64,000 nucleotides of DNA, from positions 27,501 through 91,500 of the IMG/VR virus record IMGVR_UViG_3300046477_000628; one strand, written 5' to 3'. This stretch comes from a virus. Under the pieces are notes generated by a model that was not told the origin of the DNA, did no database searches, and saw only the letters and a list, made by a program, of their open reading frames with translations. The position numbers and the translations under genes were made by a program. Positions 1-64,000 of the stretch are shown here, piece after piece. Positions within the stretch are counted from its first letter, which is position 1, and each line of letters starts with the position of its first letter.

Positions 1-118
1 TCAACCTCCGCACTCCAGCCCCGGCTCCGACCAAGTGATGTTTCCGTCGGAAACTTTCATGCTGGCCGCGGTGGTGGCAGTGTCTGGGCTCGCGGCGTTC
101 GTGGCGTTGACGATTTGA
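1..118 (+). CDS. C-terminal fragment of a small membrane protein (5' truncated by window edge)
   Basis: Frame 2 is open from the first base and stops with TGA at 116-118. The last 20 or so residues (LAAVVAVSGLAAFVALTI) form one hydrophobic segment, so the product is probably anchored in the membrane by its C-terminus. An internal ATG at 38 would give only a 26-residue peptide. Function is unknown; the neighbours are head-assembly genes. Confidence 0.4.
   Translation, partial: QPPHSSPGSDQVMFPSETFMLAAVVAVSGLAAFVALTI
40..54. repeat. 15-bp palindrome GTTTCCGNCGGAAAC, copy 1
   Basis: GTTTCCGTCGGAAAC is a perfect dyad around the central base. The same dyad with a variable centre recurs at 14431-14445, 52231-52245 and 61596-61610. 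This copy lies inside the end of the first reading frame. It could be a DNA-binding site or a short RNA hairpin. Confidence 0.6.
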
Positions 119-130
119 CCGGAGTGACAC

Positions 131-631
131 ATGACCCAGGGCGAACTCGAAGTCGTCGCCGGCTACTGGCAGAAGGTGCTTCGTCTCCAGGACTGGGAGA
201 TCAAGACCGCCAAGAAGCGGCAGCGAGACATCGGCTGCAATGGGTGGGCGACGTGCGACGTCTGCTTGCCGTCGAAGGCCGCCACGATCGAAGTCGTTGA
301 TCCCATCGACTACGACGACGGGCCGTGGCCGTTCGACATGGAGCACCTGGTGGTCCATGAGTTACTCCATATCCACTTCGCACCGTTCAAGACGACACCA
401 GGTTCTCACGAGGAAATCTTTGAGGAGCAAGCGGTCGAATCGTTGACACGTGCGCTGCTCTCACTCAATCGAATCACGGGAGAAAAAGATGGCCAAGAAG
501 AATTGGATTGCGGGAGCAGTTGGATCGGGCAAAAACAAGCTCAGAGACAAACTGAATGTGCCTGCGGGGAAGGACATCTCTGCGAGCAAACTCGCCAAGG
601 CAGCGAAGTCGAAGAACCCGACCGAGGCTAA
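131..631 (+). CDS. Phage zinc metallopeptidase-like protein (HExxH)
   Basis: A 166-residue frame starting with ATG, with GGAG upstream at 120-123. The central sequence VVHELLHIHFAP carries HELLH, the HExxH zinc-site pattern of gluzincin/SprT-like peptidases, which are often found among phage head and early genes. An N-terminal part (GYWQKVLRLQDWEI) resembles the start of that family. The last 47 codons overlap the next gene in another frame by 143 nt and look low-complexity, so the native C-terminus may be nearer residue 120. Substrate is unknown; a role in head maturation is only inferred from position. Confidence 0.6.
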   Translation: MTQGELEVVAGYWQKVLRLQDWEIKTAKKRQRDIGCNGWATCDVCLPSKAATIEVVDPIDYDDGPWPFDMEHLVVHELLHIHFAPFKTTPGSHEEIFEEQAVESLTRALLSLNRITGEKDGQEELDCGSSWIGQKQAQRQTECACGEGHLCEQTRQGSEVEEPDRG

Positions 632-683
632 GGAAGCGCGGCTCGCCGAGACTCTCGGGAAACTCCGAAAGAAGAAAAAATGA
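489..683 (+). CDS. Small lysine-rich phage protein
   Basis: 64 residues from ATG 489, preceded by GGGAG at 478-482. It begins MAKKNWIAGAV, is rich in Lys and Ala, and ends in a basic tail (LRKKKK). Short proteins of this type (MAKKxWIxGAI...) are common in phage head regions, but no function is established that I can name. The gene overlaps the end of the metallopeptidase frame extensively and its stop codon overlaps the next ATG (ATGA), suggesting translational coupling. Confidence 0.65.
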   Translation: MAKKNWIAGAVGSGKNKLRDKLNVPAGKDISASKLAKAAKSKNPTEAKEARLAETLGKLRKKKK

Positions 684-919
684 TTCAGCCGGTCGATGGT
701 TCCAGTCCCAGGCTTGCATCGGTGATCCTTGTCTCTATCGTGTTCGCCTTCCTTCGCATCTACGGCTACACGTCGGAGGCATTCCAGGCCATGGCACACC
801 TATGGGTTGGTGGCCTGATCGCCCTGTACATGGTGCGGCGTCAGCGGGGCGTGCTGTTCGTGATCGTCGCCCTCTCTATTGTCGAGACCATCTGCTTCAT
901 CGCGACCCATCGTGGTTAA
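680..919 (+). CDS. Small membrane protein, two predicted TM segments
   Basis: 79 residues, coupled to the previous gene through ATGA. Hydrophobic stretches at about residues 13-30 (ASVILVSIVFAFL) and 38-72 (MAHLWVGGLIALYM, then VLFVIVALSIVETICFI) point to two or three membrane spans. Location between small head genes gives no clear role. A holin-like role is possible but unsupported; a better lysis candidate cluster is at 24.9-26.6 kb. Confidence 0.55.
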   Translation: MIQPVDGSSPRLASVILVSIVFAFLRIYGYTSEAFQAMAHLWVGGLIALYMVRRQRGVLFVIVALSIVETICFIATHRG

Positions 920-975
920 CTACGTTTTCATCCAAATGTTTTACCACTTCCGAATCCAACCTCTAACTGAATAGA

Positions 976-986
976 CCGTTGTTCGG
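976..986 (+). promoter_or_regulatory. CTGTTGTTC-type motif upstream of the scaffold gene
   Basis: CCGTTGTTCGG lies in the 192-nt gap 920-1111 ahead of the scaffold-like gene. It resembles the element at 2234-2247 before the capsid gene and related sites at 19620, 27223 and 46773. It is a candidate phage promoter element; no canonical -35/-10 pair was obvious here. The rest of the gap holds nothing else I recognise. Confidence 0.25.
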
Positions 987-1111
987 TCAGACAGAACTCA
1001 CAGACGCACCGCTGGCGTGATGCCAGTGACGTGTCTGTACCGCTTTGGGGTGATCCCAGGGTGGACACATTGGGCAGCACCGCGTGATGCGAGGCTCCCA
1101 GGAGAAGAACG

Positions 1112-1738
1112 ATGCCCGAAACGACTGTTGAAGATCCGATCGAAACCGAAACCCCGACCGAGACTCCTGCGCCGACGCCCGAGGAACTCCAGTTGGAACT
1201 GGAGAAGACGCGAAAGGCTTTGAAGGCTGCCAACCTCGACGCTGAGAAGAATCGCATCAAAGCGAAGAAGCTCGCCGAGATCGAGGCTGCCGAAGAGGCC
1301 AAGAAGACCGAGAAGCTCGGCGAAGACGAGAAGTTGCGAAAGCGGCTGGCTCAGCTTGAGGCCGAGGCACGCGACGCCAAGGTCCAGCAAGAGGTGGCGG
1401 CCCAAGAACTTCACCGGGTCAAGCTTGGTCAGGCGATCGAGTCAGAGGCGCGGAAGCAGAACTTCGCCCGCCCGGAGTTGGTGGCGAAGCTCGTTGACCG
1501 CGACATGGTTGAGTACGACGAAGAGGCCAAGAAGTTCGCCGGAGTCGTGGACGCCGTGAAAGCGGTGGCCAAAGAGTATCCGGAACTCCTGGGTGAAGGG
1601 ATTCGTCGCGGCGGCGGGACCCCGAGTGGAACCGGTGCACCGCATCCGCGGCAGACGGGTGCCGGCAGTAATACTGATCCGATCCCGGCTCTCCAGCAGA
1701 GCCTACGTGAAAGCAAACAGATTCGTTACGACTGGTGA
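1112..1738 (+). CDS. Capsid scaffolding-like protein
   Basis: 208 residues with SD AGGAGAAG just upstream. It has a disordered acidic, Pro/Thr-rich N-terminus (about 1-28), then a long charged helical stretch (about 28-110, rich in E, K and A) typical of coiled coils, a short globular part, and a Gly/Pro/Thr-rich linker before a C-terminal tail ending SKQIRYDW. This composition and the position just before decoration and major capsid genes fit a tailed-phage scaffolding protein, which guides procapsid assembly inside the shell. No protease domain is visible in it. Confidence 0.75.
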   Translation: MPETTVEDPIETETPTETPAPTPEELQLELEKTRKALKAANLDAEKNRIKAKKLAEIEAAEEAKKTEKLGEDEKLRKRLAQLEAEARDAKVQQEVAAQELHRVKLGQAIESEARKQNFARPELVAKLVDRDMVEYDEEAKKFAGVVDAVKAVAKEYPELLGEGIRRGGGTPSGTGAPHPRQTGAGSNTDPIPALQQSLRESKQIRYDW

Positions 1739-1802
1739 TGCGAATACCACTCCCCTCCCTGTCGAGGTGATGGTTCGCGTCTTCGACAGGGGACTCATAT
1801 CG

Positions 1803-2207
1803 ATGGCAGCGATTACCAAGAGTACGAACGGGGTTGGTATCGCCACCCCGCTTCCGAACTACAACAGCATGATCGCGGGCCTGGCTGCGGGCGAAGCCCT
1901 GGCCACCGGCGACGTGATCTACATCAAGAGTGACGGCACCGTCTGGCGAGCTGACGGATCGACTGGCACGGCCAAGAATGTCGTTCGCGCGATCGCGATC
2001 CGCGACGTCTTGACCGGTCAGAAGGTCACGCTGGCCAGGAGTGTCCGTGTCACGTACTGCGACGCCAGCGGCCTGACGCCTGGCGCTGAGATCTACCTGA
2101 GCGCCTCGGTGCTGGGCGGCCTGGATACCGCGACCTCGACCAACTGCACAAGTCCGGTTGCGTTCGCGATCTCCGACACCGACATGCATTTCGGCGGCCA
2201 GATGTGA
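1803..2207 (+). CDS. Capsid decoration/stabilisation-like protein
   Basis: ATG 1803 is preceded by AGGGGA at 1787-1792, giving 134 residues; upstream in-frame codons lack an SD and run back through the scaffold gene. The sequence is beta-rich (ALATGDVIYIKSDGTVWRA, then LTPGAEIYLSASV), with repeated short Gly/Asp turns as in DUF2190-like decoration proteins that coat the outside of capsids. Its place between scaffold and capsid genes supports this. Family assignment is by composition and context only. Confidence 0.6.
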   Translation: MAAITKSTNGVGIATPLPNYNSMIAGLAAGEALATGDVIYIKSDGTVWRADGSTGTAKNVVRAIAIRDVLTGQKVTLARSVRVTYCDASGLTPGAEIYLSASVLGGLDTATSTNCTSPVAFAISDTDMHFGGQM

Positions 2208-2233
2208 TTCGCAGTCTCATTTCTTGATTCATT

Positions 2234-2247
2234 TCGGCTGTTGTTCA
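2234..2247 (+). promoter_or_regulatory. TCGGCTGTTG element upstream of the major capsid gene
   Basis: TCGGCTGTTGTTCAG begins at 2234 in the 78-nt gap before the capsid gene. The 10-mer TCGGCTGTTG is repeated exactly at 27226-27235 before the tape measure. It is a candidate phage-specific promoter or activator site. Confidence 0.3.
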
Positions 2248-2300
2248 GAAAACACATCGATTGACATTCATCACGGCTCACCACCGTGAAGGGGGATGCT

Positions 2301-3407
2301 TTGGCTTTCGCAGCGGTTGGTGGTCTGCAAACGATTGATACTCTCGCCAGCAACATGCAGACCGTTGCTCAGTACGGCGAGGACCGAGCCTTCGAGGACT
2401 TCCAGAACCTACTCGACGCCCACAACCGCAACTTGATGGATATGCAAGACGACCTCGTCGAGCGTACCACGGAGCGGTTGGCACGCTACGGTAGCGGCGT
2501 CTCGATGTCCATGGAGGAGCACGACGAAAACGGGTTCGCTCGGCCCCAGCGGGTTCGTGCGGGCTCGATGGTCGGGTTCCCGCTCCGTTCCTACCTGGGC
2601 ACGCTCCAGTGGAACCGGAAGTATTTCCTCAGCGCCACCGTGGCTGAGTTCGCGGCCCAGATCACCTCGATGTTCACCGCGGACATCGTGAACGTCGGGG
2701 TCCAGATCAAGACCGCGCTCTTCACCGGCACCAACTACGGGTGGAACGACTACCTCGTTGACAACCTGGGCCGTACCCTCGGCTCCGGCGTCTACCTGCC
2801 CGTCAAGGCACTCGTGAACGCGGACAGCGGAGAGATCCCCGTCGGCCCCAACGGCGAGACCTTCAACCCCGCCACCCACACCCACTACCTGGGCAGCACC
2901 AGCGGCACCGACGCGTCCGCCGCCGACCTCACCAGCCTCGTGACCACAGTCGTGGAGCACTACGCCGGTGGGTCGCCTGTCATCTACTGCAACCGAGCCC
3001 AGGAAGCCCTGCTCCGGACCCTCACCGGGTTCACCGCTTACCTCGACGCTCGCATCGTGGGTGCGACCAGCGCGGCTCAGGCCCCTGGCACGCCCTTGAT
3101 CCCGACCAACATCTACAACCGGGCCATCGGGATCTTCGATGGCGCCGAGGTGTGGGTGAAGCCGTGGATTCCCGCCCAGTACTACTTCTGCTTCGTTCAG
3201 GGCCAGCCCAAGCCCTGCCGTCTGCGAGAGCGCACCGCCGGCTCCGGCATCCTTACCCTCACCGCAGAGGATGAGAAGTATCCTCTGCGGGCGCGCCACT
3301 ATGAGAGGGAGTTCGGGGTCGGGATTTGGCACAGAACGAACGGTGCCGTATTGCAAGGCAGCTCAACGACTTACACCGCGCCGACCATCACAAGCATCAT
3401 TGGATGA
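2301..3407 (+). CDS. Major capsid protein
   Basis: 368 residues from TTG 2301; a GTG at 2286 would add five. TTG is preferred because GAAGGGGG at 2288-2295 sits at SD distance from it and is inside the coding sequence of the longer version. The protein has an acidic helical N-terminus (AFEDFQNLLDAHNRNL), then a long alpha/beta region containing SATVAEFAAQITSMF, and a C-terminal region with SPVIYCNRAQEALLRTL and AEVWVKPWIPAQYYFCF, in line with HK97-fold capsid proteins. Length and position after scaffold and decoration genes support the call. It forms the icosahedral shell. Confidence 0.8.
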   Translation: MAFAAVGGLQTIDTLASNMQTVAQYGEDRAFEDFQNLLDAHNRNLMDMQDDLVERTTERLARYGSGVSMSMEEHDENGFARPQRVRAGSMVGFPLRSYLGTLQWNRKYFLSATVAEFAAQITSMFTADIVNVGVQIKTALFTGTNYGWNDYLVDNLGRTLGSGVYLPVKALVNADSGEIPVGPNGETFNPATHTHYLGSTSGTDASAADLTSLVTTVVEHYAGGSPVIYCNRAQEALLRTLTGFTAYLDARIVGATSAAQAPGTPLIPTNIYNRAIGIFDGAEVWVKPWIPAQYYFCFVQGQPKPCRLRERTAGSGILTLTAEDEKYPLRARHYEREFGVGIWHRTNGAVLQGSSTTYTAPTITSIIG

Positions 3408-4080
3408 CACTTATGTGTCTTGATGCTTTGCCCTCGAACACTTTCATGTGATCAGGGTTCACGCAAATGTTCACCCCGCAGGCCATCATGGCTCTGCGGG
3501 GTTTTTCTATTGGAAGTCCCTTGTAGGCGAACAGAGACATGGTGCGAACTGAGCAGAACATTCTTCGCTTGCGATCTGGATGCGTGTAGGCCATGTGCGG
3601 AGAAAAGTGGCCTTTGTAGATGTGTCCCTGCCAGAGCCAGCATCCGTTGTCATCCTTGACTATGTTGGCCTCGATGCGTTTTTTGACGGACTCGGGTTCT
3701 CCACTTGATTTCCTTCTGTCGGCATGCTGGCATTTCTTGGAACACAGTCTGCCATGCCCCCTTTCCTTGTCTTCGTTTTTGACCAGAAAGTCATTTCCAC
3801 AGTAGACGCATTGCCTCGTGTTTTTTTCCTTGTCTTCAGCGTCATGTAGTGCGATGTGGCAGTTGGCACACAGGAGTTTGAATCGCTCTGGGTGATGATT
3901 GATCTCCTCGTATGACGCGGCGTACTTGTCTTTTCCAGACCACAACTCCTTCTCCGATTTGTCCACATGATGAAACTGAAGCGCTCGAAGGCATGTGTTG
4001 TACCCGCACTCCTGGCACCCCCCTCCAAACACGTCCACGTAGAATTGTTTCCTTTCGACCTGCTTGTCACTGTACGACAT
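3397..4080 (-). CDS. HNH homing endonuclease with two HNH-type modules
   Basis: 227 residues read on the minus strand; GAGAGGG precedes the ATG. The N-terminal module has CQECGYN, FHHVDK and LCANCHIALH, a zinc-finger HNH core. A second CxxC pair follows (CVYCGNDF and LCSKKC), and the C-terminal part (CWLWQG, then GVNICVNPDHM) matches the other common phage HNH type. The stop overlaps the capsid stop by 11 nt in the convergent direction. Such genes are usually selfish, free-standing homing elements inserted beside conserved genes; nothing shows a role for the phage. Confidence 0.8.
   Translation of the reverse strand: MSYSDKQVERKQFYVDVFGGGCQECGYNTCLRALQFHHVDKSEKELWSGKDKYAASYEEINHHPERFKLLCANCHIALHDAEDKEKNTRQCVYCGNDFLVKNEDKERGHGRLCSKKCQHADRRKSSGEPESVKKRIEANIVKDDNGCWLWQGHIYKGHFSPHMAYTHPDRKRRMFCSVRTMSLFAYKGLPIEKPRRAMMACGVNICVNPDHMKVFEGKASRHISVIQ
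3474..3506 (+). terminator. Intrinsic terminator for the capsid operon, lying inside an antisense gene
   Basis: CCCCGCA (3474-3480) pairs with TGCGGGG (3495-3501), with an inner GGCC/GGCT pairing around ATCAT, followed directly by TTTTT at 3502-3506. It is 67 nt past the capsid stop. The same bases encode part of the C-terminus of the minus-strand HNH gene. Confidence 0.75.
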
Positions 4081-4137
4081 TGAACCCTCTCTGCGCCGTT
4101 GATTTCGATTTCAGAATGAACCACACATAGAGGGCAT

Positions 4138-4154
4138 AAAAGGAAACTCCTTTT
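4138..4154. terminator. AT-rich hairpin between divergent genes
   Basis: AAAAGGA, loop AAC, TCCTTTT form a perfect 7-bp stem with an A tract on one side and a T tract on the other, so it could act weakly as a terminator in either direction. It lies upstream of both the HNH gene and the next + gene. Confidence 0.35.
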
Positions 4155-4225
4155 CCCCGGTTCCAAATCTTCACTTACATTGAGAGCCGTTTGTTTGCGG
4201 CCGTGGTTTTTTCTAGGGGATCGTG

Positions 4226-4492
4226 ATGGCTAAGGACAAGATGGTAGAGAACAGTCCTCCGGACAATCAGATTGGGATGATGGCTGACGTGACTGTGCAG
4301 CCGAAGATCTACGCCACGGAGATTCCGTTGCAGATGCGTGACGACGGACCCAGGTCCGACAAGACGCGTTCTGGTGGCCAGATCGTCAAGAGGCAGGGGA
4401 ATGTGTTCATCGTGGTTGACGCCGAGAACAATCGGATTCCTGGCCTGCGGTACGACCCTATCAAGCGGGTGGTGGTTGAGGTCGTAGAGTAA
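4226..4492 (+). CDS. Small head-region protein of unknown function
   Basis: 88 residues; ATG 4226 follows AGGGGA (4215-4220) at good distance. The first half is polar (MAKDKMVENSPPDN), the second half beta-like (QIVKRQGNVFIVVDAENN, then KRVVVEVVE). It sits between the capsid gene and connector candidates, so a minor head or connector-associated role is plausible. No family recognised. Confidence 0.55.
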   Translation: MAKDKMVENSPPDNQIGMMADVTVQPKIYATEIPLQMRDDGPRSDKTRSGGQIVKRQGNVFIVVDAENNRIPGLRYDPIKRVVVEVVE

Positions 4493-4495
4493 TCT

Positions 4496-4523
4496 AACCT
4501 TCCGGAATTCGTTCCGGAAGGTT
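4496..4523. repeat. 28-bp perfect palindromic hairpin, intergenic copy
   Basis: Arm AACCTTCCGGAA, loop TTCG, then the exact complementary arm, between two head genes. UUCG is a very stable RNA tetraloop, so this should form a strong hairpin; no U tract follows. An identical 28-bp copy lies inside the ParB-like gene at 48853-48880. Confidence 0.8.
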
Positions 4524-4541
4524 GTCTAGGGGGAAGACTCG

Positions 4542-5399
4542 ATGGGATTCCCGATCACCATTGTGCAGGGTGTGGCCGCGACCACGGTCCAGCAGGCGTT
4601 GAACCCTGATGGGACGCCTGCGATCGGGGTATTCGCGGGCACGGAGCCCTTGTACGGTGCGGTGTGGCCGGGGAGTGCGTTCGAGTCCCCCAGTTTCACG
4701 TTCTCACCGACGTGGAACAACGGGTCGCAGGGGTTGGTTGCTTTCCCGTTCACCTCGGCGCAGACGCTGGGGTTGTGGCCCGGCCAGTACACTTGTTTGG
4801 CGAGGCTCGCCGATAACTCCGCTAGTTTGTGTTCGGGGTCGGTGGTGGTTTTGGCGGCACCCGTGGGCCAGGTGGTGCCGGCTGCGCAGCCATTCACGAG
4901 GGCGTTGGCCGACCAGGGGTTGCTGAAGAGGGTTGGGGCGGCGGCGGCGCGGGTTTCGATCACGCTTGACGCTGGGAGTCCGATCAGTCAGTTCGACGAC
5001 CCATTCTCGCGTGCGCTGGCCTTCATGGGGTTGGGTCCCATTGACCCGATCTCGCCTTCGGACGCCGACATCAATCTCGTCACGCCGGCCAAGTGGCAGG
5101 AGTTGATGGACATCGCGGAGGCCGAGTTTCTGGTCTGGATGTCTGGGCAGCTCATCTTGATCTTGACGCAGGGGATCGAGGAGCAGACCCCTGACTACCG
5201 GATTCGCCGAGACCCGTTCGCTCTCCAGTGGCTGAGCAAGTACGGCACCGACAAGATGGCCAAGTGCCTCAGAGTCTACGGGTATGGGGCGGGTCGCGTC
5301 GGTGGCGGGACCATTGATCTCGGGTTCCAGGCCAAGGTTTGCGGTGGCCCCACCGTGCTCCCCGCTGACACATCGACTCTGAGTTGGAATTTCCCGTGA
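4542..5399 (+). CDS. Probable head-tail connector or minor virion protein
   Basis: 285 residues. The first 110 or so look like a beta-sandwich (TFSPTWNNG, LWPGQYTCLARLAD, GSVVVLAAP). The rest is helical (PAKWQELMDIAEAEFLVW, WLSKYGTDKMAKCLRVYG), as in adaptor proteins. It ends next to the overlapping connector-like gene. No named family recognised; the connector role rests on position after capsid and before tail genes. Confidence 0.5.
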   Translation: MGFPITIVQGVAATTVQQALNPDGTPAIGVFAGTEPLYGAVWPGSAFESPSFTFSPTWNNGSQGLVAFPFTSAQTLGLWPGQYTCLARLADNSASLCSGSVVVLAAPVGQVVPAAQPFTRALADQGLLKRVGAAAARVSITLDAGSPISQFDDPFSRALAFMGLGPIDPISPSDADINLVTPAKWQELMDIAEAEFLVWMSGQLILILTQGIEEQTPDYRIRRDPFALQWLSKYGTDKMAKCLRVYGYGAGRVGGGTIDLGFQAKVCGGPTVLPADTSTLSWNFP

Positions 5400-5797
5400 T
5401 CACATCCACCATTCCGGCCGACATCGAGAAGTGGTTCAATTCGGTGGTCGCGGTCGAATACGACTCGAACGCCGATGGCTCTCAGGCTGACTTCGAGGGC
5501 ATGGTGGCACCGATCTGGGTGCCGTTGCCCGGGGACGGCTACACGGCGCTGCGATGTCGGATCTGCGAGCAGGAGTCGCAGCGGGCGCCGGGCCAGGAGT
5601 TCTCCGAGGACCTGACGATCGCGTTGATCCTGTTCCCGATCTCGTCGAAGTTGCCCAATAACAAGGTGCTGAGGTTCAAGTACACGGACCCGTTGATCGG
5701 CGACACCTACTACTACTACGCGAACGGGAAGATCACCAATCCCGGCAAGATGAACAATTATTTGCGTGTCATGACTAGGTTGGGCGCGATCCAGTGA
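5396..5797 (+). CDS. Head-tail joining/stopper-like protein
   Basis: 133 residues from GTG 5396, whose bases overlap the previous TGA (GTGA); a TTG at 5384 would add four. It is a compact beta-rich protein (TALRCRICEQES, DLTIALILFPIS, DTYYYYANGKITNPGKMN) of the size of stopper/head-completion proteins that seal the portal. Translational coupling with the upstream connector candidate supports the assignment, which remains contextual. Confidence 0.5.
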   Translation: MITSTIPADIEKWFNSVVAVEYDSNADGSQADFEGMVAPIWVPLPGDGYTALRCRICEQESQRAPGQEFSEDLTIALILFPISSKLPNNKVLRFKYTDPLIGDTYYYYANGKITNPGKMNNYLRVMTRLGAIQ

Positions 5798-5801
5798 ACG
5801 C

Positions 5802-8800
5802 GTGACATCGGCTATTGAGCCGAAGCAACGAGATGATATGCCGCTGCGTTTGTATGTCAATAAACGATGGATTCGGTTTCTATTGTCGTCGGGGACGATC
5901 CCTACTGCGCCATCAGGGCTATCCGCGAGCACTGCATCCACATCGGAGATCGATCTCTCCTGGATCGACAACTCCAGCAATGAGACGGGATTCCAGATCC
6001 AGCGTTCACCGGACGGTTCGACATGGTCGAACCTGACGACAGTTGGGGTAAATGCCACGTCGTTTTCCGACACTGGGCTTGCGAGCGCGACCACTTATTA
6101 CTATCGCGTTAGCGCCTTTAACGGAGCCGGGAGTTCGGCGTTCTCAAGTACGGCTTCGGCCACCACGTCCGGAGGCGTGGTCACCTTGTACACGCTCATC
6201 GGACCTTCCACAGGTCCGATCGGATCGGCCTCATCCAATTTCACCGCTACCCTTGGCGCTGGTACGCTGGCCTCCCCTGTGACGGTGACTCCCAATGATA
6301 GCAGCGGCGGCGGCACATTCAGTCCGACCACCGTTACCCTTACCAACGCATCGCGGTCGGCCACATTCACCTACACGGCTCCGTCGGGTGGATCTTATAC
6401 GATCGGCACCACCAACAGTGGAGGTCTGACAGATCCGGCCACGCTGCCGTACGCGGCCAGTGCTGCGTACATGGAGAATTTCGACTCTGATACGATCGGC
6501 CAGTTACCGTCGGGTTGGGTGGGCAATACATCCACGGGAAGTGGTGGAGGCTGGCTGGTCCAAACCACGAGGGCCTACGACGGCACCAACGGCATCAGCT
6601 TTACGGACCATACCAGCGCGTGGGCCGGTCTCACCACGCTATCGACGGTCAATCAGATGGCCACTGTCAACTGCCACGCCACGGGGGCCTATGCCGGAGT
6701 GTTCGTCCGCGGAACCGGCATCAATACGACAACGCCGACCTTTTATGCGGCCGAAATAGCCTCTGGTTCGCCTGTCATTCGCATCTCCAAGGTGGTCGCC
6801 GGGGTCCGTACTCAGCTTGCAATCTTCGGCTGTGACCAATCCCAAGCCTTTGTCGGCACAGATACGACATGGTTGCGCGTTGAATTCGAGGCAGTCGGTA
6901 CTCATCTCAAAGCCTATTTCTTCTGGTACTCCAACGGCAATCGCTGGATCACACAGAGCAACATGCTGCCCTTGCGGACGGCCGTTCTAGACATCTACGA
7001 CAGCTCGATCACGACAGGAACTGCGTGCGGCATATGTTCCTTCTCCGCCACCCAGACGGCCTATCTGGACACGTTCACGGCCATCGACATCACCGGGACG
7101 GACGTGAGACCTACGATCAGCCTCACGGCTCCGTCGGCAGGGACTGTTTCCGGAACTATAGCGGCTACAGTTTCCGCGACTGGAGGCTCAGGGTCCGCGA
7201 TCACGCAAGTCATGTACGCGCTTGATCCTGTCGTGGCCAACGGGTTCACGATCAATTTCGGCAACATTAGATTCCAGTCTCCGTGGTCCTGCAACATCGA
7301 TACACTGCGGTGGCTTGACGGAACTCACACGCTGGCCGCCCGCGCTTACGACGCCAACGGCAACTGGCAAGATTCGGCTCCTGTGTCTTTGACGGTCAGC
7401 AACGGGGCATCGGCATCAGTAACCGTGCCTTCTCTGCCGGCACGCCACTCGTGGGTCAAACTGGGAGTCACGTCGGAATCGTCGCCGGATTCCAGCATGC
7501 AGGCCGCTGTTCTCAACGACGTTAGCTGGGCCGAATGCACCACTACTGTTGGCAAGGTCACTCCGAGCGTGGTCAATGGCTGGTGCGATGCGGCCAGCGT
7601 CTCCAGGATTGGCACGATCATATACACGAATGTCAATAATCTGTACTCGTTCTTTTTGTGGGATTGGAACCGCTACGCCGACGCCAACAGCGTATCGCGA
7701 GAACTGGGCTTTCTGCACGTCTGCACGCCGTTCGCCCAGACCTACACTTACGCCAGCACGGTTCATCGCGCTAGCTCGTTCTGGGGCTGCTACCTGAAGA
7801 CGGGCGCGGGTCCGTACACGGAACTGCTCCATGACCCCGACTCTCCCGCCGTTGGCAAATATCGGCTGACCAGCACACAGACTTTCGCAGCCAGCGTCAA
7901 TGACTACCTGGCCATCGGCTACACCGAGCGGTTCCGCCAGATCATCCTGACGATGGTGACTCCGGCCTCTGGTGGTTGGACATACGTGATCGAGTATCCC
8001 AACGCCGTTGATGGAAGCAGCGTGCCCACCTCGTGGGGCACGATCACACCGACAACGGATGGAACATCCGGTTTGACGACTTCGGGCACGATCAGCTTTG
8101 AACCTCCCTCGGACTGGGCAGGCAGTTCTCCGGACGGTCGTACAGACTACCTGCAATGGATCAGGATTAGGACGACGCATACGGGCACCACGCCCTCGAC
8201 GTCTGCCGTCTACGCCGAAGACTACCTGGGGACCAAGGCTTCTTCCAATGCTATCGTGCCAGTATTCGACAATCAGGCCGACGCCAACGGAGATGGCTAC
8301 CTGAATGACACCGAGTACGCCAACCGCCGATCCGGCATGGACGCGCGGTTCAACTACTGGTCGCGACTGAACACGGCCTATGGCGACGGCGAGCCCGTGA
8401 CCAATATGTCCGAGTCGGCGTACCGCGACTGGGTGGCCAGCTACATGGGAGCCATCGCCACCAGCAATGGCGCGACCGGACTTTTCATCGACAATGCTAC
8501 GTACAACTACGGTCCAGGAACCATGCAGGGTTGGCGGGGTCGGTTCTCGACCGTCGAGCCGTGGGACTGGATGCTGGCCGATCATGGCTCGGCGTGCATG
8601 CGAGTCTGGCAAGTCTGTGCGGTCTCTGGAGGCTCTCTGTCGTTCTGCGTGGCTAACGTGATGGGCGGTGGAACACTCAATGACATCGGCGTAGCTACTC
8701 GCTGCCCAGCGCTCTGGCGTGAACAGTTGCTGCGACCTCTCTTCGATAACGCGACGGCCATGGGGACAAATCGCACGGTTCTCTTGACCGACACGTCCTA

Positions 8801-9644
8801 TCATGGTGGAGATTGCATCTGCCTGCCGGGCTCGAAGTCAGAGGACTCGCTTTTCGAGGCACCCGGAACTGTGACAGGAAGTCCTACGTCGTCGTCGTTT
8901 GTCGGCTCGTCTGATCTGGATAACGTAAAAACGTACGCTACGGCCTACATGCAGTTCACATCGGGCGTGCTGGCTTCGTCAGGCCCCAACCAGATCACGA
9001 CCTACACGCCGTCCACCAGAACGTTCGGATTCAGCACACCCTGGTCTCAGGCACCCACAGCCGGAGATGCGTTTGTAATTTCAGGAATGGATGCGGCTGG
9101 AATCCTCTACTCCTACCACGTGCATAGTACGCCAACGGCTCTCTGGACCGGTCTGGCGCTGTATCAAGATCGTCGTCTCCAGGTGTCCACAGCGGCCTAT
9201 TACTACTGCGTGGCTACGCCGTCGAGTTATCTGGTGCCGTTCAACGCCACGGCTTCTACACCGGTCCAACCCGTAACAGCGCGTGCGACCGCCTTTAACG
9301 TGGGCGCCCTCACGGAAACGACTGGAGGCACACCCCTGATTGCGGGCGATAACATTGGACCCAAGGTATGGGCGACGGGCATTGATCCCTACGATGGTGT
9401 CAGCACCTACAAGGTGATGATCCGTCATTATGCCAACGCCACAATTCTCTTCCGCCCTTACGCCGCAGCGCAAGCACTCGCCATGGGTGCCCCGATGGGC
9501 AACACGAGTGCCGTCAGCTTGAGCTTGACGGCTGAGCATTCTGCCGGATTCAAGCAAGTTCTTTTCGACGGGTCGCTTGACTCGACGGTTATTACTTCGA
9601 TCTCGCTACGCAACGGCGAGGGCGCGATTCTTGTACCACAGTGA
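5802..9644 (+). CDS. Large modular adhesin with FN3, Ig-like, LamG-like and glycosidase-like domains
   Basis: 1280 residues from GTG 5802; an ATG at 5838 is an alternative and neither has a strong SD. Order seen: fibronectin III (about 36-123, ATTYYYRVSAFNGAG), an Ig-like module ending in NSGGLTDP (about 127-215), a LamG/jelly-roll-like region (about 220-430), another Ig-like unit (about 435-535, DGTHTLAARAYDANG), then a long alpha/beta region. Near 822 there is an EF-hand/dockerin-like loop (DANGDGYLND) and near 893 GLFIDN, a strand-end pattern seen in TIM-barrel glycosidases. Likely a tail or surface fibre that binds, and may hydrolyse, host polysaccharide. Confidence 0.6.
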   Translation: MTSAIEPKQRDDMPLRLYVNKRWIRFLLSSGTIPTAPSGLSASTASTSEIDLSWIDNSSNETGFQIQRSPDGSTWSNLTTVGVNATSFSDTGLASATTYYYRVSAFNGAGSSAFSSTASATTSGGVVTLYTLIGPSTGPIGSASSNFTATLGAGTLASPVTVTPNDSSGGGTFSPTTVTLTNASRSATFTYTAPSGGSYTIGTTNSGGLTDPATLPYAASAAYMENFDSDTIGQLPSGWVGNTSTGSGGGWLVQTTRAYDGTNGISFTDHTSAWAGLTTLSTVNQMATVNCHATGAYAGVFVRGTGINTTTPTFYAAEIASGSPVIRISKVVAGVRTQLAIFGCDQSQAFVGTDTTWLRVEFEAVGTHLKAYFFWYSNGNRWITQSNMLPLRTAVLDIYDSSITTGTACGICSFSATQTAYLDTFTAIDITGTDVRPTISLTAPSAGTVSGTIAATVSATGGSGSAITQVMYALDPVVANGFTINFGNIRFQSPWSCNIDTLRWLDGTHTLAARAYDANGNWQDSAPVSLTVSNGASASVTVPSLPARHSWVKLGVTSESSPDSSMQAAVLNDVSWAECTTTVGKVTPSVVNGWCDAASVSRIGTIIYTNVNNLYSFFLWDWNRYADANSVSRELGFLHVCTPFAQTYTYASTVHRASSFWGCYLKTGAGPYTELLHDPDSPAVGKYRLTSTQTFAASVNDYLAIGYTERFRQIILTMVTPASGGWTYVIEYPNAVDGSSVPTSWGTITPTTDGTSGLTTSGTISFEPPSDWAGSSPDGRTDYLQWIRIRTTHTGTTPSTSAVYAEDYLGTKASSNAIVPVFDNQADANGDGYLNDTEYANRRSGMDARFNYWSRLNTAYGDGEPVTNMSESAYRDWVASYMGAIATSNGATGLFIDNATYNYGPGTMQGWRGRFSTVEPWDWMLADHGSACMRVWQVCAVSGGSLSFCVANVMGGGTLNDIGVATRCPALWREQLLRPLFDNATAMGTNRTVLLTDTSYHGGDCICLPGSKSEDSLFEAPGTVTGSPTSSSFVGSSDLDNVKTYATAYMQFTSGVLASSGPNQITTYTPSTRTFGFSTPWSQAPTAGDAFVISGMDAAGILYSYHVHSTPTALWTGLALYQDRRLQVSTAAYYYCVATPSSYLVPFNATASTPVQPVTARATAFNVGALTETTGGTPLIAGDNIGPKVWATGIDPYDGVSTYKVMIRHYANATILFRPYAAAQALAMGAPMGNTSAVSLSLTAEHSAGFKQVLFDGSLDSTVITSISLRNGEGAILVPQ

Positions 9645-9654
9645 GGATTGATTC

Positions 9655-12207
9655 TTGGCTACCTATCTCAATGAAGATTTTGAATCCACATCACTGGGTA
9701 GTTTGCCAACTGGCTGGACTTCGGCCAATGGTACGTGCGCGGTGTCCAACGACACGTCGTTCTCGGGGTCAAATTCGCTCAAGTTGACCGGCAGCAACGT
9801 CTATGTCTGGGGCTGGAACTCGTCCCTGATCGATTCAAACAACGGCCTGGTCTGGGCCGAATGCAAGGCCCATTTCACTACGTCGCGCACCACCTTCTCG
9901 GATGCGGCTGTCTATATAAATGCCCAGAGTGACCCATCGGGTGCGACGCAGCCAAAGAGTTACGAACTCATCGTAGGGTTCTATACGAGTGACGCAGGAA
10001 TCGTGCTGAAAAGGAATAATCCTGACGGGACCACCTCGACGCTGAATACGTTCAAGCCGGCCTCCTACGGGGCGCTCTGGGATACCTCCAACTGGTATCG
10101 CATCATCCTGTATGCACGCGACCTCTACAACGAAGGCGCGCTACTAGGATTCCGAGAACTCACGGTAGCCATCCAGAGGACATCCGACAGCAATTGGCTT
10201 TCGAGCGCCGGCACATGGGTTAACGCGGGAGTCCTCACGCCTTGCTTCTCCTATCGTGACGCACCTGGCACGGCATCATGGTGGGTGGGAGGCGGTTACT
10301 ATGCCGTGTTCGGCGGCTTCGTCTCCACGGGCCAGCCGGTCTATCTAGATGATTGCTTATTCCAGGACACGCCGTCTGTCCCGTCTCTTGGCTCGCTACC
10401 CACGTGGACGCCGGGCAACTCGGCCGAACTCATGGGGACATACACGGGGGTCGATACTGGCACCGCCATTGCCAACATCAGCGACGGAAACTATGACACG
10501 GCCTATGTTTCTACAGCCGCTTACGATGCGTGGGCTCAGCTTGACTTGGGCGCGAGCAGCACGGCTACTCTGACTCGCGTTCTCATCAGTCCGGAAACGG
10601 ATGGCTGGTTCGAGTACACCCTGGCTGCCATTCAGATCGAGGGGGCGAACTCGTCGTCGGGACCGTGGACGTTGCTCGGAACAAGTTACGTCGAGGCCAT
10701 CATGCGTTACAACATGATGCCCATCCCGATCACGGCGGGCTCGGCGTATCGGTATTTTCGCGCCCGCAACATCAGCAACCATTGCCGGATCTCAGAACTT
10801 CGTTTCGAGGGCCAACTTGCCGGCTCCACGACCTGGAAGCCGGTTCGGCCCGCTATCGCGCCGGCCGCAGGCAAGTTCGCCAACGGCTCAACGGTCACGA
10901 TCACGACTCCAACGAGCGGCGCTAGCATCTACTATACGACCGACGGCAGCACTCCCACGACAAGTTCGACGCTCTACAGCGGAGCTATCACCCTACCGAG
11001 CAACGCCGTAACAACGGTGAAGGCAATCAGCTATCACGCCAGCGGAACGACGACTACCAGCGACGTGACGACCGGGGTTTTTACGTGCCCGGTTCAGTCT
11101 ATCCCTGATACTGGAGTGCACGGATACGGCACCTCGAACAACTGGGCGGAAGACCTCTACGATGACCGTGGAATTCTGATCGAGGCCCATTACCCGTACC
11201 TCTACTACGAAGCAGGCACGTACTATATGTACGGGCTGGACTACAACACCGCGAACATCTCGTCCAAGCACGGGATGTACGGCCAGTGGCTCTACTCCAG
11301 CACAGACCTGTTTAACTGGCATTGCCAGGGCCGGGTAACGATTAACTCGCCGATGCATGGCGGTTGGCGCACTGCCAGCAACGCCTGGATTGGCAGGTTT
11401 TACAGGCCGGCAATCTTCAAAAATTCCAGCCCTGTCGATCCCAACAGGACATATGTCGCCTGGTTCGAGTCGGATTTCCAGTCCAACTTCCACTTCCTGG
11501 CATGCGCTACATCGCCGTCGCTACTTGGTCCATGGACGTGGCTCTATCCATCCGTCGTCCCCTCTACTGGCGACCTCACCGAAGACATGACGGGTTTCAC
11601 GGATGTCGATGGTTCCAAATGGGTCGTCTACAACCACAACAAGACCAACATCAAGGCATGCAAGCTGGACTCGACCACGGACTGCACGACGTTCACCGGT
11701 ACGTCGATTACCCTGAACAGCTCTGCAAACAGGGAAGCCCCCGTGCTGTTCAACTACAGCGGATCGTACTTCCTCATTACGAGTGCCTTGGAAGCGTACG
11801 GGGGCACTACCGCGGATCTCAAGTACAGCGCGGCCACCGATGTAAGCCTTTCGGCAGCCGCTTCGGCGCTGAACAGTTTCACCCCGGTACGGATCTACTC
11901 GTCGGTCCCGACTGCGGGGACATCGGCCGCCACCGCGCAGACGTGCGCAATCGTTCCCGTGGCGGGACACAAGGGCTTTGTGCTCTTGTGCGAACAGCTC
12001 GACCCGGCGGAATCTCCGCTCTCGTTTTACCATTTCCGCCATGTCTTCTACCCGGTCCCGTGGACGGCGATTACAACGGGCGGATCACCGGCGCTAGCGA
12101 TCCCGATCGTGACGAGTTGGGATATGTCCAGTCTGCCCGCGAGCGGTGGCGTGTGGCCATTCTTTTCCGACTGTTCGTCGTCGAGCCTTAACGACATGGG
12201 GTTATAA
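9655..12207 (+). CDS. Virion glycoside hydrolase: LamG-like, F5/8C, chitobiase-C-like and GH43-like domains
   Basis: 850 residues; TTG 9655 follows GAGGAT at SD distance. About 1-235 is a jelly-roll with DGTTSTLNTFKPASYG; about 245-385 resembles a discoidin/F5-8C domain (DAWAQLDLGASSTATLTR, YRYFRARNIS); about 395-480 resembles a chitobiase C-terminal Ig domain (GASIYYTTDGSTPTTSST); about 490-830 looks like a five-bladed propeller of the GH43/exo-beta-1,3-galactanase type (IEAHYPYLYYEAGTYYMYG, SSTDLFNWHCQG). Expected role is cleaving host or sheath polysaccharide at the virion surface. The catalytic Asp/Glu triad was not verified. Confidence 0.65.
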   Translation: MATYLNEDFESTSLGSLPTGWTSANGTCAVSNDTSFSGSNSLKLTGSNVYVWGWNSSLIDSNNGLVWAECKAHFTTSRTTFSDAAVYINAQSDPSGATQPKSYELIVGFYTSDAGIVLKRNNPDGTTSTLNTFKPASYGALWDTSNWYRIILYARDLYNEGALLGFRELTVAIQRTSDSNWLSSAGTWVNAGVLTPCFSYRDAPGTASWWVGGGYYAVFGGFVSTGQPVYLDDCLFQDTPSVPSLGSLPTWTPGNSAELMGTYTGVDTGTAIANISDGNYDTAYVSTAAYDAWAQLDLGASSTATLTRVLISPETDGWFEYTLAAIQIEGANSSSGPWTLLGTSYVEAIMRYNMMPIPITAGSAYRYFRARNISNHCRISELRFEGQLAGSTTWKPVRPAIAPAAGKFANGSTVTITTPTSGASIYYTTDGSTPTTSSTLYSGAITLPSNAVTTVKAISYHASGTTTTSDVTTGVFTCPVQSIPDTGVHGYGTSNNWAEDLYDDRGILIEAHYPYLYYEAGTYYMYGLDYNTANISSKHGMYGQWLYSSTDLFNWHCQGRVTINSPMHGGWRTASNAWIGRFYRPAIFKNSSPVDPNRTYVAWFESDFQSNFHFLACATSPSLLGPWTWLYPSVVPSTGDLTEDMTGFTDVDGSKWVVYNHNKTNIKACKLDSTTDCTTFTGTSITLNSSANREAPVLFNYSGSYFLITSALEAYGGTTADLKYSAATDVSLSAAASALNSFTPVRIYSSVPTAGTSAATAQTCAIVPVAGHKGFVLLCEQLDPAESPLSFYHFRHVFYPVPWTAITTGGSPALAIPIVTSWDMSSLPASGGVWPFFSDCSSSSLNDMGL

Positions 12208-12209
12208 TT

Positions 12210-14429
12210 ATGCTTTTCGACATCCAGAATGGACAGACGTCCGTCGTGCTCCGTGTCAAACTCCGCAACTCGTCGGTGTCCACTGGGGCAGGCCTCACGG
12301 GGCTCACGAGTTCCAGTTCGGGATTGATCATCTCGACCATCGCCGACAATGAAGCCTCGGCCACGGCATACACGGTGGCAGCCTCCCACGTCCAGACGAT
12401 TACCACGCTCGGCACATACGCGGCACCGTCGGCGTCAAACTGCCGATTCAAGGAAGTGGACGCCACGAATCACCCTGGTCTGTACGAGTTTCAGTTCGCC
12501 GATGCTCGTTTCGCGGTATCTTCGGCAAAGAGTCTGAACGTCACGGTCTCTGGCGCCTTGAATCTCGCCGAGTGTGACTTCGTGATTCCCCTTCGGGCCG
12601 TCAACCCATACGACGTTGTCCGCGGCGGAATGACGGCTTTCCCGAACGTGGTGTCTGGATCTGCCGGTGCGGTCCTGGTTGACGGAACCGGTACGGCGGC
12701 GATCTCGAATTCTGCGGGCAAGGTATTGCTCCAGGCGACCCAGACTGGAGTCACTATCCCCACGGTCACTACCGTAACCAACCAACTCACCGCCGCACAG
12801 GTCGCGACCGGCGTATGGCAGGACACGACATCAGGCGACTTCACGGTTTCGAGTTCCATCGGCAAATCTCTGTACACGTCCGGCAACGCTCCCGGCGCGG
12901 CCAGCGGGCTGTTCATCGCGGGGACCAATGCAGCGACCTCGATCACCACGGGTTTGACCGCCCACATCATCGGGACCGTTGACACCGTCACCACGGTGAC
13001 CAATCAACTCACCGGGGCGGCGATCGCCACTGCGGTGTGGCAGGATGCTACGTCCGGTGACTTCACCGTGGCAAGTTCGATCGGCAAGAGCTTGTACATC
13101 GCCAACGTGGCACCCGGAGCGGCCGGTGGCCACTTCATCGCGGGCAGCAACGCGGCCACCACGGTGAATATCACGGGCAACCTGACTGGTAATGTGACTG
13201 GATCGGTTGGCTCGGTGACTGCTACGGTCGGGGCCAACGTCACCCAGTGGACAGGAAACGCCGTCGCCTCGACCCATGTCAACGGCGTGCCCATCGTGGA
13301 TGTCGGGTACTTTCTCGGTATTGCCGCCGCAGTATCGAACGGCACGGCTCAGGCCGGGGCAAGCGGTTCGATCACCCTGGCTGCCGGCGAGCCCAGCACT
13401 GCCAATTTTTACGTCGGCCGTCAGATCACGATCGTCGCTGGTACGGCGACTGGACAGGCACGGTTCATCACCGCCTACAACGGGTCCACCAAGGTTGCCA
13501 CAGTGCACCGGGCGTGGGACGTGACACCGGACTCTACCTCGCAGTATACGATCGATGCGCTCGTCGAGACCGACGCCTATCAGTTTGCGGGACAGAACGT
13601 AGTCCTCGACGGCAACAATCTGCCGAACGTCAACGCCAAAGACTGGAACGGAACCGCGATCACGACTGTCGTCCCGAATACCAACGCCTGCAATACCACG
13701 CAGATTGGTGGCCAGGCCGCGACTGCGGCGAGCGGAGTCGCGTTCCCAGGTACTGTGATGGCCGCCGGCAACGTGACCATCGGAGCCTATGCGGGTGGCC
13801 AAGATCCCGCGACCCTGGTCCTCGACGCCCCGATCGCTTCGCACCTCAGTTCCGGATCGACCGGTGCCAAGATCAACGCCGCCGGCTCGTCCGCCGACCC
13901 CCTGGCCAATCCGACCAGCACTTATGCGACGCCGGCAACCGTGGGTTACGTTATCGGTCACAGCCTCGGCAACACTGGGGCCAGTCTCGCCGGCAACGTC
14001 ACCGTGGGTGCCTACGCGGGGGGCGAAGATCCAGCGACGCTGCTGCTCGCGAGCCCGGCCAACAAACTGGCCACCGACTCGACGGGCCGCGTGATCCTTC
14101 AGCCGACGCAGACGGGAGTCACGATCCCCACCGTTACGACAGTGACTAACGAGATCACGGCAAGCGCAATCGCCTCCGTGATCCTGTCGAACCCGTCGCA
14201 TCCCCTGGTCACCGACAACTCGGGAAATGCCCAGATCAGCCTGACTCAGGCGATCCCGACAACCAATACGCCTCAGACCACCGGGGACTCCTTGAATGCA
14301 GCCAGGGCACAAGGCTTCGGCAAGTGGCAGTTGGTCGGCACCACGCTCACGCTCTTTGGTCCGGATGGCTCTACTGCTGTCCGCACGTTTACCCTGGATT
14401 CAGCCACTGCTCCGACTCAGAGGGCATAA
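12210..14429 (+). CDS. Repetitive tail fibre-like protein
   Basis: 739 residues. The first 130 form a beta domain (GLYEFQFADARFAVSSAKSL) similar in style to the small protein at 30981. The body is Thr/Val/Ala/Gly-rich with internal repeats: VWQDTTSGDFTVSSSIGKSL near residue 209 recurs as VWQDATSGDFTVASSIGKSL, TVTTVTNQLT/NEIT occurs three times, and GNVTxGAYAGGxDPATLxL twice. The C-terminus has FGKWQLVGTTLTLFGPDG. This composition suits a trimeric fibre shaft. The gene ends in a strong palindrome. Confidence 0.65.
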   Translation: MLFDIQNGQTSVVLRVKLRNSSVSTGAGLTGLTSSSSGLIISTIADNEASATAYTVAASHVQTITTLGTYAAPSASNCRFKEVDATNHPGLYEFQFADARFAVSSAKSLNVTVSGALNLAECDFVIPLRAVNPYDVVRGGMTAFPNVVSGSAGAVLVDGTGTAAISNSAGKVLLQATQTGVTIPTVTTVTNQLTAAQVATGVWQDTTSGDFTVSSSIGKSLYTSGNAPGAASGLFIAGTNAATSITTGLTAHIIGTVDTVTTVTNQLTGAAIATAVWQDATSGDFTVASSIGKSLYIANVAPGAAGGHFIAGSNAATTVNITGNLTGNVTGSVGSVTATVGANVTQWTGNAVASTHVNGVPIVDVGYFLGIAAAVSNGTAQAGASGSITLAAGEPSTANFYVGRQITIVAGTATGQARFITAYNGSTKVATVHRAWDVTPDSTSQYTIDALVETDAYQFAGQNVVLDGNNLPNVNAKDWNGTAITTVVPNTNACNTTQIGGQAATAASGVAFPGTVMAAGNVTIGAYAGGQDPATLVLDAPIASHLSSGSTGAKINAAGSSADPLANPTSTYATPATVGYVIGHSLGNTGASLAGNVTVGAYAGGEDPATLLLASPANKLATDSTGRVILQPTQTGVTIPTVTTVTNEITASAIASVILSNPSHPLVTDNSGNAQISLTQAIPTTNTPQTTGDSLNAARAQGFGKWQLVGTTLTLFGPDGSTAVRTFTLDSATAPTQRA

Positions 14430-14450
14430 AGTTTCCGGCGGAAACTTTAT
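14426..14450. terminator. 25-bp perfect palindrome at the end of the fibre gene
   Basis: Arms ATAAAGTTTCC flank a G-centred GGC; the first bases include the stop codon of the fibre gene. It contains the recurrent GTTTCCGNCGGAAAC core. As RNA it is an 11-bp hairpin without a following U tract, so it could be a transcript-end stabiliser or factor-binding site. Confidence 0.55.
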
Positions 14451-14517
14451 CGCCTCGCCTGCATGGCGGGCGTCACTAACACTATCGCGCGGCCCAGTCA
14501 GACCTGACAGGTAAACC

Positions 14518-15870
14518 ATGGCTCTTAACGCAGCGATCCAATTTGAAGTACGCCAGGGCGGAAGCGATACTAATTCGGGCGGCTTTAAGGCCGGCGCATC
14601 CGGTACTGATTGGTCATTGCAGAATACCGCTCAGTACGCGGTTTCCGATGGCGTCACTGCCGGCACGACCACCATTACGTCGGCAACGGCGGCATTTGGA
14701 ACGGATGTCGTAGGCAACCTTGTCTATGTTTCGGGTGGCACTGGTTCCGTCGCCGCGAACTGGTACGAGATCACGGTACGCAACAGCGCCACCAGCATCA
14801 CCGTTGATCGCTCCACGGGCCTCACGACGGGGACCGGGGTCACGCTCAATATCGGTGGCGCGTTCGCGACTCCGGGAGTGTTCACCACCGTTTCCGGCGG
14901 CATCGGTGGCCAGCTCGTCAGTGGGCAGACAATATGGATCAAATACAATGCAACCGATTATGTGTGCTCGACATCGACAGCCGGCCCAGCGGGTCCGATG
15001 TTGGTCAGCGCACTAAACATTAGAATACGAGGATACGATGCATCTCGTGGTGATGCCACTGGCAACCTTCCTTCCTACAAATGGACAGCATCGGCTCCGG
15101 GTGGAATAACGTACCTGATCTCACAATCCGGCACCGCGCAGGTGTGCTTTGAGAACTTGAAAGCCAATGGCAATTCGGTCAACAACGTTGGCGGTTTTCA
15201 GACATCCACTCGCGGAGGAACAGTAGGCTGTATCGCAACTGGATGCAGTGGAACCGTAGGAGTGGGATTCAATGTCAATGGATCGCCAGGGCATGCTGTC
15301 CAGTGTCTTGCGGATACATGCTTGTCCGGGTTTACTGGTTCCAATTCCGCTGTAGTTCATGGCTGCCGAGCAACTGGGTGCACAACCGGGTTTAGTGGAA
15401 CTATCTCGTGTATCCATTGCGTCGCAACAGGTGGAACTACAGGGTATTCGACTATCAATATGCTCAATTGTATTTCAGACAGTTGTAGCACCAATGCTTT
15501 CATATTGTCGAACGGAACGACGATCAATTGTATCGCCTCAAACTGCACGGGCGGGACCGGTTTTGCGCTGGGTGCATCAATTGCAACCATGTATAACTGT
15601 GCAGCTTACAATAACAACGCAAATGCCAGCGGAACCCCTGTTTCCAACTTGGGTCCGTTCGCCAGCGGCAGCACCTTGACCTCGTTGGGTGCTGATCCCT
15701 ACGTCAATCAAGCTGGCGGCGATTTTCGGCCCAACGCCAACAGCCCTGGTGGCGCCCAACTTCGTGCAGCCGGCATCGGCGTCTACGGCCAGACAGACAG
15801 CGAGGATATCGGCGCCGTGCAGCACACAGACCCGTCCGGCGGAAACCTTATAGTCTGCGTGGAGTGTTGA
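14518..15870 (+). CDS. Right-handed beta-helix tailspike-like protein
   Basis: 450 residues. After an N-terminal beta region, about residues 200-350 consist of short repeating rungs with many Cys and Asn (CIATGCSGTVGVGFNV, CRATGCTTGFSG, CISDSCSTNAF, CIASNCTGGTGF), the pattern of a pectate-lyase-type beta helix with stacked cysteines. The end (GADPYVNQAGGDFRPNANSP, then DIGAVQ) matches the usual C-terminal part of right-handed beta-helix proteins. Probably a receptor-binding or polysaccharide-degrading spike. Confidence 0.7.
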   Translation: MALNAAIQFEVRQGGSDTNSGGFKAGASGTDWSLQNTAQYAVSDGVTAGTTTITSATAAFGTDVVGNLVYVSGGTGSVAANWYEITVRNSATSITVDRSTGLTTGTGVTLNIGGAFATPGVFTTVSGGIGGQLVSGQTIWIKYNATDYVCSTSTAGPAGPMLVSALNIRIRGYDASRGDATGNLPSYKWTASAPGGITYLISQSGTAQVCFENLKANGNSVNNVGGFQTSTRGGTVGCIATGCSGTVGVGFNVNGSPGHAVQCLADTCLSGFTGSNSAVVHGCRATGCTTGFSGTISCIHCVATGGTTGYSTINMLNCISDSCSTNAFILSNGTTINCIASNCTGGTGFALGASIATMYNCAAYNNNANASGTPVSNLGPFASGSTLTSLGADPYVNQAGGDFRPNANSPGGAQLRAAGIGVYGQTDSEDIGAVQHTDPSGGNLIVCVEC

Positions 15871-15873
15871 GGC

Positions 15874-17487
15874 ATGCCTGACAATACAACGATCAACGCG
15901 ATGTCCGGAGGCGACTCGATCCGCGACATCCTAAAGAATGGGAACAAGACACAGGTCGTCACCATTGACCTGTCGGGCTCGGGCGATGAATCGCTTATCG
16001 CCGGGGCTATGCCCGTCACCGGCACATTCTGGCAGACGACGCAAGCTGTATCCGTCGCCTCATTGCCGCTCCCGTCCGGGGCTGCAACCTCCGCGAATCA
16101 GCCCGCGATCGGAACCGCGGGTACGGCTGCTTCGGACGTGATTACCGTGCAGGGTATCGCGTCAATGACCGCTCTCAAGGTAGATGGTTCGGCCGCAACG
16201 CAACCTGTCAGTGGGACCTTCTGGCAGGCCACTCAGCCCATCAGTGGTTCCGTGACAGCCAACGCAGGAACGAATCTTAACACAAGCGCGTTGGCCCTCG
16301 ACGCGAGCATCAGTGGCATCCTGGTAACCCAGGGATCGTCAACCTCGGGGGAAAAAGGCCCTCTCGTTCAGGCTGCTGTCACGACATCGTCGCCGAGTTA
16401 CACCACGGCCCAGACAAGCCCGCTGAGTCTGGACACCAATGGGAATCTTCGCGTGCTCGTGACGCCGTCGGGAACCCAGACGGTCGCGGGAACCGTCACG
16501 GCCAACGCTGGCACTGGCACCTTCGCCGTCTCCGCGGTATCGCTCCCATTGCCTTCGGGTGCATCGACGTCGGCCAAGCAGCCCGCGCTCGGCACGGCAG
16601 GGTCGGCATCGGGCGACGTCTTGACGGTTCAGGGCATTGCCTCGATGACCGCCCTGAATGTCGATGGCAGCGGAGTTACCCAGCCTGTCAGCGGTACATT
16701 CTGGCAAGCGACACAGCCTGTCAGCGGGACAGTTACAGCCAACGCAGGAACGAACCTCAACACTTCGGCCCTGGCCCTGGAGACCGGGGGAAACCTGGCC
16801 ACGCTAGCGGGCGCGGTCTCCAGTTCTAAAGTACAAGCCAATGTCGATCAGTTGGCCGGCACCACCACGGACACGAACTCGGGCAACAAGTCTGCGGGCA
16901 CACTCCGCGTGGTACTCGCGACCGATCAGCCGCAACTCACCAATTCCCTGCTCGTCAGCCAAGCCACGGCAGCGAATCTCAACGCGACCGTGGTAGGCAC
17001 TGGGACATTCGCCGTTCAGGCATCTCAGTCTGGCACGTGGAACGTGGGAACCGTCACCACCGTCAGCACGGTCACGGCTGTCACCGCGATCACCAACGCC
17101 CTGCCGGCGGGCACCAACCTACTCGGCCAAGTCTCGGCCAGCCACGAAACCGGTACACTCTACAGCGGCACTACGGCGTTGACGCCGAAGTTCGCAACCA
17201 TCGTCGCGAGCGCGTCAGGAGCGACTACCGTCGTGTCGGCCGTGGGCGGGAAGCGCATACGCGTACTTCGGTGGAGCCTCAGCTCCAACGGATCAGTGAA
17301 TATCAAGTGGCAATCCCATGTCACCCCTACCGACATAACCGGCCTCCACTATCTCACCCAGTACGCGGCGGCCGGCGGTGCCTACTGTCCGGTGGGCATC
17401 TTCCAGACCGTCAGCGGCGAGGCTCTCGACATTAATCTCTCGGCATCAGTCGCTGTCGGCGGCGAGCTAACGTATGTCGAAATTTAG
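15874..17487 (+). CDS. Repetitive tail fibre with QPVSGTFWQATQPVSG repeats
   Basis: 537 residues. A unit of about 80 residues (LPLPSGAATSANQPAIGTAG, QGIASMTALKVDGS, QPVSGTFWQATQPISG, VTANAGTNLNTSALAL) occurs twice, with a partial extra copy, separated by a variable spacer. Repeats with QPVSGTFWQ are familiar from many phage and prophage fibre proteins. The DNA copies (about 16050-16290 and 16545-16785) differ mainly at synonymous positions, so the duplication is not recent. The C-terminal 100 residues are a non-repetitive globular beta domain. Confidence 0.7.
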   Translation: MPDNTTINAMSGGDSIRDILKNGNKTQVVTIDLSGSGDESLIAGAMPVTGTFWQTTQAVSVASLPLPSGAATSANQPAIGTAGTAASDVITVQGIASMTALKVDGSAATQPVSGTFWQATQPISGSVTANAGTNLNTSALALDASISGILVTQGSSTSGEKGPLVQAAVTTSSPSYTTAQTSPLSLDTNGNLRVLVTPSGTQTVAGTVTANAGTGTFAVSAVSLPLPSGASTSAKQPALGTAGSASGDVLTVQGIASMTALNVDGSGVTQPVSGTFWQATQPVSGTVTANAGTNLNTSALALETGGNLATLAGAVSSSKVQANVDQLAGTTTDTNSGNKSAGTLRVVLATDQPQLTNSLLVSQATAANLNATVVGTGTFAVQASQSGTWNVGTVTTVSTVTAVTAITNALPAGTNLLGQVSASHETGTLYSGTTALTPKFATIVASASGATTVVSAVGGKRIRVLRWSLSSNGSVNIKWQSHVTPTDITGLHYLTQYAAAGGAYCPVGIFQTVSGEALDINLSASVAVGGELTYVEI

Positions 17488-17578
17488 CGTTATCGCGGCC
17501 GAGATCCGCGAACTCAACGGGGGCAACCGCCGCAAGTCTACGGCGAAGATCGTACCGCCTGACTACGTCGAGGTCTGA
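17474..17578 (+). CDS. 34-residue basic mini-protein
   Basis: ATG 17474 overlaps the end of the fibre gene by 14 nt, and the TGA at 17576-17578 overlaps the next ATG. The peptide begins MSKFSVIAAEIRELNGGN and ends VPPDYVEV; it has a basic middle (RRKSTAK). The tight stop-start coupling on both sides suggests it is really translated. Function is unknown. Confidence 0.45.
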   Translation: MSKFSVIAAEIRELNGGNRRKSTAKIVPPDYVEV

Positions 17579-18444
17579 TGCTTACACTCCTACTCTTACC
17601 ATCCGTCAGCGGCTCCTCCACGATCATTGCCTCTGGTGGGATGGCACAGGGCGGCCGCGCCAATCTTCCCACCCACGGCAACTTCATCACGTTCGGCCTG
17701 GGTTCGACGGTAGTCGATCTGCTGCGGCAGGGATACTTCTCAGGGTCGCAGGCGACGATCAGCGGCAATCTCATCACGTTCGGGTTGGGATCGACGATCC
17801 CCGACCTGCTGCGTCAAGGATACGTCCCTGGCCCATCTCAGATCATTCCGCCCACTTCTCTCGTCGAGAACGTCATCGTCCAGGGCATGGGTGGACCCGT
17901 CCACGACATGCTGCTTCAAGGGTACAAGGGCCTCTCGACGACGATCTTCGCGTCGGCCGGGATGAAGCTCGGCGGCGGCGGCTTCCAGGTCGGCGGCATC
18001 CCCGAGACATTTCTCGCCGCACTCGTGGCCGCAATCCGCGGTAGTTCCGATTTGGCCGTATCAATTGGAAGCCCGGCACGAATCTACACAAATTGGCCCG
18101 GCGCCAAGGTGAAATTGCCGTTCGTGAAGATCGACGACTACACCGAGGAACAGCCAGGCGAGGCCGTCGAACACAACCAGATCAGGCTCACACTCGGGAT
18201 CTACGGTAATAGCCTGACCACGGTTCGCACCTGCGGAGAGGCCGTCCAGAATTTCATCGACAGCCGAAACCAGAACAACACCTCGACTCGGCAACCGCTG
18301 GTGTGGGCCGACGGTATCGAGCAGGGCTGCAACCGTCAACCCACGCTGCCTCCGCAGCGGCTCGCAAAGACCATGTACGGCGTGGATTTCTTCTGCTGGG
18401 AACTCGACTACGAATTCGACTTCGATCCAGAATTTCAGCACTAA
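17578..18444 (+). CDS. Glycine-repeat protein with C-terminal tail-terminator-like domain
   Basis: 288 residues. About 1-140 holds short repeats: ITFGLGSTVVDLLRQGY and a second copy, a diverged third (MLLQGYKG), and GGMAQGG and GGFQVGG glycine motifs. About 143-288 is a compact domain (ETFLAALVAAIRG, RIYTNWPGAKVKLPFVKI, QPGEAVEHNQIRLTLGIYG, EQGCNRQPT, GVDFFCWELDYEFDF) that reads like DUF3168-type tail terminators, and it is clearly paralogous to the C-terminus of the 1367-residue protein at 40172. It may cap the tail tube or attach a fibre. Confidence 0.6.
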   Translation: MLTLLLLPSVSGSSTIIASGGMAQGGRANLPTHGNFITFGLGSTVVDLLRQGYFSGSQATISGNLITFGLGSTIPDLLRQGYVPGPSQIIPPTSLVENVIVQGMGGPVHDMLLQGYKGLSTTIFASAGMKLGGGGFQVGGIPETFLAALVAAIRGSSDLAVSIGSPARIYTNWPGAKVKLPFVKIDDYTEEQPGEAVEHNQIRLTLGIYGNSLTTVRTCGEAVQNFIDSRNQNNTSTRQPLVWADGIEQGCNRQPTLPPQRLAKTMYGVDFFCWELDYEFDFDPEFQH

Positions 18445-18462
18445 CTGAAAGGTGATATCGAG

Positions 18463-18918
18463 ATGGCTCTGCTTGTCTGCCACGAAGGGGAACTCCAGTT
18501 GATGAGCGACCTGATGGGCGGGGGCTCGCTGGAGAACTGGCTCCTCTGCCTGTTCAACTCCAACATCACGCCCGCCGAGACGGACGCCGCCGCCACCTAC
18601 ACCGCGCACGAGACGGCGTTCACGAGTTACGCTCGCAAGACGCTGACTCGCTCGATCGGTTCGTCCACGTGGAATACCCCGGTGTCTCAGGCACCGTCCG
18701 GATCTCCCCCGTGGTCGTCGAGGACAGCGGTCGGCCACACCCAGTACGGGTCCGCGCCGCAGTCGTGGACCTGTGGCACCACCGGAGACACCATCTACGG
18801 GTACTTCGTCCTGGGTGCCAGCAGCGGCAAACTCATCATGGCCGAGGCGTTCGCCACCCCGAGAACGCTTGCCAATGGGGATATACTCAGTCTCCAGCCT
18901 GTATTCGAAAATGCTTAA
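18463..18918 (+). CDS. Virion protein paralogous to the product at 30206
   Basis: 151 residues. GGGSLENWLLCLFNSNITPA, then TAHETAFTSYARKTLTRSI and GDTIYGYFVLG align with GGGSLENILLGLFAASHTPA, TAIEASFSGYSQKTLTRSI and TVYGHFWKG of the protein at 30206. Both look like small beta proteins of the tail region. The end overlaps the minus-strand HNH gene by 4 nt. No family recognised. Confidence 0.6.
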   Translation: MALLVCHEGELQLMSDLMGGGSLENWLLCLFNSNITPAETDAAATYTAHETAFTSYARKTLTRSIGSSTWNTPVSQAPSGSPPWSSRTAVGHTQYGSAPQSWTCGTTGDTIYGYFVLGASSGKLIMAEAFATPRTLANGDILSLQPVFENA

Positions 18919-19580
18919 TTGTTGATGTGACCGATGTTTGAGATGCGACGATGTATGATCAGTGGAGTTGATAGCGCCTTCTCAACGCTCCACCCCCTTC
19001 GGTCGATGCGAAACGTAAGTGCTGCCCTCGTGAGGCCAGTAATCTCGACCCACTCGGCAAGGCACTTGGTCTCTCCCTTGTACGTCAGCATCCGATTGTT
19101 GCTCTTGTTGCGAGCCTGCTCCTCCATGGTGGCCCATCGGACGTTTCCTGGCTCGTAGTGGCCATTTGACTCTTTCCTGTCGATCGTGTGGTCAAGCGAA
19201 GGACATGGACCAATATGGGAGTAGAAGTTCTCGAATCCCTTCTCCCCCAGCCATTCGTCGCAGATTTTTACGCCTTTTCCGCCGTAGTGCTTGTAGTCAC
19301 CGCGAGATTCCTGTGTGCATCTGAGGATCATGGATCTCCAGATATTGTGTTCTCTGGTGCCGCACATGCCGTGGGTGATGTTTCTGGCGGTTGTCACCTC
19401 GTCTCGTCGGCATCCGCAACTTGTTGACGTTCCCTTTTTGAGTGAATAGCAGTCAACGATCTTCTCGGTGCCGCACTGGCAGCGGCACAACGCTTTGGCC
19501 CTTCCACCTGAGTCGCGTGGGGCCAGCGAGATCACAGTGTAACGTCCGAACTCTTTGTCGATCATCTCTTCCGCTTTCAT
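18915..19580 (-). CDS. HNH homing endonuclease with N-terminal zinc-ribbon and C-terminal DNA-binding module
   Basis: 221 residues on the minus strand. The N-terminus (FGRYTVISLAPRDSGG, CRCQCGTEKIV, STSCGCRRDE) is a cysteine-rich DNA-binding unit; the central part (SLDHTIDRKESNGHYEPGN, VRWATMEEQARNKSNN) is the classic HNH core of phage homing nucleases; the C-terminus (YKGETKCLAEWVEITGL, LTFRIDRRGWSVEKAL) is the usual NUMOD-like helix-turn-helix. It sits between two tail genes in reverse orientation, as expected for a free-standing homing element. Confidence 0.85.
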   Translation of the reverse strand: MKAEEMIDKEFGRYTVISLAPRDSGGRAKALCRCQCGTEKIVDCYSLKKGTSTSCGCRRDEVTTARNITHGMCGTREHNIWRSMILRCTQESRGDYKHYGGKGVKICDEWLGEKGFENFYSHIGPCPSLDHTIDRKESNGHYEPGNVRWATMEEQARNKSNNRMLTYKGETKCLAEWVEITGLTRAALTFRIDRRGWSVEKALSTPLIIHRRISNIGHINN

Positions 19581-19619
19581 GCAGTGCCTCCTTCCGGCAC
19601 CTATCGCATGAATTCGGAA

Positions 19620-19630
19620 ATCGCTGTTTT
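19620..19630 (+). promoter_or_regulatory. TCGCTGTTTT element after the HNH insertion
   Basis: ATCGCTGTTTTC, about 35 nt before ATG 19662, resembles the CTGTTG elements before the capsid and tape-measure genes. It may restart + strand transcription after the reversed HNH gene. Confidence 0.2.
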
Positions 19631-19661
19631 CGAGACGGTCAGTATTTGAAGCGAGGACTTG

Positions 19662-20834
19662 ATGTCAGCAAACTGGATACCTCCTTCTGGTGGCGGGACG
19701 CTCCCGGCGATTTTCCAGACCAGCACGCACGCAGACCAGATCGGTTTCAACGATTCGCCGGCCAACAACCAGGGGTTCTTTTCGTCCGGAGTTTGGCACC
19801 TTCCCGGCTCCGCGACGGTTTACGTTGCGACGCCGGCTGACCTCAACATCGGCCTCACCGTCTACACCCATCTGCTGCAAACTGATCGGTTCTATGATGG
19901 CACCGACGTGCGCAGCCACAAGGGTGGGATCGGCTCGCACGTCGATATTGACAATAATGATCCGTCATACAATCCTTCCTCCGGTGTCTCTTACGGAATC
20001 ACGACCTACACTCGCGTCGGCGTGAATGGACCCAGTTACGGCACCTGTCACGGCCTGAGTTCGACCGTGAACGTGCTCAATCAGGGCTCGGCGCTGAATG
20101 AGTACGCGTGCCTGTTCATGGCCATGTTGGGCGGCACTTATGACAATCATCTGATTGCCGGAGGCGACTTCTGGTTTACCGATTGGGGGCTGCACGGGCC
20201 GATCGGGGTGCAGCCGAGATTGCTCAACGGCGTCTCGCTGGTGACAAACAACTACTACAATGGTTCGCCCTCGGGGGGGCTTTCCGCGGGAATGGCGTTG
20301 CAGTCGCTCAGAGCCGCTGGACCTGGATTCGAGACGCATTGCGTGGGAGAAATTGCCAGCAACACGCAGGCGACGATCTACCCGATGGATGTCGGATATT
20401 TCGTCGGCGGCATTGCCACCGGTGGTACGGGAGACGCTTTCACTAACGCTATTCAGGTTGGTAGCAGCGTGGGGGTGTGGGGACCTCCGACCGGGAACCA
20501 AGCATGGGGCGGTGACCAGGGCCAGGTCGGGCGTGGAGTCGTCGTCAAGGCGAAGAATGCGGGCACGTCGTGTGCCAGGCTGGGCTCGTTTGTCTCCGAA
20601 GGCACTGGCGAGGGCGGAGGCCTCGTGTTCGGGCTCGATACCAACGATGCCAACCGGGCAAGTATCTCGCGGCCCGCGGCGGGCGTCATGACACTGCGAG
20701 GCAAGGTCAGCTTCGCGAACGGCGGCTACGCGGCTTCCACCACCGCGACCCCGACGAACGTCGTGGGCAAGATCGCGATTTACAACGACTCGGGCACGCT
20801 ACTCGGCTACCTGCCGCTTTACGGGAGCCTTTGA
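19662..20834 (+). CDS. Tail fibre-like protein
   Basis: 390 residues from ATG 19662, with GAGGA at 19653-19657. Gly/Ser/Thr-rich with beta character (GSATVYVATPADLNIGLTVY, GLHGPIGVQPRLLNGVSLV). The C-terminus (GVMTLRGKVSFANGGYAAS, KIAIYNDSGTLLGYLPLYG) resembles fibre tips seen in other phages. It belongs to the adhesin cluster; ligand is unknown. Its last codons are part of a 12-bp direct repeat (GGGAGCCTTTGA) flanking the element that follows. Confidence 0.6.
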   Translation: MSANWIPPSGGGTLPAIFQTSTHADQIGFNDSPANNQGFFSSGVWHLPGSATVYVATPADLNIGLTVYTHLLQTDRFYDGTDVRSHKGGIGSHVDIDNNDPSYNPSSGVSYGITTYTRVGVNGPSYGTCHGLSSTVNVLNQGSALNEYACLFMAMLGGTYDNHLIAGGDFWFTDWGLHGPIGVQPRLLNGVSLVTNNYYNGSPSGGLSAGMALQSLRAAGPGFETHCVGEIASNTQATIYPMDVGYFVGGIATGGTGDAFTNAIQVGSSVGVWGPPTGNQAWGGDQGQVGRGVVVKAKNAGTSCARLGSFVSEGTGEGGGLVFGLDTNDANRASISRPAAGVMTLRGKVSFANGGYAASTTATPTNVVGKIAIYNDSGTLLGYLPLYGSL

Positions 20835-20967
20835 ACTGACAAGGTGATCCCGGCGCGCCGGGACTCACTGCGTTCGCTTGACAGGGTGACAAGGTGACCA
20901 AATACAGGCCCCTCACCTTGTCACCCGGTCACCTTGTCACCTTGTCAATTCAGAAGGGAGCCTTTGA
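20823..20967. repeat. Repeat-rich insertion flanked by 12-bp direct repeats (MITE/REP-like)
   Basis: GGGAGCCTTTGA occurs at 20823-20834 and again at 20956-20967. Between them are multiple copies of TGACAAGGTGA or its complement: an inverted pair at 20878-20899 and 20927-20948 pairs over 22 positions with one mismatch. Outer ends are also inverted (TGACAAGGTGA at 20838, its complement near 20939). No coding potential. Confidence 0.65.
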
Positions 20968-20969
20968 TC

Positions 20970-22850
20970 ATGTCTTACCCGACCTACCGACAGGATTTCG
21001 AGGGTGGCACAACCCTCGCGACCGCGTGTCCGGAGTTGGTTGACAGCGACTCCATGTTCACGATCGACAGCAGCGGGAGCCATGCCTTCACGGGCACGCA
21101 CTCGCTGTCGCTCACACCGGGCGGAAGCAACCACAACATCGTCAGTAATGCCAATGACACGCTGTCTGGCAACGTCACGCTCACGGCCTATGTGAATTTT
21201 GGCCAGACGCTCGAAGTCACGGACGTCCAGGCTCGTCAGTCTCCACTTAGCATCGCCCCCACCAGTTTCCAGCGGCTTACGTTCTCGGCCTCGAACGGCA
21301 TCGCGATCATTCAGAGCAACGCCGGCACGGTGAGCACCCTGAACACTCCGATTTCGGGCGTTACGCCTCCCGTTGGGGTCTGGCTGTGCTGCGAGCTGCG
21401 TTGCAACGGCACCGCGATCTCGGCGCGCGTCATCAGGCAGGACACGGGCCAGTTCTTCGTCAACACGGGAAGCGGATCATGGTCCTCCAGCCCTCAGACC
21501 CAGACTGGCACCGCGACGATGACTCCGGCGGCTGGCGGATTCGGGATGCGGGTTGGCGATGGCGTCGGGTATTTTATTGACGACATCATCTATGGACCGG
21601 CCGTACCATCTATCGACCTGACCTCTTTCACGATCAACGGCGTCGGAACCGGCCAGCAACTCACGGCCGGCGGATTCACCGACCCGCTCTTTGGCGTCAC
21701 CTGGTCATCGACCAACACGTCCGTAGCGACTGTCAACAGCACAGGGCTGGTGACCTCGGTTTCCGCCGGAACATCGACGATCACCGCGACGGGGAAACGA
21801 GACACGACCCAGACGGCGACTTCGACGGTCACCGTCAACACCACTGTGACCACTTACGCGGTGACACCACCGTCTCCACCGTCTGGGTTCGTTCACAGAT
21901 TGAGCGGCAACTTCGCGGTGGCGCCCAACGGGACATACAGCGGGACCATCACCGGGACACCATCCGGAGGGGGACTCTCGGGTGCCGACGCGATCACGCA
22001 TACGTGGTCGAGTTCTTCTGCTCCGCAGAATTTCAACTGGACCCCAACCGCCGTCGGCACCGTGACGATCACGTGGACCAACAGCGGTGGCCTCACCGAT
22101 CCATCCGTCAACACGTACACATCGTTGGCGCAAACCTTATCTGTGTCGCCGACGAATTTCGTCACCAATACCACCGCGACCGTAACCGCGACCGGAGGAG
22201 GAACCACGTGGAACTCCGGGGCACCTACGTTCTCGTTCCTGGGCGTCGCCGGCACCTTTGAAGGTGCAGTCACGGTCATCAGCGACACGCAGGCGACGTT
22301 CAGTTTCACCACGGGATCTGCAACAGGCGCCGGGACATTTACAGATTCGACAACCTCGGCAACGGCCAGTGTTGCGATTTCGGCCCCACCTACTACGTGG
22401 GGATTCCCGAGCATCGTCTACAATTTCGCATCGGGCCTCGTGGGGACCGTCGGGTACACCGTGTCGCTGATCTCGGATGGGACCGTGATCACCCCGAGGA
22501 CGACCGCCGGAGTTATCGCTGTTGGTCGTATCGGCTACGGCGCGATTGTCCAGATTCCGTTTTCTGGCGGGGTATCGATCGAGTGGGACGATGGAGCTGG
22601 GCATATCGTGGCCGAGGCTATCCAGCCCCGCGGTGTCGAACCTCCAAGTTCCGTGCTCAACAGCGGGATGAATGACATCCAGGCACTGGGGGAGATTCTC
22701 GCGATCATGAGTGGCCTGGCGTCCGGCTTCGTATCCTCGGGCACAAGTTCTCCTGTGTACAAGGCGCCGGACCAGGCAACGGTTCGTGCCTCGGGGACCG
22801 TAGACGAACTTGGGAACCGAACCGGCATAGCACTCTTTCCGATCGCTTAA
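20970..22850 (+). CDS. Modular Ig-like adhesin
   Basis: 626 residues from ATG 20970, with GAAGGGAG 9 nt upstream. About 1-205 is a LamG-like jelly roll (MSYPTYRQDFEGGTTLAT, HAFTGTHSLSLTPGG). About 212-290 is a Big2-type Ig domain (VTWSSTNTSVATVNSTGLVT). It is followed by an Ig-like module ending NSGGLTDPS that is shared with the proteins at 5802 and 36134, and further Ig-like units. The C-terminal 120 residues (ALGEILAIMSGLASGFV) are different and may mediate attachment. Confidence 0.65.
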   Translation: MSYPTYRQDFEGGTTLATACPELVDSDSMFTIDSSGSHAFTGTHSLSLTPGGSNHNIVSNANDTLSGNVTLTAYVNFGQTLEVTDVQARQSPLSIAPTSFQRLTFSASNGIAIIQSNAGTVSTLNTPISGVTPPVGVWLCCELRCNGTAISARVIRQDTGQFFVNTGSGSWSSSPQTQTGTATMTPAAGGFGMRVGDGVGYFIDDIIYGPAVPSIDLTSFTINGVGTGQQLTAGGFTDPLFGVTWSSTNTSVATVNSTGLVTSVSAGTSTITATGKRDTTQTATSTVTVNTTVTTYAVTPPSPPSGFVHRLSGNFAVAPNGTYSGTITGTPSGGGLSGADAITHTWSSSSAPQNFNWTPTAVGTVTITWTNSGGLTDPSVNTYTSLAQTLSVSPTNFVTNTTATVTATGGGTTWNSGAPTFSFLGVAGTFEGAVTVISDTQATFSFTTGSATGAGTFTDSTTSATASVAISAPPTTWGFPSIVYNFASGLVGTVGYTVSLISDGTVITPRTTAGVIAVGRIGYGAIVQIPFSGGVSIEWDDGAGHIVAEAIQPRGVEPPSSVLNSGMNDIQALGEILAIMSGLASGFVSSGTSSPVYKAPDQATVRASGTVDELGNRTGIALFPIA

Positions 22851-22859
22851 TCCCAAACC

Positions 22860-24086
22860 ATGCCACGAACTACCTGGACCGGAACATGGTTTGGGCCAGT
22901 CAGCCTAAGTGGTCCTATCGGTCACGGTGGCACAGGGTTCGGCGGTTCCGCGTCGGTCGTTCATTACGCGGCCAATCCGTCTGCGACCGGCGGCATGTCG
23001 TTCGGGGGTCACTCCGCAGCCAATACCGTCGCCCAGTCCGGGGCTGGCGGCATGGGCCTGGGTGGCCACGCCACACCCTCCGATAGTGCTCGTCCTGCCG
23101 AGACTGGAGGATTGAGCCTGGGCGGCTCTACCCAGGGCTCTGTGGGCGTCCGTGTGGCACGCAGTGCCTCCGGGGGCGTATCCTTCGGTGGACGCGTCCA
23201 GACGCTGCTGACGCGTTCCACGGTCGCCTCGGGCGGCATTGGTTTGGGTGGCCAAGCCAAACTCATTGCGGGTGGCGGCGCGACGATCTTCGGGATCGGC
23301 GGAATGGCCCTTGGAGGCCAGCCGTCTCCGCTGACTGCATTTCATCCGGACCACTCCGGGGGAATCCAGTTAGGCGGCAAGTCGGCACGAGCCAGCGGGG
23401 TGTCCAGTAATGCCAGCGGAGGAATCAGGCTTGGCGGACACGCTGCCCCCAATAATTCATGGCGGATCGCCGCGACCGGTGGTATCAGGTACGGTGCTGG
23501 AGACCGCGGCACAAACCTCATCTACAACGTCTACACTAACACGGGCATCGGGGACCACGTCAGTTATCTTGCCCCGGTATTCACGACGAATCTCCTCTTC
23601 TACACGCCGCCGCCCTTGGTTGGTCCGTGCGACTGGTCGTTTCACGTGCGTGCCGAAGACGTAGAGACCGTAGAGGAAGAGAAGAACCTCGACGCCAGGC
23701 TGCGTATCGTCATCGACGCCAACGGCACCGACATCACGGGGCGGCCGAGTTCCCCCACCAAGATCGCGGTATTCCAGGTCAAGGGCGGAGTGATCCGCGT
23801 CCAGTGGATGTTCGTGCCCAGACAGGGTTCGTCTCCTCCTACCAAATTCAACGTCTATGCAGGGACGCCGTTGATCAATTACCTGGCCCCGGTGACCAAC
23901 GTTGGTTACGTCGGGAGCGGGAGTTACTCGGCGACCATCAGCGGCCTGACCGCAGACCTTACGTATCAGTTTGGTGTCCGCGCTTACAACGCCGTGGCCG
24001 AAGATCCGAACACCGAGGTCGTGTCGGCGACGATCGACGGTACCGGCCCCGCGCCACCCGACAACTTCACGATTTCTGCAATCTGA
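22860..24086 (+). CDS. GGxxxGG-repeat fibre protein with C-terminal FN3-like domain
   Basis: 408 residues. About 20-215 carries nine GGxxxGG motifs at roughly 20-residue spacing (GGTGFGG, GGMSFGG, GGMGLGG, GGLSLGG, GGVSFGG, GGIGLGG, GGMALGG, GGIQLGG, GGIRLGG) plus a degenerate GGIRYGA. This predicts a repetitive glycine-rich fold such as a beta-solenoid or polyglycine-like shaft. The C-terminal 190 residues include an FN3-like unit (YSATISGLTADLTYQFGVRA). Related repeats occur in the proteins at 17578, 31575 and 40172. It immediately precedes the tail tube gene. Confidence 0.6.
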   Translation: MPRTTWTGTWFGPVSLSGPIGHGGTGFGGSASVVHYAANPSATGGMSFGGHSAANTVAQSGAGGMGLGGHATPSDSARPAETGGLSLGGSTQGSVGVRVARSASGGVSFGGRVQTLLTRSTVASGGIGLGGQAKLIAGGGATIFGIGGMALGGQPSPLTAFHPDHSGGIQLGGKSARASGVSSNASGGIRLGGHAAPNNSWRIAATGGIRYGAGDRGTNLIYNVYTNTGIGDHVSYLAPVFTTNLLFYTPPPLVGPCDWSFHVRAEDVETVEEEKNLDARLRIVIDANGTDITGRPSSPTKIAVFQVKGGVIRVQWMFVPRQGSSPPTKFNVYAGTPLINYLAPVTNVGYVGSGSYSATISGLTADLTYQFGVRAYNAVAEDPNTEVVSATIDGTGPAPPDNFTISAI

Positions 24087-24100
24087 CACAGGGGGGCTCA

Positions 24101-24544
24101 ATGCCTACTCCAACCAATTCGTTCATGAACTCGTCGGGTTGGCAGTTCACTCCAAGCGGCAGTTCCGCCATCCCGATCATCAAGGTAAAAGACTGGAACC
24201 TTAACAAGGGGATCAGTCGCGTCCGCGACTCTGCGGACTACGACGTATTCACCACGATCAACGTCTGCGATCACCAAGATCCGGTGATCACGCTCAGCAC
24301 GTTGAACGCATTCTCTCTGGTGCTCGTTGACCCGAGCGTCATCGGCACGTTGTTCGGCGTTGTACGCGATTCGTTCAACGGAGCACTCACCGGAGGCGGT
24401 GCGGTCTCGCTGACATTGACCAACGCCTCGATCATGGAAGACCAGGGGTCCGGTGCTCACCGGCAGCTCGCCCACAAGAGCCTGCACTTTTGCTCGTTCT
24501 CCACCGACGGCGTCACGTCTCCGCTGTCGATTGCCTCGGTCTAA
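24101..24544 (+). CDS. Major tail (tube) protein
   Basis: 147 residues from ATG 24101 after a GGGGGG purine run. A small beta-rich protein (SGWQFTPSGSSAIPIIKVKD, ADYDVFTTINVCDHQDPVIT, AVSLTLTNASIMEDQGSG) with the size and character of siphovirus tube proteins. The surrounding order, with chaperones and tape measure 2-3 kb downstream, supports the assignment. It would polymerise into the tail tube around the tape measure. Confidence 0.65.
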   Translation: MPTPTNSFMNSSGWQFTPSGSSAIPIIKVKDWNLNKGISRVRDSADYDVFTTINVCDHQDPVITLSTLNAFSLVLVDPSVIGTLFGVVRDSFNGALTGGGAVSLTLTNASIMEDQGSGAHRQLAHKSLHFCSFSTDGVTSPLSIASV

Positions 24545-24560
24545 TCTGAAGGAGATTCTG

Positions 24561-24920
24561 ATGGATGCACCAGCCGGACGACCGGACGCCGTGCTTGTCG
24601 ATCGCCATTTCCCCCGCGCCGACGACGGAAACCATTCGGCGCGGAGGGCAATGTTTGTGGAGCTTCTGGGCGGCGACCGCGTGGAATCCCGCGGGGTGAT
24701 CCCGCTTCAGAAGAGTCTGCTCACGTCGAACCTCGATCACACGTTCTTGTTCCCCAAGAACACGCCCCAGGAGGGCCAGCGTCGCCACGACTGGTTCGTG
24801 GCCGAGAAGACCACGGAGACGCCTGGGTGGAAGAAGGGCGCGCAGGCCACCGAGAGTCAGATCGAAGGACACGGGTTCGTGCTCCTCGGCTACCTCAAGC
24901 TGCTGGAGACCGCAGAGTGA
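24561..24920 (+). CDS. Conserved-looking tail-region protein, function unknown
   Basis: 119 residues from ATG 24561 with AAGGAG at SD distance. Polar alpha/beta sequence (SARRAMFVELLGGDRVESRG, HTFLFPKNTPQEGQRRHDWF, EGHGFVLLGYLKLL). It lies between tail tube and the probable lysis genes and its stop overlaps the next GTG. No family recognised. Confidence 0.5.
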   Translation: MDAPAGRPDAVLVDRHFPRADDGNHSARRAMFVELLGGDRVESRGVIPLQKSLLTSNLDHTFLFPKNTPQEGQRRHDWFVAEKTTETPGWKKGAQATESQIEGHGFVLLGYLKLLETAE

Positions 24921-25420
24921 ACAGCCGAAACTCCTGGTTCGCGGTAGCGTGGCTCCAGGCGATTGTGCTCGTAGGGATAGCGGGTGTCAGGTACGGAGAG
25001 CACAGCGTAGGACCGCAACCAGTCACCCCAACGCCTCACGTCGATCCTGTCAAGCCAGAGCCCGACAAGCCCGCGCCGCCCCCGATCGACCCCACGCCTC
25101 CGGCTCCCAATCCGGCCCCCGAGAAGTCGGTGTTCTTCAGGATCGGCCAGTCCTACCAGGGTGTGCTCGCGACGAGCTGCGCTGCCGGCTGGAAGTCAGG
25201 GCAGATCGCGATCATCGCGGGCAAGAATCCGGACGACGCGCTGAATGTGGTATCGAAGTCGTGGGGCAACGCGCTCAAGCCCAAGTATGACAGCATAATC
25301 AAGCCAGAGATCGCCAAGATCGCCGGTGACCCCAAGAACTACGGAGACGCTGAGAAGGCTGCGGTGGCGAAGGCGTTCGGTGATCTCAGCGAAGGCCTCG
25401 CCTCGGGAGCCGCGAAATGA
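24917..25420 (+). CDS. TM-anchored, proline-rich protein (possible spanin or lysis accessory)
   Basis: 167 residues from GTG 24917, overlapping the previous stop as GTGA. The N-terminus is a single hydrophobic segment (about 6-24, WFAVAWLQAIVLVGIAGV), then a Pro-rich linker (about 34-70, many P with D/K), then a soluble domain (SVFFRIGQSYQGVLATSC, ALNVVSKSWGNALKP). This topology suits an inner-membrane protein with a periplasmic domain. It is directly coupled (ATGA) to the papain-like peptidase, which suggests a lysis role but does not prove it. Confidence 0.5.
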   Translation: MNSRNSWFAVAWLQAIVLVGIAGVRYGEHSVGPQPVTPTPHVDPVKPEPDKPAPPPIDPTPPAPNPAPEKSVFFRIGQSYQGVLATSCAAGWKSGQIAIIAGKNPDDALNVVSKSWGNALKPKYDSIIKPEIAKIAGDPKNYGDAEKAAVAKAFGDLSEGLASGAAK

Positions 25421-26331
25421 CCGACGAACAGATCCAGAAACTGCTTGGCTGGCGAGGCATCGACGCTGTCCAACAGCATCTCGTCCAGGGCGTCCCCGAC
25501 TTCTCCGACGTCGCCTCTGATCTCTACTACGGGAGCAGGGGAGACGATCAGTTCTACCTCCTCTACAAGGCCATGTACGAGGTGTGGGGCACGCAGGATA
25601 CGCCGTACGTGGCCCAGGAGATCGGCGATTGTGTTTCGCACGGATTCTCGCATGCGAATGACTGTCGTCAGTGCATCGAGATCGCACTCGACGGCTCCGG
25701 AGAGTTCCGCGAGACCGACACCGAGTTCATGTACGGGGCGAGCCGGGAGGTTGCGGGCATCCTCGGTCCCTCCGATGGATCATACGGTGGTGCCGTGGTC
25801 AAGGCCGCGACTCAGATCGGGATGGTGAGCCGCGAGATGCTCGGCACCGACGGCAAGTACAGCGGTGCCAGGGCGAAGCAGTGGGGGATGACTGGTCCAC
25901 CGGCCAAGTACAAGGCGATGGCCGCCGACTACAAGATCGGTTCGTACGCGGCGGTCAAGAACTTCGACGATGCCGTGGCGGCGCTCAAGAACGGATACCC
26001 GATCCTGGAGTGCTGCGGCGTCTGGGGAAAGGGAGAGCGCGACCAGGACGGGTTCATCCAGGGGTTCGGCCGCGGAGGCCACTGTCAGGCCATCCTGGCG
26101 GCTCGCCTGGACAAGCCCGGGCTCCTGGTGTTCAACTCTTGGCCGGAGTCCGCGTACAGCGGACCCAGGCCCATGGACATGCCCCAGCAGGGCTACTGGA
26201 TCACGCAGAAGCAAGCGAACGCGTGGTTCGCCATGGGCGAGGCCTACGCGCTCTCCTCGACACCCTACTTCAAGAAACGCGACATCCCCAAGTCGTGGAA
26301 GCTCGACGGTGGCGCTTTCCCTTCACTCTGA
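25417..26331 (+). CDS. Papain-fold (C1-like) cysteine peptidase, candidate endolysin
   Basis: 304 residues. The catalytic triad of the papain fold is visible: Cys72 in EIGDCVSHGFSHA, His222 in GRGGHCQAIL, and Asn240 in VFNSWPE, with His and Asn at the usual spacing. No signal peptide. It lies between a TM/Pro-rich protein and a small membrane protein, in a compact coupled cluster, so it is the best endolysin candidate in the window, which otherwise lacks a recognisable lysozyme or amidase. It could instead process virion proteins. Confidence 0.6.
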   Translation: MTDEQIQKLLGWRGIDAVQQHLVQGVPDFSDVASDLYYGSRGDDQFYLLYKAMYEVWGTQDTPYVAQEIGDCVSHGFSHANDCRQCIEIALDGSGEFRETDTEFMYGASREVAGILGPSDGSYGGAVVKAATQIGMVSREMLGTDGKYSGARAKQWGMTGPPAKYKAMAADYKIGSYAAVKNFDDAVAALKNGYPILECCGVWGKGERDQDGFIQGFGRGGHCQAILAARLDKPGLLVFNSWPESAYSGPRPMDMPQQGYWITQKQANAWFAMGEAYALSSTPYFKKRDIPKSWKLDGGAFPSL

Positions 26332-26339
26332 GGACAACG

Positions 26340-26558
26340 ATGGGCACCATGATGATCCTTGTTCCGCTCGCCCACAAGCTGTTGTGGGCCGCGATCACCC
26401 GTAATCCCGTCAGTGCCCTTGGCGCCGTCGTGACCGCGATCCACGGCGTCATTGGGCTCGTAGAGAAAAGCAAGAAGAAGCCCAGCAAGGCAGAGATGGA
26501 CCAGGCCTATACGTCGCTGTCCAGGGCATTGAACAAGGTCAACGATCTTTCCAGGTGA
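26340..26558 (+). CDS. Small membrane protein, holin candidate
   Basis: 72 residues from ATG 26340, 8 nt after the peptidase gene. It has a hydrophobic stretch near the N-terminus (MMILVPLAHKLLWAAI) and another (ALGAVVTAIHGVIGLV) followed by a strongly basic, soluble tail (EKSKKKPSKAEMDQ). Two short TM segments and a charged C-terminus are typical of class II holins. Adjacent to the peptidase and the TM/Pro-rich gene, it completes a plausible lysis cassette. Confidence 0.5.
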   Translation: MGTMMILVPLAHKLLWAAITRNPVSALGAVVTAIHGVIGLVEKSKKKPSKAEMDQAYTSLSRALNKVNDLSR

Positions 26559-26574
26559 CAATGAGGAACCAACG

Positions 26575-27054
26575 ATGAGCGAGGAATTCACGGGGACATC
26601 AGAATCGGAATTCAGGAGGTCTGACTTCGTCGGAGGGATTCCGGTCAGGATGATCGATGGGCAGGAATGGTTTCTGGCTGAGCCCAGGGTTCGCCTTGTC
26701 CCAGCGGACAGTGACGTCGGATTCGAGGTCTTTCTATCCCTGGATGACGACGGAACGTTCAACGACCTCGTCATTGAACTCCAGTCGATGCAGTTCATGG
26801 ACAAGGACGAATTCCAGAAGAACTGCACGTACCGCTACGCCGCGACCGAGATCAAACTCGGCCGCATGATGCTAGAGCGCAACTACACGCTCGACATGGA
26901 GCATCTCAGGCGGATCTTCCAGGTCAGCCATGATGCCGAGCGAGATCCCGTGGCCAACGGGATCAGGGAGGCGGTCACCAGGATCGTCGCTGGCGATGCC
27001 CCAAAAACTTCGGCCGATGGCGACGAGCAGTCTCCTACGCTGTCGGCCTCCTGA
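26575..27054 (+). CDS. Tail assembly chaperone, short form (gpG-like)
   Basis: 159 residues. The acidic, helical protein (VIELQSMQFMDKDEFQKN, RYAATEIKLGRMML, MEHLRRIFQVSHDAERDP) stands directly before the tape measure, the position of lambda G-type chaperones that coat the tape measure during tail assembly. A slippery C CCA AAA sits in frame near the 3' end and would divert some ribosomes into the -1 frame (see next feature). Confidence 0.75.
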   Translation: MSEEFTGTSESEFRRSDFVGGIPVRMIDGQEWFLAEPRVRLVPADSDVGFEVFLSLDDDGTFNDLVIELQSMQFMDKDEFQKNCTYRYAATEIKLGRMMLERNYTLDMEHLRRIFQVSHDAERDPVANGIREAVTRIVAGDAPKTSADGDEQSPTLSAS

Positions 27055-27212
27055 GTTTCGGAGACGGCATGCTGATGAGCGACTACTTCACGGCGGTCGC
27101 ATTTGCTGCCACCGGTGTTGTCCCGCTGGTTGACTGGGCCGAGGATGATACCGGAGTCATCGCCGATTACAAGCGAGAACGGCAGCGAGAGAAGATCAGC
27201 ATGATCGGCTGA
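26575..27212 (+). CDS. Tail assembly chaperone, -1 frameshift product (gpGT-like)
   Basis: Join 26575-27006 with 27006-27212. After 144 zero-frame residues (ending DAPK) a -1 slip at 27000-27006 continues with NFGRWRRAVSYAVGLLSFGD and then MLMSDYFTAV, to a TGA at 27210-27212: 212 residues in all. The -1 frame is open right across the junction. In siphoviruses the minor GT form links chaperone, tape measure and tube protein. An ATG at 27069 could make a free 47-residue product instead. Confidence 0.7.
27000..27006 (+). other. Programmed -1 ribosomal frameshift site CCCAAAA
   Basis: The heptamer is read C CCA AAA in the chaperone frame, the canonical X XXY YYZ arrangement, followed by another A. 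Slippage by one base gives CCC AAA in the frame of the downstream extension. Confidence 0.7.
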
Positions 27213-27222
27213 TGAGTCTTCG

Positions 27223-27235
27223 ATATCGGCTGTTG
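27223..27235 (+). promoter_or_regulatory. TCGGCTGTTG element upstream of the tape measure gene
   Basis: ATATCGGCTGTTG, ending 37 nt before ATG 27273. TCGGCTGTTG is identical to the element before the capsid gene at 2234. Confidence 0.3.
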
Positions 27236-27272
27236 CATGCGCAGTCGAATGAAATATTGAGAAGGCAGCGTA

Positions 27273-28991
27273 ATGGCTAATAGGCGCTACGAAATTTCTT
27301 TGATTGTGAACACTCAGCAATTGACGCAGGCCGCCAACGCAGCCAATCAGGCTCAGGCGAGCGTCAAACTTGGTGCGACTCAAGTCGCCCAAGCTATGCA
27401 GGGCGTTGTCAACACGGTGACCAGCTATTTCGTGGGCATCCAGGGTGTCCGCGAGGCATGGCGACTCGCAACAGCCGCACTTCAGGAGCATATGCGGCTC
27501 CGCAAAGAACTTGCGGATATGAGTCGCACGGATGCTCAAAAAGCAGACGAGTACCGCAAGAGCCTTCGCGAGTACGTTCGTAACGCAGGCGGCTTTACCG
27601 ATCCCTCTAAAGGCATGAAGTTGTTCCAGGAGGCGGGACAATTTCAGAAGGACACAGGACTGGAAGGAAAAGAAGGCGTCGATTTTTTAACTCGCTGGGC
27701 CAGCGACGTGTCCCAGTACATCGGAGACCCCGGCAATAAGAGCAAGGCTGGGCTCATCAATGAGGCCCAAGGGAAATACGTCAGGGATAAGATCGGGAAA
27801 ACAGTCGCGGGCATGGGTATTCCGGGAAAGGCCGGCGTCAAACTTGGTGGCGCGATCATCGGAGCCACCAACTGGAATCAATTCGGGAACAAAGCCGGCG
27901 CGACCGCACATGCTGGATTCGAGAGGTTTCTTCAGATCTCATCGGAAGGCAAAGGAGACGTCGAACGCAACATGGAACTTGGTGCCAGGTTCATCAACGA
28001 AATGGTCCAGGTAGACCGAAGTGAAGGCCGAATCGGAGGAGAGGGCAATACGGCAACAGATCGCGCAGCAGTTCTATTGCGAGAGGTCTCCGAATACAAT
28101 GATCAGGAGGCCGAGGTTTTCGCCAGGAATGCGGTCGAATTCGCCCGCCAAACCGGCAAGAAGTCTGTCGCCAAGACTCTCAAGGAGGCAGGCATAAACA
28201 TGAGCGATAATCCCGTCGAGGACTTCGTAAAACTTCAGAAGTATTTCAAGAAACAAAAGGGAGGGAAAGTAGGAGAGGCCAACGAGACGATGATCGACTT
28301 CATGCGCAACAAGATGAAGGGTAACATTCGGAGTGCGGCCGGCACCTATGCCATAGCTATGGCGGAAGAAAAAGGCTTAGGGCAGGCTGCCATGGAAGCC
28401 GTGAAAGGAATCACTCCGGATACCGTTGCCGGTCTCCAGGCGAAGTGGCTTGAGGCTGACCCTTCGATGGCGATGTCCCAGGCCAGAGAGGCTGCCGCAG
28501 CCGAGGCTCGCAATAAGGGGCTTCTCCAGCTCCACGCTGAGACCGCGAGAACAAGGGCCGAAGAGTTATACACGGCTCGCGGATACGGAGTCCTCGGAGA
28601 TCCGAGATCCAGTATCGAGAAAGGTTCTTTGATGAACCATTTCCCATTCACTATGTTCCAGGCTGGATGGGATGAGAAAAAAGAGGGTCCTGGTTTTGAA
28701 CTTTACAAGGAGTTGATGCTCAGGAATCACCCAGAGCAGTTCCAGGGATATGACAAGCTGACACCGGACATGCAGCGGGCGACCATGAACGCGGCGACCG
28801 TCGGATACTGGAACTCCGACGAAGCCAGCAGAGCCAACAAGTTCAATAAAGAAGTCGGAATCTATGAAGCACGCGAGGGCAAGGACGTGATCGCCTTGCT
28901 CGAAGAATTGGTTCGTGTCGCCAAAGAGCAAGCGCAGGGGCCTAAAGCAGTTCCGATGCCGGCACCCCAGGCGAACATGGTCAAGCCTTGA
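27273..28991 (+). CDS. Tail tape measure protein
   Basis: 572 residues, mostly alpha-helical and Ala/Gln/Lys-rich (LTQAANAANQAQASVKLGA, MRLRKELADMSRTDAQKADE, QAREAAAAEARNKGLL). It follows the G/GT chaperones, the invariant tape-measure position, and determines tail length. 572 residues is short for the class, so a relatively short siphovirus tail is expected. A mid-protein hydrophobic stretch (GVKLGGAIIGATNW) may help DNA passage. No lytic transglycosylase or peptidase motif was seen. Confidence 0.8.
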   Translation: MANRRYEISLIVNTQQLTQAANAANQAQASVKLGATQVAQAMQGVVNTVTSYFVGIQGVREAWRLATAALQEHMRLRKELADMSRTDAQKADEYRKSLREYVRNAGGFTDPSKGMKLFQEAGQFQKDTGLEGKEGVDFLTRWASDVSQYIGDPGNKSKAGLINEAQGKYVRDKIGKTVAGMGIPGKAGVKLGGAIIGATNWNQFGNKAGATAHAGFERFLQISSEGKGDVERNMELGARFINEMVQVDRSEGRIGGEGNTATDRAAVLLREVSEYNDQEAEVFARNAVEFARQTGKKSVAKTLKEAGINMSDNPVEDFVKLQKYFKKQKGGKVGEANETMIDFMRNKMKGNIRSAAGTYAIAMAEEKGLGQAAMEAVKGITPDTVAGLQAKWLEADPSMAMSQAREAAAAEARNKGLLQLHAETARTRAEELYTARGYGVLGDPRSSIEKGSLMNHFPFTMFQAGWDEKKEGPGFELYKELMLRNHPEQFQGYDKLTPDMQRATMNAATVGYWNSDEASRANKFNKEVGIYEAREGKDVIALLEELVRVAKEQAQGPKAVPMPAPQANMVKP

Positions 28992-29192
28992 TCATAGTTC
29001 CCGGATCACCGCCAGTGTGGTCACCAGATAGATGACAACGGGAACAAGAAGCATCGCGTGAAAACTCCCCGCGAGGACGCAGGCCGTGAGCGCCAGGATC
29101 GCGTTCTGATACCTGAGTTGGCGTTGAATCATCGATAGTTCCGACGCCTGACTCTTTGTAGAGGCGTCGATGGTTCGGTCTATGGTCGCCAT
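28992..29192 (-). CDS. Minus-strand small membrane protein
   Basis: 66 residues; the minus-strand ATG at 29192 is preceded by CGAGGAAT, a good SD. A polar N-terminus (MATIDRTIDASTKSQASEL) precedes two hydrophobic segments (NAILALTACVLAGSF and AMLLVPVVIYLVTTLAV). It lies exactly between the tape measure stop and the next + gene, against the direction of its neighbours. Its independent orientation would fit a superinfection-exclusion or other moron-type gene, but no family is recognised. Confidence 0.5.
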   Translation of the reverse strand: MATIDRTIDASTKSQASELSMIQRQLRYQNAILALTACVLAGSFHAMLLVPVVIYLVTTLAVIREL

Positions 29193-29204
29193 TGGGGATT
29201 CCTC

Positions 29205-29705
29205 GTGTCGATCATTGCGTCGTCGTGGCAGTTCAGACATCTGGTGGCCGCCCTCGGCGACTCCTTCAATATGACGGAGACCACCTACAGTGGCCGTCCT
29301 TTAGGGTATGAAGTCGCGGACCTGATTGCAATCGGTATTCTTGTACAGTCACAGGCAGGCAAAGCCCCGAATGGTCAGGCGTGGAAAGCGCTCACCGCCA
29401 AGTACCTGGCGTGGAAGATCAGCAAGGGTTACGACACACGCCGAAACTTCATGACGGGCCGCATGCTTGATTATCTGCAAATCCGCGGCACTGTCATGCT
29501 GATGAAAGACGGGATGACGATGCGGTACGGGCTGACGTCATTCGAGCAGTTGAAGGCCGAGTGGACCAGCGAGGGAACACGCCACAACAAACGCCCCGCG
29601 CGTCCCTTTTACGACCTGAGCAAAGACACCTGCGACAGCCTCGACATATTCCTCGACAAGCATCTCGACTGGTACATCGTAAGCCTAGGAGCCAGGAGAA
29701 TCTAA
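29205..29705 (+). CDS. Tail-associated virion morphogenesis-like protein
   Basis: 166 residues from GTG 29205. The central region (GKAPNGQAWKALTAKYLAW, DTRRNFMTGRMLDYLQI, MRYGLTSFEQLKAEWTSEG, PARPFYDLS) resembles the phage virion morphogenesis family (Mu gpG / HK97 gp10-like) in which a basic helix and the G.P..GLS/PFYDLS type ending are usual. It follows the tape measure, so a role at the tail tip or in tail completion is likely. Confidence 0.5.
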   Translation: MSIIASSWQFRHLVAALGDSFNMTETTYSGRPLGYEVADLIAIGILVQSQAGKAPNGQAWKALTAKYLAWKISKGYDTRRNFMTGRMLDYLQIRGTVMLMKDGMTMRYGLTSFEQLKAEWTSEGTRHNKRPARPFYDLSKDTCDSLDIFLDKHLDWYIVSLGARRI

Positions 29706-29706
29706 C

Positions 29707-30117
29707 GTGCCAGCTCTGGATTCCAGTAATGTCTTCGGGATCGCGGTCAAGATGAGCACGTCGGAACTCCCCCGCGAGGCCCAACGTAACACCTACCCTG
29801 GGCTCAACGGCGTCGAGGAACTCGATCAGGGCCACAGGGGACGCATCACCAAATGCACGGGTATGCTCGTGGGTACTTCTCCTGGCGGTCTCGCCGGGGC
29901 CGAGAATGGCCTCCGCAGTTTCAAGGACGGTCTGACGCACGTTCTCACCGACTCCAACGGCACCAACTGGGCGAACGTCAAAGTTGAAGCACTCGAAATC
30001 GAACCCCATGGTCACTTCGCACCGGAACTTGGATTCTGGCGCAGGTACACGGCAGTTTTAAGGCATCTTTACAGCATAGGAATTCCTTTATTCCTGCTGT
30101 CAACCTTCGGGACTTGA
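29707..30117 (+). CDS. Tail-associated protein
   Basis: 136 residues from GTG 29707. Beta-rich protein (GHRGRITKCTGMLVGTSPGG, SFKDGLTHVLTDSNGTNWAN, KVEALEIEPHGHF, WRRYTAVLRHL) that resembles small siphovirus tail proteins placed between tape measure and hub. The last 15 residues (YSIGIPLFLLSTFGT) are hydrophobic and unlike the rest; a stem-loop spans the DNA there (30071-30100), so this tail may be read-through of a lost stop. Confidence 0.45.
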   Translation: MPALDSSNVFGIAVKMSTSELPREAQRNTYPGLNGVEELDQGHRGRITKCTGMLVGTSPGGLAGAENGLRSFKDGLTHVLTDSNGTNWANVKVEALEIEPHGHFAPELGFWRRYTAVLRHLYSIGIPLFLLSTFGT

Positions 30118-30205
30118 CTGGCTAGTAGGCTGGTTCACTTCTTTGGTTCCAAATCGATGCTCCCTGTAGAGACGGCGGCGGCATCTACGACGACGGGAGG
30201 CAGCG

Positions 30206-30649
30206 GTGGCAGCAAAGGTTCTCAAGACTGGTCAACAGCAGTGGCTCACAGACCTGCTCGGCGGCGGCTCTCTGGAAAACATCCTGCTCGGGTTGTTCGC
30301 CGCGAGCCATACGCCTGCGGTCACGGACACCCTATCCACTTATACTGCCATCGAAGCGTCATTTTCTGGGTATAGCCAGAAGACGCTGACCAGGTCCATC
30401 GCTGGTGGCACGTGGGGCGCGGTGGCGTTGACTGGTAGCACCATAGACGGAACCAACCACAACGCGATCTCCACCTACGGGACGACCCAGACGTGGAACG
30501 CGACGTCGGCACAGACCGTCTACGGCCACTTCTGGAAGGGCAACACGTCCGCAGTCGGGTTGCTCGCGGAGCAGTGGGCGTCGAGCGTTTCTTTGGTCAA
30601 TCCTTCGAGCGTATCACTGGTTCCGGTGATCGAGTTGGGTAGCAACTAA
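30206..30649 (+). CDS. Virion protein paralogous to the product at 18463
   Basis: 147 residues from GTG 30206, preceded by GGGAGG. It shares GGGSLENILLGLF, the SxYxxKTLTRSI block and a TVYGHFW strand with the protein at 18463. Small beta protein of the tail region; function unknown. Its stop overlaps the next ATG (TAATG). The 88-nt gap before it shows nothing recognisable. Confidence 0.6.
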   Translation: MAAKVLKTGQQQWLTDLLGGGSLENILLGLFAASHTPAVTDTLSTYTAIEASFSGYSQKTLTRSIAGGTWGAVALTGSTIDGTNHNAISTYGTTQTWNATSAQTVYGHFWKGNTSAVGLLAEQWASSVSLVNPSSVSLVPVIELGSN

Positions 30650-30966
30650 TGCATATCTTGATGGTTCGTGACGGCCACTGGTACGCGAGCAAAGAGGCGC
30701 TGGCAAAAGCCAAGAAGTTGCACTTGGTCGGCGATCCTCACGTGACCCCGGATGGTAAGGCGACGATGGTGTTCGACGCTCCGAATCGGTTCGCGATGCA
30801 GGCGGATCACGGTCACGACCTGATGCACTTCGATGGAACTTCGGTGGTTCGCGTCGAGTTCGCCGCAGCGGAACTTGACGACGTGGAGATGCTGGTCGAG
30901 TTCGACCATCTCCCGGAGTCTCGCAAGGAGACGTCGTGGATGCTGCCGGGGTCGAAGTTGGCGTGA
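30649..30966 (+). CDS. Small tail-region protein, function unknown
   Basis: 105 residues, coupled to the previous gene. Starts MHILMVRDGHWYASKEALAK and is acidic toward the end (LDDVEMLVEFDHLPES, WMLPGSKLA). No transmembrane segment and no recognised family. Position suggests a tail-tip component. Confidence 0.5.
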   Translation: MHILMVRDGHWYASKEALAKAKKLHLVGDPHVTPDGKATMVFDAPNRFAMQADHGHDLMHFDGTSVVRVEFAAAELDDVEMLVEFDHLPESRKETSWMLPGSKLA

Positions 30967-30980
30967 CTTGCGAGGCATGA

Positions 30981-31559
30981 ATGTTACAAAAGAATCAGGT
31001 GTCGCAAGGGACTTACCTTTTTGCCACCGACACGACGGCTTCTCCCCCGATCGGCAAGACAGGCGACCAGACCAACATCACCGGGCACTGGTCGGCGGAT
31101 GGTGGTGCAGACGCATCCTTTACCACCACTCATCCTACAGAGGTTGGGCACGGCGTGTACTGGCAGCCTCTGGCGCAAGCGGAGACCAATGGGAATCGGC
31201 TCGCGTTCTCGTGGTCCAGCACCACCACCGGGATCACCGTGGAGTCCCAGTTCGCCGACACCGTGATCACCCTGACTCCACCCGGGATTCGCAAGAACGT
31301 AGGGATTAACGGATTCGAGTTCCCGATGATCGATTCCGCGAACCGTCCCGATCGCAAGACTGGCGTCACGGTCACGTCTACTCGATCTATCGACGGTGCC
31401 GCGTTCGCGCCGTGCACGAACTCGGCCGCCGAGAATGCCACCACGGGTTTCTACGTTATCAACCTGTCGGCGTCTGATCTCAACGGCACCACGATCGGAC
31501 TGCTATTCACGGCACCAGGCTGCGACGACACCTATGTCGAGATCCTCACGCAACCATAA
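30981..31559 (+). CDS. Beta-sandwich baseplate/fibre protein
   Basis: 192 residues. Two successive beta domains: about 1-105 (GKTGDQTNITGHWSADGG, GVYWQPLAQAETNGNRLAF) and about 108-192 (DRKTGVTVTSTRSIDGAAF, TTGFYVINLSASDLNGTTI). The style of K-TG-V-T...G-Y...L...D-LNG is common in phage upper-baseplate and fibre proteins, and the N-terminal domain of the fibre at 12210 is similar. Probably part of the adhesion apparatus. Confidence 0.5.
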   Translation: MLQKNQVSQGTYLFATDTTASPPIGKTGDQTNITGHWSADGGADASFTTTHPTEVGHGVYWQPLAQAETNGNRLAFSWSSTTTGITVESQFADTVITLTPPGIRKNVGINGFEFPMIDSANRPDRKTGVTVTSTRSIDGAAFAPCTNSAAENATTGFYVINLSASDLNGTTIGLLFTAPGCDDTYVEILTQP

Positions 31560-31574
31560 AGCGGGAGGATTGCG

Positions 31575-32873
31575 ATGCCGACAGTCCGTGTTGGAGGCAA
31601 CAGCCCGGTATACACGTTCAGGCTGGTCAGTTCGCTCAATGGACTCGGCCAGCCGTTCTCGTTTACTCCCACCTTTACGCCTCCCGGCGTCAGTGTGTCT
31701 TCCGCGGGCGGACCCGTCCTCGGTGGCACGTCCCAGGGATTGCTCTCGTTCTCCGTGACCGGCACCGGCGGCGTAGTCGCGGCGTCCTCGCTTAGCCATC
31801 CTGGCATCGTGTTCACAGTCTCGGCATCGGGTGGACCCGTGCTCGGCGAGACCGTGGCTCAGCCGAAACTCGGATTCACGATCACCGCGTCCGGTGGACC
31901 TGTACTCTCGGAACTGGTGTCCGCTGCCTCGACGACGACCGTGACTGGCAGTGGTGGCCCTGTACTCGGGGAAACGATCGCTCAACCGAGTGCCGGGTTT
32001 ACGGCCACGGCGCACGGTGGCCCTGTGCTCTCCGAGCTGGTGTCGGCGCCGCTCACCGTGACCGTGACTGCACACGGTGGCCCCGTCCTGTCCGGTTTGT
32101 CTCAGGCGCATGGGCGATTCTACCAGCAGACGTGGATCGGCGGCGTCTCCTACGGAGGATCTGCCGAGAACGATGCCAACCTTGTTCTGCACGGATTCAC
32201 GACGTGGGTCATCCTGGACCTGACGGTTCGACGCGTCGGCGATGAAATCTTGCTCCAGTGGGAATCATCGCTGCCCAAGGGTTACTGGTATCAGGTCTAT
32301 ATCAACAATGTCCTGACCAAGTGGACGCAGGAAACCAAGGTCGTCATTCCGTACCCGGTGGGCAACGTCCAGTACAAGGTGGGCGCCGTTCCAACGGGCC
32401 AGCAATCGTTCGATTTCTCCTCTACGTTCCCGGTGACGCCGAAGCGGGAGATCACGCTCAATTGGACCGGTGGCCGCTACCTCGGCGACGACATTGCCGG
32501 GTTCCACGTCTATATGAGCGACGGCCCCAACGTGGCCTCGATCGACTACAACAGCATCGTGGCCACGGTTCCGGCGTTCGACGGCAACAACATCACCGAT
32601 GGATTCGGGCTCGGCGGCTTCGGCGACGGCGGGTTTGGCCGCGCCAGCAACCAGTACACGTGGACCAGCGACCATCTGGCCCGCGGCCTGTGGCGCGTCG
32701 GCGTCAAGTCGTTCGACATGCTCGGCAACGAAGGCAGCCCTGACGAGGGATCGATCCAGGTTGACGGACCACCTGATCCGCCGGCCCGCGACACTCGCGG
32801 GAATCGCGTAGAGTACACCTACAATCAGCCCACGCACACCGCGACCGTGACGTGGCTCCCGAGCCCAGGATAA
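31575..32873 (+). CDS. GGPVLxE-repeat fibre protein with FN3-like C-terminus
   Basis: 432 residues with SD GGGAGGA. About 35-180 contains six GGPVL(G/S)(G/E) motifs plus GGVVAAS and GGVSYGG at about 21-residue spacing, a variant of the glycine repeat in the proteins at 22860, 17578 and 40172. The C-terminal half has FN3-like strands (DEILLQWESSLPKGYWYQVY, REITLNWTGGRYLGDDIAGF, LWRVGVKSFDMLGNEGSP). Likely a shaft plus globular binding tip. Confidence 0.55.
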   Translation: MPTVRVGGNSPVYTFRLVSSLNGLGQPFSFTPTFTPPGVSVSSAGGPVLGGTSQGLLSFSVTGTGGVVAASSLSHPGIVFTVSASGGPVLGETVAQPKLGFTITASGGPVLSELVSAASTTTVTGSGGPVLGETIAQPSAGFTATAHGGPVLSELVSAPLTVTVTAHGGPVLSGLSQAHGRFYQQTWIGGVSYGGSAENDANLVLHGFTTWVILDLTVRRVGDEILLQWESSLPKGYWYQVYINNVLTKWTQETKVVIPYPVGNVQYKVGAVPTGQQSFDFSSTFPVTPKREITLNWTGGRYLGDDIAGFHVYMSDGPNVASIDYNSIVATVPAFDGNNITDGFGLGGFGDGGFGRASNQYTWTSDHLARGLWRVGVKSFDMLGNEGSPDEGSIQVDGPPDPPARDTRGNRVEYTYNQPTHTATVTWLPSPG

Positions 32874-32876
32874 ACG

Positions 32877-33395
32877 ATGTCAAACTCCTACACTTCGCGA
32901 GCCAGAATAGCCAAGCCGGCCCGATCTGACCGCAACTGGGACATCCCGGTCAACGCCAACTCGGATCTGCTCGACGCAATCAACGCGATCGGTGCCGGCT
33001 GCGTGACCCCGACCGAGATTCCATCGGTGTCGCTGAACGTCACGGTTGCGTCGTGTTCCTATCAGAAACTAGACGGCAGCGTGGGGGCGTTCCCTGGTGC
33101 TACGTCTCAGATCGTGACGGCATCATCGACCACAGTTCTGTATCTGGACGCCACGGGAACGCTCACCACCGCCGTTTCATATCCATCCGCCGCCCACACG
33201 AAACTCGGGACCGTCGTGGCCGGCGTGGGCACCATCCTGTCGATCACCGACGACCGCATGCCACTCCCGCTGTCTCTGTCTCCGGCCGGTGGAATTCTGG
33301 TTAATGCGGCCTCAGACGGGGCAGCGGCGAGCGGCGGCGTGCCGATCGGCGGTTTTTACAGAACGGGCAACGCGGTCCAGGTACGTCTCGCGTGA
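32877..33395 (+). CDS. Tail fibre/baseplate-type protein
   Basis: 172 residues. N-terminal polar region (RIAKPARSDRNWDIPVNANS, then LLDAINAIGAG) resembles the start of phage fibre adaptor proteins; the rest is a small beta domain (TVLYLDATGTLTTAVSYP, GTVVAGVGTILSITDD) ending GGFYRTGNAVQVRLA. It directly precedes the hub-like gene with a 10-nt gap. Confidence 0.5.
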   Translation: MSNSYTSRARIAKPARSDRNWDIPVNANSDLLDAINAIGAGCVTPTEIPSVSLNVTVASCSYQKLDGSVGAFPGATSQIVTASSTTVLYLDATGTLTTAVSYPSAAHTKLGTVVAGVGTILSITDDRMPLPLSLSPAGGILVNAASDGAAASGGVPIGGFYRTGNAVQVRLA

Positions 33396-33405
33396 GGAGC
33401 AAGAG

Positions 33406-35793
33406 ATGCCAGGCGATGCAGGCACAGGCGATCTCAATGCGGACGAAATCCCGTTGGGGCGTCCATCGGAGATGCTGGGCGTCTTCCGATGGTCCCAGGC
33501 AGAAGGTGATAATAGCTGGTTCATGCAGCCGCAGCCCAATCTCGTCGTGACCAATATCACGATCCGCGAAGATGCCAACCCCCCAGTGGCGACGTTCCGC
33601 TATCGGTTCGACCCCAATTTTCTGCCCGGCAACTTTCCGACGCGGTTCGACCAGGCATACGGAAATCCTCCAGATCGAGAAGAGGTTCTTCATGTAGATG
33701 ATCGCATCGTCGTAATCCGCGATCTCGGTGACGGAGAATTCCTCTATGTGTTCGATGGCTTCGTGACGCAACCTCAGGCGATCGTGGATGGCAACACGGA
33801 GACAGTGGTGGTCACGGCGATGGGGACTCCGTTTCGCGAGTGGGATTTCGTTCTCCCGGGGGCGCTGTGGCAGGACGAAGATGAAACATCGAAACCCTCG
33901 TGGTATTACACGGATACGGTTGCAAGATTCAACCCTCTGGGGAAAGCGAACGCGCAGCCAGACAATGCACCGGATGACGACAACGAGACGCCTCAGATCA
34001 AAGGCGACTATTACTTCGTCGCGGACGGGGACACCGCGTATCCGTTCACGTCGGTAGACGACCCAGAGGAAGCCTCGAATCCCAGGGCGCAACTCTGGAC
34101 CCTGGCCATGGCCGTCCAGTATTGCGTGCTCGTCGGAATCGAGCATCCTCTCGGGCTCCAGGGTGCTCCCGACCTGCGAGACGTCGCCCACGATTACCCA
34201 TTGCCGTACGTGAAGGTTCCTGACTTCGTCGATCTCACCAAGTTGCTCAAGGCCATCGTCCCCAAGGACGACGGTGGCCCCATCGACCTCCACGATCCTG
34301 AAACCTACGACAAAGTCAACATCATGTGCCCCGATGTCGAGGTGACAGGGATCTCGTGGCCGGAGGCGGTTTCGAGGCTGATCCGCCCGTTCGGGTTCCA
34401 CTATCGGTTCGACATCCAGGTCAACGAGGATAACCAGCTCCCAGAGTGGATCATGACCTTCTACCGGGAGGATGACGACAAGCTCACCACGACATTGCGT
34501 CTCCAGGAACCCAGGAGTGACCTCGATCCAGGCCAGACCAATGTCGGCGCGATTCGCATGGCACGGGATGCCGTTCATGTCGCCAACGAGTTCGAGATTG
34601 ACACCGCGATGGTAGAGTATGAGGCCACGTTCTTGCTGGCACCAGGGTTCCCCATAGACGACGCGGACCTAGAGAATCTTCCGTTGTTCATGGACGGAGG
34701 AGATGGCCCCGACAACCGGCTCAAATATCGAAGGTTCATCTTTGGCGAGAACGGCGCCGAGGTATGGGACGCCCAAGCCAAAAACATGTCTAGTCAAGAT
34801 CTCGACACGAAGTTCTACAAACTATTCACCATCGACGACAGGGACCGTCCTCTATTAAAAGACTTCAAATTCCTGCATCGCAAGAGGAAGCCGATCGGAC
34901 AATTGCATTCCAAATTACCGGATGGACAGGCATATCGATACCAACTTCACGTGTCGGATTACAAAAACTACACAAAAGATGCTGATGGTAGCCCACCGAG
35001 CCGGATTCCAATTATATGGAACGGCGATGGCAAATGGCAACTGGTATCTTCCACCGAGTACAGTCTGCTCGATGACCGCATCGGCATCCAACTCACATGC
35101 TTTGATCCAAACGGGTTTTCGGCTGGGAACCCCCTGAAGCACGACGAGAAGCCTCTCACTGAGGTTTTCGAGAACGAGAATGGCCTTCTTAATGTCGTCC
35201 AGTGGCTCACAAACGGTGGACGTGGGATTATCTTTGCGTTGACATGCGTGATTCAGTTTGATCATGACATTGACCTCGTCCTACCCAGAAGGGATTCGTC
35301 GCTCACTGGATACCGTATCCGCCGAAAACTCGATCAGCGTGATCGATGGAAGAAGCAGATCGCAACCAAGTATTCGATGATTGCCAAGGACGTTTCGCCG
35401 GACAAATTCAAAGATGACAAGGGTAACGCCAAGGATTTTTATTACGCTCGCGACGACACCAAGGTCGCCAAGAACATCATGCAGGGATACCAGAGATCTC
35501 ATGAATCTGGTTCGCACGCAGGCAACTTCACGATCCCGAGATTCTCGACCGCGTACAACGTGGGCATGACCGTGGAGTCGATTGACGGCCGCGACGTCAA
35601 TATGCAGATCAACTCTGGTGCTGGCCAGGGCGAGACACCAAGATACTCTCGAATCCAGTCGATCGCGTGGACCTGCGAGGGCCAGCAAACCACGACGGTG
35701 ACGCTGACCGACGAGCGGGCCGACCCCATGGCTCGCCGTACCGCGTTGCAGGCAAGACTGCACCACGGGAGAGCACACGGCGGAGCACACTGA
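33406..35793 (+). CDS. Baseplate hub / tail-tip protein candidate
   Basis: 795 residues; ATG 33406 is chosen because GAGGAG lies at 33394-33399. The N-terminal part (VVTNITIREDANPPVATFRY, EEVLHVDDRIVVI, FLYVFDGFVTQPQAIVDG) looks like the beta-barrel ring-forming domains of gp27/gpL-like hubs, followed by WPEAVSRLIRPFGFHYRF and long mixed regions. The C-terminus resembles an OB or late-control-type unit (VGMTVESIDGRDVNMQINS). Size and place after tape measure and tip proteins support a tail-tip hub. Confidence 0.5.
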   Translation: MPGDAGTGDLNADEIPLGRPSEMLGVFRWSQAEGDNSWFMQPQPNLVVTNITIREDANPPVATFRYRFDPNFLPGNFPTRFDQAYGNPPDREEVLHVDDRIVVIRDLGDGEFLYVFDGFVTQPQAIVDGNTETVVVTAMGTPFREWDFVLPGALWQDEDETSKPSWYYTDTVARFNPLGKANAQPDNAPDDDNETPQIKGDYYFVADGDTAYPFTSVDDPEEASNPRAQLWTLAMAVQYCVLVGIEHPLGLQGAPDLRDVAHDYPLPYVKVPDFVDLTKLLKAIVPKDDGGPIDLHDPETYDKVNIMCPDVEVTGISWPEAVSRLIRPFGFHYRFDIQVNEDNQLPEWIMTFYREDDDKLTTTLRLQEPRSDLDPGQTNVGAIRMARDAVHVANEFEIDTAMVEYEATFLLAPGFPIDDADLENLPLFMDGGDGPDNRLKYRRFIFGENGAEVWDAQAKNMSSQDLDTKFYKLFTIDDRDRPLLKDFKFLHRKRKPIGQLHSKLPDGQAYRYQLHVSDYKNYTKDADGSPPSRIPIIWNGDGKWQLVSSTEYSLLDDRIGIQLTCFDPNGFSAGNPLKHDEKPLTEVFENENGLLNVVQWLTNGGRGIIFALTCVIQFDHDIDLVLPRRDSSLTGYRIRRKLDQRDRWKKQIATKYSMIAKDVSPDKFKDDKGNAKDFYYARDDTKVAKNIMQGYQRSHESGSHAGNFTIPRFSTAYNVGMTVESIDGRDVNMQINSGAGQGETPRYSRIQSIAWTCEGQQTTTVTLTDERADPMARRTALQARLHHGRAHGGAH

Positions 35794-36125
35794 TGGACGA
35801 GATAGATCGCCAGCTCAGGATCGACATCCTCGATGCCCGAGATGAGCTGCGCACCATCCAAAGTATGACTCAGAGCATGCCTCCGCGCGAGATCCTGGTC
35901 AAGACGACCACCAAGGATTCGTACCCGACCATTCCCCAGGCCTACTACGCCTGCAACCCTTGCTCGATCAGCGGACCCACTGTCGAGGGCAGCAATGCCG
36001 TGGTTCAGCCCGAGACGCCAACCCGCATCGTCTACGTGTGGAACGCCGGCTCCAAGGTGCCTCCGGTGGGCACGGTGAGGATCGCAACAAGTACGGGTGG
36101 TCGGTGGGTGTTCGCGTACTGCTAA
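35793..36125 (+). CDS. Small tail protein related to the N-terminus of the next gene
   Basis: 110 residues, coupled to the hub gene by TGATG. A helical start (MDEIDRQLRIDILDARDELR) leads to a beta module ending VGTVRIATSTGGRWVFAYC. The next protein begins with the same plan (MSEDLRQFRVDMLDIRQGIQ, then VGDKLVCKAVGGRWVAETCC), so the two look like tandem paralogues. Role is unknown; possibly a tip attachment module. Confidence 0.5.
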   Translation: MDEIDRQLRIDILDARDELRTIQSMTQSMPPREILVKTTTKDSYPTIPQAYYACNPCSISGPTVEGSNAVVQPETPTRIVYVWNAGSKVPPVGTVRIATSTGGRWVFAYC

Positions 36126-36133
36126 GAGGAATC

Positions 36134-38560
36134 ATGTCCGAGGATCTGAGACAGTTTCGGGTTGACATGCTGGATATCCGCCAGGGTATCCAGTTGCTCA
36201 AGGAGCGTACGATTCCCCCGCGGCTCATGGCGGGGATCGTCACGGGCTCTCCTGGTGCGTCGCTGCCGGGGTACGTGAAGGTGAACCCGGTGACATTCGG
36301 CGGCGATCCCCCAGCCGAGGGCGGGTCCGCGACCGTGACCGCCGCGACTCGCGAAATCTACGTGGCCGTTCTCGGCCCCAAGGTGCCGTCTGTCGGCGAC
36401 AAGCTCGTCTGCAAGGCCGTGGGCGGGCGATGGGTCGCTGAGACCTGCTGTAGCGGGACCAGTTGCGGCAAGATCTGTGTCACCGTCGTTGACTACTGCG
36501 GGACCGGCCCCGACAACTCTATTTACTGCCCGGCGTGTGATGAATACATCGCCTACGACTACATGGTCACGGATGCCCTGGGCGCATATCCGTGGTCGTC
36601 GAGCTGGGCTCTTGGGTGGCAGCCTGGACCATTTCTGGGCACATCGATTCACGCGTTTGCATCGACAAATCTTTGGAACCCAGATCGTCTCTGTGAAGGG
36701 ACAGTGAGTGGATCAGGCCAGTACGGGTACTACTGGAAGTTCAATCCAGACACGGTCTCTCTGGTCATGAGAGTCTACGCGGACATCTGCCCTGGTGGCC
36801 AGTACGGGCCGGCTCCGTTCCTGTTCTCGGCACCCGATCCTCCGGTCGGGAACACGGACAACGACAGCGGCGACTTCGGCATCACGCCCAATGACCCGTA
36901 CTCCGGGACGATCACCGTCTCGGTGGTCGGAGCTGGGATATCGACGTCGTTCGTGGGCACATGGAACGGGACCAACGAGACCCAGACGTTCAAGATTCAC
37001 CCCACGGGTTCGGGCATCGTGACCTTGACCGCCACGAACAATGGCGGATTAGCAAACCCGCCTCCTCAGTTCTACACAGTCCGAGTCCCAGGGGTGGCTG
37101 GGGCGTACGCGGTGAACCCTCCGTCTCCGAACTGGGGGTCGCCGAACGTCGAGAGCGGTGACTTCGTTGTCACTCCGGATGGAGTCTACACGGGCACGGT
37201 AACTATCAGCGGAAGCATCGTTCTCACGTGGAATAACAGTTCCGACCCCCAGACATTCACGATCACACCCGACTCTCCCGGGAACATCACTCTTTTTTTC
37301 GCCAACAGCGGTGGGCTCATCGACCCCAAGCCATTGTTGCTCGCCTATCAGACGTTCTCCTCGTTCGCGGACGCGGCTTTTGGCAGCGGGACTGGAATCT
37401 TCGTCGAATATGAATCCGCTGTCAAACCAGCGTGCACGCCGTTCACCAATACATTTTCGTTCTCGGAGCCTACTCGGTACGGAGACAGCAGTGGTCGCAC
37501 TTTTCCGGGTTCGCCGCCCATCGGCACCGTGACCAGGCCGGTCGGATTGGCCACATTGACTGCCTCTGTTGTCGCGAACCCTTACGTGAAGGGTGCGGTT
37601 GTCACCATGGTGGACCGCAACAACAAGGTCGTCGGTTCCTGCACGATTCCATCGACCGGCACGTGCTGCATGGACATGCCGTCTCCGGATCAATACTGGA
37701 TCTACGCCACGGCTCCTGGGTGCCAGCAAGTGAGCTGCGCTGATCCGCCGCCGAGGCAGGAGATCAACGTCACCTGCGGCGCGACGTGCATCGAAACAGT
37801 ACCGTGCACAGCATGCGACGCTGACATCGACGTGATCGGTGGCACGGCCAGGGATTCCCACGGGTCGTTCCCGCTCACCTATGATTACAGCAGAAGCTTT
37901 TTCTTGACGTCGAGGCAACAGTTTCTGTCGCAAACCGCGTACGGCGATGATAGTTTCTCGAACGAGTGCATCCCTGGACCGGCTTCCGTCATCTACTACT
38001 ACGTTGTGTTCTGCGACGGCGACAATCTGACACTCCAGGTGTGGACGTATCCGATCTCCGTTTGCCCCTACGACGATTCCGTGTGCGGGTACTTCACGGG
38101 CAATGTAGAGTCGTCGGTGACTCTCGCTCTGGTCAATACATGGACCCAGTCGGTGGCCCCGACGTGCGACGGCTCCGCGGTGACGGCGACGTTCACCCTG
38201 AACCCCGATACTTCGGTATGCGGGACTGCCACACCGATCCCCCCGCCCTCGACGACGGTCACGGTCTCGATCCCCATCAGTGCCCAGAATCGCGTCGCGT
38301 GCTGTGCGTCGAGTTTCCCGTGCCCGATCCCACGCAGAGACATCAATCTCTCGTGGGACGGACCGACTGCGGGATCTACCACGCTGGCCTACTCGTTGTC
38401 GGGCACGATCCCATCCTGGACAGCACCGGGATACACGCTTACGTGCCTTGGCCTGGGGATCACTGGTGTCGCGATACTCACGAACCCCATCTACTATGTG
38501 TGTAAACCTCTCTTCGTACAGTATCTGAACGCCGGGATCACGTACACGATCGAGGGATGA
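36134..38560 (+). CDS. Large cysteine-rich Ig-like adhesin
   Basis: 808 residues from ATG 36134. The first 105 repeat the plan of the preceding small protein. About 108-230 is Cys-rich (CCSGTSCGKICVTVVDYCG, YCPACDEYI). Two Ig-like units follow (LFSAPDPPVGNTDNDSGDFG ending NGGLANPP, and AVNPPSPNWGSPNVESGDFV ending NSGGLIDPK) that are shared with the proteins at 5802 and 20970. The C-terminal third is again Cys-rich (CGATCIETVPCTACDADID). Probably a disulfide-stabilised tail-tip adhesin. Confidence 0.55.
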   Translation: MSEDLRQFRVDMLDIRQGIQLLKERTIPPRLMAGIVTGSPGASLPGYVKVNPVTFGGDPPAEGGSATVTAATREIYVAVLGPKVPSVGDKLVCKAVGGRWVAETCCSGTSCGKICVTVVDYCGTGPDNSIYCPACDEYIAYDYMVTDALGAYPWSSSWALGWQPGPFLGTSIHAFASTNLWNPDRLCEGTVSGSGQYGYYWKFNPDTVSLVMRVYADICPGGQYGPAPFLFSAPDPPVGNTDNDSGDFGITPNDPYSGTITVSVVGAGISTSFVGTWNGTNETQTFKIHPTGSGIVTLTATNNGGLANPPPQFYTVRVPGVAGAYAVNPPSPNWGSPNVESGDFVVTPDGVYTGTVTISGSIVLTWNNSSDPQTFTITPDSPGNITLFFANSGGLIDPKPLLLAYQTFSSFADAAFGSGTGIFVEYESAVKPACTPFTNTFSFSEPTRYGDSSGRTFPGSPPIGTVTRPVGLATLTASVVANPYVKGAVVTMVDRNNKVVGSCTIPSTGTCCMDMPSPDQYWIYATAPGCQQVSCADPPPRQEINVTCGATCIETVPCTACDADIDVIGGTARDSHGSFPLTYDYSRSFFLTSRQQFLSQTAYGDDSFSNECIPGPASVIYYYVVFCDGDNLTLQVWTYPISVCPYDDSVCGYFTGNVESSVTLALVNTWTQSVAPTCDGSAVTATFTLNPDTSVCGTATPIPPPSTTVTVSIPISAQNRVACCASSFPCPIPRRDINLSWDGPTAGSTTLAYSLSGTIPSWTAPGYTLTCLGLGITGVAILTNPIYYVCKPLFVQYLNAGITYTIEG

Positions 38561-39708
38561 TGGACGGCTTTCAACTCACGTTCAACCTGGTTTGCACGAC
38601 CCACGACAGCACGGTGACTTTCATCGGCGCGTGCGGATCAGGCGTTGCATTGCCCAACGTGCCTGCCACGGTGACGTACAAGGCCACTGGGATGATTGTG
38701 TTCACTGGTGCGTCGGACGGCAAGGGGCAGATCACATTCCCCAACAAGTGCGGGCCTGGCACGTACACGGTGACCTACGGTGCGGTCCAGTGCTTCCTCG
38801 CGGGATCGGTGGATCTCGGCGTGGACTGCGCCGGACACCAGTTCAACGTCAGCCCATCGACTCCACCAGGATGGTGCTGCTGCCCGGGCTACGGAAATTT
38901 CCCGGGTCCGCTATTCCTGACGGACAGCCTGGGGACGGTGCCTATTGGCTGCGGAGGATCGGCGGCAACGTCGGGAATCATCCCCCACACCAACGGGGTT
39001 TGCACGACGACTCCGATGGGGAAACTTCGCTACACGGGTGATCGAACCTGCTACTGCGAACTCGACTGCGACGAAGCATACGCACAGTTGCTCCAGTCTA
39101 CATACACGGACAATGCTGGACCTGGTGGCCCGAGTTACTTCCTGGAGTGCGGTTTCGACGATCGTGGATGGTACTGGCAACTGTCGGCCACGTGGGCGTT
39201 CGGGATGTGCTGCGAGTTCACGGACGTACTTGGCCCTCCGTGGTGCCGCCACCTGCTTACGGTTCCACCCAGTTGGTGGTGCCAGGGTTTTCAGTTCATA
39301 GATTGTCCTCCTGATCCCCTGTGCGGCCTCGGGTGTTGCTTCGACTACGGAGAGTCTGGGACTGTCAACGCCGTTTCCGGGGGCGGCGGATGCGTGTACA
39401 CCCCGTCCACGGTCGGCAATTACACGCGGAAATTATTCTACGGAGGTTCATTTGGTGCGGTCGCAGTGGCGCGCAATTACATTGGCTACGAAGTGTGTAA
39501 TTTCTCATTCAGTCAGTCGTTTTCGTTGCTGCCGTCGGCAAGCGTGAACGGATTTGGGCTTTTCTGCCCAGGCGTGCCAGTGTGGGGATTCGAGGCGCCC
39601 CCGTTGTCGTCGAACGATATTACCGGAGATGTCAACGTGTACTGCAACGACTATTGCTCTTACGCGCCGCCACCGCCTGGTGGCACGGCAATCACGGTGA
39701 GCAGTTAA
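38557..39708 (+). CDS. Cysteine-rich virion protein
   Basis: 383 residues (ATG 38557 or 38560; ATGA coupling). It has 27 cysteines, several in clusters (WCCCPGYG, CYCELDC, MCCEF, GLGCCFDYG), no CxxC zinc ladder, and beta character. DxxG motifs and a LFLTDSLGTVPIGC segment recall the Cys-rich parts of the previous protein (TARDSHGSFPLTYD). Likely an extracellular, disulfide-bonded tail protein; function unknown. Confidence 0.5.
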   Translation: MMDGFQLTFNLVCTTHDSTVTFIGACGSGVALPNVPATVTYKATGMIVFTGASDGKGQITFPNKCGPGTYTVTYGAVQCFLAGSVDLGVDCAGHQFNVSPSTPPGWCCCPGYGNFPGPLFLTDSLGTVPIGCGGSAATSGIIPHTNGVCTTTPMGKLRYTGDRTCYCELDCDEAYAQLLQSTYTDNAGPGGPSYFLECGFDDRGWYWQLSATWAFGMCCEFTDVLGPPWCRHLLTVPPSWWCQGFQFIDCPPDPLCGLGCCFDYGESGTVNAVSGGGGCVYTPSTVGNYTRKLFYGGSFGAVAVARNYIGYEVCNFSFSQSFSLLPSASVNGFGLFCPGVPVWGFEAPPLSSNDITGDVNVYCNDYCSYAPPPPGGTAITVSS

Positions 39709-39712
39709 TCCT

Positions 39713-40120
39713 ATGAGTCGATGCGAGCACTGCCCCGTTGCCCCTGATTCGCCATGCCTCGGTGGCCACTACTGCGAGATGGCTGCATCGGGAGAGCCCG
39801 TGAAGATTCGCGCGGTGATCTCGATCAACGCCATCAAGGCCAACCTGCCGATCCCCGATAACCTTCCTTCGGTCCCTCCGGTCGTCTCAGAGGTCACGAG
39901 ACCATCCATGGCGCGTGTGCTGCCTGCCGCTTCCCGCTCCCTGATTCCGTTCGAGCAGTCCCTGGATCTGCTCAAGCGGATGAAAGAATGTCCGTATCGA
40001 ACGGACGAGACGGGTTGTGGCTGTGGCGGCATGGCCAAGTGCGCGCTCGGCAAAGGCCGGGAAGGGCTCGTGAATCACCTCGACTGTTTCACCTGCCTCG
40101 GCTACACGCCAAATCCGTAA
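39713..40120 (+). CDS. Cys-rich metal-binding-type protein
   Basis: 135 residues with ten cysteines: CEHC at the N-terminus, CLGGHYC, then CPYRTDETGCGCGGMAKC and HLDCFTCLG at the C-terminus. The spacing suggests one or two zinc or iron-sulfur sites. The middle (about 27-75) is Pro-rich and probably flexible. It stands in the cysteine-rich tail block, but CxxC pairs imply metal rather than disulfides, so it could be a cytoplasmic assembly factor. Confidence 0.5.
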   Translation: MSRCEHCPVAPDSPCLGGHYCEMAASGEPVKIRAVISINAIKANLPIPDNLPSVPPVVSEVTRPSMARVLPAASRSLIPFEQSLDLLKRMKECPYRTDETGCGCGGMAKCALGKGREGLVNHLDCFTCLGYTPNP

Positions 40121-40171
40121 CGGCTTCCGCGATTTGCCAATAGGTAGACACCGCTCACCCAGGGGCAACCG

Positions 40172-43100
40172 ATGGCGATCCAATTCAGCAACCTGAGATA
40201 CTTCGCGACACCCAACGTGTCGCACATGTTCTATAATGTGCCTGTCGCCAGCCAGTCGTTCAAGTTGCGCCTCGATTCTCCGGCAGCCAACTTCGGCGGC
40301 ACCGTCAATATCCTGGTTCGCAACATCTTCGACTTCGTTCATTCGTTCTGGGGTTCGGCGACGACGTCCGGCAACCTCAGCTTACAACTGAACGGAGTTG
40401 GAGGGTCGGTCTCGGCGAACATTCCTCTCACTGTGGGGACCGTCTACGTAATCTGTCTCGTGTGGGACGGCACAAATGGAGTGCAGACGGCGTACATCAA
40501 CGGTGTCCCGCAAATTCTAGGGCACATTTCCGGGCTCACGAACAATCGCATCGATCCCATCTGGCTTGGGCCGTACGCGGCACAGAGCCTCGTCACCTAC
40601 ACGATCGGCGATTACAACGCCTGGGACAATTACGGGCTGACCAGTGGTGACGCAGCCTTCCTCACGAACAACGGAGACCCGACGACGATCGGCACCGGGG
40701 CGCCATGGCGTTGCCAGTGGACGATGGCCGGCACGACGGGCGTTGCCGCGGCAGTCGGCGACAACGGGCTCAAGAACTTCTACGGCACCGGAGCTGACTT
40801 TGCATCGGTGACGGGATCGGGTACGGCGACGTATGCAGATCCTTTGGTATGGGCACCCACGGTCACTCCGCATCCCTACGTGACCGGGTGCGGCAAGTCG
40901 ATCGCGACCACGTTCACGCTCAACACGGATGGATCGGCGGTGGTCCCGTCTCAGTTGTTGACGACCCCGACGATCAACGTTAACGGCACGGACCTTGGCG
41001 CGCTGACAAATCCTTGGTTCACCGGGTTCCATTGGTCCATTGTGTGGTCAACGCCGGGAAACGTGATGATCAATCCCGGAGACGTCGTGATCCTGACGGC
41101 GCCGCCGGCATGGGCCAATACGCCGTCAGGATCGGTGGGTGCGTTGTCGGCGACGATCGACAATCGCAGCGGCAGGTCGTCGGTCCAGGTAGAGAGCCTG
41201 TCCAAGACGCTGCGAATGGGATTCAACCATCCGTCTCCCGGAGGCTCGGAGTATTACCCATTCCTCAATACCAAGTTCAAGACGGCCGGAAACAACGGCT
41301 ACGGCAAGTTTCACCCTGGACACGGTTTCGAGGTGGCCAACCAGCCCTGCGAAGCTGGCAAAGCCCTGCTGGTATGGGACGCTACCCACACCGGCAGCCC
41401 TGGCCCGGCCATGTTCTCGCTCCAGAGCAATAACACCGCCAGGGTCACGGTGACTCACGATCCGACCTATGATGTCTCTCCGTCCGGCGGCGTCGGATAC
41501 GTGCGAGCCTACGACATCTCTTACGTGGCCAGCAGCGACTACAAGACGGCTTACGGCGGATGTGGAGTGGGGATCAATTGCGACGACCCATCGTTCACAG
41601 GAACTCCAAACTATGATAATCTCTGGATCTACTTGCCAGGAGAATGGGATGCCGTGAACGGGTCCGCGGTCTTTGACCGCTCAGATCAATTCGCGCTTTC
41701 CAGGATTTATTTGGATCGTGTCAGGCAAAGCATTGGCAGCATGAGAGCCGTGGACATGACGGCTTGCGGAGGTGCCTGCGAGACCTACCCTTACCCGGAA
41801 CTCCTGATCCCGGACACGCAAGAATTCTGGTGGGGGTTCAACCCCGTCGAACTGCCCAACGTGGGATTCACGTCGATCGGCCCGGTAGACGTCACGGCAA
41901 CGCCATGGTTCTACTCGGCGCAGTTCCGTCAGTCCGCAAACCTGTTCTCGGCCACCCTGACCGACACGATCTCAACGACCCCCGCCGTCGGGACCAATGA
42001 GGTCTACCACTTCTCCGATGCCGCCACGGCTCCCTTGATGGCTGGCCTGGAGATCCAGATCGACTCCGAGATCATGAGGGTCATCAGCGTTACAGGGACC
42101 GCGGTGACGCTGTACAGGGGATCGAACGGAACCACTCCAGCCCCTCACTCGCCAGGCACTGTCACCGTCTTCGGGCGAGTGCCGATCAGCAACAAGGTGT
42201 CCGCTGACGGCACCGCGCCGTTCACCGCGCCCCTGTTCATGACGTGCAACCAACCTCACGGCATGACGACTTTGCACGGCTATTACCCGCAAGGCGTCAT
42301 CAATATCACGATGGCCGACGGGACGGTGGCGAACAATGTCGGGCTCAGTCAAATCTACGTCACAGGCCCCACTACATTCGTGTCGATCTGGTCCGGATAC
42401 TACCCATCGAAGCCCAGCGGGACCAAGCCGAGCACTACCTACACGCTTGATCCGGCCTCGACTTACATTCTGCGATGGTACTTCCCTCGCATGCCGCTTG
42501 ACGTCTATATCGGGATGGTTGCCAGGTTCCCCCACGCCAACCTGCACATCAACATCCCCAAAGATGCTTGCGACGACATGGTCTATGCGTACGCCTGGAA
42601 GGTGAGGGACGGATTCCCGGCCGGGCGGAAGATTTACGTGGAGCACCAGAACGAGCCCTGGAACTTCTCACCCCCATTCCAGGCGTGGCTTTTCAGCACG
42701 TTCATGACCACGATGGCGGTGCCCTCCAGCCTGATCCAGTTTCACGATTACCGCGACTATTACATCTATCGAGCAATACAGGTTCACAAGATTTTCCGCG
42801 ACGTCTTCACGGCAGCAGGTCGCGGCTCCGAGATCATGGGGACGGTCAACTGCCAGATGAACAACGGGCCGTCCCAGGTGACCCCTTACTTGAATTTTGC
42901 GCTCGCCCAGGGACAGCCTCTCGACGCGGTCGCGTGCGCCCCTTATTACTCGCTGGGCATGAGCGGCAGCGGCATCGCGAACACCGTCGCGGCCTTCAAC
43001 GCGTGCGACGACGATCAGGCCGCCGAGATGGTGTTGCACGACATCACGTACGATTCAACAGGGATGGTGACCTGGATCAAAAGCATCTCAGATGCGGTCA

Positions 43101-44275
43101 CCGCTTACAACCAGGCCAATGGCAAGAATGCCATCATGATCGGCTATGAGGGGAACCTCGAATGGGCATCTCCGAATGGGTCGATTCACCATGACGAGCG
43201 AAGCCATGACATCCAGTACAACCCGAATTACTATCACGCCGAGCAAGGGTGGTACAAGATCCTCCAGGATCATGGATTTCAGAATCTGCACAAGTACGGG
43301 ATCGGGATTGGCTGGCCGCTCGCCTGGGGTGATTACCACGTGCGAACCCAGAAGCACAGCCTCGGAGACGGCTTGAACGGCGCGGCCAACAACCGCCATT
43401 TCAGCGTGAATCCTTCTTCGCCATTCTATGTCGCGCCAGGCCGGGGCCTGGATAGCGGGACGATGCTGGATCAGGATATCCAGGTTGACTCCGTGCGCGG
43501 GCAGGCATTCATCGATTGGAATGCCGGGGTCGGTGCGAGCGCTCCGACTTTCTCGGGTGGCGTGAAACTGGGTGGCGTCGGACCCGTCCACGGATTCTAC
43601 ACCGTCAGCGCCATTGGAGGCATAAGCGACGGCGGCGTCTACACCCAGGGGAATTCCCTGCGATGGGCCGGCGGCGAACGGCTGGGTGGCGTTGCTACTT
43701 ACTCCAATGCCTTGAACGTCATTACCAGCGGTGGCTTCAGGCTGGGCGGGACGATCTTTCGTGGCTCCAATTACTTCGTGGTCGCCACCGGCGGCATGTC
43801 GGAGGGGGGACGGATCATCTTCGGCCCCGTGTACCGCACGTTCCTCGCGGCGCTGACGGTGACCATCCAGTTGAGTCCTCAACTGAAGGCCCTGTACGGG
43901 GGCGTGCCGCGCGTGTTCACGACGTGGCCAGGTGGCAAGGTCGCGCTGCCGTTTATCCTGATCGAGAATTACGTCGAGAGCCAGCCCGGCGAGGCCGTCG
44001 AGCACAACCGGATCTTCGTCCAGCTCGCGGTGTACGGGGCCGATGAGACAACGGTGCGCAGGTTTGGACGCGCTTTGCAAGACACCGTGGACTCCCCGAA
44101 CCAGAACCGCAGGTCAACCCGAGAACCCCTCTCGTGGATGACCGGTGATGAGCAAGGATGTAATCGCCAACCCACCACGCCCCCGATCCGAACCGGTCAG
44201 AAGTTCTACGGCACGGACCTGTTCAGGTGGGGGCTGATGTACCAGTTTGAGTTCGTCCCCTTGTTCCAACTTTGA
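40172..44275 (+). CDS. Giant fusion: LamG-like, clan GH-A glycosidase, GGxxxGG repeats, tail-terminator-like domain
   Basis: 1367 residues. About 1-215 is a LamG-like lectin fold (YVICLVWDGTNGVQTAYINGV). About 760-1100 is a TIM-barrel glycosidase: acid/base Glu828 in EHQNEPWNF and nucleophile candidate Glu993 in IGYEGNLEW, the NEP...E arrangement of clan GH-A. About 1130-1220 has five GGxxxGG motifs (GGVKLGG, GGISDGG, GGERLGG, GGFRLGG, GGMSEGG). About 1223-1367 is paralogous to the C-terminal tail-terminator-like domain at 17578 (FLAALTVTIQ, QPGEAVEHNRIFVQLAVYG, DEQGCNRQPT). It probably carries a glycan-degrading enzyme on the tail. Confidence 0.7.
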   Translation: MAIQFSNLRYFATPNVSHMFYNVPVASQSFKLRLDSPAANFGGTVNILVRNIFDFVHSFWGSATTSGNLSLQLNGVGGSVSANIPLTVGTVYVICLVWDGTNGVQTAYINGVPQILGHISGLTNNRIDPIWLGPYAAQSLVTYTIGDYNAWDNYGLTSGDAAFLTNNGDPTTIGTGAPWRCQWTMAGTTGVAAAVGDNGLKNFYGTGADFASVTGSGTATYADPLVWAPTVTPHPYVTGCGKSIATTFTLNTDGSAVVPSQLLTTPTINVNGTDLGALTNPWFTGFHWSIVWSTPGNVMINPGDVVILTAPPAWANTPSGSVGALSATIDNRSGRSSVQVESLSKTLRMGFNHPSPGGSEYYPFLNTKFKTAGNNGYGKFHPGHGFEVANQPCEAGKALLVWDATHTGSPGPAMFSLQSNNTARVTVTHDPTYDVSPSGGVGYVRAYDISYVASSDYKTAYGGCGVGINCDDPSFTGTPNYDNLWIYLPGEWDAVNGSAVFDRSDQFALSRIYLDRVRQSIGSMRAVDMTACGGACETYPYPELLIPDTQEFWWGFNPVELPNVGFTSIGPVDVTATPWFYSAQFRQSANLFSATLTDTISTTPAVGTNEVYHFSDAATAPLMAGLEIQIDSEIMRVISVTGTAVTLYRGSNGTTPAPHSPGTVTVFGRVPISNKVSADGTAPFTAPLFMTCNQPHGMTTLHGYYPQGVINITMADGTVANNVGLSQIYVTGPTTFVSIWSGYYPSKPSGTKPSTTYTLDPASTYILRWYFPRMPLDVYIGMVARFPHANLHINIPKDACDDMVYAYAWKVRDGFPAGRKIYVEHQNEPWNFSPPFQAWLFSTFMTTMAVPSSLIQFHDYRDYYIYRAIQVHKIFRDVFTAAGRGSEIMGTVNCQMNNGPSQVTPYLNFALAQGQPLDAVACAPYYSLGMSGSGIANTVAAFNACDDDQAAEMVLHDITYDSTGMVTWIKSISDAVTAYNQANGKNAIMIGYEGNLEWASPNGSIHHDERSHDIQYNPNYYHAEQGWYKILQDHGFQNLHKYGIGIGWPLAWGDYHVRTQKHSLGDGLNGAANNRHFSVNPSSPFYVAPGRGLDSGTMLDQDIQVDSVRGQAFIDWNAGVGASAPTFSGGVKLGGVGPVHGFYTVSAIGGISDGGVYTQGNSLRWAGGERLGGVATYSNALNVITSGGFRLGGTIFRGSNYFVVATGGMSEGGRIIFGPVYRTFLAALTVTIQLSPQLKALYGGVPRVFTTWPGGKVALPFILIENYVESQPGEAVEHNRIFVQLAVYGADETTVRRFGRALQDTVDSPNQNRRSTREPLSWMTGDEQGCNRQPTTPPIRTGQKFYGTDLFRWGLMYQFEFVPLFQL

Positions 44276-44288
44276 CCAAGGAGCCACT

Positions 44289-45491
44289 GTGGCTGACGTC
44301 AACGAACCTGGTGACCAGACGTGGACAGAAACGGGCGACGAGGCTCGTGTGGAAGCGATGTCGGATCAGGAGATCCGAACTGAAGCCGAGGCGATGGCCT
44401 TTGCCAAGGTGGACGAGTCGATCTGGCGCGTCAAGCACATGGAGATCGGCGCCCACCACGTCACGCTTAAATTGAGAACTCAGGTAGGAGTTGACGATCG
44501 GGGGAGACCGGTATTCAAGGATACCCCGGTACGCAAGCGAAACTGGAGAATCTGGCTACGACTGGAGAGGATTCAGCCCAAGCCGCTCCATGACGCCCTG
44601 GAGCTCTTCTACCAGAGGCTCGCCGCGGTCGCTCCCAACTATGCACCGGTTCCGGTGAAGCCGTCTCGGCCCAAGAACGAGCGATACCTGATGGAGCTCG
44701 GGCTCTACGACTGCCACTTCGGGAAACTGTGCTGGTCCAAAGAAACCGGGGACGACTACGACCTGAAAATCGCTACCAAGGTGTTTGCGAACGCAGCCGC
44801 CGATCTTCTCGATCGTGCCCGCGGCTACCAGGACCAGATCGAGAGATTTTTGCTCGTCGTGGGGAATGATTTTTTCCACTCGGACACACTGGAAGGCAGT
44901 ACAACAAAAGGAACGAAGTTGGACTGTGACGGAAGATACCACAAAGTTTTCGAGGCCGGGTTGGCTGCGGGGTGCGGCCTGGTCGAGCAGTTGCTGATGG
45001 TGGCACCGGTGGACTTGATCCACATCTCCGGCAACCACGACTACCTGAGTTCGTGGCACTTCGCGAAAACGATCGAGGCCACGTTCTCGCGATCCTCGGA
45101 TGTCAGGGTCGATGTCTCGCCGAACCCTCGTAAGTATTACGCGTGGGGCACGACGTTGATCGGCCTGGACCACGGCGACTCGTGCAAACCCAAAGACCTG
45201 CCCGGCCTCATGCTCCACGACGTGCCGCGCAAGATGCTTGCTAAGGCCAAGTTCCTGGAATGGCACCGAGGCCACAGGCATATCAGCGAGGCCACCAGGG
45301 TCAAGGCCCTGCACCACTGCCAGGAAACAGAGACCGTCCAGGGGATGATGATCCGCACGATCCCGTCGCTCTCCGGGACCGATCTCTGGCACCACAAGTC
45401 TGGATATGTGAACTCGATCCATTCCGCCGAAGCCTATCTGTACGAGCACACCCACGGACCCACGGCCCAATTCTCGGTTCATGCACGGTGA
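44289..45491 (+). CDS. Calcineurin-like metallophosphoesterase
   Basis: 400 residues; GTG 44289 follows AAGGAG. The motif series of the family is present: DCHFGKL (near 140), GNDFFHSD (near 192), SGNHDYL (near 248), LDHGD and HRGHRHIS (near 327), which bind two metal ions. The N-terminal 110 residues are an extra, acidic then WRIWLRLERIQP-containing unit. Phage relatives are seen near virion and recombination genes; substrate (nucleic acid or nucleotide) cannot be told. Last gene of the late block. Confidence 0.75.
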   Translation: MADVNEPGDQTWTETGDEARVEAMSDQEIRTEAEAMAFAKVDESIWRVKHMEIGAHHVTLKLRTQVGVDDRGRPVFKDTPVRKRNWRIWLRLERIQPKPLHDALELFYQRLAAVAPNYAPVPVKPSRPKNERYLMELGLYDCHFGKLCWSKETGDDYDLKIATKVFANAAADLLDRARGYQDQIERFLLVVGNDFFHSDTLEGSTTKGTKLDCDGRYHKVFEAGLAAGCGLVEQLLMVAPVDLIHISGNHDYLSSWHFAKTIEATFSRSSDVRVDVSPNPRKYYAWGTTLIGLDHGDSCKPKDLPGLMLHDVPRKMLAKAKFLEWHRGHRHISEATRVKALHHCQETETVQGMMIRTIPSLSGTDLWHHKSGYVNSIHSAEAYLYEHTHGPTAQFSVHAR

Positions 45492-45562
45492 TCTGCTGCG
45501 TCACTGTCCACGTTACGCGATGCATTGAGTGCACAAAGCAAATCTGTTATTTAAGACGCATC

Positions 45563-45590
45563 TTGCATCCGCATTAAATTCTGCTAAGAT
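45563..45590 (+). promoter_or_regulatory. Candidate sigma70 promoter
   Basis: TTGCAT (45563-45568), 16-bp spacer, TAAGAT (45585-45590), in the gap between the phosphoesterase gene and the small gene at 45670. Rest of the 178-nt gap shows nothing else. Confidence 0.4.
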
Positions 45591-45669
45591 GGTCACGAGC
45601 AACGATGCTTGGCAGCCGACGATGGAGGCGACTGCGAAACCTACCATTGACACTTCGAGGATGCGCGCA

Positions 45670-45987
45670 ATGAGTACGGACGGCGGCAATACGAACATGC
45701 TGATCGTGTCGGGTCGATACACGAGGGATGAGAGCGGAGTGGCGACCGTTGACTTGATGAATAAGAAGTCGAGAACCGCGACGGCTGCGTCTGATCGACC
45801 CAAGCGTTGCGAGCGCGGGAATGGAAGCGCGAGCGTGCTCAGTTTCGTGACCAACGGGGTTGTCCATGACGTGGAGACATGGTTCAGGGACACCAGCGAG
45901 GGTCACGGCAATGCGGATCAGGAGGAGGGATGGTCTCTGATTCACGAAATGGATGGCATGGAGGTTCTCCAGCGCGTGATCGCCTGA
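45670..45987 (+). CDS. Small protein of the switch region, function unknown
   Basis: 105 residues from ATG 45670, with CGAGGA at SD distance; longer starts would begin upstream of or within the candidate promoter. The product is polar (MSTDGGNTNMLIVSGRY, LMNKKSRTATAASDRPKR, VVHDVETWFRDTSEG) with no recognised domain. It has its own likely promoter and terminator and lies convergent with the repressor, so it is probably expressed separately from the late genes. Confidence 0.45.
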   Translation: MSTDGGNTNMLIVSGRYTRDESGVATVDLMNKKSRTATAASDRPKRCERGNGSASVLSFVTNGVVHDVETWFRDTSEGHGNADQEEGWSLIHEMDGMEVLQRVIA

Positions 45988-45995
45988 TTCATCGA

Positions 45996-46040
45996 GCAGC
46001 AGGTGAACGAGGGTCACTTTCTCGCCACCTGCTGCCTTTT
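45996..46040 (+). terminator. Intrinsic terminator between convergent genes
   Basis: GCAGCAGGTG (45996-46005) pairs with CACCTGCTGC (46026-46035), followed by CTTTT; an inner CGAG/CTCG pairing shortens the loop. It ends transcripts of the small gene at 45670. Confidence 0.75.
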
Positions 46041-46043
46041 CGT

Positions 46044-46439
46044 CTACTGGTCCTGCGGCGGCTTATTCCTGTTCCTGCTCACCCTGATGGGTTTCTTGAC
46101 GGTCGGCCCCGGTTGATCCTGGGACGCATCCTCATTGACCCCGAGAAGCCGCAGTTTGGCCCTGTTGTAGCCGAGCATGTTCGCCAATTCGAGTATGCGG
46201 CGCTCGTCGTCGTTGAGCGCAGAGGGTGTTATCTGGCTCACGTCGGTGATCTCCGGGTCGCATAAAAATTCCAGGGATACTCTGAACACCCTCGCCAGAC
46301 TCAAGAGTTCTCGCGCGGTCGGGTGCCCTTCGCAGTTCTCCCACTTCGATATCCTGGACTGGGATTTTCCAATCTGAAACCCCAGGTCGCTGCCGCTGAG
46401 CCCGAGGCCGTTTCTCAGCGTGCGGATCTTTACGGCCAG
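46044..46439 (-). CDS. XRE/Cro-CI family repressor without a canonical start codon
   Basis: The frame encodes a helix-turn-helix of the lambda-repressor type (VKIRTLRNGLGLSGSDLG, then GKSQSRISKWENCEGHPTAR, LARVFRVSLEFLCDP) and a 50-residue basic C-terminus. No ATG, GTG or TTG precedes the HTH in this frame; a CTG at 46439 with GGAAGG 11 nt upstream is the only reasonable start. A minus-strand ATG at 46551 opens a neighbouring frame (MARKTRTRGRHDGATPSP) that runs on until beyond the HTH start. Either a CTG start, a frameshift, or an inactivating indel. Confidence 0.7.
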   Translation of the reverse strand: MAVKIRTLRNGLGLSGSDLGFQIGKSQSRISKWENCEGHPTARELLSLARVFRVSLEFLCDPEITDVSQITPSALNDDERRILELANMLGYNRAKLRLLGVNEDASQDQPGPTVKKPIRVSRNRNKPPQDQ

Positions 46440-46809
46440 GGCAGCATCCGCCTTCCGCTTACTTGGCGGCGTCGTGTAGCCTGGATGGTTGGTTGACTGG
46501 GCGATGGAGTCGCACCGTCGTGACGACCCCTGGTTCTCGTTTTTCGTGCCATGGTGTTGTTTTTAGTAAACCCGAAGTTCATCGTCTACCCCTAAAATGA
46601 AAATCCTTGAGAAAAATCCCCAAATTAATTCGTGTTCCGCCGAAACGCAGAGGATCACTCTTACGGGGGGAACCTCGTCTGGGGATTTCTCACTCGGTTT
46701 CATTTTACTCCCACACGACATCGTAATCAACACCTGTGGTTGATGACCGAAGCGTTAGCGGAAAAAAATTCGATATCGGTATTGCGCCGAGAATCTTTGA
46801 GGAGACAGC
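46440..46809. promoter_or_regulatory. Divergent control region between repressor and early genes
   Basis: About 370 nt between the minus-strand HTH gene and the Rad52-like gene, with the AT-rich part at 46560-46710. It contains an imperfect inverted repeat (46591-46622 and 46680-46709), a dyad ATCAAC-N7-GTTGAT at 46726-46744, and ATATCGGTATTG at 46773-46784. It probably holds operators and the early promoter. A frame of 64 codons across it (GTG 46632) is not convincing as a gene. Confidence 0.5.
46591..46709. repeat. Large imperfect inverted repeat in the control region
   Basis: The left arm (46591-46622) and the complement of the right arm (46680-46709) share TAAAATGAAA, then TGAGAAA, then TCCCCA, with five different bases and a 2-nt gap between them. 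A 57-nt segment separates the arms. Confidence 0.55.
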
Positions 46810-47523
46810 ATGGATCGAATTCTTGACGACACAGACAGATTGTTTGCCAGGTTGTCGGCGCCGTTCGTCGGAGACCAAGTCCGATCTCGCAGTCAGGGTG
46901 GACGCCAACTGGCGTACATCACGGCCAGGACCGTAGCCAATCGTTTGGATGACGTGGTCGGCCCAACTAACTGGTGGGATGTCTACGATCCTGGAGAGAA
47001 ATCCGTCGTCTGCCACCTGACGATCCGTCTGCCCGACGGGACCGCCCTGACGAAATGTGACGCAGGCGGTTTTGCCGGCATGTCTGATGCCGGCGACGAC
47101 GAGAAGAGTGGGTTCTCAGATGCATTCAAGCGTGCCGCTGCCAAGTTTGGCGTCGGACGATACCTGTACGGAGACGGTGTCCCGAACTACGTCGATGAGC
47201 TTCTCGGCACCACCGACGCGGCGTGGCGGCAGACGTCTGGTGCATCCCACCCGTCGCACCAGGAATCCTATCGACCCGAGCCATCGCAGCCGGCTCCGCG
47301 TCAGCAGTCTGCCCACCATGGCCAGCAGCGATCCGACGACGATAACCTTCCTCATACGGGCCGGTCGCTGTTCGCCTGGTGCAAGAAGAAGGAAGACGGC
47401 GGCGAGAAAAACGTCGTCAACTATTTCCAGGAATGTGCCAAGCGCGCCGGCTATCCCGACCGACTGGTCCAGCTCTCCGAAAATCAGGTCTCCGAACTGA
47501 TCCGAGGCTACCTCGGGGAGTAA
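46810..47523 (+). CDS. Rad52/22-family single-strand annealing protein
   Basis: 237 residues with SD GAGGAG. The core (QLAYITARTVANRLDDVVGP, NWWDVYD, KCDAGGFAGMSDAGDDEKSG, FSDAFKRAAAKFGVGRYLYG) is the signature of the Rad52/22 fold used by phage annealing proteins, which coat ssDNA and pair complementary strands. The C-terminal 90 residues start with a Pro/Gln/His-rich linker and end in a small helical domain (YFQECAKRAGYPDRLVQLSE). It is the first gene of the early block, so annealing-driven replication or recombination starts here. Confidence 0.8.
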   Translation: MDRILDDTDRLFARLSAPFVGDQVRSRSQGGRQLAYITARTVANRLDDVVGPTNWWDVYDPGEKSVVCHLTIRLPDGTALTKCDAGGFAGMSDAGDDEKSGFSDAFKRAAAKFGVGRYLYGDGVPNYVDELLGTTDAAWRQTSGASHPSHQESYRPEPSQPAPRQQSAHHGQQRSDDDNLPHTGRSLFAWCKKKEDGGEKNVVNYFQECAKRAGYPDRLVQLSENQVSELIRGYLGE

Positions 47524-47570
47524 TTTTTTGCCAATTGCGATCCTGAATCTGTCTTTTAACCGGATCACGA

Positions 47571-48506
47571 ATGCCAACGATTTGCGACCGCGAGGTCAGC
47601 GATGCCGACATCGCATTGGCCAAGTATTGGTTCGGCGTGTATCGGTGGCGGGGCCTGAACCCTCTGCCGTCACGTCCGGATGCCAAGCGTCCGATGCTCA
47701 GGACGTTCCGCGAGTTCTGGGACACCATGGCTCCCGAGGACGTCTTTGACAAGAACCCAACCTCGAATCTCCAGGTGGTGTGTGGCCGGCGGTGGGGACT
47801 GATGGTAATCGATCTCGACGGCGAGGCCGCGATCGAGGAGTGGCACAAGAGGCGCGGTGGTCGCAAGATCCAAACGTGGGTGTCGCACACGGGCGGTGCC
47901 GGCCGGCACCTGTGGTTCCGGGTGCCAGAGCAAGGCCCTCTGCTCCGCAAGGGTTTCCTGTGGAAAGGCGAAGGCGAGCACTCGGCAATAGAACGGCTCG
48001 GCGACAAATCTTTGGTGATGGCGTACCCGTCGATCCATCCCAAGACCGGCGACATATACATGTTCGAGCGCGGCCACAACCCCAGGGACATCGGCCTCAT
48101 GGACGCGCCGCCGTGGCTGCTGGCGTGGAACACGATTGAGCCGCCCAGGACGCCCGTGGCGACGCCCGTTGTGCGCCAGACGTCCGATGATCCAGGCCAT
48201 GGCTCGCATCGCTACGACGCCGACCAGGTCAAGGCAGCCATCCACGACAAGGTCGGGCTCGTCGCCTCATGGGGAATTCGTTTCGTCAACCGAAACAACG
48301 GTAGAGAGTGGGTGGAGTGCCACGCCTTCGATCGCGAAGACACGCGGCCGAGTGCTGCGGTGAACAGAATTTCCGGTGTCTATGTGGACTCCGGTTCCGG
48401 ACGACGCCTCAGTTTGTTCGCGCTCGGTGTCGAGTGCGGAGCATTCCTGGATTATGCAGACGCTATAGCGCGTCTTGGAGCACAGTACATTGTCAGCCGT
48501 CTATGA
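47571..48506 (+). CDS. Primase-polymerase (prim-pol, archaeo-eukaryotic primase fold)
   Basis: 311 residues. The prim-pol N-terminal domain is seen in AKYWFGVYRWRGLNPLPSR, NLQVVCGRRWGLMVIDLDGE with the catalytic DxD near residue 84, and WVSHTGGAGRHLWFRVP with the conserved His. The C-terminal 110 residues (VGLVASWGIRFVNRNNGREW, LSLFALGVECGAFLDYADA) may be a helicase-loader or zinc-less primase tail. Primes replication, probably together with the helicase downstream. Confidence 0.75.
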   Translation: MPTICDREVSDADIALAKYWFGVYRWRGLNPLPSRPDAKRPMLRTFREFWDTMAPEDVFDKNPTSNLQVVCGRRWGLMVIDLDGEAAIEEWHKRRGGRKIQTWVSHTGGAGRHLWFRVPEQGPLLRKGFLWKGEGEHSAIERLGDKSLVMAYPSIHPKTGDIYMFERGHNPRDIGLMDAPPWLLAWNTIEPPRTPVATPVVRQTSDDPGHGSHRYDADQVKAAIHDKVGLVASWGIRFVNRNNGREWVECHAFDREDTRPSAAVNRISGVYVDSGSGRRLSLFALGVECGAFLDYADAIARLGAQYIVSRL

Positions 48507-49569
48507 GTATCACGAGTACGCCAACATCTTTCCGATGATTTCTCCGGATGAGGCAAGCGCCCTCGCCGAGAACATCAAGGCCAACGGCTTGAACGACACG
48601 ATTACCCTCTTCGATGGCAAGATCCTTGACGGCCGCAATCGCTACGAGGCGTGCCGATCCGCGGGTGTCGAGCCCAGGTTCGAGGAGTTCGACGGCGATG
48701 ACGATCAGGCATTGGAGTTAGTCAAGAGCCGAAATCTGTGCCGCCGTCAACTCACGTCGAGCCAGCGAGCCGTATGTGCGGCCGGACACAAGAAGCGCCT
48801 CGCCGCGAATGCGGATAAACGGAAGAAGGCCGGAGTCCGCACTGACTCGTCCAACCTTCCGGAATTCGTTCCGGAAGGTTCCGGGAAACGCGAGCGGGAA
48901 TCTTCGGTCCAGGCAGCCAAGACGTTTGGAACCAACGAGAAGTACGTTCAGGATGCCGAGAAGATCGCCGAGGCGAGCCCCGAGACGGCCGAGCGTGTCA
49001 AGCGCGGCGAGATCACCATCCCACAGGCCAAGCGAGAACTGGGCCTCGACGCCAAGAAACCCACCGGTCAGTGCCGGGTTGACGGCGTGCTCCAGCCCGA
49101 CACGCCTGAGATCGCCAAGATGCGAAAGAAGGGTCAGATCGCCGAGGGCGTGATCCCCGATATCACCAGCGCTAACCCGGACGCCGAGACAGTCGAGGAT
49201 GTCAAGGAAGATCGCGAGGAGCGGGCCGCGATCAAGGACGATGCCAGCGATGAGGATTGGGTGGCGAAGTTGCCATTGTTCTCGGTGCTCAAGGGTAAGC
49301 CGCTCTCGACGTTCGTCGATGACGCTCTGTTCTACAGGCACAGCCAAAAGGCACGCGAGTCGTTCAAGAAAAAGATAACCGAACTTTTGAACAAGGCCCG
49401 CCACACCGGCACCTACGGGCACAGGATCAGGGCTGTGCTTCGCGTGGCCAATCCTGGCGAATGGGTTCGGTGCCCCGAGCCCAAGTACGACGGATGTTCC
49501 GGTGTCGGGACGACGCCCATCGGCGACTGCCACAAATGTTTCGGCCGCGGTTATCTCGTCCAAACTTGA
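48490..49569 (+). CDS. ParB-like nuclease/DNA-binding domain protein
   Basis: 359 residues from TTG 48490 (GGAG at 48477-48480); a TTG at 48475 would add five. The N-terminus (YANIFPMISPDEASALAENI, GLNDTITLFDGKILDGRNRY, LCRRQLTSSQRA) is a ParB/Srx-type fold, and a helix-turn-helix-like segment follows (SVQAAKTFGTNEKYVQDAEK, RGEITIPQAKREL). The C-terminus has four cysteines (WVRCPEPKYDGC, DCHKCFGRGYL), likely a zinc site. The linker is encoded by an exact copy of the 28-bp palindrome at 4496. Phage members are often DNA-modification or transcription-linked; role unknown. Confidence 0.7.
   Translation: MSAVYEYHEYANIFPMISPDEASALAENIKANGLNDTITLFDGKILDGRNRYEACRSAGVEPRFEEFDGDDDQALELVKSRNLCRRQLTSSQRAVCAAGHKKRLAANADKRKKAGVRTDSSNLPEFVPEGSGKRERESSVQAAKTFGTNEKYVQDAEKIAEASPETAERVKRGEITIPQAKRELGLDAKKPTGQCRVDGVLQPDTPEIAKMRKKGQIAEGVIPDITSANPDAETVEDVKEDREERAAIKDDASDEDWVAKLPLFSVLKGKPLSTFVDDALFYRHSQKARESFKKKITELLNKARHTGTYGHRIRAVLRVANPGEWVRCPEPKYDGCSGVGTTPIGDCHKCFGRGYLVQT
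48853..48880. repeat. 28-bp perfect palindrome, coding copy
   Basis: Base-for-base identical to 4496-4523 (arm AACCTTCCGGAA, loop TTCG). It encodes SNLPEFVPEG inside the ParB-like protein, between the ParB fold and the HTH. Confidence 0.8.
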
Positions 49570-49587
49570 CATTCATAGGAGACGAGG

Positions 49588-51180
49588 ATGTCTCAAGGAC
49601 TCCTTGCCAAGCCCATTCTTGGCGACAACCCGATCACGCTGCGCTATTACCAGCAAGAAGCCGTAGAGGCGGTGCGTGCTGAGTTCTCCAAGAAGGTGAA
49701 AAGCACGGCGATCGTCATGAGCACCGGCACGGGCAAAAGTTCCGTCTGCGGCCAGATCGTTCGGCATACGATCGAGAAGGGGAACCGTGTCCTTATTACG
49801 TGCCCAACAAGGCATCTGGTCTCCCAAATGGCCAACACGCTTGATCGTATGGGCGTCGAGCCTGGCATCGAGATGGCCGACCAGAGGGCCAGGGAACTCT
49901 TCGATGCTGACGCCGTGGTAGCCACTACGGCTACGTTGCATGCCAAAAGACTCGCTGAGTGGCCGCAGGATTATTTCCAGTTAATCGTAATCGATGAGGC
50001 TCATCACGCCTGTACTCCGAGCGCGAAGCGAATCCTGAAGCACTTCCCTCGTGCTCGCGTTCTCGGCATGACGGCGACCTATGATCGAGCCGACGAAGAA
50101 GACCTCGGCCAAATATTTGACTCGGTCTGCTACGAGTTCAACCTCTGGCAGGCGATGACGGCTCCTGATCCAGGGCCTTATCTGAGCAGGCTTACATTCG
50201 TCCAATGCGACGTGGATATCGACCTCCGTGACCTGAGAACCAAGGAGGGCGACTACACAGACGCGGATCTCGAAGCCAGGATTGGACCGCTGGTTGACAC
50301 GCTGGCCAACGCGATCCGCCAGGAGGCCGGCGATCGATCTACTCTGGTCTTCACGCCGATGATCAAGAGTGCCCAGGGGATGGCGACAGCCCTTCAGTCG
50401 ATTGGCATTCGTGCTGACTGGATCTCAGGTGATGATCCCGACCGCGAGAAGAAGATCGAGCAATACACAAAAGGCGAGATTCAGATGCTGTGCAATGTGC
50501 AACTGCTGACTGAAGGCGTGGATCTTCCAAGGACAGCCGCGATTGCCTTGTGCCGCCCCACCAAGTCTCGCCCACTCTATGCCCAGATCGTTGGCCGAGG
50601 CACACGCCTCTACGAGGGTAAGCAAGACGCACTGATCATTGACTTCAACTTTCTGACCACCAAGCACAAATTGGTCAAGCCCGTCGAACTCTGCGACGGC
50701 AGCGGGGTTGACCAGGAAGTCCTGGACGACGCCCAGGAGTTGATGAACAAGAACAAGAAGCTCAGTCTGGTGGATGCGATCTCGGAGGCCGAGAAAGAGC
50801 ACAAGCGGAAGACCGTGCTCCGCATCCAGGCCCGCGAGCGCAACATCGGGTACAAGCGAGTTTCCTATGATCCGCTCTCCGTGTGTGACGCCATCGGCAT
50901 CCCGTGGCGTGGCTCCAGGGTCACAGACGCGGTGATCACCCGGGCTACACCGGGTCAGGTCAAATTGCTGAACCGGCTGGGTATCGCCGACGCCCCGAAC
51001 CTGTCAAGGACTAGGGCCAAGACGATCATCGACTACACGCTGTCGAGATCCAAGGCCGGGCTCGCATCGCCGAAACAAACGAGTCACCTCATAGCGAATG
51101 GAGTAGAACCCGAACAAGCGCGTGCAATGTCGAAGAAGGAAGCATCTGATTTCTTGAGCAAACTTTGGGGGAAACGATGA
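49588..51180 (+). CDS. SF2 DEAD/DEAH-box helicase
   Basis: 530 residues; SD AGGAG at 49577-49581. Walker A STGTGKSS near 49, DEAH box VIDEAHHA near 134, motif III GMTATYDR, and C-terminal motifs (VQLLTEGVDLPRTAAIALC, AQIVGRGTRLYEG) place it with SF2 UvsW/RecG-like phage helicases. The last 100 residues (SKAGLASPKQTSHLIANG) form a small helical tail. Unwinds or remodels DNA in replication/recombination with the annealing and prim-pol proteins. Confidence 0.85.
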   Translation: MSQGLLAKPILGDNPITLRYYQQEAVEAVRAEFSKKVKSTAIVMSTGTGKSSVCGQIVRHTIEKGNRVLITCPTRHLVSQMANTLDRMGVEPGIEMADQRARELFDADAVVATTATLHAKRLAEWPQDYFQLIVIDEAHHACTPSAKRILKHFPRARVLGMTATYDRADEEDLGQIFDSVCYEFNLWQAMTAPDPGPYLSRLTFVQCDVDIDLRDLRTKEGDYTDADLEARIGPLVDTLANAIRQEAGDRSTLVFTPMIKSAQGMATALQSIGIRADWISGDDPDREKKIEQYTKGEIQMLCNVQLLTEGVDLPRTAAIALCRPTKSRPLYAQIVGRGTRLYEGKQDALIIDFNFLTTKHKLVKPVELCDGSGVDQEVLDDAQELMNKNKKLSLVDAISEAEKEHKRKTVLRIQARERNIGYKRVSYDPLSVCDAIGIPWRGSRVTDAVITRATPGQVKLLNRLGIADAPNLSRTRAKTIIDYTLSRSKAGLASPKQTSHLIANGVEPEQARAMSKKEASDFLSKLWGKR

Positions 51181-51323
51181 TCATCGTCGGACGCGGATGG
51201 GGTGACCCAGAAGACTGGCAAGACGAAGAAGACGACGATACCGAGGACGACATTTTCGATCCCGACCACTGGTTCTGGAATACGTTCAACAACATCGACG
51301 AGGAGGAAGAAGATGATGGCTGA
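51177..51323 (+). CDS. Small acidic protein 1
   Basis: 48 residues, coupled to the helicase by ATGA. MIIVGRGWGDPEDWQDEE, then a D/E-rich middle, then DHWFWNTFNNIDEEEEDDG. Too short for a family; its stop overlaps the next acidic gene, and the pair may be co-translated. Confidence 0.5.
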   Translation: MIIVGRGWGDPEDWQDEEDDDTEDDIFDPDHWFWNTFNNIDEEEEDDG

Positions 51324-51531
51324 CATCCTGCCTGAAGACCTTGACAGCGACGTGGACGAATCCGAGTTCGACGACATCGACGATCCAGACGATGTGGATC
51401 TCGACGACGACTACGACGACCTGGACGACCTCGATGACCCGCTCGACGACGACGAAGACTGGGACATCGACATCAACGAAGACGAGGATGACGAGTTCGA
51501 GGACGACGACGACCTTGACTACGAGGAGTAA
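51313..51531 (+). CDS. Hyper-acidic small protein 2 (possible DNA mimic)
   Basis: 72 residues from ATG 51313 with AGGAGG at 51301-51306. In the form starting at the second Met, 45 of 71 residues are Asp or Glu, with no Lys or Arg (DLDDDYDDLDDLDDP). Such charge is found in phage DNA-mimic anti-restriction or nuclease-inhibiting proteins, but also in disordered linkers; the DxD pattern here is more repetitive than in characterised mimics. Calcium binding is also possible. Confidence 0.55.
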   Translation: MMADILPEDLDSDVDESEFDDIDDPDDVDLDDDYDDLDDLDDPLDDDEDWDIDINEDEDDEFEDDDDLDYEE

Positions 51532-51534
51532 CGG

Positions 51535-52041
51535 ATGCGTTCTGCGATTCTGCTTCTAGCCTTGTCAACTCCATGCTTCGCCGACGACGCCAAATCTTTG
51601 TTCGCGCGTGCCCAAAGCATCTGCGATAAGCAAGGAGTTCCAATCGTCTACGTCGCCGGTGAACCGTTCACGTTCGCCATGCAGTACGTGAGTGGCATTG
51701 ATCAGATCGAGATCAATGTCAACGCGTCCCACTGGCGAAACCCCGATTTCAGCCGCCGAGAAGGGTTCAGGAACCGCGTCTTCAGCAGCGATGACCTCGA
51801 CCACCTGATCAGGCACGAGATCGGCCACAGGCAGGTCGCGGTTCACCTGGGTGCCGCGAGGTTCTCGGAACTTCTCAGGACACCGGTGCCACTGTCCTCA
51901 CGGCGGATCACCGAGACCGTGAGTAGCTATGCATGTACGAACTCTGCTGAGTTTTTGGCCGAGTGTTACGCAGCCATTTGGGATCGACGCCCGATTCCCA
52001 AGGACGTTTACGATGTCTACGTGTCGCTATGGAGACCATGA
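51535..52041 (+). CDS. Secreted zinc metallopeptidase-like protein
   Basis: 168 residues. Signal peptide (MRSAILLLALSTPCFA, likely cleaved before DD), then LIRHEIGHRQ (HExxH) near residue 99 and ACTNSAEFLAECYA further on, whose Glu could be the third zinc ligand. Predicted to act outside the cytoplasm. A secreted peptidase in an early replication block is unusual; it could act at the envelope or be a morphon-like host-modifying gene. Not related in sequence to the HExxH protein at 131. Confidence 0.65.
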   Translation: MRSAILLLALSTPCFADDAKSLFARAQSICDKQGVPIVYVAGEPFTFAMQYVSGIDQIEINVNASHWRNPDFSRREGFRNRVFSSDDLDHLIRHEIGHRQVAVHLGAARFSELLRTPVPLSSRRITETVSSYACTNSAEFLAECYAAIWDRRPIPKDVYDVYVSLWRP

Positions 52042-52226
52042 TGAGCTACCGTAGTGGCCCGACGTGGGCATGCCCTAGCCTGTTCTCGGCCACCCACGAC
52101 CTCGACAAATGCCGCGTGTGCCGTTTCAGGTTCGCGGAGTGGTCGGAGGTGAATCACCCCAGGAGTCGTCCACCCAATGAGCCGTGGTGGCGGCGTGTGC
52201 TGAGATGGATCAAGGAGACGTTCTAA
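52041..52226 (+). CDS. Small basic Cys-containing protein
   Basis: 61 residues; ATG 52041 has GGAG at 52031-52034, an ATG at 52038 is an alternative. Contains CPSLFSATHDLDKCRVC, a possible zinc site, and ends in a basic tryptophan-rich helix (EPWWRRVLRWIKETF). Function unknown; may bind nucleic acid or membrane. Confidence 0.45.
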   Translation: MSYRSGPTWACPSLFSATHDLDKCRVCRFRFAEWSEVNHPRSRPPNEPWWRRVLRWIKETF

Positions 52227-52230
52227 CCAA

Positions 52231-52245
52231 GTTTCCGACGGAAAC
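52231..52245. repeat. GTTTCCGACGGAAAC palindrome, copy in an intergenic leader
   Basis: Perfect 15-bp dyad directly before the SD AGGAGG (52247-52252) of the next gene, so as RNA it would form a hairpin just upstream of the ribosome-binding site, or as DNA an operator. Confidence 0.6.
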
Positions 52246-52256
52246 CAGGAGGTATT

Positions 52257-52613
52257 ATGTTTGACGTGACTGAGGTGCGGCTAGGCAAACTTCTAGCGTT
52301 CGTGCGCGGCGAGTTTTACCCGTATTCGCCCGGAATGTCGGTCCATCGCAACCGAACCGACGGATTGATGGGCGATATGGTCGAACTGGAGCGGCGAGGA
52401 CTTGTTCGCAGGAAGCACGAAGACGACTCGCGGATCGATTGGGGGCCGGTTGCCGAGCCGACCGATGGATTCCAGGCACGAGAGAACCGTCGCCATAGGA
52501 TCGCGACGATCGTGGCCGGCATGATAAAAGAGAGTCGTGACGGCATGTTGTACAAGGACATCGTCAAGGAAGCCGTCTTCATCGACGACTGTATTTGCGA
52601 AGCAACAGAATGA
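52257..52613 (+). CDS. Small protein, possibly winged-helix
   Basis: 118 residues with a perfect SD. Segments such as RTDGLMGDMVELERRGLVRR and RIATIVAGMIKESRD suggest a helix-turn-helix/winged fold with a beta wing (KHEDDSRIDWGPV), but no family is recognised. The upstream dyad may be its operator. Stop overlaps the start of the radical-SAM gene (ATGA). Confidence 0.45.
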   Translation: MFDVTEVRLGKLLAFVRGEFYPYSPGMSVHRNRTDGLMGDMVELERRGLVRRKHEDDSRIDWGPVAEPTDGFQARENRRHRIATIVAGMIKESRDGMLYKDIVKEAVFIDDCICEATE

Positions 52614-53593
52614 AAGTCCTTCTTCTGCAACTCGATGGCAAGATCCCGAACATCGCCCTGATGCGGATCTCTGCCCACCACAAGGCCCTCGGCGATGAGG
52701 TTGAACTTCGTCATGCGCCGAACGTCCGAAGCGTGGAGCTCCGGTATTGGGAACACCCAGACCTGGTCTACGCTTCGGCCATATTTGAGCGCACGCGTCC
52801 TGTCGCGGATCGTCTTCGCCTAGCGAGGCCAAACGCGATCATCGGTGGCACCGGCGTCGATGTCGCGCTCAGCCTCGAAGACATCGGGATCACCACCAGG
52901 GAGCAAGACTATTCGATCTACCCGAAGTGGAAACAGTCGATTGGCTTCACGCAGAGGGGATGCAGGCTCAAATGTCCGTTCTGCGTGGTGCCCATCAAGG
53001 AAGGCAAGGTCCGCAAGGATAGGACGATCGATATGCTCTGGCGTGGTGATCCTTGGCCCCGAGAACTGATCCTCCTTGACAACGACTTCTTCGGTGAGCC
53101 ATCGTGGCCATCTCAGATCGAGGCGATCCGTGACGGCAAATTCAAGGTGTCCTTCAACCAGGGCGTGAACGCCCGGTTCCTCACCGACGAGACAGCAGCG
53201 GCTATCGCCTCCGTGGATTACCGCGACGACCAGATGAAGACCAAGAGGATCTACACGGCCTGGGACAACCGCAAGGACGAGCACCGCCTGATGACCGGCC
53301 TGGAACTCCTGGTGAAGCACGGCGTCAAGCCAGACCAGATCATGGTCTACATGCTCATCGGGTACTGGGACGGCGAGACACACGAGGACTGCGAGCACCG
53401 TAGACGCAAGTTGCGGGAGTTCGGGGCCAGGCCGTACCCGATGCCTTATGTGCGAACCAAAGAAACCGTCGGCTTCCAACGGTGGGTTGTGGGTGCCTAC
53501 GACAAACGCGTGCCATGGGATGACTGGGTACGCGCGAACTATCAACCCAGACAACTTGGGAATCATCAGGAGGCACAACTTCTATTTCAGTGA
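52610..53593 (+). CDS. Radical SAM enzyme
   Basis: 327 residues. An N-terminal Rossmann-like unit (MKVLLLQLDGKIPNIALM, NAIIGGTGVDVAL) resembles cobalamin-binding-type domains, followed by GFTQRGCRLKCPFCVVPI, the CxxxCxxC cluster site that holds the 4Fe-4S cluster and cleaves SAM. NDFFGEPSWPSQIEAI and VSFNQGVNARFLTDETAAAI are typical of the barrel. The substrate is unknown; in phage genomes such enzymes are suspected in DNA or tRNA modification. It lies just before a structured RNA-like region. Confidence 0.75.
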   Translation: MKVLLLQLDGKIPNIALMRISAHHKALGDEVELRHAPNVRSVELRYWEHPDLVYASAIFERTRPVADRLRLARPNAIIGGTGVDVALSLEDIGITTREQDYSIYPKWKQSIGFTQRGCRLKCPFCVVPIKEGKVRKDRTIDMLWRGDPWPRELILLDNDFFGEPSWPSQIEAIRDGKFKVSFNQGVNARFLTDETAAAIASVDYRDDQMKTKRIYTAWDNRKDEHRLMTGLELLVKHGVKPDQIMVYMLIGYWDGETHEDCEHRRRKLREFGARPYPMPYVRTKETVGFQRWVVGAYDKRVPWDDWVRANYQPRQLGNHQEAQLLFQ

Positions 53594-53860
53594 GGCCAGT
53601 CTTTTGGGTTCCGGTTTCGGCCGGCGGTTTTCCCCTGGGCTCAGCCGCAAAAACCCGGGGTGACAGGGGCTAAGCGCGTGAGCGCCACTCCCTCATTGGC
53701 ACGGGGTTAAAACCTCCCCCAGTGACACGATCGTGCAGCAGAGGCGAACGACTGAGTCGAAACCAGTTTCTCCCTGTGGGGAGTTTTCCAGGCAACGGGC
53801 CGGGTAGTTGATCTCGGCACAGGGGCTACGTCCTGGTCCACCAAAGTGATACCACTAGGT
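53594..53860 (+). ncRNA. Candidate structured RNA (group-I-intron-like topology) upstream of an HNH gene
   Basis: A 409-nt gene-free stretch (53594-54002) whose first part is full of pairings. GGTTTCGGC (53613-53621) can pair over nine bases with GTCGAAACC (53756-53764). Between them are a stem at 53632-53660 (CCCC-GGG with CCCGGGG) and GCGC/GCGC closed by GTGA (53673-53684). After it: CTCCC/GGGAG hairpin (53770-53783), and CGACTG (53749-53754) can pair with TAGTTG (53805-53810). The order resembles a P3-P6-P7-P3'-P8-P7' core. Pairings were found by eye, and competing helices exist. Confidence 0.35.
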
Positions 53861-54002
53861 GAAAAAAACTCGGAGCGAAGACGAAGTCCGTGTCTGAAAC
53901 AGCCAGCGAATAGCAAGACCCAGAAGACACAAGAACGTACTAAGATCACAGAGGGAAGCCCCCGTTGCGCGCCGAGCCATGAGTCTTTAAAGGAGAACGA
54001 GG

Positions 54003-54659
54003 GTGGTCGATGTCAAGATGATCCAGATGTACGCCAAGAGGAACGCAACTCTCAAGGCGATGGGATACTCGTCCTACGACGCTTACCTGCGCGGAGACGA
54101 GTGGGCGATGATCAGAGATTACGTGCTTCGCAGGAACAAGAAGTGTTCGCTGTGCGGTGGAGAAGCGACACAGGTTCACCACGGAGATTACGATGAGGCA
54201 TCGCTTCGTGGAAGGAAGCGAGGTTCCCTCTATCCTATCTGTGGAGTGTGTCATGGCTTTATCGAGTTCTGCGATCATACAGGAAGAAAACTCGATCCTT
54301 GCGAATCGACGACCAAACTTCGTCGCACCCTGTTCAACATGAAGAACGGACTGAAGGAGAGAAACAAAGCGGAGGCCAGGATTGCACACCAGCAGGCCGC
54401 TGCTAGACGAGCGGAGAGGAAGAAAAGGCACGAATTACTGACAGCACATCAGCAAGAGGCGAAGAAAAAGAAACGGGAAGACCGCGAGGCGTACGAGGCT
54501 TATATGAGAAGCACAAGAGAAGAGAGGCGTATGCTCGCGAAGTCGCGGCCACCTCGCCCAAGCGTTCCGTCTCTCCCCAAAGGGAGGACGTCTGGGCCAC
54601 CGATCGACCTCAGAGGTCGGAGAGGGCGACCCACAGAATCTCCCGCCACAGCAGTATAG
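54003..54659 (+). CDS. HNH endonuclease with long basic helical C-terminus
   Basis: 218 residues from GTG 54003, after AAAGGAG at 53990-53996. The HNH core is CSLCGGEATQVHHGDYDEAS, then YPICGVCHGFIEF. About 95-218 is a very basic helix (RIAHQQAAARRAERKKRHEL, DREAYEAYMRSTREERRM) and a Pro/Arg-rich end, likely for DNA binding. It may be a free-standing homing nuclease or belong with the structured RNA directly upstream. Confidence 0.75.
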   Translation: MVDVKMIQMYAKRNATLKAMGYSSYDAYLRGDEWAMIRDYVLRRNKKCSLCGGEATQVHHGDYDEASLRGRKRGSLYPICGVCHGFIEFCDHTGRKLDPCESTTKLRRTLFNMKNGLKERNKAEARIAHQQAAARRAERKKRHELLTAHQQEAKKKKREDREAYEAYMRSTREERRMLAKSRPPRPSVPSLPKGRTSGPPIDLRGRRGRPTESPATAV

Positions 54660-54692
54660 GTGACCCGTAATGCCCTGCGTGCGCGCTCATGC

Positions 54693-54736
54693 TACTACAG
54701 CTTGTAGTACACCCTGGAGAACGAATTCTCCAGGGT
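54693..54736 (+). terminator. Tandem perfect hairpins after the HNH gene
   Basis: TACTACA/TGTAGTA around GCT (54693-54709), then ACCCTGGAGAA, loop CGAA, and its complement (54711-54736). No U tract follows; they may still end or protect the upstream transcript. Confidence 0.5.
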
Positions 54737-54825
54737 CCCCGATGAGCGATTTCGGCCATCCAAAAAATCTTTTGAGATTGCTATTGCTTGAATTCTGAGT
54801 CTGGATTAAAGTCTGAATCGTTCGA

Positions 54826-54855
54826 GGAAGAACACGAGGACGAAGGAGTCAAGGA
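54826..54855 (+). promoter_or_regulatory. csrA leader with four GGA motifs
   Basis: GGA at 54826, 54838, 54845 and 54853 in the 30 nt before the csrA ATG, two of them within the SD region (AAGGAG and AAGGA). CsrA binds GGA in mRNA leaders, so autoregulation is expected. The rest of the 196-nt gap (54660-54855) holds the two hairpins and an AT-rich part with no clear promoter. Confidence 0.45.
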
Positions 54856-55038
54856 ATGCTGGTTTTAAAGCGAAGGATCGAAGAGGAGATCTGGATCGAA
54901 ACGCCTGCCGGCCGTGTGGTCGTGAAGGTTATCTGTCCAGGCACGAACGTGGTGGCGTTGGGCATCGAGGCCCCGCCATCGATCGCCGTGGATCGAAGAG
55001 AGGTCGCTGAAGCCAAGGCACGCCACGCTGGCGCGTGA
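54856..55038 (+). CDS. csrA: CsrA/RsmA-family RNA-binding translational regulator
   Basis: 60 residues, the full length of the family. MLVLKRRIEEEIWIETPAGR, then VALGIEAPPSIAVDRREV align throughout with CsrA; Leu4, Arg6/7 and Arg47 (family Arg44) needed for RNA binding are present. CsrA dimers bind GGA-containing leaders and usually block translation or alter mRNA stability. A phage copy could redirect host carbon metabolism and motility or time phage translation. Four GGA motifs precede its own start. Confidence 0.9.
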   Translation: MLVLKRRIEEEIWIETPAGRVVVKVICPGTNVVALGIEAPPSIAVDRREVAEAKARHAGA

Positions 55039-55065
55039 ACCACAGTGATGTGGGAGGAGACGAGG

Positions 55066-55581
55066 ATGTCAGAGGGGACGACGCTGTCCGTGGCGGATGG
55101 CAGGGTGATGCGTGTCTTGTTCACGGGGTCACGGACGTGGAATGCGTTCGATTTGGCAGTAAGCATACTGGGTGGGATGACCGCGTCATACCAGTGCAGG
55201 ATCATCGTCATCCACGGGGACTGCACCGGAGTGGATGCGGCTGTCAATCGTGCCGCCAAGTTCTGCGAACTCGCGTTTGAGCGGTTCGAGGCGCATTGGA
55301 ACGACTTGGATCATCCTCTGGCTGTCATAAGGACCGGGCGCTACGGAAAACCGTATAACGCAAATGCCGGCCCTTGCCGCAATCAAGCCATGGTTGATGC
55401 CGGCGCCGATGTCTGCATCGCGATTCACCGCGACTTGCTGAAGTCTAAAGGCACATGGGACTGTGCGAAGCGCGCCATGAAGAAGCGGATACCGACATGG
55501 CACTTCAGGACGGAAGGCGTGTCGCCGCTGAGAATACGATCTCTCTCGCGAAGCAAGATTGAGTACGAGGTAAATGCATGA
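55066..55581 (+). CDS. SLOG-fold (DUF2493/YspA-like) protein
   Basis: 171 residues from ATG 55066, with GGGAGGAGA at 55051-55059 as SD; earlier in-frame starts would overlap the SD. RVLFTGSRTWNAFDLAV, then IIVIHGDCTGVDAAVNRAAK and AGPCRNQAMVDAGADVCIAI are the Rossmann-like motifs of the SLOG superfamily (DprA/YspA relatives), which bind nucleotides or nucleotide derivatives. Function in phage is not established; DNA-related or nucleotide-signal sensing is suggested. Confidence 0.7.
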   Translation: MSEGTTLSVADGRVMRVLFTGSRTWNAFDLAVSILGGMTASYQCRIIVIHGDCTGVDAAVNRAAKFCELAFERFEAHWNDLDHPLAVIRTGRYGKPYNANAGPCRNQAMVDAGADVCIAIHRDLLKSKGTWDCAKRAMKKRIPTWHFRTEGVSPLRIRSLSRSKIEYEVNA

Positions 55582-56513
55582 GCATTAAATCTGGGATTTA
55601 CTGTTGGCTCTGCGTTTGCAGTGGCAAGAGGTACGTCGGGCAAACCAATAATTTGGAGTGCAGGCGATCCGAGCACCTGCGCCATCTTAAAGGAAATAAA
55701 CACCGAAACAGGTATCTCCAGCGCGCGTGGAACAAGCATGGTCCAGACGCCTTTGAGTTCCAGATTCTTGAACGTGTCGAGGATATCGGGCAACTGACAT
55801 GCCGCGAACACCATTGGATGAATTATTACGAGTCAGATGCCCCCGGATCTCTGTACAACATGTGCACAGCGACTGGGGCGACACGAGGAATAAAACCCTC
55901 GGCGGAAACAAAACTCAAGATGTCGGAATCACACAAGGGCAAAACGCATACACCTGAGACAATCGCCAAGATATCGGCTGCGCACAAAGGAAGAAAGTTT
56001 TCTCAAGAGGCGATCGCCAAAATGTCGGCATCGCTCAGGGGCAGGAAACTGTCTCCAGAACACCGCGAAAAATTGTCGGCAGCAAGAAAGGGGAAAACGC
56101 CAACTAAGGGAATGAAGCACACCCAAGAGACCCGCGACGAAATGTCTAGGTCGCGCAAAGGGAGGAAACTCTCTCAAGAAGCACGCGCCAACATGTCGGT
56201 GGCACGAAAGAAAAGCAAACGCTCTCTGGAGGCGCTCGCCAAGATCCAAGAGGAACGCAAGGGGAAACATCTCTCTGCTGAAACGCGAGCCAAGATATCG
56301 GCTGCACGCATGGGGATGGTTCCATGGAACAAGGGGAATCCGCAGTCTCCGGAGCACAGACGCAACAATTCGTTGGCGCGCAAAGGGAGACCGTCAGGCC
56401 GGAAAGGCAAGAAGCACTCTCCCGAAACGCGAGCCAAAATGAAGGCGGCGTGGGTTCTTAGAAAACTCAGGAATGATGTCCAAGTCACAAATCTTTGTGA
56501 GGAGCACCCATGA
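55578..56513 (+). CDS. GIY-YIG homing endonuclease with NUMOD3 repeats
   Basis: 311 residues, coupled by ATGA. The catalytic domain is about 1-90 (SGIYCWLCVCSGKRYVGQTN as the GIY...YVG motif, WNKHGPDAFEFQILE, and Glu in CREHHWMNYY). About 105-300 consists of roughly ten NUMOD3-type units (KMSESHKGKTHTPETIAKIS, SAARKGKTPTKGMKHTQETR), an unusually long array of minor-groove-binding repeats. A free-standing homing element inserted between early genes. Confidence 0.85.
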   Translation: MSIKSGIYCWLCVCSGKRYVGQTNNLECRRSEHLRHLKGNKHRNRYLQRAWNKHGPDAFEFQILERVEDIGQLTCREHHWMNYYESDAPGSLYNMCTATGATRGIKPSAETKLKMSESHKGKTHTPETIAKISAAHKGRKFSQEAIAKMSASLRGRKLSPEHREKLSAARKGKTPTKGMKHTQETRDEMSRSRKGRKLSQEARANMSVARKKSKRSLEALAKIQEERKGKHLSAETRAKISAARMGMVPWNKGNPQSPEHRRNNSLARKGRPSGRKGKKHSPETRAKMKAAWVLRKLRNDVQVTNLCEEHP

Positions 56514-57100
56514 GTGAAGAGGACGAAGGCTGGAGTACCTATGATGGCGACCGCGATTGGATCGCCACCTTTGAGGGAGGGAAGGTTCACCCCCTTGATC
56601 TGAGGCCAGAGGAGATCACGCTGTCGGATCTCGCACGCGGCCTGTCGATGCAGAACAGGTTCTTCGGTAGAACCATCTGGCCCTACTCGGTCGCGCAGCA
56701 CTCGGTTCTCTGTGCGAGACAGATGTCTGGCCAGAGAGACCAGTTGGCGATGTTGTTCCATGATGCCGAGGAAGCGTACCCGCCCGGCGACATTCCCAGG
56801 CCGAGCAAGAGGCACCCCGCGTACAAGGCGCTCGTCGAGATCCAAGAACGCAATCGTCGGATGATCTTCGAGAGGTTTGGCATCCCTGCTCTGTCCGATG
56901 ATTACAAGTCCGTGGACTGTCGGATGCTGGCCACGGAAAGGCGTGACGTCTACCTGTGTCCGAATCCGCACTGGTCGTCGGATTACGAGCCATTCGGGAT
57001 CAAGATCGTGCAGTGGAGTCAGGAAGAGGCAATGCGGACATGGCTCGGGACCGCGATTGCTCTCCTGGCCGGGAAGGAGTACCCATGGTGTCTCCAGTGA
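56510..57100 (+). CDS. HD-domain phosphohydrolase (YfbR/dNTPase-like)
   Basis: 196 residues, ATGA-coupled. LSDLARGLSMQNRFFGRT, YSVAQHSVLCARQM and LAMLFHDAEEAYPPGDIPRP are the H...HD...D metal-binding motifs of the YfbR-like HD family (5'-nucleotidases and deoxynucleotide triphosphohydrolases). The same family includes DatZ of 2-aminoadenine phages, but no PurZ gene is in the window, so that link is speculative. Probably trims nucleotide pools. Confidence 0.75.
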   Translation: MSEEDEGWSTYDGDRDWIATFEGGKVHPLDLRPEEITLSDLARGLSMQNRFFGRTIWPYSVAQHSVLCARQMSGQRDQLAMLFHDAEEAYPPGDIPRPSKRHPAYKALVEIQERNRRMIFERFGIPALSDDYKSVDCRMLATERRDVYLCPNPHWSSDYEPFGIKIVQWSQEEAMRTWLGTAIALLAGKEYPWCLQ

Positions 57101-57711
57101 TGCACGAAGAGGCCGAGAAGTTGGTCGTCATAGTCGCGGGCAATCTCTGTAGGTCGTTCCGACGAGGCATCGCGGATCGGTCCGACCTCGAACAAGAGGG
57201 CAGGATGCAGGTGATCCTGTCGATGCGCAAGTACAAGAAGGATCTCAGCAAGGAAAGCACCTACCTGTACAAGTCAGTGAAGGGCAGGATGCTCGACGTG
57301 CTTACCGAATCCATGGGGCCAGCGAGGATTCCCTCTGACGCCCTGTACAAGACCGAGGCCCCGCCAAAATCGACTCGCCGCGCCCACGCGTTGCGGTTCA
57401 GGGACATGAAGTGCGTGTCGCCGTCGGTACTCGACAAGATGGCGAACCTAGGGGGTGACCCTGTGGTTGAACACGCCGAGCACGAAGAGTCGGTGGCGTT
57501 GACCAGAGAGTCTGTCGAGATGCTCACTCAGATCGAGAAAGCGGTCATCGAGGGACTGTTTGGTCTCGACGGCAACCCATGCACTCCGACCGCGTTGGCC
57601 CGCAGGCTTGGCGTCACCTACGAGCGGTTGATCAAGATCAGAACCCGCGGGCTCAGGAAACTCAAGATGTGGCTCAAAGACAAAGGAATCAATGATGATA
57701 GTGGGTATTGA
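57085..57711 (+). CDS. Sigma-70-like factor 1 (short, regions 2 and 4)
   Basis: 208 residues from ATG 57085 (GGAAGGAG five nt upstream). N-terminus EEAEKLVVIVAGNLCRSF, ADRSDLEQEGRMQVILSM and YLYKSVKGRMLDVL resemble sigma region 2; C-terminus TQIEKAVIEGLFGLDG, PTALARRLGVTYERLIKI resembles the region 4 helix-turn-helix. The two are joined by a short linker, as in compact alternative or phage sigma factors. Overlaps its upstream neighbour by 16 nt. Confidence 0.6.
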   Translation: MVSPVMHEEAEKLVVIVAGNLCRSFRRGIADRSDLEQEGRMQVILSMRKYKKDLSKESTYLYKSVKGRMLDVLTESMGPARIPSDALYKTEAPPKSTRRAHALRFRDMKCVSPSVLDKMANLGGDPVVEHAEHEESVALTRESVEMLTQIEKAVIEGLFGLDGNPCTPTALARRLGVTYERLIKIRTRGLRKLKMWLKDKGINDDSGY

Positions 57712-58174
57712 TCCAGGGCAGGACGGCGCGATCGCTTTTATTCGGCCTGGTAGTAGCGTGAATATCTGTGATGTCCACAAGATGCCGCTCTCGGGAAAAG
57801 GCGTTGATTGCGAGGCGATCTGCAAGCTCATCACGATGGCTGGGAACGTGAGTCTGGCAGTCGTAGAATGTGTACATAGTATGCCGAAACAAGGCGTGAG
57901 TTCGTCTTTCCAGTTCGGTCGCACCCTGGGTCGAATCGAAGGTGTGATCCGCACGCTTCGCATTCCTCTCGCGATGCCGACTCCGCAGGCGTGGAAAAAA
58001 CTGGTGCTCGCCGGGACCAAGAAGGATAAGGATGCGGCCATCGACTACGTCAGGCGAATGTACCCGTCGGCACAACTGATCCAGCCTGGTTGCCGTGTCC
58101 CCGACCACAACATCGCAGATTCTGTTTGCCTCGCAGAATTCGGCCGCCTCATGCTACACGGAGGTGGAGTTTGA
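57692..58174 (+). CDS. RuvC-like Holliday junction resolvase
   Basis: 160 residues (ATG 57692 or 57695). MIVGIDPGQDGAIAFI carries the first catalytic Asp in the RNase H fold, VVECVHSMPKQGVSSSFQFG the Glu, and PDHNIADSVCLAEFGRL the C-terminal Asp of phage RuvC proteins. Resolves branched DNA before packaging or in recombination. Its position between two sigma genes suggests expression in the middle period. Confidence 0.8.
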   Translation: MMIVGIDPGQDGAIAFIRPGSSVNICDVHKMPLSGKGVDCEAICKLITMAGNVSLAVVECVHSMPKQGVSSSFQFGRTLGRIEGVIRTLRIPLAMPTPQAWKKLVLAGTKKDKDAAIDYVRRMYPSAQLIQPGCRVPDHNIADSVCLAEFGRLMLHGGGV

Positions 58175-59145
58175 AGTCGCAGCTCAATTCAAAACGCAGG
58201 AATCGAACGCGCGATCACAGGTTGATAACCAGTGAGCCGCTGCTTTCGAGGGACGAGGAGATCGCGCTTGTCGCCAGGATCAAATCCGGCGACGAAGATG
58301 CCAAGAGGAAACTCGTCGAGGCCAATATTCGTCTCGTGATCCAGATCGCCTCCCGCGGGGCCAGATTCAGCGCGGCCTATGACCGAGACGACGCGATCAT
58401 GGAGGGCATTCGCGGCCTCTATCGTGCGGTGGACAAATACGACCCGGACAGGTTCGGCGTCAAGTTTTCGACGTACGCATCATATTGGATCAGGAACTTC
58501 GTCCACAGGGGTTCGATGCGATTCGGAGAACCTGTGAGGAAGCCAGATTACCTGCACTCGCTGCACTCGAAGTGTCGCGGCATCGAGATCAAGAAAGGAA
58601 ATGAGGCCGCGATCATGGAAGCCACCGGCAAGGGGCTCAGTACAGCGTCTATGCTCATCGATGCGTTCGGGAAAGAGGGGCAGCCGCTCTTCTATCCTGG
58701 CGCCCAGAGGACGCCTAGCGGGTTCGAGGATGACTGGGATAGACACGAGGGGAATTTCGTGGTCACCTGTACCGTCGAAGGCGATCAGCACAAGGTGGAC
58801 GACCGAGACGAAGTCGAGTGGCTGATGCGCCTCATGGAAAACCTCTCCGAGCAGGAGCGGTTCATCCTCTACCGGAGATTCGGGTTCGTCGCCACGGAGG
58901 GCGTCCCCTGTGGCCGCGAGCCATCCTGGATTCATATCGGAGCCGAGATGAATCTTGCCGGGTATCAGGCCAGCAAGATCGGCTGGAGGGCCATTCGCAA
59001 GCTCCGCGTGTTCGCCGGGCTCGACGGCGGAGAGAACGGCGACACCCTGGATATGCTGATTGCCAAAAAGAAGCGAATGGTGTCGGGATCAACCCCGTCG
59101 CCAGGAGCCAGTGATGCTGTACCACGAGATCGTGCGTCCGACTGA
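58171..59145 (+). CDS. Sigma-70-like factor 2
   Basis: 324 residues from TTG 58171 with a strong SD (GGAGGTGGAG), overlapping the resolvase stop. LSRDEEIALVARIKSGDEDA, KRKLVEANIRLVIQIASRGA and DRFGVKFSTYASYWIRNFV are region 1.2/2 of primary-type sigma factors, with the aromatic-rich melting helix. LSEQERFILYRRFGF and SWIHIGAEMNLAGYQASKI are a region 4-like end. A 90-residue insert separates them. Likely directs host RNA polymerase to a set of phage promoters. Confidence 0.75.
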   Translation: MKSQLNSKRRNRTRDHRLITSEPLLSRDEEIALVARIKSGDEDAKRKLVEANIRLVIQIASRGARFSAAYDRDDAIMEGIRGLYRAVDKYDPDRFGVKFSTYASYWIRNFVHRGSMRFGEPVRKPDYLHSLHSKCRGIEIKKGNEAAIMEATGKGLSTASMLIDAFGKEGQPLFYPGAQRTPSGFEDDWDRHEGNFVVTCTVEGDQHKVDDRDEVEWLMRLMENLSEQERFILYRRFGFVATEGVPCGREPSWIHIGAEMNLAGYQASKIGWRAIRKLRVFAGLDGGENGDTLDMLIAKKKRMVSGSTPSPGASDAVPRDRASD

Positions 59146-59428
59146 ATCCATCTCGGTCACCATGGGGGCCAGTACCTTCGTGGTCAGAGCCTGCCTGCTC
59201 GACTCCGGATTCAGGGCGGATGTGCTCTGCCCCCGCGGCGGAGATGTGTTCGGGTCGATCAATAGGTTCGTGCTGGCCCTCGGTGAACGTCGAATGGTTT
59301 GCTCGATGCGACGACTGCGATGGGAGGGAGTGGATGGGGTGTTTGTCAGTTTCGACGGCGACCTCGAATGGCATGTTGAGTTCGAGCCCAGACGAATCAA
59401 GATGCGAAGTTTCCGGAGCGGGAATTGA
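59114..59428 (+). CDS. Small protein, function unknown
   Basis: 104 residues from ATG 59114 with CAGGAG upstream; overlaps the sigma gene end by 32 nt. Beta-rich (SISVTMGASTFVVRACLLDS, GVFVSFDGDLEWHVEFEPRR). No family recognised. TGATG coupling with the HNH gene that follows. Confidence 0.5.
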   Translation: MLYHEIVRPTESISVTMGASTFVVRACLLDSGFRADVLCPRGGDVFGSINRFVLALGERRMVCSMRRLRWEGVDGVFVSFDGDLEWHVEFEPRRIKMRSFRSGN

Positions 59429-60036
59429 TGGCACGGCGACGCCCACCCAAGCCATTGGGATTCCATCTCGATGCCGTCGAGCCGTTCATTCACCCGGAGA
59501 ATGGCAAGCGATCATGTCGTTTCTGCCGTGGTCGAGTGGATTCTCCCCGTCGGACGTTCTGCTCGGCGAACTGTGTCGAACAATGGAAACTGAGCACTGA
59601 CTGGAAATATCTCAGGCAAGAGTTGTTCAAGCGTCGTCACGGACGGTGTGAGAAGTGCGGACTCGACATCCTGATGGTCGAGCCATGGTGGTGCGAGAAG
59701 CAGCTCGCCTACGCAAACAAGATCGAACGGGGAGCCAAGGAGCCGGAGTGGAAGCGGTGGAAACCACAGGTTGCCGTCGATGGAGATGGCAGGCCGTGGA
59801 CGTCGGAGTTCTGGGAGAAGCAGGCTGTTTATGCGTATCGGTGGCATCTTGAAAACCATTGCGTCGGCCGTGATGCATTCGATGTTGATCATGTCCTCCC
59901 GGTAAGTATAGGCGGCTCATATTTTGAAATGAGCAATCTGCAAATCCTGTGCTTTCCGGATCATGTGAGGAAGACACGCGAGGATGGCTCGCGAATGGTT
60001 GGAAGAAAGAAGTCTCGAAACCCAAAGGAGAGTTGA
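59428..60036 (+). CDS. HNH endonuclease, zinc-finger type
   Basis: 202 residues from ATG 59428. Cys pairs CRFCRGRVDSPRRTFCSANC and CEKCGLDI precede the HNH core FDVDHVLPVSIGGSYFEMSN, ILCFPDHVRKT. This is the McrA/prophage HNH layout, with a long central region (EPEWKRWKPQVAVDGDG). Could be a DNA repair, packaging-type or homing nuclease. Confidence 0.75.
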   Translation: MARRRPPKPLGFHLDAVEPFIHPENGKRSCRFCRGRVDSPRRTFCSANCVEQWKLSTDWKYLRQELFKRRHGRCEKCGLDILMVEPWWCEKQLAYANKIERGAKEPEWKRWKPQVAVDGDGRPWTSEFWEKQAVYAYRWHLENHCVGRDAFDVDHVLPVSIGGSYFEMSNLQILCFPDHVRKTREDGSRMVGRKKSRNPKES

Positions 60037-60039
60037 TCA

Positions 60040-60540
60040 ATGGAAACGCTGATTGTGGTTCTGATGTGCGCGATGATCGTCCTGGAGCTGCTCATTCTGT
60101 CCGTGCAGTCGAGTTCGGCGAGACTCCTAGCCGACTCCCTGCTGCCCAGCGATGACGAATGCGAGGCCGAGGACCTTGACGACGACGAATCTTCGTGCGA
60201 CGACTGCGACTGTGACTACCCGGAATGCGTTCGGGGTCAGGGGCCGTTGATAATCGTGCACCCGGTTTCGGTCGAGATCGAGTTTTCGGATTCGATGGCG
60301 ACAAAGAAGGTGCCCCTGCTGGCGCAGCCGCACTGCGACCAGAGTCTGGCGATACTGCCCTGTGTGCACGAAGAGGGCAAGCCGAGCACCGAGGACGAAC
60401 TCACCGTCGTGGTCTCGCACGTGACGCAGAACGCTTACTCGTTCTGCCTGCCGGTGGTGTCCTGCTACACCGACCTCAAGGTCGGCGAGTTCCGGGACCG
60501 GCTTCTCAGCGACGGCTGGGAAATCGACGACTCGAACTGA
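60040..60540 (+). CDS. TM-anchored acidic Cys-rich protein
   Basis: 166 residues. N-terminal hydrophobic anchor (METLIVVLMCAMIVLELLIL), then a D/E-rich, Cys-containing stretch (DDECEAEDLDDDESSCDDCD) and a beta-rich domain (LTVVVSHVTQNAYSFCLPVV). Single-span membrane protein; function unknown. No relation to the acidic pair at 51.2 kb is evident beyond composition. Confidence 0.5.
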   Translation: METLIVVLMCAMIVLELLILSVQSSSARLLADSLLPSDDECEAEDLDDDESSCDDCDCDYPECVRGQGPLIIVHPVSVEIEFSDSMATKKVPLLAQPHCDQSLAILPCVHEEGKPSTEDELTVVVSHVTQNAYSFCLPVVSCYTDLKVGEFRDRLLSDGWEIDDSN

Positions 60541-60553
60541 GCGGAGGCGCGAG

Positions 60554-61006
60554 ATGTCGTACGCTACGGTGATTCACGTTCACATTGAAGGCCGGGATCG
60601 GGCGGTGGACGGACTCCTGGAGATATCCATGCCGTTCCCACCGATCCCCGGCATGTGCATCGACGGCATCACCGTGAACGATATCAGCCTGCGCCTGTCG
60701 ATGGTCGCGTGGCACGTGAACCAGGACAAGTTCATGGTCTACACGGAGGGGATCGACCCCGAAGTGCTTGACCGCAAGGTTGAGCGAATCAAGAGGATGT
60801 TCGTCGGCCCGTGGCAGTGGTTCGAGTGCGAGCCAGAACCGGCGTCACCGCCGGCCAAAGCCGAGCCAGTGGCACCCGTGCAGCCCGAATCAAAACAGTC
60901 GGATGTTACCAAGGAAATCTACAAGAACATCATGAAGCGGCGCGGTGGCTCTCTCGAAGAACTGCGTGGCGAGCCACCGCCCAAAGAGGACCCCGATGAC
61001 CCGTGA
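60554..61006 (+). CDS. Small protein with Pro/Glu linker, function unknown
   Basis: 150 residues, SD GCGGAGGCG. A compact N-terminal half (VIHVHIEGRDRAVDGLLEIS, LSMVAWHVNQDKFMVYTEG), then a Pro/Ala/Glu linker (EPASPPAKAEPVAPVQPES) and a charged tail. Its end overlaps the next start by 11 nt. No family recognised. Confidence 0.5.
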   Translation: MSYATVIHVHIEGRDRAVDGLLEISMPFPPIPGMCIDGITVNDISLRLSMVAWHVNQDKFMVYTEGIDPEVLDRKVERIKRMFVGPWQWFECEPEPASPPAKAEPVAPVQPESKQSDVTKEIYKNIMKRRGGSLEELRGEPPPKEDPDDP

Positions 61007-62570
61007 TGAAGCGAAGCAATTGCTGCCTGTGATCCAGGCGTTTGCCGAAGGAAAGACAGTCGAGCACAAGTACGGCGCAAACTCTTCTTGGGAAGCCCGC
61101 AACGAGTACAGATTTGATGCCACTCCAGATAAATACCGCGTCAAGCCCGAGTCTACCCAGGTCATCGCTGCCGAGGATCTTGAGGTTGGCGACATGGTGA
61201 CATCTGATGGTCGCCGATTCGATCCCTACGCGGAGTTGAAGGCTGCTCATGACGGCGGCAAGACGATTCAGATTATGATTGACCCAGAGGAGTGGGTTGA
61301 CTGCGATCCGAGTCCGCTCTTTCTGAATCCCCCATCTTTTTATCGAGTCAAGCCAGACGAGCCCGAGGAGTGGGTGGAGAGATTCGTCGCCTGCGGAGAC
61401 ATTTTCGCAGGAAAACGCGGATATCTAAACACACGCTCAGGCGACTGGATTCAGGAGCGTTTCGGGAACCTGCCCGGCGACGAATACTACGAGGCGGTCT
61501 CCGACATCAGTCGCGGTGACGCCGTCGAAGTCTGCGAGGCCAAGAAGCAGATCAGGCCCAAGAAGGTGGTCGAGTTGCCCGCCGTCTCCCCCGAGGTTTC
61601 CGACGGAAACTTCGACCCGGTGAATCGGCCGAAGCACTACGTGAGCCACGAGTCCGGCAAGGAGTGCATCGACTATGCCGAGCACATGTCGTTCGCTCTC
61701 GGGAACTGCCTAAAATACATCTGGCGACGTGACAGCAAGGACAACATGGTTCAGAATCTCAGGAAGGGACTCTGGTATCTCGATCGAGAGATCAAGAGCC
61801 GCAAGGTTCCGAATTCTCTCTGTCTGCCCCCAGATATCGGACTTGTCCTGGATCACGAACCCGAGCCATTTCGTTCCATCATTGACCTCATCTACGAGAA
61901 CGACGGCGTTCCTGGATGGGGGAGGATTGAAGAGGCACGCGACATGCTCGCCGACGAGATCAGTCGGCTCGACAAAGAGGCCGAGGCTAACAAGCCTGTG
62001 CCGACAGTGCATCACGATGGTGTTGTCACGGTCTCGGTCAAGATTCCAGAGTCGTTCTCGTTATGCTGGGATGACCGAAAACCAGAAGTCACCGAGCACC
62101 CCGATGAGTTCACCGAGGACGAAGAGGGCGAGATGCCCATGTCGGTGAATGAAGTCGAAGACTACATTCTGGGTCTTCTCAAAGAGGCTCCGCGAGACAT
62201 GCGGTGGCTCAGGAAGTGGGTGTGCGACGCAGCCGGGGTTGCCCCAAACCTTTACAATTCGGTGATCCGCTGGCTTCATCACAGCGGATCGATCGAATCT
62301 TACGACGATCATTGGCAGTACGTGGGTTCTACGCCCCCTGTCTCCGAGACCATAGGAGACAAGCAGGTGTCGGTGAAGGATGTCGAGGATGAGATCATCG
62401 GTTTGCTCGTCGAGGCACCGAGACGGATCGGGTGGGTAGGGCACTGGCTGACCACACATAGGTTCATTGATCCAGATCTTGTGGTTAAGGCGATGGTCGA
62501 TCTCCGAGGTCGCGGGCATCTCGTGGATGACTGTAATTTCCTGTATTACAATTGGCATGGAGTGAAATAG
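60996..62570 (+). CDS. Multidomain DUF3310 protein with tandem C-terminal winged-helix-like repeats
   Basis: 524 residues. Two N-terminal units ending in YRVKPE/YRVKPD are present (EYRFDATPDKYRVKP and LFLNPPSFYRVKPD). About 208-265 is a DUF3310-type domain (NRPKHYVSHESGKECIDYAE, ALGNCLKYIWRRDSKDNMVQ), the fold of T7 gp1.7-type nucleotide kinases. The C-terminus has two related units (VNEVEDYILGLLKEAPRDMR and VKDVEDEIIGLLVEAPRRIG) of winged-helix appearance. Fusion of nucleotide and possible DNA-binding parts is unusual. Confidence 0.6.
   Translation: MTRDEAKQLLPVIQAFAEGKTVEHKYGANSSWEARNEYRFDATPDKYRVKPESTQVIAAEDLEVGDMVTSDGRRFDPYAELKAAHDGGKTIQIMIDPEEWVDCDPSPLFLNPPSFYRVKPDEPEEWVERFVACGDIFAGKRGYLNTRSGDWIQERFGNLPGDEYYEAVSDISRGDAVEVCEAKKQIRPKKVVELPAVSPEVSDGNFDPVNRPKHYVSHESGKECIDYAEHMSFALGNCLKYIWRRDSKDNMVQNLRKGLWYLDREIKSRKVPNSLCLPPDIGLVLDHEPEPFRSIIDLIYENDGVPGWGRIEEARDMLADEISRLDKEAEANKPVPTVHHDGVVTVSVKIPESFSLCWDDRKPEVTEHPDEFTEDEEGEMPMSVNEVEDYILGLLKEAPRDMRWLRKWVCDAAGVAPNLYNSVIRWLHHSGSIESYDDHWQYVGSTPPVSETIGDKQVSVKDVEDEIIGLLVEAPRRIGWVGHWLTTHRFIDPDLVVKAMVDLRGRGHLVDDCNFLYYNWHGVK
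61596..61610. repeat. GTTTCCGACGGAAAC palindrome, coding copy
   Basis: Identical to the dyad at 52231, but inside the DUF3310 gene, encoding VSDGN between its N-terminal units and the DUF3310 domain. Confidence 0.6.
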
Positions 62571-63406
62571 TGTCGGCAATAGTTGATATGACCGGCAAGC
62601 GGTTCAATAAGCTGCTTGTGGCGGGAATTCATGGAAGAAACAAGCACCGCCAGATCACGTGGGATTGCACTTGCGACTGCGGCAAACAGTGTGTCGTTCT
62701 CGGTGCCTCACTGAGAACCGGAGCCACGGGGTCTTGCGGATGCCAGAGGCGCGATACGCTTAGGGAGAACAACAGGATTCAACGGCCAGAGGTTTTGCCG
62801 GAATTCATTGTTTGCAAAACATGCGCCCTGGAGAAGCCGGCCTATTGTTTCTACGCAAGGAAGAAAAACTGGACTGGCAGAAGCGCTATTTGCAAAGACT
62901 GTGTTGGCGACAGGGTATCCAAGAAGAAGGGCACGAACCCAGATCTGCTTCGCCGATCCAAGAGAAGGTACTACGACAAGCACAAAGAGTTGATTGCTCA
63001 GAAGCATAAAGAGTACAGGGGGAGGCCAGATTACAAAGAGAAGATGGCAGTCTATCGCAGGAAATGGAATCTAGTCAAGCGATATGGAATCACTGTTCAG
63101 GATTACGATGATATGCTTGAGCGGTCCAATGGCTGCTGCGAGATCTGCAAGAGGAACTTGAGTTGCAGCGACAGTAACTGCTCGCTCCGACCAGCAGTCG
63201 ATCACGACCACGAGACTGGAAGGGTAAGGGGGATTCTTTGTGTCAGGTGCAATGTTGGCCTTGGGGCATTCGGAGACAGCATTTGTTGTCTCAGAGATGC
63301 CATAGACTACCTCGGGAGAAGCGACCGTGAGCAGAGGAACAGTTCAGACGGTGGACAGGGTCTCCAATACGACGGTTTATGCGACAGGAGCGTCGAGGTC
63401 GGCTGA
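62570..63406 (+). CDS. Endonuclease VII-like HNH nuclease with N-terminal zinc ribbon
   Basis: 278 residues from GTG 62570, overlapping the previous TAG. C-terminus: YGITVQDYDDMLERSNGCC, CEICKRNLS, AVDHDHETGRVRGILCVRCN, LGAFGDSICCLRDAIDYL, the recombination endonuclease VII signature (T4 gp49 type), which resolves branched DNA. N-terminus FNKLLVAGIHGRNKHRQITW with CTCDCGKQC and GATGSCGCQRRD is the same module as in the HNH nuclease at 18915. A second resolvase beside RuvC, or a homing relative. Confidence 0.75.
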   Translation: MSAIVDMTGKRFNKLLVAGIHGRNKHRQITWDCTCDCGKQCVVLGASLRTGATGSCGCQRRDTLRENNRIQRPEVLPEFIVCKTCALEKPAYCFYARKKNWTGRSAICKDCVGDRVSKKKGTNPDLLRRSKRRYYDKHKELIAQKHKEYRGRPDYKEKMAVYRRKWNLVKRYGITVQDYDDMLERSNGCCEICKRNLSCSDSNCSLRPAVDHDHETGRVRGILCVRCNVGLGAFGDSICCLRDAIDYLGRSDREQRNSSDGGQGLQYDGLCDRSVEVG

Positions 63407-63824
63407 CGGCGAGGACGAGCGTTTCGAGTTGATCTCGCCGATCGGCCTCAAGAGGTTGGCCAAGACGTACGCAGAGGGAGCAGAGAAGCGAGGAAGGGCG
63501 AACTGGGAAAAAGGGATGGCTATTTCCGATTGCATCAACCGAACAATCCGCCACTGCTACGAGTATCTCTCGGGTGACCGATCCGAGGATCACTTGGCTC
63601 ACGCCGCATGGGGACTGTTCGCCTCGATGCACTCGGAGGCGATGTGGCCCGAACTCAATCGCGGCATGCTTCGCAGTCCAGGCTGCGTTGCTCCTGGCAC
63701 GCCAGATTACAAGGACCCGGTGGATGAGGGTGAGTACCACGAGTCGGTCAAGAACCAGGTAAACATGAGGATGATGGAAGAGATTCACCCGGCTCTCGAA
63801 TCGAGTGGGTTCTCGATCTGCTAA
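63327..63824 (+). CDS. dATP/dGTP diphosphohydrolase-like protein (DUF5664-type)
   Basis: 165 residues from GTG 63327; this overlaps the endonuclease VII gene by 80 nt, so a start near 63351 is possible. RFELISPIGLKRLAKTYAEG, AEKRGRANWEKGMAISDCIN, RHCYEYLSGDRSEDHLAHAAW is the pattern of phage dATP/dGTP diphosphohydrolases. Likely adjusts deoxynucleotide pools; with the HD protein it raises the question of an unusual base in the DNA, though no PurZ is visible. Confidence 0.6.
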   Translation: MSRGTVQTVDRVSNTTVYATGASRSADGEDERFELISPIGLKRLAKTYAEGAEKRGRANWEKGMAISDCINRTIRHCYEYLSGDRSEDHLAHAAWGLFASMHSEAMWPELNRGMLRSPGCVAPGTPDYKDPVDEGEYHESVKNQVNMRMMEEIHPALESSGFSIC

Positions 63825-63826
63825 TC

Positions 63827-63889
63827 GTGTCCAAGGAGATGGTGGACGTGACCAAGCATCTTGAAGATCGCGGCTACGTGATCAACTGA
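63827..63889 (+). CDS. Possible 20-codon micro-ORF
   Basis: GTG-started frame (VSKEMVDVTKHLEDRGYVIN) just after the previous gene; AAGGAG lies inside it, ahead of a second GTG at 63848, so an even shorter product is possible. May be a leader or chance frame. Confidence 0.2.
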   Translation: MSKEMVDVTKHLEDRGYVIN

Positions 63890-63900
63890 GGAGGCCGCGC

Positions 63901-64000
63901 ATGAATACTCTGTGTGTCGTGGTGATGGTTGCTGGGAGCGGATTGATCGCTGGAACCTGCGGGGTGTGGACTGCTATCGGCGTGTCTTTGATGGTCGTCG
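63901..64000 (+). CDS. Small membrane protein, truncated by window end
   Basis: ATG 63901 follows GAGGAGG. The visible 33 residues (MNTLCVVVMVAGSGLIAGTC, then GVWTAIGVSLMVV) are almost entirely hydrophobic with two likely membrane segments. Function unknown. Confidence 0.45.
   Translation, partial: MNTLCVVVMVAGSGLIAGTCGVWTAIGVSLMVV

Follow-up and report, generated by a model that had tools for sequence, protein, structure and literature searches.

Tail terminators are usually viewed as small, purely structural ring proteins. Those that have been described, such as lambda gpU, SPP1 gp17 and the R4C and gene transfer agent (GTA) terminators (families phrog_176 and PF11367), are stand-alone proteins of about 110–160 aa. 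In R4C, the tips of the terminator hairpin bind the tail tube (PMC10276861). Glycan-binding modules are displayed at the neck of the lactococcal 936 phages by the neck passage structure and by CBM-bearing neck proteins (PMC6669499); in the 936 phages the neck fibre is a protein of its own, whose N-terminal ring is of the BppU type. Phage 812 carries separate decoration proteins on its terminator and stopper, and T4 and XM1 have collar fibres (PMC12886913, PMC10491603). These neck extras of 812, T4 and XM1 are again separate proteins, with no terminator fusion and no enzyme described. No account of a terminator–enzyme fusion came up in the literature searched, which excludes most subscription journals.

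The phage considered here contains a domain that agrees with the known terminators in its predicted order of secondary structure elements and in its best fold matches. It differs from them in occurring twice, and in both cases at the C-terminus of a longer protein. It is not the small stand-alone protein expected of a terminator, since its two hosts are 288 and 1367 aa in length.

Genome setting

The window analyzed is a stretch of 64,000 nucleotides, corresponding to positions 27501–91500 of a 91.5-kb viral record, with a G+C content of 58.7% and no tRNA genes. Judged by its genes, the source virus is a tailed phage: terminase and portal genes are recognizable by eye upstream of the window, and the major capsid protein matches phrog_3990 (E = 3.8e-37). 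The late part of the window encodes exonuclease, annealing-protein, primase and helicase genes. Searches with the capsid and portal proteins found no close viral relatives. Distant capsid relatives, with 24–26% identity, are found in actinobacterial siphophages, one of which (DumpTruck) has the gene order capsid, stopper, tail terminator, major tail protein, chaperone, tape measure. In our phage the gene for the 288-aa protein lies after the capsid gene and before a tape-measure-like gene. The candidates for tail-tube (24101–24544), stopper and adaptor proteins in the window lack confirmation by profiles.

Two further genes of this region may be mentioned. A 221-aa ORF at 18915–19580 lies among the virion genes on the opposite (−) strand, and is HNH or homing-endonuclease-like by eye. 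A 304-aa protein in the tail gene region (25417–26331, + strand) has a weak match to a phage peptidase (phrog_16701, E = 0.03).

Two proteins share a C-terminal domain

The initial annotation described two ORFs, for the 288-aa protein (17578–18444, + strand) and the 1367-aa protein (40172–44275, + strand), and suggested that their C-terminal ends are alike. Both are present at these positions, and the likeness is strong. The two proteins match with 176 bits and E = 1e-53 in BLASTP, and with E = 4e-54 in phmmer, where residues 116–287 align with 1196–1366. The last ~149 residues are 53% identical (E ~1e-50), and the sequence blocks quoted in that annotation are invariant, namely TFLAAL, WPGxKVxLPF, QPGEAVEHN and EQGCNRQPT. 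Copy 1 of the domain (150 aa) is encoded at 17992–18441 and copy 2 (149 aa) at 43826–44272, both on the + strand. When the final 150 aa are used as a tblastn query, the window yields these two loci alone (E = 7e-51), and the whole 91.5-kb record adds no other.

Of 29 positions at which the two copies share the same four-fold degenerate amino acid, only 10 also have the same third codon base. The silent sites are thus not conserved, implying that these are old copies which have been kept at the protein level, rather than the product of a recent DNA duplication.

Conservation is not uniform along the domain. The sequence QPGEAVEHN, which forms the predicted tip of a long β-hairpin (18151–18177 in copy 1 and 43982–44008 in copy 2, + strand), is identical at 9/9 positions, compared with 70/140 elsewhere in the domain; the block was picked after the alignment had been seen, and the nominal p = 0.003 is therefore a guide only. 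The N-terminal helix is less conserved (9/22). Overall, the best conserved parts are the hairpin, which is the predicted counterpart of the tube-contact hairpin of R4C, and the long loop 89–121, rather than the core.

No further copies of the domain were found in phages (by tblastn), viral contigs, bacterial genomes or the PDB (by sequence), nor in 29 related records or 392 genomes of one phylum. The sole match among the viral contigs (L003) is a short chance match within an unrelated ORF, and the sole match among the 392 genomes (L156) is likewise due to chance.

The domain is not the only virion component present in duplicate here. The GG-repeat proteins described below are another example, as is a small virion-type protein encoded by two paralogous genes at 18463–18918 and 30206–30649 (both + strand; 44% identical). 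Relatives of the latter family occur in 42 viral loci, and in two of these, L009 and L011, they adjoin a major-capsid-like gene.

The shared domain resembles tail terminators

The structure of the domain was predicted using AlphaFold2, with the two sequences as input. Confidence in the model is low (pLDDT 59.5, pTM 0.54), and its element order is α-ββββ-α-βββ, with the QPGEAVEHN tip on the predicted long hairpin. Foldseek searches with this model gave a consistent result. Against the PDB, 34 of the best 37 matches are neck or tail-cap structures from phages, GTAs or tailocins, including lambda gpU, T5 p142, R4C, the gene transfer agent and the SaPI1 neck. Of the remaining three, one is a Salmonella protein and two are chains of Listeria antigen B; a clearly unrelated fold first appears at rank 38. 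The best single PDB match has E = 0.006, and none is below 0.001. Because the individual PDB matches are weak, the evidence lies in the agreement among them. In BFVD, which contains predicted viral structures, there are four matches with E ≤ 0.001, headed by entries named “Tail terminator” and “DUF3168.”

Sequence profiles give a fainter signal. The tail terminator family phrog_176 has a single match in the record, to copy 1, with E = 0.004 per genome and E = 0.1 in an hmmscan of the domain. It finds nothing in copy 2 and nothing in 27 other phage records, and PF11367 has no match in the record. No profile of a known family matches the domain above its curated cut-off, and profile–profile comparison, for which a handful of terminators (annotated or presumed) served as references, gave no useful information.

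The initial annotation had proposed a terminator fold, and as a prediction this is borne out by the model, by the presence of lambda gpU among the best fold matches and by the phrog_176 signal. We consider it very likely, if not proven, that the shared domain has a divergent form of the tail-terminator fold (gpU / SPP1 gp17 / DUF3168), as the predicted structure indicates. The low confidence of the model and the lack of a significant sequence match to any known family could mean that the fold match is an artefact and the identification wrong. We regard this as very improbable, given that the fold searches are unanimous and that a separate weak sequence signal points to the same family.

The 288-aa protein

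The 288-aa protein consists of an N-terminal extension (residues 1 to ~140), followed by copy 1 of the domain. Direct reading of the extension reveals three copies of a unit of ~20 aa, xNxI[TV]xGxGxxxxDxLxQGY (17677–17925, + strand). These repeats are degenerate, and are related to the SGGxxLGG repeats of the 1367-aa protein, of the proteins encoded at 22860–24086 and 31575–32873, and of fibres in the related phages L009 and L011. The GC content of the extension by codon position is 0.59/0.49/0.78, against 0.59/0.48/0.83 for the major capsid gene, and because of this similarity the extension looks like genuine coding sequence.

Both this protein and the 1367-aa protein had been called adhesins. 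This is only partly right, as the 288-aa protein shows no clear sign of being an adhesin, given its position, its phrog_176 match and an extension made of repeats only. The simplest reading is that the 288-aa protein is this phage's own tail terminator, carrying an extension. This is probably correct, in view of the only phrog_176 match in the genome, the position between the capsid and tape-measure-like genes, and the presence of repeats alone before the domain.

The main competing explanation is that both proteins are fibres. The terminator fold would then have been exapted for docking or oligomerization at any site on the virion, such as the tail tip, with the real terminator encoded by a separate gene that has escaped recognition. 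Both copies do carry GG repeats of the kind common to fibre proteins, and copy 2 lies in the fibre region. In addition, L009 and L011 each have a separate small terminator-like protein, encoded after an adaptor-like gene, which the profiles fail to recognize, so that a terminator could be hidden in the window in the same way. Against this, a search of the window with the terminator-like proteins of L009 and L011 gives no relative, no other gene in the record matches phrog_176 or PF11367, and copy 1 is encoded between the capsid gene and the tape-measure-like gene. This explanation is thus rather unlikely, though it deserves to be kept in mind.

Domain structure of the 1367-aa protein

The 1367-aa protein is fibre-like, and consists of a lectin-like region, a glycosidase-family region, GG repeats and copy 2 of the terminator-like domain. 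The lectin-like region (40331–40510, + strand) was detected using phmmer against the PDB, where residues 54–113 match a pentraxin (3flp, E = 0.0064). The glycosidase-family region (41210–43501, + strand) covers about residues 347–1110, and its ends are approximate; it is defined by a profile of the bacterial family, by two glutamate motifs and by plasmid-borne relatives. The profile match itself covers residues 788–969, the part before ~780 being assigned by eye from the family alignment. Residues 627–667 form an insertion resembling phrog_1101. In the GG-repeat stalk (43553–43810, + strand), xxSGGxxLGG occurs five times at a spacing of about 20 aa; the stalk leads into the C-terminal domain. 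The fusion of a glycosidase-family domain to a terminator-like domain, as put forward in the initial annotation, is therefore real in the sense that both parts are found within one protein.

Repeats of this type form a stalk common to fibres of this lineage. Six to nine copies of a ~20-aa SGGxxLGG repeat are found in the proteins encoded at 22860–24086 and 31575–32873 (both + strand) and at L009:6794–8041 and L011:5380–6990, some of which have fn3 or Laminin_G_3 domains. The GG-repeat fibres of L009 and L011 carry Laminin_G_3. In these two loci the lectin and GG-repeat fibres remain separate, which implies that fusing such a fibre to a terminator-like domain was a step specific to the phage described here.

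The gene for the 1367-aa protein lies in the fibre region, after a hub-like gene (33289–35793) and outside any terminator slot. It is more likely that this protein is a paralogue, joined to a fibre. Its location after the hub-like gene also suits a different explanation, in which the 288-aa protein is the terminator and copy 2, in the 1367-aa protein, has lost its docking at the neck, serving instead as a C-terminal cap or trimerization tag of an ordinary tail-tip fibre, and kept by gene conversion or by chance. C-terminal folding or chaperone domains are frequent in fibres. On the other hand, the best conserved parts of the domain are the tube-contact hairpin and the loop 89–121 and not the core, and the unconserved silent sites argue against recent gene conversion. 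We consider this explanation improbable.

The glycosidase-like family

A profile made from 80 bacterial sequences matches the 1367-aa protein with E = 4.3e-16, and the family alignment shows that both of its glutamate motifs, NE(P/V)WN and YEG(G/N), are kept. The candidate catalytic acid/base is Glu828 in EHQNEPWN (42653–42655, + strand) and the candidate nucleophile is Glu993 in IGYEGN (43148–43150, + strand); each is invariant in the alignment. Such a pair of glutamate motifs is a signature of the clan GH-A glycosidases. The presence of a glycosidase had been claimed from the beginning, and the name is a well-founded deduction from the motifs and from membership of the family, where membership is to be distinguished from activity.

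The family (L056–L151) is large, with 561 or more relatives among bacterial genomes, and is also found in 16 viral loci. Many of the bacterial members come from planctomycetes, verrucomicrobia, cyanobacteria and rhizobia, an example being Shinella WP_306035508.1. The core of the family has no significant match in Pfam and no solved relative. The enzyme of the 1367-aa protein resembles the bacterial members in its profile and in both glutamate motifs, and differs from them in being divergent, in being set in a phage fibre, and in having the phrog_1101-like insertion.

One family member (L054) is located between an O-antigen ligase gene and a polysaccharide-export gene. In a crude test with a single query, a polysaccharide-export gene was found near a family member in 1/80 flanks. 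The link between the family and exopolysaccharide is therefore weak, and comes mainly from L054.

The phage may possess a second virion glycosidase. An 850-aa protein (9655–12207, + strand) contains F5/8-type domains and a chitobiase C-terminal domain (PF13290, E = 3e-16); its C-terminal half is like a β-propeller glycosidase by eye.

Possible terminator fusions in other genomes

A related combination is found in a phage unrelated to this one, on a 103-kb contig (IMGVR_UViG_3300035683_000001, here called L143). A gene at L143:7512–9563 encodes a protein of 683 aa, composed of an N-terminal α/β domain, a Pro-rich linker and a glycosidase of the same family (E = 3.6e-121). The gene overlaps the stop codon of a 129-aa gene, and a major tail protein gene (phrog_820, E = 1.6e-6) begins 84 bases downstream. 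Further downstream are a very long tape-measure-like frame and genes that by eye are like lambda M/L, K, I and J. Given this gene order, with nothing else between the Z slot and V, the fusion fills the slot of lambda U, that is, of the terminator.

The first ~145 residues of the L143 protein are predicted to form helix, strand, strand, helix, strand, although the model is poor (pLDDT 44). The best match to this model in the PDB is a tailocin cap, with E = 0.28. Also matched are lambda gpU, a phiXa neck protein, T5 p142 and further neck entries, mixed with kinases. The slot is thus a stronger argument than the fold for regarding the N-terminal part as a putative terminator; the predicted fold is weakly supported. 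In both phages the same glycosidase family is joined to a part that is terminator-like or occupies the terminator slot. They differ in that the terminator-like part is N-terminal in L143, where there is neither a lectin nor GG repeats.

We also looked at how common such fusions are. Searches of 777 genomes (392 + 385) with PF11367 gave 84 matches, in open frames of up to 392 aa. Of 21 frames longer than 250 aa, 15 were read (L157 is not counted among these), and each contains a small protein that starts at or just before the domain, within a longer empty frame. The long open frames around DUF3168 genes are therefore read-through of empty frame, with no true fusion among those inspected. Two of the best 50 fold matches in BFVD are long, namely A0A6J7WP33 (404 aa, with DUF1566) and A0A6J5L8B8 (946 aa), and these may be further terminator fusions.

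A possible arrangement at the neck

Our best explanation is that the 288-aa protein is the terminator ring protein, and that a duplicated copy of its domain became the anchor of an enzyme-bearing fibre at the neck. We give this about an even chance of being right. From the computed domain homology, fold (a weak model) and enzyme family, we infer ring formation, the position at the neck and enzyme activity as follows. The 288-aa protein would assemble into a hexamer, closing the neck end of the tail tube as a ring and bearing the GG-repeat extension at its N-terminus. The domain would then have been duplicated, the second copy becoming the C-terminal anchor of a fibre with a lectin-like region and an exopolysaccharide-type glycosidase. 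The 1367-aa protein might occupy one or more of the places in the neck ring, or build a ring of its own on the tail tube, and would hold an arm at the neck that both binds and cuts glycans. Since the helices of terminators lie on the outside of the ring, such an N-terminal arm could point outwards. The conserved hairpin tip and the less conserved N-terminal helix of the predicted structure fit with both copies docking on the tail tube with the N-terminal side outward. With arms of this size, steric hindrance may make a fully occupied ring impossible.

This arrangement can be compared with the 936 neck fibre. Unlike in that fibre, the anchor here would be the C-terminal terminator domain itself, enzyme included, with display at the neck being a prediction. 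Neither of our two proteins matches a family of the BppU-type N-terminal β-sandwich collar ring in Pfam or PHROGs. Coupling the ring domain directly to an enzyme would add a new form to the known ways of displaying glycan-binding modules at the neck.

With the second, independent fusion in L143, an enzyme mounted on the neck ring has to be taken seriously as a hypothesis. A wider suggestion is that the terminator ring is a mounting platform for enzymes that cut exopolysaccharide, which has arisen at least twice, with the enzyme N-terminal in the phage described here and C-terminal in L143. This is put forward tentatively, as somewhat less probable than not. If terminators do bear lectin or glycosidase arms, the neck would be a site of attack on the host surface, and more than a joint. 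There would then be a class of depolymerases that has been overlooked because annotation is focused on tail tips. The case also draws attention to a large uncharacterized glycosidase-like family, common to bacterial genomes and phages and open to direct assay.

Other neck-type proteins of this lineage also have features of interest. The adaptor-like proteins encoded at 4542–5399 (+ strand), L009:8053–8886 and L011:6994–7824 have, by eye, an extra Ig/BppU-like region at the N-terminus. Those of L009 and L011 are clear homologues (E = 1e-35), and the copy in the window is weakly similar to them (E about 0.1). Neck proteins with additional domains may be common in the lineage of this phage, L009 and L011. 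Finally, the gene at 29205–29705 (+ strand) has a weak Phage_tail_S/neck match (PF05069, E = 0.0017; phrog_26, E = 0.0036), and is located downstream of the tape-measure-like gene, an odd location for a neck gene.
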